Shown: piece after piece, positions 1 through 37,123 of the stretch
How positions within the stretch are numbered: the first letter of the stretch is position 1
How the letters are laid out: each line of letters opens with the position of its first letter
Origin: Calidithermus chliarophilus DSM 9957
GTDB taxonomy: Bacteria > Deinococcota > Deinococci > Deinococcales > Thermaceae
Length of the DNA: 37,123 bases
Reading direction: 5' to 3'
Assembly (NCBI RefSeq): GCF_000430045.1
Contig: NZ_KE387023.1
Coordinates: 1,443,690-1,480,812, forward strand
The notes under the pieces: model-generated
What the model was told of the DNA's origin: nothing
Databases searched by the model: none
The model's input: only the letters and a program-made list of their open reading frames with translations
Program-made: the position numbers and the translations under genes

Positions 1-621
1 GCCCTGCGCCTGGAGCTGCTGGGGCCGGTGCAGTTCGCCGGGGAGCCGGTGCGCGGCCGCAAGCGCCAGGAGCTGCTGGCGCTGCTGCTCGAGGCCCGCG
101 TCGCCGGGCGGGGCGAGGTGGGCAAGCTCGAGCTCCTCGACGCGCTCTACCCCGGCGAGGACGAGGAGAAGGCCGCCTCCTCGCTCAAGGAGCTCGTGCG
201 CACCGTGCGAACGAGCCTGGGCCCCTCGGCCGTCACCACGACCCCCGGGGGCTACGCCCTGGGCGACGCGGTGGGCTCCGACCTGGAGGAGTTCCTGCGC
301 ACCGGTGACACCCGGCTGTGGCGCGGGGCCTACCTCGAGGGCCTCTCCTCCTCCAACGAGACCGTGCGCGAGTCGGTGCACCTGGCCCTGCGCGCGCGGG
401 CCGGGGCGCTGCTGGAGGCCGACCCCAAGGAAGCGGCCCGCCTGGGGCGCCTGCTGCTCGAGGCCGACCCCTACGACCTCGAGGCGCTGAGGCTCACGCT
501 CGAGGCCCTGCGCCGTGCCGGGAACCACAGGAGCCTGAGCCGGCTGTACGAGGAAGCCAGGGCGAGGATGCTCGAGGTGGGCGAACGCCTGCCCGGCGAC
601 TGGCAGGATTTCTTGGCCTGA
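1..621 (+). CDS. SARP/BTAD-type transcriptional activator, 5' truncated
   Basis: The reading frame is open from base 1 and begins LRLELLGPVQFAGEPVRGRK, which resembles the first strand of the SARP (DnrI/AfsR-like) winged-helix domain, so the true start lies just upstream. The GTG at 28 is internal. Residues to about 90 form the OmpR-type DNA-binding domain (RKRQELLALLLEAR, then SSLKELVRTVRTSLG). The rest is an all-helical BTAD half (YLEGLSSSNE, AARLGRLLLEADPYDLEALRLTLEALRRAGNHRSL, split here by the family's Tyr-Asp turn). It ends with TGA at 619-621 and has no NB-ARC or TPR extension, so it is a small SARP. SARP proteins bind direct heptamer repeats upstream of a -10 element and recruit RNA polymerase. 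Two such boxes occur downstream, at 782-799 and 1577-1594, making the following lipoprotein genes its likely targets. Family assignment is good; target assignment is inference. Confidence 0.8.
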   Translation, partial: ALRLELLGPVQFAGEPVRGRKRQELLALLLEARVAGRGEVGKLELLDALYPGEDEEKAASSLKELVRTVRTSLGPSAVTTTPGGYALGDAVGSDLEEFLRTGDTRLWRGAYLEGLSSSNETVRESVHLALRARAGALLEADPKEAARLGRLLLEADPYDLEALRLTLEALRRAGNHRSLSRLYEEARARMLEVGERLPGDWQDFLA

Positions 622-728
622 GGGTGGGGTAAACCCCCGGGCTCCGCCCGCGCACGCGGGAGGGGTCATCCCGGGCCCGCGGATAGGCTCTGCCCGAAGG
701 ACCCCGGCCGCACCACGAGGCCCGTGCC

Positions 729-766
729 TGCCGGTGTGAAGCGCTCAGCCCGGGTTCTCACCGGCA
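729..766. other. Inverted repeat in the spacer after the SARP gene
   Basis: TGCCGGTGTGAA (729-740) faces TTCTCACCGGCA (755-766) with one mismatch and a 14-nt loop. No T tract follows. It could be a factor-dependent terminator for the SARP gene or a protein-binding site upstream of the SARP box at 782. The rest of 622-780 shows only GC-rich sequence and no ORF. Confidence 0.4.
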
Positions 767-781
767 AAACCGGGCCCTGGG

Positions 782-814
782 CTGACCGCCGCCTGACCGG
801 GCACCTCCTACCTT
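782..814 (+). promoter_or_regulatory. Putative SARP box and -10 element of the stalk-domain gene
   Basis: Two perfect CTGACCG heptamers (782-788 and 793-799) lie 11 bp apart, start to start. A TACCTT -10-like hexamer (809-814) follows 9 bp after the second heptamer, and there is no recognisable -35. This is the architecture known for SARP-activated promoters, where the activator occupies the -35 position. The identical 20-bp block recurs at 1576-1595. Transcription would start near 821, giving a very short leader before ATG 836. Confidence 0.6.
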
Positions 815-835
815 GGCGCCAAAGGAGGTAATGGG

Positions 836-1558
836 ATGTTCGATTCCAAGCTTCAGGTTCTGGTCTTGGGGCTGGCGGCCGGCACGGCGTTCGGCGCCGG
901 CGTCAGCTATAGCCTGGTCGTGAACGGGCAGGCGGTCCAGGACAAGGCCATCGTGGTGGGCGGCAAGACCTACGTGCCGCTCTCGGTGCTCAAGGGGCTG
1001 GGGGTGGCCTACAGCCTCAAGGGCAACACCCTGACCCTCGGCAAGGCCGCCGCGCCCGCCGCCAACCAGACCCCCGGCGGGACCGAGCAGCGGGCGAGCC
1101 TCGAGGGCTGCCTGGGCGAGACCCTCTTCAACGGCGTCTGGCGCTTTAAGGTCACGAAGGTCGAGCCCATCGTGCGGGACGCCGGGACGCCCATCGAGAC
1201 CCCCGGCTGGGGCGTGACGGTGGAGCTGCGCAGCGGGGCCAAGGCGAACACCCAGCCGGTCTTCACCGGCGTTCGCGACCAGGGCATCCAGATCGCCTTC
1301 GCCGACGCACAGACCCTCACCGCCGACGCCCTGGACGTGCAGAAGCTCACCTACGCCAACCTCCCGCCGGGCGGGGTCGTCACCCACCAGCTCAAGTTCT
1401 GGTACACCTACGACACCCCCAAAGAGCAGATCCGCCCGCCCGCCAAGCTGCTGTTCGAGATCAACACCAAAGGCTTCGAGAACGGCATCCGGGCCAGCGG
1501 GGCCGGCTACACCACCCCCACCCCCAGCTTCCGGGTGCGGCTCGACTGCCGGAAGTAG
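836..1558 (+). CDS. Secreted protein with copper-amine-oxidase N-terminal-like stalk domain
   Basis: The 240-aa product starts at ATG 836 behind a near-perfect Shine-Dalgarno sequence, AAAGGAGGTAA (821-831). The N-terminus is hydrophobic (LQVLVLGLAAGTAFGAG, residues 6-22) and probably directs export. Residues 24-72 match the small beta domain found at the N-terminus of copper amine oxidases and in many S-layer or cell-wall proteins: VNGQAVQDKAIVVGG, then TYVPLSVLKGLGVAYS and NTLTL. The linker at 73-85 is Ala/Pro-rich. Residues 90-240 are a beta-rich module with two Cys (SLEGCLG near 93 and RLDCRK at the end) that could pair; I do not recognise it. The gene lies alone between two putative SARP boxes and is probably monocistronic. 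The domain call is family knowledge; an envelope role is inference. Confidence 0.7.
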   Translation: MFDSKLQVLVLGLAAGTAFGAGVSYSLVVNGQAVQDKAIVVGGKTYVPLSVLKGLGVAYSLKGNTLTLGKAAAPAANQTPGGTEQRASLEGCLGETLFNGVWRFKVTKVEPIVRDAGTPIETPGWGVTVELRSGAKANTQPVFTGVRDQGIQIAFADAQTLTADALDVQKLTYANLPPGGVVTHQLKFWYTYDTPKEQIRPPAKLLFEINTKGFENGIRASGAGYTTPTPSFRVRLDCRK

Positions 1559-1576
1559 GCGGAAGGGGGCGAATTG

Positions 1577-1609
1577 CTGACCGCCGCCTGACCGGGGCGG
1601 GCGCAGTGT
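1577..1609 (+). promoter_or_regulatory. Second putative SARP box, upstream of the lipoprotein operon
   Basis: CTGACCG at 1577-1583 and 1588-1594 are again 11 bp apart, with the same 4-bp spacer CCGC as the box at 782. A weak -10-like CAGTGT (1604-1609) lies at the same 9-bp distance. From the end of the box to the start codon is 38 bp here and 36 bp at the first site. This matching geometry supports GTG 1633 as the start of the next gene. Confidence 0.6.
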
Positions 1610-1632
1610 GGAGGGCAGGGGAGGGAAGAGCC

Positions 1633-1869
1633 GTGGAAGAGGCCTGGGGAGTGTTCTACCGCATCTGCCCGCGCTGCGCGCGCGCGGTCCCGCTCGCCTC
1701 GAGCGAGCGCTACTGCACCAACGACGGCACCCGGCTGCTCGAGGCCTGCCCCGGCTGCGGGGCCCGGATTACCTCGCCCTATGCCCGCTTTTGCGGTAGG
1801 TGCGGGCGGGAATTCCGCCTCGAAGCCCGGGCGTTTGAGGACAAGGCAAGGCAAGGAGGATTGGGATGA
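1633..1869 (+). CDS. Small double zinc-ribbon protein
   Basis: The 78-aa product starts at GTG 1633, preceded by GGGGAGGG (1617-1624). An in-frame GTG at 1606 would overlap the putative -10 element and is less likely. Four Cys pairs or singles form two treble-clef or zinc-ribbon knuckles: CPRC near residue 12, YCTND, CPGC near 41 and FCGRC near 57. This is the DZR-type arrangement of short zinc-ribbon proteins. No signal peptide is visible, so it is probably cytoplasmic or anchored by a partner. Its TGA overlaps the ATG of the next gene (ATGA, 1866-1869), implying translational coupling to the lipoprotein. The function is unknown; zinc-ribbon proteins of this type often serve as binding or assembly modules. 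Confidence 0.72.
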   Translation: MEEAWGVFYRICPRCARAVPLASSERYCTNDGTRLLEACPGCGARITSPYARFCGRCGREFRLEARAFEDKARQGGLG

Positions 1870-4154
1870 GGCATTGGTTCGTGAGCGTATTGGTGTTGGC
1901 GGGCCTGCTCGGGGCGTGCGGCCCCAGGGACTCGGGCGGCGGTAACTCGGTGGTGATCAAGGCCGCCGAGGGCGGGGTGGTCGAAGCGGGCGGGGCTAAG
2001 CTCACGATCCCGCCGGGGGTGCTGAGCCGGGACAGCCGGGTGAGCCTCGAGCTCAAGGCCAAGCCCAGCGAGCCCCAGGACAACCCCCTCAAGGCGGCCG
2101 GGCCGCAGGTGGGCCTCGACCTCGGCGGGGCCAGCCTCAACGCCCCGGCCACGCTCGAGCTGCCCACCGACCCCGGCAGCCCCGAGGGCAGCGTGGTGGT
2201 GCTGGAGACCGTCGCCGACCCCGAGCCGGACGGCCCCCGCCTGTGGGTGCACGCGGCCACGCCGGTAGGCGCCGGCGCGGCGGGGGTTTCGGGGCAGACG
2301 GTGCCCGCCAAGGTGGCCTACGCGGTGCGCCGGGTGGGGCTGTACACCGCCTACGTGGTGCCCAAGCCCAAGCCCCAGGAGGGGGGCGTGCGCTCGCTGC
2401 AGGTGCCCTTCTACTACCAGGCGGGCCTGCCGTGGTGCACCCCGACTTCGCTTTCGATGGTGATCAACTACCACCGGCCGCAGCCGGCCCTGGCCGCCAA
2501 CCCCAAGTCCCCCGGGGGCTTCGCCAGCAACTACGGCCTGGCCAGCCTGATCAAGCAGTCGCCCAGCAGCGGCGCGGGCGCGGGGAGCATCCTCAAGGCC
2601 GCCGGGATCCCCGAGAGCGCTTACAGCTACCTGCGCTGGGACGCCGAGCTCATCCCCAGCGACAACACCTCCGGCGGCTCCAACGCCTTCACCGCCTACG
2701 TCGCCATCGCGACCACCGGCTTCTTCGGCCTCTTCCCGGCCAAGCCGGTGTGGACCGCCTCCGACCGCCTGTGGCACGCCTTCGTCCTCACCGGGGTGAC
2801 CGCCGACGGCGTCTACGTCGCCGACTCCAACGCCCGCCCCGACACGGACTGGAACGGCACCCACCCCTCGATGACCTGGAAAGCCTTCCGCGACGCCAAC
2901 TGCACGCTCAAAGACCCCAGTGACCCCACCAAAGGCTGCGCCGACTCCGGCGACCCCAACAAGCCCGACCTCGAGACCATCGTCTTCCTCAACGAGCCCA
3001 AGCCCGAGGCCGAGCGGCGCGGCTCGATCGAGCTGAGCCACGGCGAGACCGTGTACTTCGGCGGGGTGGGCTTCCCCTTCCCGGCCTCGCTGATCTTCCG
3101 CAACCCCTCCAACCAGGTGATCTCGCGCTGGAAGTGGGACGGGGCCTACCCCAACGGCTACTACTTCAACGACGAGGCCACCACCCTCCCCACCTTCCCC
3201 TACGGGCGCAACCTGGTGCAGGACAACGAGTTTCGCTACCTCATCTACCGCTCCAGCCGCATGGAGGCCAGCTTCAACGTGGTCAACGTCACCAACATCG
3301 CCCTCGACTTCGAGGTCGAGGCCCGGCTCTACGTGGCCGGGGCCATGAAGGCCCAGCGCTTCGCCAACGTGAGCGTGGAGGCCTACGACCTCGAGCCCCT
3401 CGACCTCGACTTCGGCAACCTCGCCGGCGTGGTGGGGACGGTGGGCGGGCCCACTCCGGCGCGGCTGGAGCTCAACTTGCGCCAGGGCGGCGCGCTGCAG
3501 GATGTCAAGCACATCGCCTTCAAGCTCGCTCCCGACCCCTCCGACCTGCCCAAGGTGCGCATCCTCGTGCCCAGCGCCCCCACCACCTTGCTCAAGGGCG
3601 AGCCCTTCACCTTCCGCGGCGAGGGCTTCGACGCGCATACCCTCCCCGACGGCCGGGCCCGGCTGGCCTGGTTCGAGGGCGCCAGCCCCCTGGGCAACGG
3701 CGGGCAGTACACCCTCACCCCCAGCGCCGCCGGCTCGCGCACCCTGACCCTCGTCGCCACCGGCGAGTACGGCCTGCAGGCCACCGCCTCGGTGAGCGTC
3801 AACGTCATCGACCCCACCCGCACCCCCGGCGAGATCGTGATCGTGGAGCCGAAGAACGGCGCCGAGTACTGGAGCCCCGACATCAACCAGCCCATGGTTG
3901 ACGTGCCGCTGGTGGGCTACGCCACCTACTCCAACGGCGCGGCGGTGCCCGGCGAGCGGCTGGTGTGGACCGCGCAGGCCCAGGGCGGCACCGAGGTGGA
4001 GGTGGGGCGGGGCTCGAGCCTCAACGTGCGCCTGGTGGGCGGCCGCAACTACAAGCTGCCCTACACCATCCGCCTCACCGTGCTCAGCGACAGCGGGCAG
4101 CCCATCGGCAGCAAGACCGTGACCATCACCGCCGGCTACACCTACGTCGGCTAG
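1866..4154 (+). CDS. Lipoprotein with ZU5-like domain, C39-like papain fold and Ig-like repeats
   Basis: The 762-aa product has a type II signal with lipobox LGAC (Cys18). Residues about 28-130 resemble a ZU5-like module (GGVVEAGGAKLTIPPGVLS, typical of bacterial surface proteins). Residues about 180-345 match a C39-like (C39_2) cysteine-protease fold. QAGLPWCTPTSLSMVINY places the putative nucleophile at Cys191. LWHAFVLTG gives His304, and VADSN gives Asp320 for the third member. Cys, His and Asp are therefore all present and activity is possible. From about 375 on there is a beta-rich region with a discoidin-like or pre-peptidase-like stretch and at least two Ig/PKD-like domains (LVPSAPTTLLKGEPFTFRG near 560, VEPKNGAEYWSPD near 660). 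It is translationally coupled to the zinc-ribbon gene and followed by another lipoprotein. The substrate is unknown. Confidence 0.75.
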   Translation: MRHWFVSVLVLAGLLGACGPRDSGGGNSVVIKAAEGGVVEAGGAKLTIPPGVLSRDSRVSLELKAKPSEPQDNPLKAAGPQVGLDLGGASLNAPATLELPTDPGSPEGSVVVLETVADPEPDGPRLWVHAATPVGAGAAGVSGQTVPAKVAYAVRRVGLYTAYVVPKPKPQEGGVRSLQVPFYYQAGLPWCTPTSLSMVINYHRPQPALAANPKSPGGFASNYGLASLIKQSPSSGAGAGSILKAAGIPESAYSYLRWDAELIPSDNTSGGSNAFTAYVAIATTGFFGLFPAKPVWTASDRLWHAFVLTGVTADGVYVADSNARPDTDWNGTHPSMTWKAFRDANCTLKDPSDPTKGCADSGDPNKPDLETIVFLNEPKPEAERRGSIELSHGETVYFGGVGFPFPASLIFRNPSNQVISRWKWDGAYPNGYYFNDEATTLPTFPYGRNLVQDNEFRYLIYRSSRMEASFNVVNVTNIALDFEVEARLYVAGAMKAQRFANVSVEAYDLEPLDLDFGNLAGVVGTVGGPTPARLELNLRQGGALQDVKHIAFKLAPDPSDLPKVRILVPSAPTTLLKGEPFTFRGEGFDAHTLPDGRARLAWFEGASPLGNGGQYTLTPSAAGSRTLTLVATGEYGLQATASVSVNVIDPTRTPGEIVIVEPKNGAEYWSPDINQPMVDVPLVGYATYSNGAAVPGERLVWTAQAQGGTEVEVGRGSSLNVRLVGGRNYKLPYTIRLTVLSDSGQPIGSKTVTITAGYTYVG

Positions 4155-4168
4155 GGAGGGAAGAGGCC

Positions 4169-5569
4169 ATGACCCGCACCTGGATCGTTCTCCTGGGCCT
4201 GCTGCTGGCGGCCTGCAACACCAGCACCCCGGCCGGCCCGCCCAAGATCAACGGCTTCACCGCCACGCCCGCCAGCCTGCCCAGCGGCGGAGGAAGCGTG
4301 ACGCTGGAGTGGGACGTCACCGGCGCGAGCAGCCTCGACATCAGCGGGGTGGGCAGCGTGACCCCCGCCGACAGGGGCAGCAAGACCGTCAACGTGACCG
4401 CCAGCCGGACCTTCACCCTCACCGCGACCAACAGCGCCGGGAGCGTGAGCAAGGACGCCTCGGTGACGGTGGCCCCCGCGCCTTCCATCAGCGTCACACC
4501 CGCCTCGAGCGCCTTCGTGGCCGGCGACCCCGGCGGCAGCTTCGACGCGGTGGTGACGGGCTCGAGCGCCGCGGTGAAGTGGTCGCTGGAGGGCCCGGGG
4601 AGCCTGAGCTCGACCACCGGCCCCAGCGTGATCTACACACCTCCTGCCACCCTCAGCGTCCTGACCACCGCCACCCTCACCGCCGCGCTCGAGGGCACCG
4701 GCCTCAGCGCCAGAGCCACCATCAGCGTCGCGCCGGCCGTGCTCACCGGCGGCGTGCTCTTCTACAAGGCCGACGGCTCGGGCACGGTGGGCAGCCTGGA
4801 CGCGGGCGGGACCTTCACCCCGGTCAAGGCCCACGCCGCCGGGGAATTGCCGGTGGGGACCACCCACTTCGGCAAGCCCTACGAGCTCTACGAGCTGTTC
4901 TACAGCGCCGCCGACGGCTCAGGGGCGCTGGGCACCTTCGACGGGACGGGCGTCTTCCGCAAGCTGCGCACCTACGCCGCCGGGGAGCTGCCGGCCGCTC
5001 AGGACCAGGTGGTGAGCCTGAACGAGCGGCTGGTGTTCTACAAGGCTTCCACCGGAACCACCCTCTGCGGCAGCTACGGCCCCGACTACGGCTTCAGCAA
5101 CCCCGTGACCCAGACCGGCTACTCCAAGGATTGGAACCTCGTCGTGCGGGTCAACGACGCCAACGGGGTGTTCTTCTACAAGCAGCCCACCGGCACCGGG
5201 GGCTACGGGACCTACGACGCGGCCTGCAAGTGGTCGTACGTCTACTCCAATTACAGCCTCAGCACCAACTGGAGCCACATCCTGCGCACCCCGGGCGGGG
5301 TCTTGTTCTACCGCCAGAGCGACGGGATCGGCGCGCTGGTCACCTTCGCCGCCAACGGGGCGCCGACCCAGACCGGCACCTACGTCTCGGGGCAACTGGC
5401 CAAGGGCTGGGAGCAGGTGGTCAGCACCTCGGCCGGGGTGCTCTTCTACAAGGCCGACGGCTCGGGCGAGCTCGGCACCTTCAGCGGCAACACCTACACC
5501 AAGGTAAAGTCCTACGCCGCCGGGGAATTGCCCGCCGGGGCCGAGCGGCTGGCGCGGGTGGGGGATTGA
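4169..5569 (+). CDS. Lipoprotein with two Ig-like domains and a six-repeat beta-propeller-like region
   Basis: The start is ATG 4169, after GGGAGGGAAGAGG (4154-4166), 14 nt past the stop of the upstream gene. The 466-aa product has lipobox LAAC (Cys16). Residues about 25-105 and 110-190 are Ig/PKD-type sandwiches (FTATPASLPSGGGSVTLEWD; SISVTPASSAFVAGD). From about 192 to the end there are six repeats of about 45 residues. Each opens with a V-x-F-Y strand followed by a Gly-rich turn: VLFYKADGSG, ELFYSAADGSG, LVFYKASTG, VFFYKQPTGTG, VLFYRQSDGIG, VLFYKADGSG. Several close with an AAGELP motif. This looks like a six-bladed propeller of the tachylectin/tectonin kind, which would suggest carbohydrate or surface binding. 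The first and last blades are nearly identical even in DNA (around 4755 and 5440), so they may be recent copies. A binding role is inference. Confidence 0.72.
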   Translation: MTRTWIVLLGLLLAACNTSTPAGPPKINGFTATPASLPSGGGSVTLEWDVTGASSLDISGVGSVTPADRGSKTVNVTASRTFTLTATNSAGSVSKDASVTVAPAPSISVTPASSAFVAGDPGGSFDAVVTGSSAAVKWSLEGPGSLSSTTGPSVIYTPPATLSVLTTATLTAALEGTGLSARATISVAPAVLTGGVLFYKADGSGTVGSLDAGGTFTPVKAHAAGELPVGTTHFGKPYELYELFYSAADGSGALGTFDGTGVFRKLRTYAAGELPAAQDQVVSLNERLVFYKASTGTTLCGSYGPDYGFSNPVTQTGYSKDWNLVVRVNDANGVFFYKQPTGTGGYGTYDAACKWSYVYSNYSLSTNWSHILRTPGGVLFYRQSDGIGALVTFAANGAPTQTGTYVSGQLAKGWEQVVSTSAGVLFYKADGSGELGTFSGNTYTKVKSYAAGELPAGAERLARVGD

Positions 5570-5619
5570 CCCTCGCCCGCGCACCGACATTGCAGGAGCT
5601 GTATTGAAAGGGGTGCAAC

Positions 5620-6258
5620 ATGTTCCGCCACGGGTTGATCGTTCTGGTGCTGGCCGTCCTGGCCGCCTGCAAGGAGCAGGGGCAGGGTTCCACCCCGCCG
5701 CCGTGGGCCCTGGGTGAGCAGCCCAACTTCAGCGGGGCCATGGAGTACTGGGCCAAGGGCGACGCGATCGCGCCGGCCGAGGGCAGCATCTTCGCCTACT
5801 CCTACTACTCCGACCCCGAGGGCGAGCTCGTGGGGCTCGGGCAGATCAAGGCCGACGGGAGCTTCACCTTCGGGCTCGTGCGCGGCGCCGGGGGGTACGC
5901 GGTCCCGGTGGAGCAGGCCATCTGCGCCGGCCTCAGCCTCGGCAACGCCCAGCAGAAGGTGGCGATACCGGAGGTGCTCGAGGTCCCCGCGCTCTACGTC
6001 GAGGGGGTGCACGCCCGCCCCGGCGGGGGCGTCTTAGTCAGCACCCAGCACCCCATCGCCCCGGGCGCCCCGCGCTACCAGTTCGTCTACGCCGACCGCG
6101 ACGGCACCGTTAAGGGCTCGTGCGGGGGCTTCGCCATCAACCTCGACCTCCGCCAGGGCTGGAACAGCATCGTGTGGCAGGCCAGCGAGTTCAAGACCGC
6201 GGCCATCCCCAAGGAGGCCCGCTGGTACTTCATCAACCCGCTCACGGCGGGGGAGTGA
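5620..6258 (+). CDS. Small lipoprotein of unknown function
   Basis: The 212-aa product starts at ATG 5620, behind AAAGGGG. It has a type II signal peptide with lipobox LAAC (Cys17). After a Pro-rich linker (about 25-32) the mature part is beta-rich, with many Tyr and Gly (FAYSYYSDPEGELVG, IKADGSFTFGL). This gives an appearance of a carboxypeptidase-regulatory or bacterial Ig-like sandwich. I do not recognise a named family. It lies 50 nt after the propeller lipoprotein in the same orientation and is the last gene before the hairpin-rich spacer, so it is probably the end of the putative SARP-controlled operon 1633-6258. Confidence 0.65.
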   Translation: MFRHGLIVLVLAVLAACKEQGQGSTPPPWALGEQPNFSGAMEYWAKGDAIAPAEGSIFAYSYYSDPEGELVGLGQIKADGSFTFGLVRGAGGYAVPVEQAICAGLSLGNAQQKVAIPEVLEVPALYVEGVHARPGGGVLVSTQHPIAPGAPRYQFVYADRDGTVKGSCGGFAINLDLRQGWNSIVWQASEFKTAAIPKEARWYFINPLTAGE

Positions 6259-6476
6259 TACCAGATCCGGTTGGTTCGTCACCGTTCGGTGACGCCGCCC
6301 CGCCAAGGCGGGGCGGCCGGCCGAAGTTATCCGCGTGGCGGAGGGCGGTAGCGCCCCTCGGGAGGGATACGCTTTCTTCGCCGACCGTCAGGGAGGGGTG
6401 TGCTCTGGGGTCCAAAAAGATAGCCTCCGGGGCCCTTCGGATCGGATGACTATCTTTTTGAATCCGGTATGATACC
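6258..6476. repeat. Putative MITE-like element in the convergent spacer
   Basis: The left edge ATACCAGATCCGG (6258-6270) is roughly mirrored by the right edge GAATCCGGTAT (6460-6470). TGATACC occurs directly at both ends (6256-6262 and 6470-6476). The interior is non-coding and folds into hairpins: CGTCACCG/CGGTGACG (6277-6294) and CCGCCCCGCC/GGCGGGGCGG (6295-6316). The same 13-mer ATACCAGATCCGG occurs again at 11379-11391. This fits a miniature inverted-repeat element, but within one window it cannot be separated from a chance hairpin cluster. The left edge overlaps the stop codon of the upstream lipoprotein gene. Confidence 0.35.
6414..6459. terminator. Bidirectional intrinsic terminator
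   Basis: AAAAAGATAG (6414-6423) and CTATCTTTTT (6450-6459) form a perfect 10-bp stem. The loop is GC-rich and folds further (TCCG/CGGA). With an A tract on the left and a T tract on the right, it can stop transcription on both strands. This suits its place between the plus-strand lipoprotein operon and the minus-strand response regulator. Confidence 0.65.
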
Positions 6477-6502
6477 GGGTTCGGCCACCAGCACACTGCC
6501 CC

Positions 6503-6524
6503 CTCCCCCCGCTCGCGGGGGGAG
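6503..6524. terminator. GC hairpin just after the response regulator
   Basis: CTCCCCCC (6503-6510) pairs with GGGGGGAG (6517-6524) around a 6-nt loop, 14 nt past the stop of the minus-strand regulator gene. It is very stable but has no U tract. It is probably the 3' end structure of that transcript, backed up by the terminator at 6414-6459. Confidence 0.4.
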
Positions 6525-6537
6525 TTCTCGCGGGGGC

Positions 6538-6912
6538 TCACCCTCGAGCCGGCCGGCCCTCGCCCAGCAGGCCGCGCACCGTGTCCATGAGGGCGGTCAT
6601 GGGCATGGGCTTGGCGAGGTAGGCGGCGGCTTTCTTCAGGTCCTCGGGGCGGCTCTCCTCCTCGTCCTTGGCGCTGAGGATCAGCGTTTTGAGGCGGATG
6701 CCCTGCCGGTCCATGCGCTCCAGCACGCCCACGCCGTCGAGCCGGGGCATCATCAGGTCGAGGATGAGCAGGTCGGGGAGGTCGGCCTCGAGCCGCCGCA
6801 GGCACTCCTCCCCCGAGTCCAGGGCTTCGACCGAATACCCCGCCAGCCGCAGCGCCCGCTGGAGCAGGCTGCGCATGGAGGGATCGTCGTCCACCACCAG
6901 GATGCGTTTCAT
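6538..6912 (-). CDS. Single-domain response regulator (CheY-like receiver)
   Basis: The 124-aa receiver-only protein starts at ATG 6912 (MKRILVVDDDPSM). A longer frame to 6957 adds residues unlike the family and is rejected. The acidic pocket is Asp8-Asp10, the phospho-acceptor is Asp52 (LLILDLMMPRLDG), the switch Ser is 80 (LILSAKD) and the conserved Lys is 101 (LAKPMPM). All catalytic residues are present. There is no output domain, so it acts by protein contact or as a phosphorelay intermediate. It follows the giant histidine kinase by 96 nt on the same strand and is its likely partner. Confidence 0.85.
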   Translation of the reverse strand: MKRILVVDDDPSMRSLLQRALRLAGYSVEALDSGEECLRRLEADLPDLLILDLMMPRLDGVGVLERMDRQGIRLKTLILSAKDEEESRPEDLKKAAAYLAKPMPMTALMDTVRGLLGEGRPARG

Positions 6913-7008
6913 GGGAACCCCGACCGAAGTCGTCTGGAGTCTACCGCCGCACCCCAAGAAGAAAGTCAGCCCCGGGCTAAGGCGCGTTCATGGGTTATCA
7001 TCTCGCTC

Positions 7009-11154
<4,146 letters not shown>

Positions 11155-11491
11155 AGGATCGGGGCCACCCTGTCCGTAACGCGCTGATGCTACCCCGTGC
11201 TCGCTGAGTCTGGGCTGAGCCGGCCGGGGCGGGGGACTGCTTGCCGTCTGGCCTGATTCTATCGCCCTCCGGGCGGTTTGGTCTCGCGGGGGCTCGAGCG
11301 GCGAATGTGCCACGCCGGTGTCAGCTCCGCGCTGCCGAGCAGCAGAATGCCCAGGGCCCGGCCGGTGCGCTTCACCTTATACCAGATCCGGCCCCGAAAC
11401 TGGACCCTACTCCGAAAGCGGGACGACAGGCCCGCCCGGGTGGGCGAGGCTGGGGACAGGAGCCTGGCCGCGGGCCGGGCCGAGGAGCGTT
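11155..11491. other. Divergent spacer between the kinase and the CoA-binding gene
   Basis: These 337 bp must hold the promoters of both divergent genes, but I see no convincing -35/-10 pair. It contains a second copy of the 13-mer ATACCAGATCCGG (11379-11391), shared with the spacer at 6258. A minus-strand frame from GTG 11375 to TAG 11259 (38 aa, containing GRALGILLLGSAELTP) has tidy codon use but no ribosome-binding site. I note it only as a possibility. Confidence 0.4.
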
Positions 11492-11971
11492 ATGGCAACG
11501 ATGCGAGAAGCCACCAAGGACTTCCTGGCCCAGCGCTGCGTCGCCGTCGCCGGGGTCTCGCGCGACCCCAACCAGGCGGCCAACAACATCTACCGTAAGC
11601 TGCGGGCCGAGGGCTACACCGTCTTCGCCCTCAACCCCAACACCCCCACTGCCGAGGGCGACCCCTGCTACCCCGACCTGAAGTCCCTCCCCCGGCGGCC
11701 CGACGGGGTGGTGATCGTCACCCGGCCCGAGGTGGGCGAGCAGATCGTGCGCGAGTGCGCCGAGCTGGGCATCCCCAGGGTCTGGATGCACCGGGGGATG
11801 GCCAGCCTGGGCAGCAGCGTCTCGAGCGAGGCCGTGGCCTACTGCCGCGAGCACGGCATCTCGGTGATCCCCGGCGGCTGCCCGCAGATGTACTGCTCCC
11901 ACGCCGACACCGGGCACCGCTTCATGCGCTGGCTGCTCGACCTCACGGGCGGGCTGCCCCGGCAGGTCTGA
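11492..11971 (+). CDS. CoA-binding domain protein (YccU-like)
   Basis: The start is ATG 11492 with GAGGAG at 11482-11487. The 159-aa product is a single Rossmann-type CoA-binding domain (CoA_binding_2), the domain of the small YccU-type proteins and of succinyl-CoA synthetase alpha. VAVAGVSRDPNQAANNIY is the nucleotide loop, and ALNPNT, VVIVTRPE and VWMHRGMAS are the following strands. The end, GGCPQMYCSHADTGHRF, is Cys/His-rich and makes the protein slightly longer than most relatives. Its biochemical role is not established for the family. It is transcribed divergently from the histidine kinase and precedes a reductase gene by about 130 nt. Confidence 0.8.
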   Translation: MATMREATKDFLAQRCVAVAGVSRDPNQAANNIYRKLRAEGYTVFALNPNTPTAEGDPCYPDLKSLPRRPDGVVIVTRPEVGEQIVRECAELGIPRVWMHRGMASLGSSVSSEAVAYCREHGISVIPGGCPQMYCSHADTGHRFMRWLLDLTGGLPRQV

Positions 11972-11975
11972 GGGG

Positions 11976-12080
11976 GTGCGTGGCATCGGCCCTGCCCTCG
12001 GGCCGCGGGCCTTCTTCACCACCGAGGAGCTGGCCTACAACGCCGGCGTGCGGGGGTACCTGCGGGCGCGGGGGCCGTGA
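11976..12080 (+). CDS. Possible 34-aa small protein
   Basis: A short frame runs from GTG 11976 to TGA 12078-12080 and encodes a peptide containing RAFFTTEELAYNAGVRGYLR. The composition is protein-like, with an amphipathic helix. It lies 4 nt after the CoA-binding gene and 20 nt before the reductase gene on the same strand, so it would be co-transcribed. There is no strong ribosome-binding site. It could also be the remnant of a longer gene. Confidence 0.3.
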   Translation: MRGIGPALGPRAFFTTEELAYNAGVRGYLRARGP

Positions 12081-12100
12081 GAGGGAAAGGGAGGCGCGGT

Positions 12101-12904
12101 ATGGAACGTCCGAAGGTGGTGGTGCACAACGTGGCTTCCCTCGACGGGCGGATCACCGTCGCGCCGGGGGTGCTGCTGCTGCGGGGCGACGAGCGCTGGA
12201 GCGCCGTGGCGGGCTCGGACGAGGACGCCTACGAGCGGGTCAAGGCCCTCTACCACCCCGAGGTGCTGCTGGAGGGCAGCGGCTCCTTCGTGCCGCCCGG
12301 CGCCGAGCCCGAACCCCTCCCGGCGGCCGGGGGCGACCCCCGCGGGCTCTACGAGGACTACCTGCCCGAGGCGGTCGTGGGCCGGCCGGGCCGCAGGTGG
12401 TTCGCGGCCGTGGACAGCCGGGGCCGGGTGCGCTGGTTCTACAAGCAGTTCCCCGGCGAGGCCTGGCGGGACTGGCACCTGCTGGTGCTGGTGTCGCGGC
12501 GGACCCCGCCGGAGTATCTGGCCTACTTGCGGGGCGAGGCCATCCCCTACCTGGTGGCGGGGGGAGGGCGTGTAGACCTCCGGCTCGCGCTGGAGAAGAT
12601 GGCCGGGCGGCTGGGGGTGAGGACGGTGGTTTCGACCGGCGGCGGCCGGTTCAACGGGGCGCTGCTGCGGGCGGGGCTGGTGGACGAGGTGGACCTCGAG
12701 CTTTTCCCCGCCCTCATCGGCGGCAGCGACACCCCCTCCCTCTTCGGCGGCGAGGCGCTGAAGCCCGGCGAGATGCCCACGCAGCTCGAGCCCGTTGCCT
12801 GGGACATGCAGCCCGGCGGGAGGCTGCGGCTGCGCTACCGGGTCCTGCCGCCCGCGGCCGTCGTGGAGCCCGACGCACGCCGCCGCGTCACAGGGATGGG
12901 TTGA
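12101..12904 (+). CDS. RibD C-terminal-domain (dihydrofolate-reductase-like) reductase
   Basis: The start is ATG 12101, after GGGAGG (12090-12095). The 267-aa product begins VVVHNVASLDGRIT, the classic NADPH-reductase opening of RibD-C and DHFR-like proteins. It ends with STGGGRFNGALLRAGLVDEV and LFPALIGG near residues 176-208, the cofactor-loop and dimer signature of 5-amino-6-(5-phosphoribosylamino)uracil reductases. There is no deaminase domain. It is longer than stand-alone RibD-C proteins by an insert at about 55-115. Such stand-alone reductases range from riboflavin synthesis to unassigned NAD(P)H reductions. No riboflavin gene lies nearby, so I do not assign a pathway. Confidence 0.75.
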   Translation: MERPKVVVHNVASLDGRITVAPGVLLLRGDERWSAVAGSDEDAYERVKALYHPEVLLEGSGSFVPPGAEPEPLPAAGGDPRGLYEDYLPEAVVGRPGRRWFAAVDSRGRVRWFYKQFPGEAWRDWHLLVLVSRRTPPEYLAYLRGEAIPYLVAGGGRVDLRLALEKMAGRLGVRTVVSTGGGRFNGALLRAGLVDEVDLELFPALIGGSDTPSLFGGEALKPGEMPTQLEPVAWDMQPGGRLRLRYRVLPPAAVVEPDARRRVTGMG

Positions 12905-12921
12905 ACAGAGGGAAGTTTCTC

Positions 12922-12949
12922 CGGGGTGGCTTTGTCAAAAGCCACCCCG
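12922..12949. terminator. Strong 12-bp hairpin after the reductase gene
   Basis: CGGGGTGGCTTT (12922-12933) and AAAGCCACCCCG (12938-12949) pair perfectly around the tetraloop GTCA. No T tract follows on the plus strand. It probably marks the end of the reductase transcript. Its perfect symmetry could also make it a mobile hairpin repeat. Confidence 0.5.
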
Positions 12950-13019
12950 ACCAAAGGGGGAACGGGGGCGCTGCCGCAGGTGCGGGTGATTTCCTGAACT
13001 GCCTGAATTGGAGGAACTC

Positions 13020-13784
13020 ATGAAGATGCACGGGATCGCGTTCATCGGCGTGGCCCTCTCGGGCCTGGCCCTGGGGCAGCCCCAGACGGTCGAGACCAAG
13101 CCCCTCGAGACCGCCGGGGTGGCCCGCCTCGAGGTGCGCACCTTCAACGGCTTCGTGCGGGTCGTGGCGGGGGCGGAGTCCCCCGGCGTGACCGTCACCC
13201 GGCGCGGCCAGGTGAGCTACACCGTCGGCCGCTCGGGCGACGCGCTGGTGCTGGAGGGCAAGAAGCGCGTGACGCTGTGCGTCAACTGCATGGTGGCCTT
13301 CGAGGTGCGGGTCCCGGCGGGGCTGGCGGTACGGATCGCCACCTCCAACGGCGCCGTCGAAGTGCGCGGCGGGGTGCGCGGCCTCGAGGCCACCACCTCC
13401 AACGGCCACATCCTCGCCCGGGACACCGGCACCGCCGACCTCACCCTCAAGACCTCCAACGGGCGGGTCGAGGTGCAGGGGGCGAGCGGGCAGGTGCGGG
13501 TGGACACCTCCAACGGCTCGGTGCTGCTCGAGCGCGTGACCTTCCGCCCGGGCTCGACGAACTGGGTCAGAACCTCCAACGGCGCCGTCACCGTGCGGGC
13601 CTCCGGCTTTCCCCAGGCCGTAGAGATCGAGGGCCGCACCTCCAACGGCCGGGTCAGCTTCGGCCTGAGCGGCTTCGAGGTACGGATCGAGCGCAGCTCC
13701 TTCGAGGCCAAGCGCGAGGGGGAGCGCGGGAGCGAGGCGCGGCTCGAGCTGAGCACCTCCAACGGCGCCGTCAGTGTGGAGTGA
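13020..13784 (+). CDS. Exported DUF4097 family protein with TSNG beta-helix repeats
   Basis: The start is ATG 13020 with GGAGGA at 13010-13015; an upstream in-frame TTG at 13008 lies inside that site's context and is rejected. The 254-aa product has a short signal peptide (GIAFIGVALSGLALG). From residue about 105 on, a T-S-N-G motif recurs seven times at intervals of about 20-30 residues (ATSNGAVEV, TTSNGHI, KTSNGRVEV, DTSNGSVLL, RTSNGAVTV, RTSNGRVSF, STSNGAVSV), preceded by a TFNGFVRV half-copy. This is the regular pattern of DUF4097 putative adhesins, predicted to be right-handed beta-helices. Two Cys (CVNC near 86-89) lie before the repeats. The function of the family is not established. 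The gene is 15 nt upstream of the esterase fusion and probably in one operon with it. Confidence 0.78.
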   Translation: MKMHGIAFIGVALSGLALGQPQTVETKPLETAGVARLEVRTFNGFVRVVAGAESPGVTVTRRGQVSYTVGRSGDALVLEGKKRVTLCVNCMVAFEVRVPAGLAVRIATSNGAVEVRGGVRGLEATTSNGHILARDTGTADLTLKTSNGRVEVQGASGQVRVDTSNGSVLLERVTFRPGSTNWVRTSNGAVTVRASGFPQAVEIEGRTSNGRVSFGLSGFEVRIERSSFEAKREGERGSEARLELSTSNGAVSVE

Positions 13785-13799
13785 GAAAGGAAGCTAGGC

Positions 13800-15611
13800 A
13801 TGTTCGCCAAAACGATCTGGAGCCTGATCCTGGCCCTCCTGGCGGGCGGGGCGATGGCGGCGAGGGTCACCCTGGTCGTCACCCAGGTGCCCGCCGACAC
13901 CCCGCCCGGCGCGGTGCTGAGCCTGGGGGCCAACGTCAACAACTGGGACCCCGGCGCGGCGGGGTACAAGTTCACCAGGGACGAAAAAGGGGTCTACCGG
14001 CTCGAGGTGGACGTCCCGGTAGGGGCCAACCTCGAGTTCAAGGTCACGCTGGGCTCCTGGGCCACGGTGGAGAAAAACCCCTTCGGGCAGGACATCCCCA
14101 ACCGGGTGCTGAACGTGCTGGGGGACATGAGCGTGGAGTTCAAGGTCGCGCGGTGGGCCTCCACTACTAACGTCACCGCCGCCCCGACGGCCAGCACCCT
14201 GAGCGGCAAGATCGAAGTCATCGCGAACGTGGCGAGCCCGCAACTGGGGAACGCTCGAGACCTGCTCATCTATCTGCCGCCCAGCTACGCCAATTCCGAT
14301 AAACGCTACCCCGTGCTCTACCTGCAAGACGGACAGAACGTCTTCAACGCCTCCACCTCCTACTCCCGCGAGGAGTGGGGGGCGGACGAGGCCGCCGAGG
14401 CCTTGGCCAAGAAGGGGCTCGAAGCCATCCTCGTTGGCATCCCCAACATGGGCACCGAGCGCCTGGCCGAGTACGCCTTTTTCCCCCACCGCGAGGCCAA
14501 GTGGACCGCCCGGGGTGAGGCCTACGCGGCTTTTCTGGTGAACACGGTCAAGCCCCTGATCGACGGGAAGTACCGCACCCTGCCGGAGCGGGTACATACC
14601 GGGATCGTGGGCTCGAGCGCTGGGGGCAGCATCAGCTTGCTCACCGCCTTGCGTCACCCGCAGGTCTTCGGCTTCGTGGGGGCCATGTCGCCCGCCTTCT
14701 GGCTTAACCAGCCCGCCATCTACCCCTGGGTGCGGGAGAACCCCAACCCCGCTTTGCGGGTCTGGATCGACATGGGCAGCGAGGAAGGCCCCGGCATGGT
14801 GATGGGGGCGCAGTGGATGGCCGATCTGCTGGAGTCCCAGGGCAACGAGGTGCGGCTGGTGCTCGAGCCCGGCGGCAAGCACTTCGAGGTCGACTGGAGG
14901 CGGCGTTTCCCGGCGGTTTTGGAGATGTTCCTCACCCCACCCCAGGCCAGGGTAGCGCCCGAGGCCGCGGCGCTGCTGGAGAAGGCCGCGGGCGCGATGA
15001 ACCTCAAGGGCGTGCAGACCCTGCGCCTGAAGTTCACCCAGACCGACTACACCTATACCCAGGCCGGGCCACAGGCGGCTACGCCCGTAGAAGGGATGCT
15101 CCTCTTCGATTTCAAAGGCCGGCGGGTCCGGGTGGAGGTGCTGGCCGGTAATCAACCCATCCACGTCGAGCAAGTTACCCCCGAGGGCGGCTGGGTCTGG
15201 GATGTCCGTAGCGGGACCGAGCCGATGTCGCTCGAGAACGCGCTGTACGCCATGCGCTTCCTCCAGATCGGGGCTTTCGGGCTGACCCAGGGGGCCTCCG
15301 GGCGGGATTATGCCCGGGTGCTGGGACCGATCCAACTCCTGGACCAGGAAGGAGAGGGGCTCGAGGTCGTCACCGAGGGACGCTGGGCCAACCTGCTCTT
15401 CTCGCCCGAGGGGATGCTGTTGGCCGAGCGCTACGCGGTGCCGGGGGGCAGCCCGGAGACCCTGGTCTTCGGCGACTACCGCACGGTCGGGGGGGTCCGC
15501 TTCAGCTTCGAGGTCAAGGGCTACGTGGACCAGACCCTGTTCTCGCGCTTCAAGGTCGCCGAGCTGGAGGTCAACCCGGCCTTCGGCCCCCAGACCTTCG
15601 CCCGGCCCTGA
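13800..15611 (+). CDS. Secreted starch-binding-like / alpha-beta esterase / LolA-like fusion
   Basis: The 603-aa product has a signal peptide (SLILALLAGGAMA). Residues 22-120 resemble a CBM20-type or CBM48-type starch-binding sandwich (GAVLSLGANVNNWDPGAAGY). Residues 140-380 are a putative esterase (enterochelin-esterase/esterase D family). LLIYLPPSYANSDKRYPVLY opens the fold and GSSAGG holds the nucleophile Ser273, with Asp324 (WIDMGSEEG) and His361 (GGKHFEVDW) as partners. Residues about 395-603 look like a LolA/outer-membrane-lipoprotein-sorting beta half-barrel (LRLKFTQTDYTYTQ, GMLLFDFKGRRVRVEV, LLFSPEGMLL). I know the three modules but not this combination. It is followed within 20 nt by a membrane protein gene. 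The enzyme is probably periplasmic; the substrate is unknown. Confidence 0.72.
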   Translation: MFAKTIWSLILALLAGGAMAARVTLVVTQVPADTPPGAVLSLGANVNNWDPGAAGYKFTRDEKGVYRLEVDVPVGANLEFKVTLGSWATVEKNPFGQDIPNRVLNVLGDMSVEFKVARWASTTNVTAAPTASTLSGKIEVIANVASPQLGNARDLLIYLPPSYANSDKRYPVLYLQDGQNVFNASTSYSREEWGADEAAEALAKKGLEAILVGIPNMGTERLAEYAFFPHREAKWTARGEAYAAFLVNTVKPLIDGKYRTLPERVHTGIVGSSAGGSISLLTALRHPQVFGFVGAMSPAFWLNQPAIYPWVRENPNPALRVWIDMGSEEGPGMVMGAQWMADLLESQGNEVRLVLEPGGKHFEVDWRRRFPAVLEMFLTPPQARVAPEAAALLEKAAGAMNLKGVQTLRLKFTQTDYTYTQAGPQAATPVEGMLLFDFKGRRVRVEVLAGNQPIHVEQVTPEGGWVWDVRSGTEPMSLENALYAMRFLQIGAFGLTQGASGRDYARVLGPIQLLDQEGEGLEVVTEGRWANLLFSPEGMLLAERYAVPGGSPETLVFGDYRTVGGVRFSFEVKGYVDQTLFSRFKVAELEVNPAFGPQTFARP

Positions 15612-15627
15612 GCGAGGAGGTACACAC

Positions 15628-16092
15628 GTGCGAACGGCCTTGGAGCGCAAACCCCCCGCCCTCTACCTCCTGACCGCCGTGCTGCTCTTCCTGGGCGCGG
15701 GCGCCCTCTACGGCGGCTACAGCCTGGTCGCCGACCCTTCCGGGAAGGGGCTGGGAATGCCGGTGGAGTGGCTCCGGGACACCGGATTCCCCGACTACCG
15801 GATCCCCGGCCTGATCCTCCTCACGGTGCTGGGGGTGCTGCCCCTGGCCGCGGCCCTCCTGCTGTGGCTGCGGCCCGAATGGGGGTTGATGAAGGGGCTC
15901 GAGCGCTCCTCCCGCCTGCGCTGGGTGTGGGGGGTGGCCTTCGGGGTGGGGGTGGCGCAGGTGATCTGGATCGTCTACCAGGTGGCCACCATGGGCCTGA
16001 CCTTCTTCCTGCAACCGCTGTTTTTGGGGGTCGGGCTCCTGATCTGCGGGCTGTGCCTGTGGCCTTCGATGCGGCACTACTGCCGCGCCTGA
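15628..16092 (+). CDS. Small integral membrane protein, four predicted helices
   Basis: The start is GTG 15628, 7 nt after GAGGAGG (15614-15620). The 154-aa product shows four hydrophobic segments, near residues 13-33, 52-75, 89-112 and 118-137 (for example LILLTVLGVLPLAAALLLW). A soluble loop of about 20 residues lies between helices 1 and 2 (VADPSGKGLGMPVEWLRDTG). The pattern resembles the small membrane proteins often found beside lipases and esterases, but I cannot assign a family with confidence. It lies in a close-packed plus-strand run with the esterase fusion upstream and the CocE-type hydrolase 15 nt downstream, so the three are probably co-transcribed. Confidence 0.65.
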   Translation: MRTALERKPPALYLLTAVLLFLGAGALYGGYSLVADPSGKGLGMPVEWLRDTGFPDYRIPGLILLTVLGVLPLAAALLLWLRPEWGLMKGLERSSRLRWVWGVAFGVGVAQVIWIVYQVATMGLTFFLQPLFLGVGLLICGLCLWPSMRHYCRA

Positions 16093-16107
16093 GCATGAGG
16101 TGACGAC

Positions 16108-18012
16108 GTGAAACAAACCCTGATCCGACGATGGGCACGCCTTCTGGGCCTCGGCCTGGGGCTGCTGGCCCTGCTGGCCCTGGCCCAATCCCCCGCCAAG
16201 GTCTCGGCGCTGGGCCAGTACAGCGGCTACAGCGCCCCGCAGTACCAGGACATCGCCCGGGTTTCGCAGTACGTGACGGTGCGGGACGGCACCCGGCTGG
16301 CCGTGGACCTCTTCTTCCCGGCGACGGGCGGCCAGCCGGTGCAGCAGCAGATGCCGGCGGTGTTCATCCTCGAGCGCTACCACAAGGTGCGGCGCAGCCA
16401 GGACGGCAGGTTCTTCACCGAGGTGCAGATGTGGGACTTCCTGCCCCTGCTGCTCGCCCACGGCTACACGGTGGTGGCGGCCGACTCGAGGGGCACCGGG
16501 GCCTCCTTCGGCTCGCGCCCCCAGGGCGACCTCGGCGACGCCGAGGCCCAGGACGCCGCCGACCTGATCGCCTGGATCGCGGCCCAGCCGTGGTCGAACG
16601 GCCGGGTGGGGATGTTCGGCGGCTCCTACACCGGCATCACCCAGTGGCTCGCCGCCTCTCAGGCCCCGCCCGCGCTCAAGGCCGTCGTGCCGCAGGTGGC
16701 GATGTTCGACCTCTACAGCTTCATCTACCCCGGCGGGGTCTACAACTACGACTTCGCCCAGCAGTGGGGCCAGCTCACCACCCTGCTCGACAAGCAGGTG
16801 CCCGGCGCGCCGGTAGACGCCGACAAGGACATGAGCCAGAGCCTGGCCGCCCTGCGCGAGCACCAGGCCAACCAGAGCGTCAAGGACGTCACCCCCGACC
16901 TGCCCTTCCGCGACAGCACCTCGAGCCTGGTGCCGGTGCCGATGTACAGCACCGTCAGCCTGACCCGGCTGCTGCCGGGGGTCAACCGCTCGAGCGTGGC
17001 CGTCTACTCGATGGCGGGCTGGTACGACCTGTGGCCCAAGGACCACGCCCTGTGGTTCGCCAACCTCACCGTGCCCCAGCGGGTGCTCTTCACCCCCTTC
17101 TCGCACCAGATGGGCAACAACCTCGGCTGGTACGGCCTGGTGGCCCCCCTGATGGACGAGCGCTTCACCGTGCGGGAGGCGCGGGCGCTCATCGTTACCG
17201 AGCACCTGCGCTTCTACGACTACCACCTCAAGGGCATCGACAACGGCATCATGCGCGAGGACCCGGTGTGGTACTACGTGATGGGCGCCCCCGAGGGGCA
17301 GGGCTGGCGTTCGGCCAAGACCTGGCCGCTGCCCGAAGAGGTGCGCACGCGCTTCTACCTGGGGGCCGGGAAGTCCGGGAGCATCGCCTCGGTCAACGAC
17401 GGCGGGCTCTCGACCGCCGCCCCTACGGCGGCCCAGGCCAGGGATGACTACGCCGTGGACTACGGCACCAGCCTGGGCAAGCAGACCCGCTGGCAGAACG
17501 GGGTGGGCACCGACCTCAAGTACCCCGACCTCACCGAGCAGGGCCGCAGGTCGCTCACTTACACCACCCTGCCCCTGCGGCAGGACCTGCAGATCACGGG
17601 GCACCCGGTGGCCCACCTGTGGGTGACCTCGACCGCGGCCGACGGCGACTTCTTCGTCTACCTCGAGGCCGTCAGCGAGCAGGGCGAGCCCACCTACCTC
17701 ACCGAAGGCGTGTTGCGAGCCTCGCACCGCGCCCTCTCGAGCGCGCCCTACAACAACCTCGGCCTGCCCTACCACCGCAGTTTCCAGGCCGATTTGCAGC
17801 CCCTCCCCAAGGGCCAGCCGGTGGAGCTGGTCATCGACCTGCACCCCACCGGCGTGCTCCTCAAGGCCGGGCAGCGCCTGCGCGTGCGGGTCAGTGGGGC
17901 CGACGCCGACAACTTCCGGACGCCCCGCCTCGAGCCCGCCCCCACCGTGAGCCTCTTCCGCGAGCAGGGCCACGCCTCCTACGTCGAGCTGCCGCTGATC
18001 CCGGCCCGCTGA
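16108..18012 (+). CDS. Secreted CocE/NonD-family (S15) hydrolase
   Basis: The start is GTG 16108, with GAGGTGA upstream. The 634-aa product has an N-terminal signal peptide (LLGLGLGLLALLALAQ, residues 12-27). The alpha/beta-hydrolase core at about 45-350 carries DGTRLAVDLFFPA, the DSRGTGAS oxyanion region and the G-G-S-Y-T-G nucleophile elbow (Ser173). The partners Asp307 (AGWYDLW) and His333 (FSHQMG) complete the triad. Residues about 395-630 form the jelly-roll X-Pro-dipeptidyl-peptidase C-terminal domain (LPLRQDLQITGHPVAHLWV). Members are X-Pro dipeptidyl peptidases, cocaine esterase and glutaryl-7-ACA acylase. The activity here, ester, amide or peptide, cannot be read from sequence. It is the last gene of the esterase run. 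Confidence 0.88.
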   Translation: MKQTLIRRWARLLGLGLGLLALLALAQSPAKVSALGQYSGYSAPQYQDIARVSQYVTVRDGTRLAVDLFFPATGGQPVQQQMPAVFILERYHKVRRSQDGRFFTEVQMWDFLPLLLAHGYTVVAADSRGTGASFGSRPQGDLGDAEAQDAADLIAWIAAQPWSNGRVGMFGGSYTGITQWLAASQAPPALKAVVPQVAMFDLYSFIYPGGVYNYDFAQQWGQLTTLLDKQVPGAPVDADKDMSQSLAALREHQANQSVKDVTPDLPFRDSTSSLVPVPMYSTVSLTRLLPGVNRSSVAVYSMAGWYDLWPKDHALWFANLTVPQRVLFTPFSHQMGNNLGWYGLVAPLMDERFTVREARALIVTEHLRFYDYHLKGIDNGIMREDPVWYYVMGAPEGQGWRSAKTWPLPEEVRTRFYLGAGKSGSIASVNDGGLSTAAPTAAQARDDYAVDYGTSLGKQTRWQNGVGTDLKYPDLTEQGRRSLTYTTLPLRQDLQITGHPVAHLWVTSTAADGDFFVYLEAVSEQGEPTYLTEGVLRASHRALSSAPYNNLGLPYHRSFQADLQPLPKGQPVELVIDLHPTGVLLKAGQRLRVRVSGADADNFRTPRLEPAPTVSLFREQGHASYVELPLIPAR

Positions 18013-18221
18013 GCCGGCGGAGGGCGAGGGGAGACCGTGGAATCACCGGCCGGGTGGCGCGGGCGGTGTTCACCTCACCCGGGGCCATCGGCTGGGCTGC
18101 CCGGTTAAGGAGGGCGTGAGTGCCAGGCCGTAGCGTTCGGGCGGGGTTTCTCGAGGCCGGGCTACACCTTTAGCCGCACGACAAGCGGTCGGCGGTGGGC
18201 GAGCATGGGGAGGGAGCAAAC

Positions 18222-18611
18222 ATGAACGAAGTCCTCAGCCCCTTCGTGCGGATGGAACGGGTGGTGCTGTTCGTGCCCCGGCTCGAGCCCGCCCTGGCGG
18301 TCTACGAGCGGCTGGGGCTGCGCCTGGTGTGGCGCGAGCGGGGGGTGGGAGAGGGGCGGGGGTACGAGGTGGCCCGCCTGGCCTTCCCCGGCGGGGGGCC
18401 CGAGCTCGAGCTCCACACCCGCCCCGAGCGGCAGTTCGCCGACGCGGTGGTGCGGGTGGGGGACCTGCCCGCCCTCTACCGCGCCCTGCTGCCCGACCCT
18501 GGCTACGCCTGGCTCGAGGCCCCCCGCCCGGCTCGCTGCGGCCTCGAGGCCGAGCTGCGCACCCCCGACCGCAACGTGTGGGTGCTGGTGAGCGAGGGGT
18601 CTACACGCTGA
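18222..18611 (+). CDS. VOC-fold (glyoxalase/bleomycin-resistance-like) protein
   Basis: The start is ATG 18222, after GGGAGGG (18209-18215). The 129-aa product has the paired beta-alpha-beta-beta-beta modules of the VOC superfamily: RVVLFVPRLEPALAVYERLG, GYEVARLAFPGG and PELELHT in the first half, VRVGDLPALYRALL in the second. The usual metal-binding His/Glu set is only partly visible (ELELH near 67), so it may be a binding protein rather than an enzyme. The gene's 3' end overlaps the 3' end of the convergent histidine kinase gene by 11 nt (18601-18611). The 209-bp spacer upstream (18013-18221) shows no clear ORF or promoter. Confidence 0.72.
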   Translation: MNEVLSPFVRMERVVLFVPRLEPALAVYERLGLRLVWRERGVGEGRGYEVARLAFPGGGPELELHTRPERQFADAVVRVGDLPALYRALLPDPGYAWLEAPRPARCGLEAELRTPDRNVWVLVSEGSTR

Positions 18612-20091
18612 GCGTGGCCTCGACGCGGGTGCCCTGTCCCGGGGCGCTCTCGAGGCTCAGCCGGCCCCCCAGGCGCTCCAGGCGCTCGCGCATCGAGACC
18701 AGGCCCAGGTGGCCCGGGTGGGGCCGGGCGGGGTCGAAGCCGACGCCGTCGTCGGCGACGAGCAGCCCGACCTCCGCCCCCTCCTGCCGCAGCCGCAGGC
18801 GCACCCGCCGGGCCCTGGCGTGCTTGACCGTGTTGTGCAGCGCCTCCTGGGCCACGCGGTAGAGCGCCTCCTTGGCCTCGAGGCTCAGCGCGGGCTCGTC
18901 GCAGAACTCCGGCTGCACCTCCAGGCCGTGCCGCGCCCGCACCGCCGCGACCTGCTTCGACAGCGCCACCACCAGCCCCTCCTGCTGCAAGGACTCCGGG
19001 CGCAGCTCGAAGATCAGGGACCGCATCTCGGCGATGGCGGCCTCGGCCAGGTTCATCACGAACTCCAGCGCCGCCGGGACTTGGGCGGGGTCGCGCCCGA
19101 GCTGGGTCTGGGCGGTGCGCACCCCCAGCACGATGCCGTAGATGGCCTGCGAGACCGAGTCGTGCAGCTCCCGCGCCAGCTTCTGGCGCTCCTCGAGCGC
19201 GGCCTTGCCCCCCGCCTGCGCGTGCACCCGCGCGTTGTGGATGGCGCTGGCGGCCCGCCGGGCCAGGCTGTGGAAGACCCGCTGCTCCTCGGGGTCGAAG
19301 CCGTGGGGCTCGAGCTTGTCCACGTTGAACACCCCGAAGACCTCCCCGCCCTCGCGCAGCGGCAGGTGCATGAACGAGCGGATGCCCTCGCCGTCGGTGA
19401 GGGAGCGGGCCACCCGGGGGTCGGCGTGGGTGTCCTGCACGATCACCGCCTGGCCGCTGCGGGCGACCTCGGCCAGCAGGCCCTCGCCGCGGTACTCCCG
19501 CATGGCCTCGAGCCAGCCGCCGCTGAAGCCGCGGTGCGCGCGGGTGACGAGGCGCTCGCGGGCCTCGTCCCAGGCCACGATGCAGCTCTTGTCGGCCCCC
19601 AGCAGCTCCACGCACACGTCCACCAGCGCCTGCAGCACCGCCTGCAGCTCGAGCGAGGAGTAGAGCTTGGCGTCGGCCTGGTAGAGGGCCTCCAGGCGGC
19701 GCAGGTGGGGCTGGCCTTCGCCCGCGTCGCGCAGGACGGCCGCGCCGTAGGGGCTGCCGCCGGCCTCGAGCCGGAACGCCGAGCAGCGCACCCGCCGCCA
19801 GCCGCCGTCCGGGCGCGCGAAGGCCACCTCGTGGAAGCCCGGGGGGTCCTGGCCCTCCCGGCTCAGCGCCAGGCGCCGCCGCACCGCCTCGCGGTAGGGC
19901 GGCGCGACGAGGGGGAGCAGGTCTTGGCCCAGCAGCTCGGCCTCCGACCGCCCCAGCAGCGCGCAGGCCGCCGGGTTGGCGTAGACGACCTCCCGGCGCT
20001 CGTCGGCGACCAACACCGCGTCCTGCGCGGCCTCGAGGAGGCTCGCCAGGGCGGGGGCGTCCAGCCGTTTGAGGAATTCAGTCGAGCCCAA
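18601..20091 (-). CDS. NarL-type sensor histidine kinase, PAS-GAF-HisKA_3-HATPase
   Basis: The start is TTG 20091, inside the 3' end of the upstream response regulator gene (14-nt overlap), so the two are translationally linked. The 496-aa soluble protein has a PAS domain (13-115; AAQDAVLVADERREVVYANP), a GAF domain (135-290; SSLELQAVLQALVDVCVELL) and HisKA_3 with the H-box ARELHDSVSQAIYG (phospho-acceptor His310). The HATPase ends LVADDGVGFDPAR and HLGLVSMRERLERLGG. This is the architecture of oxygen-, nitrate- or stress-sensing NarX/DevS/LiaS-like kinases. No transmembrane segment or obvious heme-binding His was identified, so the signal is unknown. It phosphorylates the LuxR-type regulator next to it by all family precedent. 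Confidence 0.88.
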   Translation of the reverse strand: MGSTEFLKRLDAPALASLLEAAQDAVLVADERREVVYANPAACALLGRSEAELLGQDLLPLVAPPYREAVRRRLALSREGQDPPGFHEVAFARPDGGWRRVRCSAFRLEAGGSPYGAAVLRDAGEGQPHLRRLEALYQADAKLYSSLELQAVLQALVDVCVELLGADKSCIVAWDEARERLVTRAHRGFSGGWLEAMREYRGEGLLAEVARSGQAVIVQDTHADPRVARSLTDGEGIRSFMHLPLREGGEVFGVFNVDKLEPHGFDPEEQRVFHSLARRAASAIHNARVHAQAGGKAALEERQKLARELHDSVSQAIYGIVLGVRTAQTQLGRDPAQVPAALEFVMNLAEAAIAEMRSLIFELRPESLQQEGLVVALSKQVAAVRARHGLEVQPEFCDEPALSLEAKEALYRVAQEALHNTVKHARARRVRLRLRQEGAEVGLLVADDGVGFDPARPHPGHLGLVSMRERLERLGGRLSLESAPGQGTRVEATLSV

Positions 20092-20713
20092 CCAGCCCCT
20101 CCTTCAGCGCGAACAGGGCGGCCTGGGTGCGCGAGGAGAGGTCGAGCTTGGAGAGCAGGTGGGAGACGTGGGTCTTGACGGTGAGTTCGGAGACCTCCAG
20201 CCGCTGGGCGATGCGCTTGTTGGAGAACCCCCGCGCGACGAGGCGCAGGATCTCGGTCTCCTTGGGCGTGAGGCTCTCGCGCATCTCGGGCGTGCGAACC
20301 TCCTGGGCCAGGCGCTTGGCGGCCTCGGGGTGCAGCCGAACCTCGCCCCGCGCGGCGGCGTAAACGGCCTCGATGAGGTCCTCCGGGCGGGTGTCCTTGA
20401 GCAGGTAGCCGGCCGCCCCGGCCCGCATGGCCTCGTTCACCAGGCGGTCCTCGAGCGCGCTGGTCAGGGCCAGCACCCCGACGCCGGGGTGACGCGCGCG
20501 CAGGGCGCGGGTGGCCTCGATGCCGTCGGTCCCCGGCATCAGGAGGTCCATCAGCACCACCTGGGGGGCCAGCTTCTCGGCCTGGGCCAGCGCTTCGCCG
20601 CCGTCGGCGGCCTCGCCCACCACCTCCAGGCCCTCGTCGAGGGCCAGGAACATCCGCAGGCCCTGGCGCACCACGGCGTGATCGTCCACCAGCAGCACCC
20701 GCAGCCGGCCCAT
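20078..20713 (-). CDS. LuxR/NarL-family response regulator
   Basis: The 211-aa product starts at ATG 20713. The receiver domain (1-120) has the acidic pair Asp10-Asp11 (LLVDDHAVVR), phospho-acceptor Asp56 (VVLMDLLMPGTDG), Thr/Ser at LALTSAL and Lys at YLLKDTRPED. The C-terminal LuxR helix-turn-helix spans about 145-205: LTPKETEILRLVARGFSNKR, then SELTVKTHVSHLLSKL. The length is normal for the family. It overlaps the kinase gene downstream by 14 nt and forms one operon with it. Targets are not visible; the divergent small ORF and bacterioferritin gene to the right are possible ones. Confidence 0.9.
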   Translation of the reverse strand: MGRLRVLLVDDHAVVRQGLRMFLALDEGLEVVGEAADGGEALAQAEKLAPQVVLMDLLMPGTDGIEATRALRARHPGVGVLALTSALEDRLVNEAMRAGAAGYLLKDTRPEDLIEAVYAAARGEVRLHPEAAKRLAQEVRTPEMRESLTPKETEILRLVARGFSNKRIAQRLEVSELTVKTHVSHLLSKLDLSSRTQAALFALKEGLVGLD

Positions 20714-20819
20714 GGCTCGAGGCTAGCACCGCGGCGGTCGGGGGGACAGGGCCATTCCTACCTCTTTGGCAGGACGACAAACTCCCGGCAGCAGGAAAGG
20801 GTAGAGGAGAGGTGACGCC

Positions 20820-20975
20820 ATGGCAAGAGCCCTGAGCCCTGCTACCCCTCCTCGCGCCGCCGGCGTCGTGCTCGGCGTCTACGGGCTGCTGAGCCAGGTC
20901 CGGACCGTCCTCGGCGAGCCGGGCTTCTCGCCCCAGGCCACCGCCTGTCGGGCCGGGCTGCGCTGGGGTTTCTGA
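20820..20975 (+). CDS. Possible 51-aa protein upstream of bacterioferritin
   Basis: A frame runs from ATG 20820 to TGA 20973-20975 with a good purine-rich site GAGGAGAGG (20804-20812). It encodes MARALSPATPP..., a hydrophobic stretch AAGVVLGVYGLLSQ, and one Cys. It ends 21 nt before the bacterioferritin start and is on the same strand, so it would be co-transcribed. I recognise no family. The ribosome-binding site and position speak for translation; the sequence itself is not compelling. Confidence 0.4.
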   Translation: MARALSPATPPRAAGVVLGVYGLLSQVRTVLGEPGFSPQATACRAGLRWGF

Positions 20976-20996
20976 GGCCCGGAGAAAGGAGCAGCC

Positions 20997-21467
20997 ATGA
21001 AAGGCAACCCGCAGGTCATCGAACTGCTCAACGCCCGGCTCTCGGAGGAGCTGGCCGCCATCAGCCAGTACATGGTCCACGCCGAGATGTGCGCCAACTG
21101 GGGCTACGCCCGGCTGGCGGCGGCGCTGGAGGACCATGCCAAGCAGGAGATGCGCCACGCCGAGCGCCTCATCGCGCGCGTCATCTTCCTCGAGGGCGTG
21201 CCCAGCGTGGCGCGCGTAGGGCCCATCCGCCTCGGGCAGAGCGTGCAGGACATGGTCATCAACGACCACCACGGCGAACTCGAGGCGGTGCACGGCTACA
21301 ACGAGGGCATCGAGCTGTGCACCCGCCTGGCCGACAACGGCACCCGCGAGCTGTTGCAGGAGATCCTGCAGGACGAGGAGGGCCACGTCGACTGGCTCGA
21401 GGCCCAGCGCGACCAGCTCGAGCACATGGGCGTGGCGAACTACCTGGCACTGCAGGCCCAGACCTGA
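20997..21467 (+). CDS. bfr: Bacterioferritin
   Basis: The 156-aa four-helix ferritin starts at ATG 20997 behind AGAAAGGAG. All ferroxidase ligands are in canonical positions: Glu18, Glu51, His54, Glu94, Glu127 and His130. Met52, the heme ligand between subunits, is also present (KQEMRHAE). It is therefore a true heme-binding bacterioferritin, storing iron in a 24-mer in the cytoplasm. No bacterioferritin-associated ferredoxin is beside it. It is transcribed divergently from the NarL-type two-component pair. A stable hairpin at 21483-21512 ends the unit. Confidence 0.95.
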   Translation: MKGNPQVIELLNARLSEELAAISQYMVHAEMCANWGYARLAAALEDHAKQEMRHAERLIARVIFLEGVPSVARVGPIRLGQSVQDMVINDHHGELEAVHGYNEGIELCTRLADNGTRELLQEILQDEEGHVDWLEAQRDQLEHMGVANYLALQAQT

Positions 21468-21482
21468 GCAGCGCGGCCCCCC

Positions 21483-21512
21483 GCACCCCGGCACCGCACG
21501 GTGCCGGGGTGC
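21483..21512 (+). terminator. Hairpin terminator after bacterioferritin
   Basis: GCACCCCGGCACCG (21483-21496) and CGGTGCCGGGGTGC (21499-21512) pair perfectly over 14 bp with a 2-nt loop, 15 nt after the stop. Only two T follow. It is likely the transcript end. Confidence 0.6.
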
Positions 21513-21557
21513 TTCGGCGCTAAAAAGCCTTCGGGGTCGGGTCCCGGCGGCCGGGTA

Positions 21558-21607
21558 TTGCATTTTCCCGGGGGGCGGGGTACATTTTCTTAAAGGTTTA
21601 AGAAAAT
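21558..21607 (+). promoter_or_regulatory. Sugar-binding-protein promoter with overlapping ROK-type operator
   Basis: A TTGCAT -35 (21558-21563) and TACATT -10 (21581-21586) are 17 bp apart. A perfect inverted repeat, ATTTTCTTAAA (21584-21594), GG, TTTAAGAAAAT (21597-21607), covers the -10 and the start site. A repressor bound there would block transcription. The core CTTAA-N4-TTAAG recurs at 29031-29045 and 36411-36425 with N5. The ROK repressor at 31194-32408 is the obvious candidate ligand. Confidence 0.6.
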
Positions 21608-21687
21608 AACCTGGAGGAACTCGAGGCGGCTATCCCGGCTTCAACACAGGGGTCTCAAACCTTGGCACTCACGACAGGAGGACGGTT

Positions 21688-22974
21688 ATGAATTGGAAGA
21701 AGGCAGGCTTGCTCACGCTAACCCTGGCGGGACTGATGGGCTCGAGCCCGTTCGAGTTCAGCCAGGCCCAGGCCCAGGGCCAGCAGATCACCCTGCAGTT
21801 CTGGGGCCACTGGCTCTCCGAACAGCGCCGCCCCACCATCACCCGCATCGTCAACACCTGGAACGCCAAGAACCCCAACGTCAAGGTCGAGTACACCGGG
21901 GTTCCGTTTGATCAAATCATTAACAAAACCCTGGCCTCGGTCGCGGCCGGCAACCCCCCGGACGTGGTGGTCATCGACATCCGCACCACCCGCCTGCGCG
22001 CGGCCAAGGGGCAGAACACGAACCTCTCGGCGCTGGGCGTGGAGAGCAAGAAGAACCTCTACTTCCCCAACCTCTGGGCCACGGGCACCTACAAGGGCCA
22101 GCAGTACGGCCTGCCCTTCAACACCGACACCCGCGTGCTGTACTACAACAAGAAGGCCTTCCGGGAGGTGGGCCTCGACCCCACCCGGCCCCCGAAGACC
22201 TGGGCCGACCTCTGGAACTACGCGCTGAAGCTCGACAAGAAGGAGGGCAACCGCTACACCCGCATGGGCTTCCACCCGCTCTTCGGCGACTTCGGCTACG
22301 AGGGCTGGGTCGGCAACGCCAAGGGCCTGCTCTTCAAGGACACCGACTACGACGAGCCCGCCATCAACAACCCCACCGCGGTGAAGGTGCTCGAGTGGGT
22401 CAAGCGCTGGACCGACAAGTACGGCACCGCGCAGTACGCCGCCTTCCGCGCTTCCTTCGGCGGCGGCGCGCAGGACGAGTTCATGTCGGGCAAGGTGCCC
22501 ATGGTCGTGCGCAACGGCAACTACATCGCCACCATCGCCCGCAACGCCCCCGACCTCGAGTACGGCATCGTCCCCGTGCCCACCGAGGACGGCCAGCAGC
22601 ACCCCTACTCCTCGTGGGGCGGCGGCTTCAACGTGGAGATCCCCAAGGGCACCAAGCACCCCAAGGAGGCCCTGGCCTTCGCCATCTTCCTGACCACTGA
22701 GGGTGCTAAGTACTGGACCGCCGAGCAGAAGGACCTGCCCGGCTACCGCCTGGCCCAGCTCGAGAACAAGGATCCCCTGTTCCTGCAGCTCGTCAACAAC
22801 ATGAAGTACACCTTCGTCGCCCCCACCGCCGCCTACGCCCCCACCTACGGCACCGCCGTGGAGAAGGCCGTACAGGACGTGGTGCTCCAGGGCCGCGACC
22901 CCAAGGCCGCCCTCGACGAGGCCCAGCAGACCGTGATGAAGATGGTCGAGCAGGGCAAGCGCGAGACGCAGTAA
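21688..22974 (+). CDS. ABC transporter extracellular sugar-binding protein (family 1)
   Basis: The 428-aa product starts at ATG 21688 after CAGGAGGAC. The N-terminus is a signal peptide (KKAGLLTLTLAGLMG, with the cleavage zone at QAQAQG near 29-31) without a lipobox Cys, so it is a free or weakly held periplasmic protein. The rest is the SBP_bac_1 fold: ITLQFWGHW near 34, NPPDVVVIDIRTTR, YGLPFNTDTRVLYYNKKAF near 150 and MSGKVPMVVRNGNY near 270. It delivers an oligosaccharide to the two permeases at 29141-30954, from which it is separated by about 6 kb of catabolic genes. The promoter has a palindromic operator (21584-21607). A weak hairpin (23017-23039) follows, so some read-through into the sulfatase gene is likely. 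Confidence 0.92.
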   Translation: MNWKKAGLLTLTLAGLMGSSPFEFSQAQAQGQQITLQFWGHWLSEQRRPTITRIVNTWNAKNPNVKVEYTGVPFDQIINKTLASVAAGNPPDVVVIDIRTTRLRAAKGQNTNLSALGVESKKNLYFPNLWATGTYKGQQYGLPFNTDTRVLYYNKKAFREVGLDPTRPPKTWADLWNYALKLDKKEGNRYTRMGFHPLFGDFGYEGWVGNAKGLLFKDTDYDEPAINNPTAVKVLEWVKRWTDKYGTAQYAAFRASFGGGAQDEFMSGKVPMVVRNGNYIATIARNAPDLEYGIVPVPTEDGQQHPYSSWGGGFNVEIPKGTKHPKEALAFAIFLTTEGAKYWTAEQKDLPGYRLAQLENKDPLFLQLVNNMKYTFVAPTAAYAPTYGTAVEKAVQDVVLQGRDPKAALDEAQQTVMKMVEQGKRETQ

Positions 22975-23016
22975 CGCCGGCTCTTACCCCTTGACAACCA
23001 CGTTTTTTCCCTTCCG

Positions 23017-23039
23017 ACGGGCGACTTAGAGTCGCCCGT
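23017..23039 (+). other. Hairpin between the binding protein and sulfatase genes
   Basis: ACGGGCGAC (23017-23025) pairs with GTCGCCCGT (23031-23039) around a 5-nt loop, just before the sulfatase ribosome-binding site. It may protect the 3' end of the abundant binding-protein mRNA while allowing lower sulfatase expression. Confidence 0.4.
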
Positions 23040-23058
23040 TCGCTCGTGAGGAGCGCCC

Positions 23059-24573
23059 ATGGCCGACGACCGGCTCAGCGTCATCGTGATCCAGCTCGAC
23101 TCGCTCAACCGGCACTTCCTGAGCGCCTACGGCAACGACTGGGTGCGCACCCCCAACCTCGCGCGCTTCGCCGAGCGGGCGGTGGTCTTCGAGCAGCACT
23201 ACACCGGCTCGCTGCCGTGCATGCCCGCCCGCCGCGAGATCTGGGCCGGGGTGGAGGAGTTCTGGTGGCGGGGGTGGGGGCCGCTCGAGCCCTGGGACCG
23301 CCCCCTGGCCTTCCTGGCGGGCCAGCGGGGCATCGTCAGCCAGCTCATCACCGACCACTACCACTTCTTCGAGTGGGGTGCCCACTCCTACGCTTACGAC
23401 TTCACCGGCTACGAGTTCATCCGCGGTCACGAGCACGACAACTGGGTCACCGAGCCGTTGGCCGAGGTCCCGCCCTGGGCCCGGCGCATGGTCGAGGTTC
23501 ACGGCGAAGGCGGACTGACCTACCTGCGCAACGTCGCGCACTTCCGCGGCGAGGAGGACTTCTTCGGGCCTCGGGTGATGGCGGCCACCGCCGAGTGGCT
23601 GGGGCGCAACCACGCCCACGAGCGGTTCTACCTCCACGTCGACTGCTTCGACGTGCACGAGCCCTTCCACGTCCCCGAGCCCTACCGCTCGATGTACACC
23701 GGCCTTCCCCCCGAGGGCCGCAACCCCTGGCCGCGCTACGGCCGCACCGACGACCCCGCGATGGGCCTCACCCCCGAGGACGTGGCGTGGGTGCGGGCGC
23801 AGTTTGCGGGCAAGCTCACCATGGTGGACGCCTGGCTGGGCCGGGTGCTGGACGCGCTCGAGCGCCACCGCCTCTGGGAGCGCACCTGCGTGATGGTCAC
23901 CACCGACCACGGGCACTACCTGGGCGAGCACGACCGCATCGGCAAGCCGGGCTCGCCGCTGTGGCACACCCTCTGCCACATCCCGCTGCTGGTGTGGCAC
24001 CCTGGTGCTCGAGCCGGGCGGGTGAGCGCCGTCACCCAGACCGTGGACCTCTACGCGACGGTGCTCGAGCTCCTGGGCTTAGAAGCCCCCGAGGGCAGCC
24101 ATAGCCACAGCTTCGTGCCGGTGCTGGAAAGGAAGGACCGCCACCGCGGCTTCGCCGTCTACGGCTACAACAACCAGCGGGTGGGCCTGAGCACGCCGGA
24201 GTGGACCCTGCTGCGCGACCAGGACCCCGCCGCCGCCCCCGCCTACGTCTACAGCCACCAGGTGGGCCAGCTCAACCAGCGCTCCGCCGGGGCGCGGCAC
24301 CGGCGGGACTTCGAGCTTCTGGGCCTCGAGGCGGGCCCTTTCCTCCCCGGCGTGTCCACCCCGGTCTGGCGCATGCCCTCGGGCGCTTGGGACGTGCTCA
24401 ACCTGCACCCCCCGCGCCCCGACCTGCTCTACCACAACCCCTCCGACCCCGAGCAGGAGCGGAACCTGGCCGCCGACCGGCCTGCGAAGGTCGCGGAGCT
24501 CGAGGCCCTGCTGCGCGAGCACATGCGGCGCCTGGGGGTGCCCGAGGAGCAGTACGCCCGCCTTCGGCTGTAG
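23059..24573 (+). CDS. Type I (formylglycine) sulfatase, cytoplasmic
   Basis: The 504-aa product starts at ATG 23059. The modification motif C-x-P-x-R is present as CMPAR (Cys54-Arg58), preceded by GSLP, so Cys54 would be oxidised to formylglycine by a maturase encoded elsewhere. Metal-site residues occur at the start (IQLDSLNRHF, where one of the usual double Asp is not seen) and at TTDHGHYLGEHD near 290. CFDVHEPFH near 196 fits the active-site His. No signal peptide is visible, so it acts in the cytoplasm. The substrate cannot be told by sequence; the neighbouring glycosidases suggest sulfated sugars. It lies 84 nt after the sugar-binding protein gene in the same direction, which links desulfation to import. 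Confidence 0.88.
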   Translation: MADDRLSVIVIQLDSLNRHFLSAYGNDWVRTPNLARFAERAVVFEQHYTGSLPCMPARREIWAGVEEFWWRGWGPLEPWDRPLAFLAGQRGIVSQLITDHYHFFEWGAHSYAYDFTGYEFIRGHEHDNWVTEPLAEVPPWARRMVEVHGEGGLTYLRNVAHFRGEEDFFGPRVMAATAEWLGRNHAHERFYLHVDCFDVHEPFHVPEPYRSMYTGLPPEGRNPWPRYGRTDDPAMGLTPEDVAWVRAQFAGKLTMVDAWLGRVLDALERHRLWERTCVMVTTDHGHYLGEHDRIGKPGSPLWHTLCHIPLLVWHPGARAGRVSAVTQTVDLYATVLELLGLEAPEGSHSHSFVPVLERKDRHRGFAVYGYNNQRVGLSTPEWTLLRDQDPAAAPAYVYSHQVGQLNQRSAGARHRRDFELLGLEAGPFLPGVSTPVWRMPSGAWDVLNLHPPRPDLLYHNPSDPEQERNLAADRPAKVAELEALLREHMRRLGVPEEQYARLRL

Positions 24574-24581
24574 CTTGTAGC

Positions 24582-24628
24582 GTGCGCCTGCGCACCGGCC
24601 GTTCCAAACGGGGTGCGCGAGCGCACCC
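24582..24628. terminator. Two perfect hairpins after the sulfatase gene
   Basis: GTGCGC/GCGCAC (24582-24595, 2-nt loop) and GGGTGCGC/GCGCACCC (24611-24628, 2-nt loop) follow the sulfatase stop at once. They are the last high-GC structures before base composition drops at about 24650. Confidence 0.45.
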
Positions 24629-24698
24629 TGCGATTCCGCTGGTGTCACATAGGCCGCACCGCCCTGGACAGATATGGCCTATTGGCTAAAAATTAGGG

Positions 24699-24727
24699 TT
24701 GAATTATTGTTCTAACAGAACTAGAAT
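24699..24727 (+). promoter_or_regulatory. Sigma70 promoter of the lactonase-family gene
   Basis: TTGAAT (24699-24704) and TAGAAT (24722-24727) are 17 bp apart, the best sigma70-type promoter in the window. The spacer contains the inverted repeat GTTCT-AAC-AGAAC (24709-24721), a possible operator. Both lie in AT-rich sequence unlike the flanks. Confidence 0.6.
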
Positions 24728-24799
24728 GAAACTGGGTTGAACCAGTCAACTCGGCAGCCTTTCCCGCGTGTATGGGGAAGAGGGCAAAAGGAGATAATT

Positions 24800-25504
24800 A
24801 TGCGCCAGAATGCCGTGAAGCGTCTTTATTTGATGCAAGTCGGGATCATGCCGGAGTACCAGATTCCGATAGTTTGCTATCTGGTGCAAACGGGTGACGG
24901 CAAGAACATTTTGATTGACAGTGGTCTGCCGGAGGTCATCCCTGAAGGAGAATCGGAGTTCGAGAACGGGCGGGACGTTATCGAGCAGTTGCTGAGCATT
25001 GGCCTAAAACCGGACGATATTGATACAGTCGTTTCAACGCACTACGACGGAGACCATGCCGGGAGACACGCGGCTTTCACGAAGGCGCAATACGTTGTTC
25101 AGCGTGCGCATCATTCGGACGCGGCGAGCAACCCACGTTATGCCGCCATTCGACCCCAATGGGATCAGCCGATAGGGCGTATCCGGCTGGTGGACGGGGA
25201 CACGGAACTTCTGCCGGGGCTGGAGCTGATTGAGACGAGCGGGCATGTGCCGGGACACCAATCAGTGCTGGTGCGGCTGCCCGAAACGGGGGCGGTATTA
25301 CTGACGATTGACGCGGTGCCCTTCGGCGAGGACTTTACCCGCGGCAGGCAGGACGGCGGTAGCAACCCGGACGCCGAAGCGACCCGCGCCAGTACGATTA
25401 AGCTGCTCGATCTGGTCGAAAGGGAGCATATCGGGCTGGTGATTTTCGGTCATGACAAGGAGCAGTGGGAGACGCTGAAAAAAGCGCCGGAGTTCTACGG
25501 GTAG
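24800..25504 (+). CDS. AHL-lactonase-like metallo-beta-lactamase-fold hydrolase, probably acquired
   Basis: The start is ATG 24800 behind AAAAGGAGATAA; an upstream in-frame start at 24737 lies downstream of the promoter but has no ribosome-binding site. The 234-aa single-domain MBL protein resembles the N-acyl-homoserine-lactonase family. Its metal motif is HYDGDH (81-86), with Asp83 in place of the second His of HxHxDH. The later ligands SGHVPGH, TIDAVPF and FGHD are all present. Base composition is clearly lower in GC than the neighbours, and the CTCGAG habit is absent, which points to recent horizontal transfer. The substrate, lactone or otherwise, is uncertain. It sits alone between the sulfatase gene and an MFS remnant, inside the glycan island. 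Confidence 0.8.
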   Translation: MRQNAVKRLYLMQVGIMPEYQIPIVCYLVQTGDGKNILIDSGLPEVIPEGESEFENGRDVIEQLLSIGLKPDDIDTVVSTHYDGDHAGRHAAFTKAQYVVQRAHHSDAASNPRYAAIRPQWDQPIGRIRLVDGDTELLPGLELIETSGHVPGHQSVLVRLPETGAVLLTIDAVPFGEDFTRGRQDGGSNPDAEATRASTIKLLDLVEREHIGLVIFGHDKEQWETLKKAPEFYG

Positions 25505-25595
25505 TGGAAAGAGGCTAGATGGTTAGCAGCGGGTAATGCTGCAACTGCCCTCACCCCCAGCCTCCCTCCCAGGCACGCCCGGCGGAGACATGGCC

Positions 25596-25901
25596 TCACG
25601 TCCGCCGCTCGAGCCGCCCCACCGCCACCCAGGAGGCCGCGACGAAGACCAGGGCCCCCAGGAATACCGCCCGGTAGCCCAGCGCGTCGGCCAGCACCCC
25701 GCCCAGGAAGGGGGCGAAGGCCAGCATCCCGATGAAGGTGTTCATGGCGCCCAGGTAGCGGCTGTGCTCCTCGGCGGGCGCGGCGAACCAGCCGTTGAGC
25801 ACCCCCAGCCGGTAGTTGCGGGCGCGCATCTTTTCGGGGAATTGCCCCCAGGACTCGTTCAGCATGGGCCGGGAGACGCCCCCCGCCAGCGGGGGCCGGG
25901 C
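25596..25901 (-). pseudogene. C-terminal remnant of an MFS transporter
   Basis: The minus-strand frame encodes about 100 residues that read as the last third of a major-facilitator transporter. ARNYRLGVLNGWFAAPAEEH is followed by two helices (GAMNTFIGMLAFAPFLGGVL and YRAVFLGALVFVAASWVAVG) and a basic tail. The N-terminal helices are missing. Coding sense begins directly after the TAA of the GH38 gene (25902-25904) and happens to be in the same frame. An ATG at 25865 could start an 89-aa product, but this could not transport. It is best read as a deletion scar, possibly from the event that brought in the lactonase-family gene. Confidence 0.65.
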
Positions 25902-28334
25902 TTAATTCGAGCCCTCCCACTCGAGCAGGTTCACCTCCCGCGCCTCGCCCTTTCCGCGCGGGATGAGCAGGGTCTTGATCTCGTAGGGGCCGAAGTCGGC
26001 CTCGAGGGTGCGCCCCAGCAGCGGGATGGCGACGCGGGCGCGGGCGGCTTTCCCAGTGCTCTCGTAGAGCCGCAGGATCAGGTCGCCCGAGTCCTCGGCC
26101 TTCTTGAGCACGGTGGGCACGACGCTGGCGGGGCTCACCTCGAGGAAGCTAGCCTTGGGCCTGAGCTCGCCCGCGTGGTAGCTCTCGACCAGGGCGACGG
26201 GGCGCTGGTTGAGCTCGAGGGCCCGCCGCGGCAGCTCGGCCTCCTCCCAGGAGCCCGCGTGGGGCAGCAGCCAGTAGGTGAAGCGCTGGAGGCCCTGGTC
26301 CATGTAGCTGTACTCCTCGGCGGGGTCGGGCACGTAGGGGTCGTGGTGGGCGTAGATGGGGCTGCGCAGCACGGTGAGGTAGAGGGTGTGGCCCTCGGCG
26401 GAGTAGCTGTACTTGGCGTCGTTGAGGAGGGCCAGCCCGTGGACGGCCCCGGTGGGCCGGTAGACCCCGCTGAGGTCGGCCCAGCTCTGGCCCGGCTCCT
26501 CCTCGCCGTTGGTGGGGCGGGTCAGCGCGCCGTAGGGGGCCTCGTAGGTGGCCTGGGGGAAGTGCAGGTTGGCGGGGAAGGCCAGCTTGAGCGCCTTGTG
26601 CTGCTCGCGCCAGTCCAGCGTGACCCGCACCTCGAGGTGCGGCAGGTCGTGGTAGAGGGTGAAGTCCTGCAAGAGCACCGAGCGCCCGTAGGTGCTCTTG
26701 ACCCGCAGCACCGCCTTGACCGGCCCCTGCTCATAAAGCCGCACCGACTCGGCCTCGAAAGCCCCGCTGAAGCGGTCGAAGCGCAGGACGCCGTGGCTCC
26801 AGGTGTCCGAGCGGTCCTCCGCGACCAAAGCCTGCGCCCCCAGGCCCTTGAAGACCTCGAGGTCGCGCACCTTGTCGTAGAGGCTGGCGATGGCCCCGCT
26901 TTGGGGGTCGAGGGTGAGGCGGTAGAAGCGGTTCTCGAGGGTGTGCTGCGTGGCCTCGACCCAGGGGTGCGCTTTGGGCCGGGCCGCGGGCTTGACCCGG
27001 TAGAGCCGGTGCCCGAAGGCGGGGAGCTCGGCCACGAAGGCCAGCCGCTTGCGCCAGCCGCTCACGGTGGCCCCCGAGCGCACCGTCTGCAGCGGCACCT
27101 GGCGGCCCCGCTCGTCCACCAGCGCGTCGCCCTCCTTGAGCCCGCCGTACTCGAGCTCCACCTCCGCCCGCACCGCCCAGGGGTGGGGGTTGAAGACCAC
27201 CACGGGCTTCATGCCCTCCTCGGCGGGGATGTCCACCTGCCAGGAGAGGGCCTGCGCCGCGTCGTTGGCGACGTGGGAGGCGATGGACAGGGCCTCGCCC
27301 AGCTCGTTCCTCGCGTCGTCGTAGGCCGCTTCCAGGCTGGTGCCGGCCAGGATGTCGTGGAACTGGTTGAACAGCACCCGCTTCCAGGCGTGCTCGAGCA
27401 CTTGCGCCGGGTAGGGCCGCCCCAGCCGCACGTGGGCCAGCGTGGCGAGCTTCTCCGCCAGCAGCAGCGCGTTCTCGGCCTTGCGGTTCCACTGCTTGAC
27501 GCCCGAGTGCGCGGCGTAGCAGCCGCTGGCGTGGTGCTGCAGCTCCTCGTGCCAGGCGGGGATGCCCGGGGTGCCCTCCACGGCCTCGAAGTAGGCCTCG
27601 GGGTGGCTCAGCCGCAGCTCGGGGAACTCGGGGTCGGCGGCGAGGCGGCGGATGGACTCGAGGTTCTCCCGCGTGGGCCCCCCGCCGTGGTTGCCCACCC
27701 CGTAGAAGCACATCAGCGTGTCGAAGGGGGGCTTGACCTCGGTGAGGCACTTGCGCACGTGAATTTCCAGGTCCTTGCCCCAGGTGGTGTACTCGTAGGG
27801 GATGCGGAAGGTGAGCACCCTCGAGCCGTCCGGCGAGCCCCACCAGAACAGCCGCCCGGGCAGGTTCTGCTCGTGGGGGCCGGGGCGCATGAAGGTGTAG
27901 TAGGGCATCCCGCTCTTGAGCAAGATCTGCGGCAGCGTGGCCGCGTGGCCGAAGGAGTCGGGGTTGTAGCCCACCCGCGCGACGCGCCCGAAGCGGCTTT
28001 GGAAGTAGCGCTGGCCGTAGAGCCCCTGCCGCACGAAGGCCTCGCCGCCGGGGATGTTGCAGTCGGGCTCCACCCACCAGCCCCCCACCAGCGCCCAGCG
28101 CCCCTCCTGCACCCGCTGCCGGATCTCCTCGAACATCGCCGGGTCGTTGTGCTCGACCCAGGCGTAGAAAGCCGCCGAGCTGCAGGTGAACACGAAGTCG
28201 GGGTACTCCCGCATGCGGTCGAGGGCGCTGCGGAAGGAGGCCTTGATCTCCTGGAAGCCCTCGCGCCAGTCCCACAGCCACACCGGGTCGATGTGGGCGT
28301 TGCCGATCATGTGGAAGGTGCCTCGCTTGCCCAT
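25902..28334 (-). CDS. GH38 alpha-mannosidase family enzyme 1
   Basis: The 810-aa cytoplasmic protein starts at ATG 28334 after GGGGGAG. Its N-terminal catalytic domain (1-270) carries the GH38 zinc motif (NAHIDPVWLWDWREG, His14 and Asp16), the nucleophile Asp126 in YNPDSFGHA, and GVGNHGGGPT near 218. The helical middle domain (ELQHHASGCYA, LEHAWKRVLFNQFHDILAGT) and the C-terminal beta-sandwiches (about 350-810) are complete. The length is typical of bacterial GH38 (MngB type). GH38 members cleave alpha-1,2/1,3/1,6-mannosides or mannosylglycerate derivatives; the linkage is not predictable. It begins one base after the stop of the isomerase gene, so the pair is an operon. A paralogue lies at 33847-36357. 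Confidence 0.92.
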   Translation of the reverse strand: MGKRGTFHMIGNAHIDPVWLWDWREGFQEIKASFRSALDRMREYPDFVFTCSSAAFYAWVEHNDPAMFEEIRQRVQEGRWALVGGWWVEPDCNIPGGEAFVRQGLYGQRYFQSRFGRVARVGYNPDSFGHAATLPQILLKSGMPYYTFMRPGPHEQNLPGRLFWWGSPDGSRVLTFRIPYEYTTWGKDLEIHVRKCLTEVKPPFDTLMCFYGVGNHGGGPTRENLESIRRLAADPEFPELRLSHPEAYFEAVEGTPGIPAWHEELQHHASGCYAAHSGVKQWNRKAENALLLAEKLATLAHVRLGRPYPAQVLEHAWKRVLFNQFHDILAGTSLEAAYDDARNELGEALSIASHVANDAAQALSWQVDIPAEEGMKPVVVFNPHPWAVRAEVELEYGGLKEGDALVDERGRQVPLQTVRSGATVSGWRKRLAFVAELPAFGHRLYRVKPAARPKAHPWVEATQHTLENRFYRLTLDPQSGAIASLYDKVRDLEVFKGLGAQALVAEDRSDTWSHGVLRFDRFSGAFEAESVRLYEQGPVKAVLRVKSTYGRSVLLQDFTLYHDLPHLEVRVTLDWREQHKALKLAFPANLHFPQATYEAPYGALTRPTNGEEEPGQSWADLSGVYRPTGAVHGLALLNDAKYSYSAEGHTLYLTVLRSPIYAHHDPYVPDPAEEYSYMDQGLQRFTYWLLPHAGSWEEAELPRRALELNQRPVALVESYHAGELRPKASFLEVSPASVVPTVLKKAEDSGDLILRLYESTGKAARARVAIPLLGRTLEADFGPYEIKTLLIPRGKGEAREVNLLEWEGSN

Positions 28335-28335
28335 C

Positions 28336-28908
28336 TCACTCCCCCAAAGCCCAGCCGTCGAGCGCTTCGCAGATCATGTGGATCAGGAGGACGTGCATCT
28401 CCTGGACGCGGGCCGTGGAGGCGGAGGGCACCGCCAGGCAGAAGTCGGTGAGCGGGCGCATCGCCTCGGTGTGCTCCCCGGTGAGCCCCACCCGCACCAC
28501 GCCCAGGCGAGCGGCGGCCTCGAGCGCCGCCAGCACGTTCTTCGAGCGCCCCGAGGTGCTGATGCCGAAGAGCACGTCGCCGGGGCGGGCCAGGGCCTCG
28601 AGCTGCCGCGCGAAGACCTGCTCGAAGGCGTAGTCGTTGCCGATGCAGGTGAGGGCCGAGGAGTCGGTGGTGAGGGCCAGCGCCGCGAGCGGGCGGCGCT
28701 CGCGGCGGTAGCGCCCCGAGAGCTCGGCGGCGAAGTGCTGCGCGTCGGCGGCGCTGCCCCCGTTGCCGCAGACCATCAGCTTGCCGCCCTGCTCGAGCGC
28801 CCTGATGCAGGCCTCACTGACGCGCCCTAGCTCGGGGAAGAGCGCGGGGAGGCGCTCGAGCACCCGCCGGTGCTCGTCCCAGTACGCCTCGAAGATGGCC
28901 TGGCTCAT
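28336..28908 (-). CDS. gmhA-like: GmhA-like phosphosugar isomerase (SIS domain)
   Basis: The 190-aa SIS protein closely resembles sedoheptulose-7-phosphate isomerase in length and motifs: CGNGGSAADAQHFAAELSGR (about 47-66, with metal ligands His58 and Glu62), LTTDSSALTCIGNDY, GISTSGRSKNV and VQEMHVLLIHMICE (Gln and His ligands). GmhA normally starts ADP-heptose synthesis for LPS. Here it lies in a mannosidase operon with no other heptose gene, so a role in sugar-phosphate catabolism is more likely, or a moonlighting use of a related ketose/aldose phosphate. Its ATG overlaps the stop of a 17-aa leader ORF (ATGA). The operator at 29024-29052 controls this operon and the divergent permeases. Confidence 0.85.
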   Translation of the reverse strand: MSQAIFEAYWDEHRRVLERLPALFPELGRVSEACIRALEQGGKLMVCGNGGSAADAQHFAAELSGRYRRERRPLAALALTTDSSALTCIGNDYAFEQVFARQLEALARPGDVLFGISTSGRSKNVLAALEAAARLGVVRVGLTGEHTEAMRPLTDFCLAVPSASTARVQEMHVLLIHMICEALDGWALGE

Positions 28909-28958
28909 CGCCCGACCCCGCCGGTGCTGGTGAGATAGCCGGTTGCAACGAAGTTCAT
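28905..28958 (-). CDS. 17-aa leader ORF translationally coupled to the isomerase gene
   Basis: The sequence MNFVATGYLTSTGGVGR is encoded from ATG 28958 behind a strong AGGAGGT (28965-28971). The stop TGA (28907-28905) overlaps the isomerase start as ATGA. The isomerase gene itself has no good ribosome-binding site apart from this ORF. The arrangement indicates re-initiation: ribosomes load on the mini-ORF and continue into the isomerase. The peptide has no recognised function. Confidence 0.5.
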   Translation of the reverse strand: MNFVATGYLTSTGGVGR

Positions 28959-29023
28959 AGCCTACCTCCTCGGCTGTGTGCCGTCCCTTCTTAATCTCTG
29001 GGCTCCAGCATATACCAAAATCC

Positions 29024-29052
29024 CGAGTTTCTTAATATATTTAAGTAACTCG
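29024..29052. promoter_or_regulatory. Operator in the divergent isomerase/permease promoter region
   Basis: CGAGTTTCTTAA (29024-29035), TATAT, TTAAGTAACTCG (29041-29052) is an inverted repeat with one mismatch per 12-bp arm. It lies between the divergent starts at 28958 and 29141. On the minus strand a TATATG -10 (29014-29009) lies just downstream. The core equals the sites at 21589-21602 and 36411-36425. Confidence 0.6.
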
Positions 29053-29140
29053 AGGTTCAGCCCATTCAGTCCTCCCTCAGCCGAGACCTGAGCGAGCCGG
29101 GATAAGCTATAGGGCAACCAGAGGAAGGAGGGAGCGGTTT

Positions 29141-30061
29141 ATGGTCAAACGGCCGAGAATGTCGGCGATGCGCCGAAAGGAGGCGATCACGGGCTACTTG
29201 TTCATCATGCCCTGGTTGCTGGGCTTCATCCTGTTCACCGCCGGCCCCATGCTCTTCTCGCTCTACGCGAGCTTTACCAACTACGACGTCACCAGCCGCT
29301 TCGACTGGGTGGGGCTGGAGAACTACCGCCGGCTGCTCTTCGACGACCCCTTTTTCTGGTTGAGCCTGAAAAACACCGCCTACTACGCGGTGTTCGCCGT
29401 GCCGTTGGGGATCGCCACCGGCCTGATCATCGCGGTGCTGCTCAACCAGCAGGTGCCCGGCCAGCGCGTATTCCGCACCATCTTCTTCCTGCCCAAGGTG
29501 CTCACCGGGGTCGCGGTGCTGCTGCTGTGGCTGTGGGTCTTCAACCCCAACTTCGGTCCCATCAACGTCTTCCTGCGCTTTCTGGGCGTCGAGAACCCGC
29601 CCCTTTGGTTCTCCGACCCCAACTGGTCCAAGCCCGCGCTCATCATCATGAGCATGTGGGGCGCTGCGGGCGGGTACATCATCTACCTGGCCGGCCTGCA
29701 GGGCATCCCCAAGCACCTCTACGAGGCCGCGGCCATCGACGGGGCCAGCCCCTTCCGGCAGTTCCTGGCCATCACCGTGCCCATGATGTCGCCCACCATC
29801 TTCTTCAAGCTCATCGTGGGCTTCTCCGGCGCGATGCAGTTCTGGGAGAGCGTGCTCATCGTGTCGGAGGGCGGGCAGGGCGGGCCTTCGTACTCGACGC
29901 TGTTCTACGGGCTGTACATGTGGCAGGAGGCCTTCGGGCGCTACCGCATGGGCTACGCCTCGGCCATGGCCTGGATCCTGCTGCTCATCACCCTGGCCTT
30001 CACCGTCATCCAGCTCAACCTCTCCAAGCGCTGGGTCCACTACGAGGGGGATAGCCGATGA
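29141..30061 (+). CDS. ABC sugar permease 1 (MalF/UgpA type)
   Basis: The 306-aa membrane protein starts at ATG 29141 after GAGGAAGGAGGGAG. It has six predicted helices, beginning LFIMPWLLGFILFTAGPMLF near 20. The EAA loop that docks the ATPase is YEAAAIDGASPFRQFLAITV near 200. Such permeases import oligosaccharides with a binding protein, here probably the product of 21688-22974. It overlaps permease 2 by 4 nt (ATGA). No MsmK/MalK-type ATPase is encoded in the window, so a shared one elsewhere is needed. Confidence 0.92.
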   Translation: MVKRPRMSAMRRKEAITGYLFIMPWLLGFILFTAGPMLFSLYASFTNYDVTSRFDWVGLENYRRLLFDDPFFWLSLKNTAYYAVFAVPLGIATGLIIAVLLNQQVPGQRVFRTIFFLPKVLTGVAVLLLWLWVFNPNFGPINVFLRFLGVENPPLWFSDPNWSKPALIIMSMWGAAGGYIIYLAGLQGIPKHLYEAAAIDGASPFRQFLAITVPMMSPTIFFKLIVGFSGAMQFWESVLIVSEGGQGGPSYSTLFYGLYMWQEAFGRYRMGYASAMAWILLLITLAFTVIQLNLSKRWVHYEGDSR

Positions 30062-30954
30062 GACAGGCTTCCAAGCTCGAGACGCCCGAAACCCAAACCC
30101 GCCTGCCCAAGGTGCGCCGCTGGAACCCCTGGCAGATCCTGCTGCGTACCCTGGCCTTCGTCCTGCTGTGCATCATCAGCGCCGCGATCCTGTTCCCGGC
30201 CTTGTGGATGATCTCCACCGCGCTCAAGCCCGACACCCAGGTCTACGCCAGCCCACCCATCTGGATCCCCGACCCCCTGATGTGGGAGAACTTCGCCAAG
30301 GCCTGGAGCCTCGCCCCCTTCACCCGCTACTTCATCAACACCAGCCTCTTCACCCTCGCCGTGGTGTTCGGCACGGTGCTCTCGTGCAGCCTCGCCGCCT
30401 ACGGCTTCGCCAAGCTGCGCTTCCCCGGCCGCGACTTCCTCTTCGTGGTGCTGCTGGCGACCATGATGATCCCCGGCATGGTGACCATGATCCCGCAGTT
30501 CATCCTCTTCTCCAAGCTGGGCTGGGTGGGCACCTACTTGCCGCTGGTAGTCCCCAGCTTCTTCGCCGGGGCCTTCTTCACCTTTTTGCTGCGCCAGTTC
30601 TACCTCACCATCCCCACCGAGCTCTCCGAGGCCGCCAAGATGGACGGGGCCTCCGACTTCTGGATCTGGCGGCGGGTGATCGTGCCGCTGTCGGCCCCGG
30701 CCCTGTCCACGGTGGCGATCTTCACCTTCGAGGGCACTTGGAACTCCTACGTGGGGCCCATCCTCTACCTCAACAAGGAAGAGCTCTACACCCTGCAGGT
30801 GGGCCTGCAATTCTTCCGCACCGCCAGCGAGGTGCAGTGGCAGTACCTGATGGCCGCCAGCCTGCTCGTGATGCTGCCGGTGATCATCATCTTCTTCGCC
30901 TTCCAGCGGTACTTCGTGGAAGGGGCGGCGATCAGCAGCGCGGTGAAGGGGTGA
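30058..30954 (+). CDS. ABC sugar permease 2 (MalG/UgpE type)
   Basis: The 298-aa partner of permease 1 starts at ATG 30058 inside the previous stop codon. Its cytoplasmic N-terminus of about 35 residues is followed by six predicted helices (TLAFVLLCIISAAILFPALW first). The EAA loop is SEAAKMDGASDFWIWRRVIV near 190. The two permeases form the heterodimeric channel of a family-1 carbohydrate importer. A strong terminator (31098-31125) follows after a repeat-rich spacer. Confidence 0.92.
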   Translation: MRQASKLETPETQTRLPKVRRWNPWQILLRTLAFVLLCIISAAILFPALWMISTALKPDTQVYASPPIWIPDPLMWENFAKAWSLAPFTRYFINTSLFTLAVVFGTVLSCSLAAYGFAKLRFPGRDFLFVVLLATMMIPGMVTMIPQFILFSKLGWVGTYLPLVVPSFFAGAFFTFLLRQFYLTIPTELSEAAKMDGASDFWIWRRVIVPLSAPALSTVAIFTFEGTWNSYVGPILYLNKEELYTLQVGLQFFRTASEVQWQYLMAASLLVMLPVIIIFFAFQRYFVEGAAISSAVKG

Positions 30955-30973
30955 GGGGTGCGGATAGCCGGTA

Positions 30974-31163
30974 GCTGATAGCTGGGCGCGGGTCGTGCGT
31001 CGTACGTCCTACGTCGTACGCCAAACGCCAAACGCCAAACGCAAGACGCAAGACGCCCCTTCTTCACCCCCCTTAACAAGGGGGGCTGGGGGGATCCCCC
31101 CGCCCCGCGCGCGGGGCGGGGTTTTGCACGGGCCACGGGCCTTCCGCTGACGGCTGATAGCTG
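30974..31163. repeat. Short-repeat spacer (7-bp tandem units and an 11-bp direct repeat)
   Basis: Five 7-bp units stand in tandem at 31021-31055: three CCAAACG and two CAAGACG. They are preceded by imperfect CGTACGTC units (30999-31020). The 11-mer GCTGATAGCTG appears at 30974-30984 and 31153-31163, flanking the block. No ORF is present. It resembles simple repeats prone to slippage. Confidence 0.5.
31067..31125. terminator. Stacked GC hairpins and intrinsic terminator between convergent units
   Basis: Three palindromes follow each other: CCCCCCTT/AAGGGGGG (31067-31085), GGGGGG/CCCCCC around AT (31088-31101) and a 12+12 perfect palindrome (CCCCGCCCCGCG, 31098-31109, against CGCGGGGCGGGG, 31110-31121) followed by TTTT (31122-31125). 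The last is a good intrinsic terminator for the permease operon. The set also separates it from the convergent ROK gene. Confidence 0.6.
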
Positions 31164-31193
31164 CCCGCTTACTCCCAACTGCTCGCCCCGCGC

Positions 31194-32408
31194 TTATGCC
31201 ACGCTGTAATCGGGCACGGCCGCGCTTTGCACCAGCTTGGGGTTGCGGATGACCTGCTCGACCACCAGGGCCACGGCACCCAAGGAGGCGCTGTGCTCGC
31301 CGAGCTGGGCGGGGATGATGCGGACGTCTTTGGAGAGGAAGCCGAAGGAGCGGCCGCGCACCTTTTCGCTGACCTGCACGCACAGGTCGGGCCAGGCGCG
31401 CACCAGGGTGCCGCCTAGGATGATGAGGTCGGGGTCGTAGTGGTTGACGGCGTTGACCAGCACGGCGGCGAGGTAGTGGTAGGTGCGCTGTTTGACCGCC
31501 AGGGCCACGGGGTCCTCGAGCAGCGCCAGGTTCTGGATGGACTGCGGGTCACTGACCGGGAGCCCCTGGCTGCGGGCGTACTGCACGATGGCGGGCACCG
31601 AGACGTAGGTCTCGGCGCAGCCGTGGTTGCCGCAGCCGCAGCGGGGGCCATCCACGTTGATGGTGGTGTGCCCGATCTCCCCGGCCAGCTCGTGGGTGCC
31701 GCGGTAGAGGCGGTCGCGCACGATCAGGCCCGCGCCCACGCCCGAGCGCAGGCTGACGTAGAGCAGGTTCTCCACGCCCTGCCCCGCGCCGTACCAGCGC
31801 TCGCCCAGGGCCGCGGTCTTGGCGTCGTCGTCGAGCCACACCGGCACGCCCCAGCGCTGGGCCAGGACGGGGCCCAAGGGGACGTTGCGCCAGCCGTGCA
31901 CGAAGTTGGTGGGCTCGAGCACTACGCCGCCCGCGGTGTCCACCGGCCCCGGGATCCCCACCCCGATGCCCACCGGGCGCCCCTCGCCCTCGAGCAGCGT
32001 CTGGATGACCTTGTGGATCAACGAGAGCGTCTCGTCCACGCCGCCCTCGAGGCGGTGGGCCAGCTCCATGCGCTTGAGGATGCGGCCCCCCAGGTCGGTG
32101 AGGATGCCCCGCACCACCGAGCGGGAGACCTCCAGGCCCACGATCTTGCCCGCCGCGCCGCGCAGGGTGAGGAGGGTGGGGCGGCGGCCCACCTGCTTGC
32201 TGGTGGCCTTCTGCTCCTCGATCAGGCCGAGCTCGAGCAGCTCGTCCACCAGGTAGGTGATGGTGGCGGAGGTGAGGGCGGTGGCCTCGGCCAAGTCGGC
32301 GCGGGAGATGGGCTGGAGCTTGCGCAGCGCGTCCAGGACCACCGAGAGGTTTTCGGCCCTGACCTTGGTCAGGTTGCTGCCGGTGCGAACGGATACGGGT
32401 TTTTTCAT
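31194..32408 (-). CDS. ROK-family transcriptional repressor
   Basis: The 404-aa product starts at ATG 32408. It has an N-terminal winged helix (about 15-75; SRADLAEATALTSATITYLV) and a ROK sugar-kinase-like domain (85-404). The ROK zinc motif CGCGNHGCAE is present near 262-271, and WLDDDAKTAALGE near 193 supplies the sugar-binding and catalytic Asp. XylR/NagC-type members dissociate from DNA on sugar or sugar-phosphate binding. The gene lies 80 nt after the GH4 gene on the same strand, so it is probably in the 36357-31194 operon and controls it. Three CTTAA-N4/5-TTAAG palindromes at the island promoters are candidate sites. Site assignment is inference. Confidence 0.9.
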   Translation of the reverse strand: MKKPVSVRTGSNLTKVRAENLSVVLDALRKLQPISRADLAEATALTSATITYLVDELLELGLIEEQKATSKQVGRRPTLLTLRGAAGKIVGLEVSRSVVRGILTDLGGRILKRMELAHRLEGGVDETLSLIHKVIQTLLEGEGRPVGIGVGIPGPVDTAGGVVLEPTNFVHGWRNVPLGPVLAQRWGVPVWLDDDAKTAALGERWYGAGQGVENLLYVSLRSGVGAGLIVRDRLYRGTHELAGEIGHTTINVDGPRCGCGNHGCAETYVSVPAIVQYARSQGLPVSDPQSIQNLALLEDPVALAVKQRTYHYLAAVLVNAVNHYDPDLIILGGTLVRAWPDLCVQVSEKVRGRSFGFLSKDVRIIPAQLGEHSASLGAVALVVEQVIRNPKLVQSAAVPDYSVA

Positions 32409-32488
32409 GGCGGGCGACCGGGATCGGACCCTTTCGGCTATTAGTTTACGCTTTCAAAAAAATATGGCGAGCCCGGGTTAAGGCGCAC

Positions 32489-33844
32489 TCAGGCCCCGGC
32501 GCCCCCCTGCCGCAGGAACTCGGGCAGCCAGCGCTGCTGGGCCTGAAGCAGCTCGGCGGTCATGGCCTGAACCTGCGGGGGCGTGAGCAGCGCGGCGGTG
32601 AGGGGGTCGAGCAGCAGGGCGTGGGTGACGTGCTCGGGGTTTTGCTCGAGCACCGCCGCCACCGCGAGCTGCTGGGGCAGGATGTTGGTCTGGTTGAGCG
32701 CGGCGCACTGGAGGGGCAGCCTGCCCACCGGCTGGGGGTGGACGCCGCTGGCGTCCACGGTGCAGGGCACCTCCACGCAGGCCTCGGCGGGCAGGTTCTC
32801 GACGTAGCCCCGGTTGACCACGTTGCCGTAGACCCGGGTGGGCTGGCCGCGCTCCACCGCGCGGATGATCTGCATGCCGTACTCGGCGGAAGGGGTGAGG
32901 TCGCGCTTGAGCGCTTCGACCAGGGCCAGGGTCTGCTCCTCCTCCTTGCCCGCGTTGGCGATGCAGAAGCGCAAATAGTCCCAGCGGCGGGGGATGTACT
33001 CGCTCACCAGCTCGGGGTTCTTGCGGAAGTAGGGCACGTACTCGCTGGAGTGGTGGCTCGACTCGCTGACGAAGTAGCCGAAGGCGTCCATCAGCTCGGC
33101 GCGCACGCGCTCCTGGCCGCCCACGTAGGTGGGGGTGCCCTCGGTCCAGGGGGTCGAGCCGCCGTACTCGGGCAAGAACTCGGCCCGCAGGCGCTCGAGC
33201 AGCCTGGGCCGGAGGTCCTCCCCGCCCTGCTCCAGCCGCAAGAACCAGGCCTGGTGGTTGATGCCGGCGGCCAGGTACTCCAGCTCCTCGAGGGGCACGC
33301 CCAGCTTCTCAGCCAGCATCCGGGCGGTGCCGGGGATCGAGTGGCACAGCCCCACCACCTTCACCCCGAAGGCGGCCAGGTAAAGGCAGTTCATGGCCAT
33401 GGGGTTGGTGTAGTTGAGCACCCAGGCCTCGGGGCAGACGGCCCGCACGTCCTGGGCGATGTCCCGCAGGGCGGGGGCGCTGCGCAGGAAGCGGAAGACC
33501 CCGCCCGGCCCCAGGGTGTCGCCGGCGGGCAGGTCCACGCCGTACTTGCGGGGGATCTCGAGGTCGGCGCGGTAGGCCTCGATGCCCCCCACCTGGAAGG
33601 TGAGGATCACGTATCCGGCGCCCTGCAGGGCCTCGCGCCGGTCGTCGGTGGCCCAGGCCTCCAGCTCCACGCCGTGGTGGGCGCACAGCTCCTGCACCGC
33701 GCGCAGGGTGCGGACGGCCCGCTTTAGCGAGAGGTCCATCAGCACCAGCTCGCTGCCGTGCAGCTCGGGCAGGGCCAGCAGGTCGGCGGCCAGCCGCAGC
33801 GGGAAGGTGATGCCCCCGGCTCCGATGATCGCGATCTTAGGCAT
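32489..33844 (-). CDS. GH4 NAD-dependent glycosidase (MelA/AglA-like)
   Basis: The 451-aa product starts at ATG 33844, 2 nt after the stop of the GH38 gene; a longer frame upstream overlaps that gene and is rejected. The N-terminal Rossmann loop is IIGAGGITFPLRL (NAD binding). NYTNPMAMN near 148 is followed by GLCHSIPG with the metal-ligand Cys, and AGINHQAWFL holds the ligand His. SSEYVPYFRKN near 270 also fits. GH4 enzymes oxidise C3 with NAD+, eliminate the aglycone and need Mn2+ and a reductant. The CHS sequence class includes alpha-galactosidases (MelA) and alpha-glucuronidases, while CHEV variants are alpha-glucosidases. So the substrate is probably a galactoside-type or uronide-type sugar, not proven. 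Confidence 0.88.
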   Translation of the reverse strand: MPKIAIIGAGGITFPLRLAADLLALPELHGSELVLMDLSLKRAVRTLRAVQELCAHHGVELEAWATDDRREALQGAGYVILTFQVGGIEAYRADLEIPRKYGVDLPAGDTLGPGGVFRFLRSAPALRDIAQDVRAVCPEAWVLNYTNPMAMNCLYLAAFGVKVVGLCHSIPGTARMLAEKLGVPLEELEYLAAGINHQAWFLRLEQGGEDLRPRLLERLRAEFLPEYGGSTPWTEGTPTYVGGQERVRAELMDAFGYFVSESSHHSSEYVPYFRKNPELVSEYIPRRWDYLRFCIANAGKEEEQTLALVEALKRDLTPSAEYGMQIIRAVERGQPTRVYGNVVNRGYVENLPAEACVEVPCTVDASGVHPQPVGRLPLQCAALNQTNILPQQLAVAAVLEQNPEHVTHALLLDPLTAALLTPPQVQAMTAELLQAQQRWLPEFLRQGGAGA

Positions 33845-33846
33845 GC

Positions 33847-36357
33847 TCACTCCTCGAGCAGGTTGACTTCCTGCAAGCCCGCCGGGCTCAGGCGGTAGGT
33901 CTTGATCTGGTGGGGCCCGGCCTCGACCGTGAAGCCCTGGCCGAAGGCTTCCAGGCGCGTCCGTGCTGCGCGCCCGTGGGGCTCGAAGAGGCGCAGGACC
34001 AAGCCGTCGCCGTCCTCGGCCCGCTTGAGCGCGGTGAGGTGCAGGGCCTGGGGGTCTTCCAGGCGCACGAAGCCCTGCAGCGGGGGCGCCTCCCCGGCGT
34101 GGACGTACTCGCGCACGAAGGGCAGGGGGGAGTTGAAGTCCTGGGCGTGCCGGGTCACGCCCGCCGCGCGCCAGTCGCCCGCGTGGGGGAGCAGCGCCCA
34201 GCGCAGGCTCTGTAGCCCCTGGTCCTGGTAGGCGTAGCGCACGCCGGGCTCGAGCCGGGCCGGGTCGTGGTGCCCGAAGACCGGGCTGCGCAGCAGGGTG
34301 AGCCGGGCCTCGCCGCCCAGCACGCTGGCCGAGTACTTGCAGTCGTTGAGCAGGGCCACCCCGGCAGGGTGGGCCACCCCCCGCGCGTCGCGCACGCTGC
34401 CGCTGACGTCGAGCCAGCGCTGCACCGGCTCCTCCTGGCCGTCGGCGGGGCGCACCGCGTGGCCGTAGGGCACCTCGAAGGTGGCTTCGGCGCCGGAGAG
34501 GGCGAAGGGGAAGGCGAGTTGTAGGGCCTGGTGCTGCTCCTGCCAGTTGACCCAGAGCTCGCCCTCCAGGCGCGGGCTGTGGCGGTAGAGGTGGAGGTGC
34601 TGCCGGGCCCAGGAGCCCCGGTAGCGGTACTCCAGCCGCAGCGTGGCCCGCACCGGGCCGCTCTCGACCAGCTCGCAGCCCGTGGGCTCGAACACCCCCA
34701 GCAGGTGGCGCAGGGAGGTGAGGCCGTGGCCCCAGGTGTCGGTGGGGTCGTGCACCACCAGCAACTGCGCTGCGGCCCCGGCGAGCAGCTCGAGGCCGCG
34801 CTCCTTGTCGTAGAGGCTCTTCAGCGCCCCGGTGGCGGCCTCGAGCTCGAGCCGCCACCAGCGGTTGGCGAGGTGGGTGGGGGAGGCCTCCAGCGGCGGG
34901 GCATCCGCGGGCAGGGGGGCCGGGGGCTGGTCCACCACGCGGTAGAGCCGGTAGCCCAGGGGGGGCAGCTCCACCTCGAAGAGCACGGCGGGCCGCCCGC
35001 CCGAGGCGCTCTCGGGCTGGACGCCCTGGTGGTAGAGGGGTTGCCCGGTGTCGTCGAGGACGCACAGCTCGGGGGTGTGCCAGTCGTTGAGCTCGAGCCG
35101 GAAGGCCTCGCGGCGCGGCCAGGGCGAGGGGTTGAAGACCAGCACCGGCACCCCGTCGCCGTAGTCGGTGACCCAGGTGGGGCCGTCCCAGCGCACCGAG
35201 CGGATGGGGGCCTCCGGCTCGGCCCCGCCCAGGCGGGTGTCCACCCGCGAGGCGATGGCCTGCATGGCGCTAAAGCCCACCCGGTGGGCGCGGGCCAGGG
35301 CCTCGCCCAGCTCGTTGCGGCTGTCGGCGTAGGCGCTGGCGACGCTCGAGCCCGCCAGGATGTCGTGGAACTGGTTGAAGAGCAGGCGCTTCCAGGCGTG
35401 CTCCAGCTCGGCGCGGGGGTAGGCGAAGCCGTAGGCGCCCGCCATCACCGCGAGCTTCTCGGCGGTGAGCAGGGCCTCCTCGGCCTGGCGGTTGAGGCGC
35501 TTGATCTCGGAGAAGGCCGCGTAGCAGCCGCGGGCGTGGTGCTGCAACTCGCCGCTGTAGGTGGGGTTTTCGAAGCCCCCCAGGCGCTCCATGAGCTGCT
35601 CGAGGCTCCCCAGCCGCAGGGTGGGCCAGTCGGGGTCCTCGGCGAGCTTGCGGATGGAGGCGATGGCCTTTTTGGTGGGGCCGCCGCCGTGGTTGCCCAC
35701 CCCGAAGAGGCCCAGCCACTCGGGCAGGTGCTCGGGCCGCCAGGCCAGGTTGCGCTCCAGCGAGGAGTCGATGAACAGCGGGTTGGTGTTGTAGCACTCC
35801 ACCCGCAGCGCCAGCACGCTCTGCCCGTCGGGCGATTGCCAGCGGAAGAGGTTGGAGGGCAGCTCGACCTCGCCCGCGCCGGGGCGCATGAACACGAAGA
35901 ACTCCAGGCCCAGGCCCCGGAAGATCTGGGGCAGGGTGGCGGGGTGGCCGAAGGAGTCGGGGAGGAAGGCCACGCGGGCGCGGCGGCCCACCAGGCGCTC
36001 GAGCTCGCGCTGCCCGTAGAGCCCCTGCCGCACCAGCGCCTCGCCGCTGGGGATGTTGACGTCGGGCTCGACCCACCAGCCCCCGACCGGCTCCCACTGG
36101 CCCCGCGCCACCGCCGCCCGCACCTCCTCCAGCAGCGCGGGGTGCTCCTCCATCCAGGCGTACTGCGCGGCGGAGGAGTGCACGAAGACCATGTCGGGGT
36201 TCTCCGAGAGCCGGTCGAGGGCGCTGCGGAAGGTGGCCTTGACGGTTTCGTAGCCCTCGCGCCAGTCCCACAGCCACACCGGGTCGATGTGGGCGTGCCC
36301 TACCAGGGTAAAGACCAGGCGCTTGTCGCGCAGCTTGGGGGTTTGCGGCTTGACCAT
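33847..36357 (-). CDS. GH38 alpha-mannosidase family enzyme 2
   Basis: The start is ATG 36357, with GAGGTG placed correctly upstream; GTG 36366 is part of that site and is rejected. The 836-aa enzyme has the GH38 zinc motif GHAHIDPVWLWDWREG, nucleophile Asp134 in FLPDSFGHP, GVGNHGGGPTK near 225 and ELQHHARGCYA. The middle and C-terminal domains are intact. It shares block motifs with the enzyme at 25902-28334 (GLYGQR, EHAWKRLLFNQFHDILAGSS), so the two are ancient paralogues, not recent copies. They may act on different linkages of one glycan. No signal peptide is present. It heads the operon GH38-GH4-ROK. Confidence 0.92.
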   Translation of the reverse strand: MVKPQTPKLRDKRLVFTLVGHAHIDPVWLWDWREGYETVKATFRSALDRLSENPDMVFVHSSAAQYAWMEEHPALLEEVRAAVARGQWEPVGGWWVEPDVNIPSGEALVRQGLYGQRELERLVGRRARVAFLPDSFGHPATLPQIFRGLGLEFFVFMRPGAGEVELPSNLFRWQSPDGQSVLALRVECYNTNPLFIDSSLERNLAWRPEHLPEWLGLFGVGNHGGGPTKKAIASIRKLAEDPDWPTLRLGSLEQLMERLGGFENPTYSGELQHHARGCYAAFSEIKRLNRQAEEALLTAEKLAVMAGAYGFAYPRAELEHAWKRLLFNQFHDILAGSSVASAYADSRNELGEALARAHRVGFSAMQAIASRVDTRLGGAEPEAPIRSVRWDGPTWVTDYGDGVPVLVFNPSPWPRREAFRLELNDWHTPELCVLDDTGQPLYHQGVQPESASGGRPAVLFEVELPPLGYRLYRVVDQPPAPLPADAPPLEASPTHLANRWWRLELEAATGALKSLYDKERGLELLAGAAAQLLVVHDPTDTWGHGLTSLRHLLGVFEPTGCELVESGPVRATLRLEYRYRGSWARQHLHLYRHSPRLEGELWVNWQEQHQALQLAFPFALSGAEATFEVPYGHAVRPADGQEEPVQRWLDVSGSVRDARGVAHPAGVALLNDCKYSASVLGGEARLTLLRSPVFGHHDPARLEPGVRYAYQDQGLQSLRWALLPHAGDWRAAGVTRHAQDFNSPLPFVREYVHAGEAPPLQGFVRLEDPQALHLTALKRAEDGDGLVLRLFEPHGRAARTRLEAFGQGFTVEAGPHQIKTYRLSPAGLQEVNLLEE

Positions 36358-36405
36358 GCGGGACACCTCGCGCTCGAGACTTGCTTAGCGGGGACAGTGT
36401 ACCTT

Positions 36406-36434
36406 ATTATCTTAAAAGATTTAAGAAACTGCAA
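36406..36434 (-). promoter_or_regulatory. Promoter of the GH38-GH4-ROK operon with operator in the spacer
   Basis: On the minus strand, TTGCAG (36434-36429) and GATAAT (36411-36406) are 17 bp apart. The inverted repeat CTTAA (36411-36415), AAGAT, TTAAG (36421-36425) fills the spacer and touches the -10, so a bound repressor would exclude polymerase. The site also lies 41 bp before the divergent ATG at 36466 and could act on both genes. Confidence 0.65.
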
Positions 36435-36465
36435 CGTGCCCGCCGGACCCCCCAGAGGAAGCTGC

Positions 36466-37123
36466 ATGACCGACCCTTTAACCCACCTGTCGCCGCAGAT
36501 CAGCCAGGACGCCCGCGGCTGGCACCTGGAGGCGCCGGGCTACCGCCTGCACCTCCCCGCCGAGCGGCCCTTCGCCCTGCTCGAGGACGCCGAGGGCCAG
36601 CCCTGGGCCGAGCTCTTCCTGGCCCCCAGCCTGCACGCCCTGGAGGGCCTCGACACCACCGCCCGCATCGAGGCGCCCAGGGTCCGCAGCGAGGGCGGGC
36701 GTGCGGTGGTCGAGCTCGAGCTGCTCGGCTCGCGCTGGCGGCGCAAGGTGCTGGTGCTGGAGTGCTTCGCCCACCACCTGCGGGCCTACGTGCGGCTCGA
36801 GGGCCAGGGCCGCCTCACCGACGCCCACTACTTCGGCGGCTACTACAGCGGCCACCTGCGCTGGGGCAGCGGCTTTTTCGCCAGCGGGACGCGCTGGGGC
36901 GGGGTGTTCAACCCCGAGCCCTACGCCTCCGAGCGCCGCCTGCTCCCGGCCTTCGAGCCCACCGCCATCGACGTGATGGGCACCTCGCTCCCCGGCAAGG
37001 GCCACTGGTTCTTCACCCCGGCGCCTTTTTACTACGCTTTTACCAAATCCGCGCCGCAGGCGGGTGCCCTCACGCCGGGGGCGCTGGGCGCCGACCAGGG
37101 CGGCACGCCGGTCCCGGCGGCCG
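36466..37123 (+). CDS. Unidentified beta-rich protein of the glycan island, 3' truncated by the window
   Basis: The frame is open from ATG 36466, with AGAGGAAG (36454-36461), to the window edge (219 codons). The beginning MTDPLTHLSPQISQDARGWH is followed by a beta-rich stretch with YGR-like patterns: LHLPAERPFALLED, VVELELLGSRWRRKVLVLE and GGYYSGHLRWGSGFFASGTR. This is reminiscent of the N-terminal supersandwich of GH36/GH31-type alpha-glycosidases, but I cannot name a family. There is no signal peptide. It is divergent from the GH38-GH4-ROK operon across the operator at 36411-36425, which places it in the same regulon. The high Trp/Tyr content near 125-145 suits carbohydrate binding. The rest of the gene is needed. 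Confidence 0.7.
   Translation, partial: MTDPLTHLSPQISQDARGWHLEAPGYRLHLPAERPFALLEDAEGQPWAELFLAPSLHALEGLDTTARIEAPRVRSEGGRAVVELELLGSRWRRKVLVLECFAHHLRAYVRLEGQGRLTDAHYFGGYYSGHLRWGSGFFASGTRWGGVFNPEPYASERRLLPAFEPTAIDVMGTSLPGKGHWFFTPAPFYYAFTKSAPQAGALTPGALGADQGGTPVPAA

Follow-up and report, generated by a model that had tools for sequence, protein, structure and literature searches.

We analyzed a stretch of 37,123 nucleotides (the window; C3:1443690-1480812) of the 4.69-Mb genome of Calidithermus chliarophilus DSM 9957. It carries the left part of a gene island of about 38 kb that extends from window position 21688 to about 59426. The last base of the window abuts an assembly gap of 100 N (window 37124-37223), and coordinates beyond 37123 are extrapolated over this gap. 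Past the gap, the island continues as a tight run of 16 genes on the same strand, which spans about 23 kb and ends at about 59426. Between the GH31-like and the MGH1/GH100-like gene, neighbors in this run overlap by up to 22 bp or lie at most 81 bp apart; the next gap is 215 bp. The features are the following, where "run strand" is the strand shared by the genes of the run:

21688-22974, plus strand: solute-binding protein of a sugar ABC importer (PF01547, SBP_bac_1, 136.7 bits)
23059-24573, plus strand: type I sulfatase-fold enzyme, sulfatase A (PF00884, 110.9 bits; C54-M-P-A-R58)
24737-25504, plus strand: metallo-beta-lactamase-fold (MBL) hydrolase (PF00753)
25902-28334, minus strand: putative GH38 alpha-mannosidase, GH38a (four GH38 domains; N, middle, and C above cut-off)
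28336-28908, minus strand: GmhA-like SIS phosphosugar isomerase, SIS1 (TIGR00441, 202.2 bits)
29141-30061, plus strand: ABC importer permease A (PF00528, BPD_transp_1)
30058-30954, plus strand: ABC importer permease B (PF00528, BPD_transp_1)
31194-32408, minus strand: ROK-family regulator (PF00480, 200 bits)
32489-33847, minus strand: GH4 NAD-type glycosidase, predicted MelA class (PRK15076, 525.3 bits for a cut-off of 486)
33847-36366, minus strand: putative GH38 alpha-mannosidase, GH38b, abutting GH4 (PF01074, 195.5 bits, plus middle and C domains)
36466-37123, plus strand: GH31-like glycosidase (clan GH-D type), N-terminal portion; the gene opens the run and is cut at the window end
L006:2914-4086, run strand: remainder of the GH31-like gene past the gap (weak PDB matches)
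38393-41281, run strand: third putative GH38 enzyme, GH38c (Pfam)
between GH38c and the class II aldolase, run strand: Asp/Glu racemase-like protein
between the racemase-like gene and GH2, run strand: class II aldolase
42870-45374, run strand: GH2 protein (nearest solved relatives are beta-mannosidases)
between GH2 and SIS2, in this order, run strand: DUF624 membrane protein, ROK kinase, TIM-barrel epimerase, Gfo/Idh oxidoreductase
48808-49410, run strand: second SIS protein, SIS2 (TIGR00441, 78.4 bits)
49492-50940, run strand: sulfatase B (CLPSR motif)
between sulfatase B and GH84, run strand: two-domain MBL protein (MBL2)
52709-54040, run strand: GH84, putative beta-N-acetylglucosaminidase (NAGidase, PF07555, 287 bits)
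between GH84 and GH3, in this order, run strand: MGH1/GH100-like protein (GHx), DUF1537 kinase
57249-59426, run strand: GH3, last gene of the run

The importer, the sulfatase, the GH4 enzyme, and the two GH38 enzymes that an earlier sequence-only reading had named in the window were all recovered in place with Pfam and NCBIfam models. Its list had left out SIS1, the ROK regulator (whose N-terminus is a winged helix with weak MarR-type winged-helix matches), the MBL gene, and the start of the GH31-like gene. The MBL hydrolase is lactonase-like, its gene has a GC content of 0.576 (0.714 in a neighboring gene and 0.705 in the window), and no counterpart was found in any related locus. It is probably a recent insertion and, given its low GC and the lack of counterparts, we rejected it as a member of the pathway. 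Beside GH38a, a short frame on the minus strand (~25594-25859) resembles, by eye, the C-terminus of an MFS transporter. On either side, the island is flanked by a large PAS/GAF sensor kinase (window 7009-11313 and L007:8737-12069), and the two look similar.

The binding protein starts with a signal-like sequence (MNWKKAGLLTLTLAGLMG). It was the only protein of the set with a signal peptide in a simple N-terminal scan judged by eye, in agreement with the earlier claim that the catalytic proteins lack export signals. The locus itself holds no ATPase for the importer; three MalK-type ATPases are encoded elsewhere in the genome. The trio formed by the binding protein and the two permeases is syntenic in LB3_2 (a distant MAG), G151, and G491. 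The binding-protein counterpart in LB3_2 is 37% identical and lies next to the permeases; the counterparts of permease A in these three genomes are 43-50% identical, and those of permease B 35-49%.

From their Pfam domains and the absence of signal peptides, the three GH38 proteins are putative cytoplasmic exo-alpha-mannosidases. GH38a has the motifs AHIDP and PDSFGH, its nearest solved relative is Ams1 (7vqo, E 2.1e-79), and its counterparts in LB3_2, G054, and G491 are 56-57% identical. Two further GH38 sequences were observed: a C-terminal remnant of a fourth gene (L007:1341-1748, about window 55551-55958), apparently decayed, which is 41% identical to the GH38 encoded after the MGH1/GH100-like gene of LB3_2, and a gene outside the island (G000:C3:621353-622114), which gives the best PF01074 match of the genome. 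The GH4 protein has a CHS-type motif (C168-H-S) and, with its score above the PRK15076 cut-off, is assigned to the MelA/alpha-galactosidase class; relatives 46-48% identical lie near a sulfatase in two other loci (L010 and L011). The sequence-only reading had left the choice between a galactosyl-type and a uronosyl-type residue, and because of this class the former is the better guess.

Homology also suggests roles for the glycosidases past the gap. The nearest solved relatives of GH2 are beta-mannosidases (E 1.2e-70), making it a putative beta-mannosidase for Man-beta-GlcNAc, and those of GH84 are enzymes of the O-GlcNAcase/hyaluronidase family (E 3.6e-65), making it a putative exo-beta-N-acetylhexosaminidase in place of a GH20. 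The GH31-like protein has no Pfam match. The PDB matches of its C-terminal half, past the gap, are weak and to GH31 alpha-galactosidases only. Most of its N-terminal part aligns with proteins of LB3_2, G054, and G491 at 41-46% identity, and the motifs DDKW, DGFKxDF, RLND, and DTDNW are conserved. This suggests that it may represent an unclassified family of clan GH-D. Among the island proteins scanned, we found no endo-glycosidase (GH85 or GH18), GH92, GH125, or GH20.

We used the GH31-like gene as a marker of the island. In the phylum of Calidithermus it was found in only one other genome among 111, G491, of the same order. Its absence from near relatives made a comparison of regulons impossible. 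The cluster of G491 includes the importer, the GH31-like gene, aldolase, GH84, ROK kinase, MBL2, TIM epimerase, GH38a, another GH38, an SIS, and Gfo/Idh. In LB3_2, about 18-20 island counterparts, among them sulfatase A, the importer, SIS1, and GH38a, lie on 38 kb of one contig (JADDQE010000014.1); the grouping is thus not due to chance. The identities there are 59% for sulfatase A, 44% for SIS1, 37-50% for the importer, 56% for GH38a, 37% for GH2, 54% for the TIM epimerase, 56% for Gfo/Idh, 57% for the MGH1/GH100-like protein, 37% for GH84, 56% for the aldolase, 47% for the racemase-like protein, 52% for the GH31-like protein, and 41% for DUF1537; the contig also bears fragments of GH4 and GH3. 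The marker was found in 9 of 400 genomes of the phylum of LB3_2, and three other MAGs (G054, G149, and G151) have linked subsets of the island. The conserved core therefore comprises the importer, the GH31-like, GH38, and GH84 glycosidases, SIS, the aldolase, the epimerase, the oxidoreductase, and a kinase, and the sulfatases are accessory to it. As the island continues past the gap and sets of counterparts recur in other genomes, a single conserved pathway is likely.

The two sulfatases are the only PF00884 proteins of the genome. Both have an intact C/S-x-P/A-x-R maturation motif (CMPAR at residue 54 in A, CLPSR in B), and an alignment of A with 7 relatives revealed invariant D14, S15, C54-R58, D283, H284, and K296. 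These 7 relatives are 57-65% identical; in all, relatives of A at 56-64% identity were seen in Anaerolineae, Chloroflexi, Armatimonadetes, and other MAGs. An AlphaFold model of A, made with 7 relatives, had a mean pLDDT of 54, which was insufficient for searching by fold. The nearest solved relatives of A belong to the sulfatase/phosphonate monoester hydrolase (PMH) group (4uph and 2vqr), hence a phosphodiester substrate is still conceivable, and among the NCBIfam models it scores best with PehA, a phosphoric/sulfuric ester hydrolase, though its 129.9 bits are far under the cut-off of 900. Sulfatase B also matches carbohydrate sulfatases, e.g., 5g2v and 7stt, and sits within the gene run with a gap of 0 bp to the next gene. 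Concerning maturation, we found no PF03781 match, i.e., no FGE, in the genome, and no anSME at model level (the only match has 57.7 bits for a cut-off of 349); FGE is present in 5 of the 8 genomes bearing a relative of sulfatase A.

The sequence-only reading had counted on the sulfatase remaining linked in relatives, which was found for half of them. The relative of A is linked to GH38, ABC, and SIS genes in L012, to SIS and GH4 genes in L011, and lies near GH4 in L010; it is away from glycan genes in L013, L014, and L015. In the island-bearing genomes, sulfatases occur in three of six loci: one adjoins the cluster of G491, LB3_2 has others besides A, and none was seen in G054, G149, and G151 (the contigs of G054 and G151 are only ~35 kb long). 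The earlier suggestion that the glycan is perhaps sulfated is only partly supported: it is favored by linked sulfatases with intact motifs and weakened by their absence from half of the loci and by the lack of an FGE and a model-level anSME in the genome. Sulfation of the substrate is the least certain element of our reading. In two MAGs, a KpsF-type SIS gene lies directly upstream of sulfatase A (L013:8963-9958 and L014:7948-8916), a pairing that echoes that of SIS2 and sulfatase B.

The TIGR00441 model detected no GmhA-like protein in the genome other than SIS1 and SIS2. Both score below its cut-off of 209.45 bits, SIS1 just below. SIS1 matches GmhA of C. jejuni (1tk9) with an E-value of 2.6e-61. 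Aligned with 1tk9 and with homologues of GmhA from within the order, it keeps the His/Glu and Gln/His positions that we take to be the zinc and catalytic positions of GmhA. We found no HldE-type heptose kinase in the genome and thus rejected heptose biosynthesis: with the sole GmhA-like proteins both in the locus and no such kinase, a biosynthetic role is unlikely. The usual substrate of GmhA is manno-configured. We infer that SIS1 would isomerize a manno-configured phosphate, e.g., mannose 6-phosphate; a limited literature search found no publication on a mannose phosphate isomerase of the SIS/GmhA type. The tree of SIS proteins was mostly unresolved, and since the locus copies form no clade, SIS1 is unusable as a marker of orthology.

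Overall, we consider it rather likely that these genes form one catabolic island that would import a glycan containing alpha-Man, beta-Man, and beta-GlcNAc for intracellular degradation, with sulfatases unmasking residues. The exported binding protein would capture the oligosaccharide, which would enter via the two permeases, energized by an ATPase encoded elsewhere in the genome. In the cytoplasm, the GH38 enzymes would strip alpha-mannose, GH4 and the GH31-like enzyme alpha-galactose-type residues, GH2 would cleave beta-mannose, and GH84 (possibly also GH3) beta-GlcNAc or another beta-residue. The two type I sulfatases, presumably cytoplasmic, would unmask sulfated residues and let the exo-enzymes proceed. 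The ROK kinase could then phosphorylate mannose, the GmhA-like SIS could turn the mannose phosphate into a ketose phosphate, and an aldolase could split the latter; a ROK repressor would sense the product. The substrate would be most like a decorated N-glycan core. The earlier proposal that a hetero-glycan with mannose takes an intracellular route is supported, with GH2, GH84, and a third GH38 added downstream in a set conserved across lineages. Tentatively, one may go further: it is possible that this is an undescribed pathway for sulfated Man/GlcNAc glycans, present in distant lineages, with a new clan GH-D marker, a GmhA-like mannose-phosphate isomerase, and a sulfatase maturation independent of FGE and anSME.

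Other explanations must be weighed against this one. The glycan might be unsulfated. A and B, as members of the wider alkaline-phosphatase superfamily, would then cleave off decorations attached as phosphodiesters or phosphonates, or have a small ester, for example choline sulfate, as their substrate. The match of A to PehA, its solved PMH relatives, the apparent similarity to choline sulfatases, by motif and alignment, of the sulfatases linked in LB3_2 and G491, and the SIS phosphosugar isomerases found close to sulfatase A in several loci all fit this explanation. We nevertheless regard it as unlikely: differing sulfatases recur by the same glycosidases in three loci, as expected from variable sulfation, and B resembles carbohydrate sulfatases. 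We are similarly doubtful that this is an ordinary alpha-mannoside or N-glycan locus where the sulfatases are passengers or inactive. The C-x-P-x-R motif is kept in both, the core residues of A are invariant in its family, and B is embedded in the gene run, whereas passengers would better explain the genome without detected FGE or model-level anSME, the unlinked copies of A, and the loci devoid of sulfatases. Moreover, a sulfatase with an unmodified cysteine is capable of slow turnover, and an unidentified maturation activity is suspected in E. coli (PMC6189696).

One might also see two separate adjacent loci, one made of the window part (importer, GH4, GH38, and sulfatase A) and the other of the downstream run from the GH31-like gene to GH3. 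While the transcriptional orientations differ and the two parts join close to the assembly gap, both parts are intermixed on one contig of LB3_2, and in G491 the importer, SIS, and GH38a sit with the GH31-like and GH84 genes, which makes such a division quite improbable. Finally, the substrate could contain a manno-heptose, with a GmhA reaction running in reverse from heptose 7-phosphate to sedoheptulose 7-phosphate. This seems very unlikely, even with the GmhA zinc and catalytic positions kept in SIS1 and kinases and aldolases in the island, since SIS1 misses the cut-off of the GmhA model, the genome has no recognizable heptose kinase, and mannose 6-phosphate would be the simpler choice among manno-configured substrates. 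The single catabolic island for a Man/GlcNAc glycan is the reading we retain.

The N-glycan-type intracellular pathways available for comparison are from host-associated bacteria. A much larger island common to a member of Deinococcus-Thermus and to unrelated MAGs suggests an environmental Man/GlcNAc glycan, possibly sulfated. The island is also a concrete test case for sulfatase maturation independent of FGE, and two of its proteins are candidates, one for an unclassified family of glycosidases and the other for a mannose phosphate isomerase of the GmhA type. A limited literature search found no publication joining GH38, sulfatase, ABC transporter, N-glycan, and ROK.

Three known systems are close to parts of the island. 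In S. pneumoniae, the NgtS-P1-P2 importer brings in an N-glycan fragment that is degraded inside the cell, and the locus likewise has a GH38, a ROK protein, and a binding protein with two ABC permeases (PMC5215778). It differs by its GH92, GH125, GH29, GH20C, and secreted EndoD, none of which was found in the island, whereas the latter has two sulfatases, GH84, GH2, GH4, the GH31-like protein, SIS, aldolase, and Gfo/Idh. The N-glycan core loci of C. acnes also combine GH38, beta-mannosidase, beta-hexosaminidase, and ABC genes without signal peptides, and the second of them pairs GH38 with GH4 as well; they have GH5_18 and GH20 where the island has GH2 and GH84, and the main text of that study mentions no sulfatase (PMC6160142). 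In the sulfated alpha-mannan PUL of marine Bacteroidota, sulfatases and alpha-mannosidases act sequentially on a sulfated mannose polymer, but with GH195, GH92, and exported outer-membrane and periplasmic enzymes (PMC13063451) instead of cytoplasmic GH38. The sequence-only reading had proposed the locus as a candidate new pathway. The logic of ABC import followed by cytoplasmic exo-glycosidases is known; what is new is the larger and unusual enzyme set, conserved and with partly uncharacterized members.
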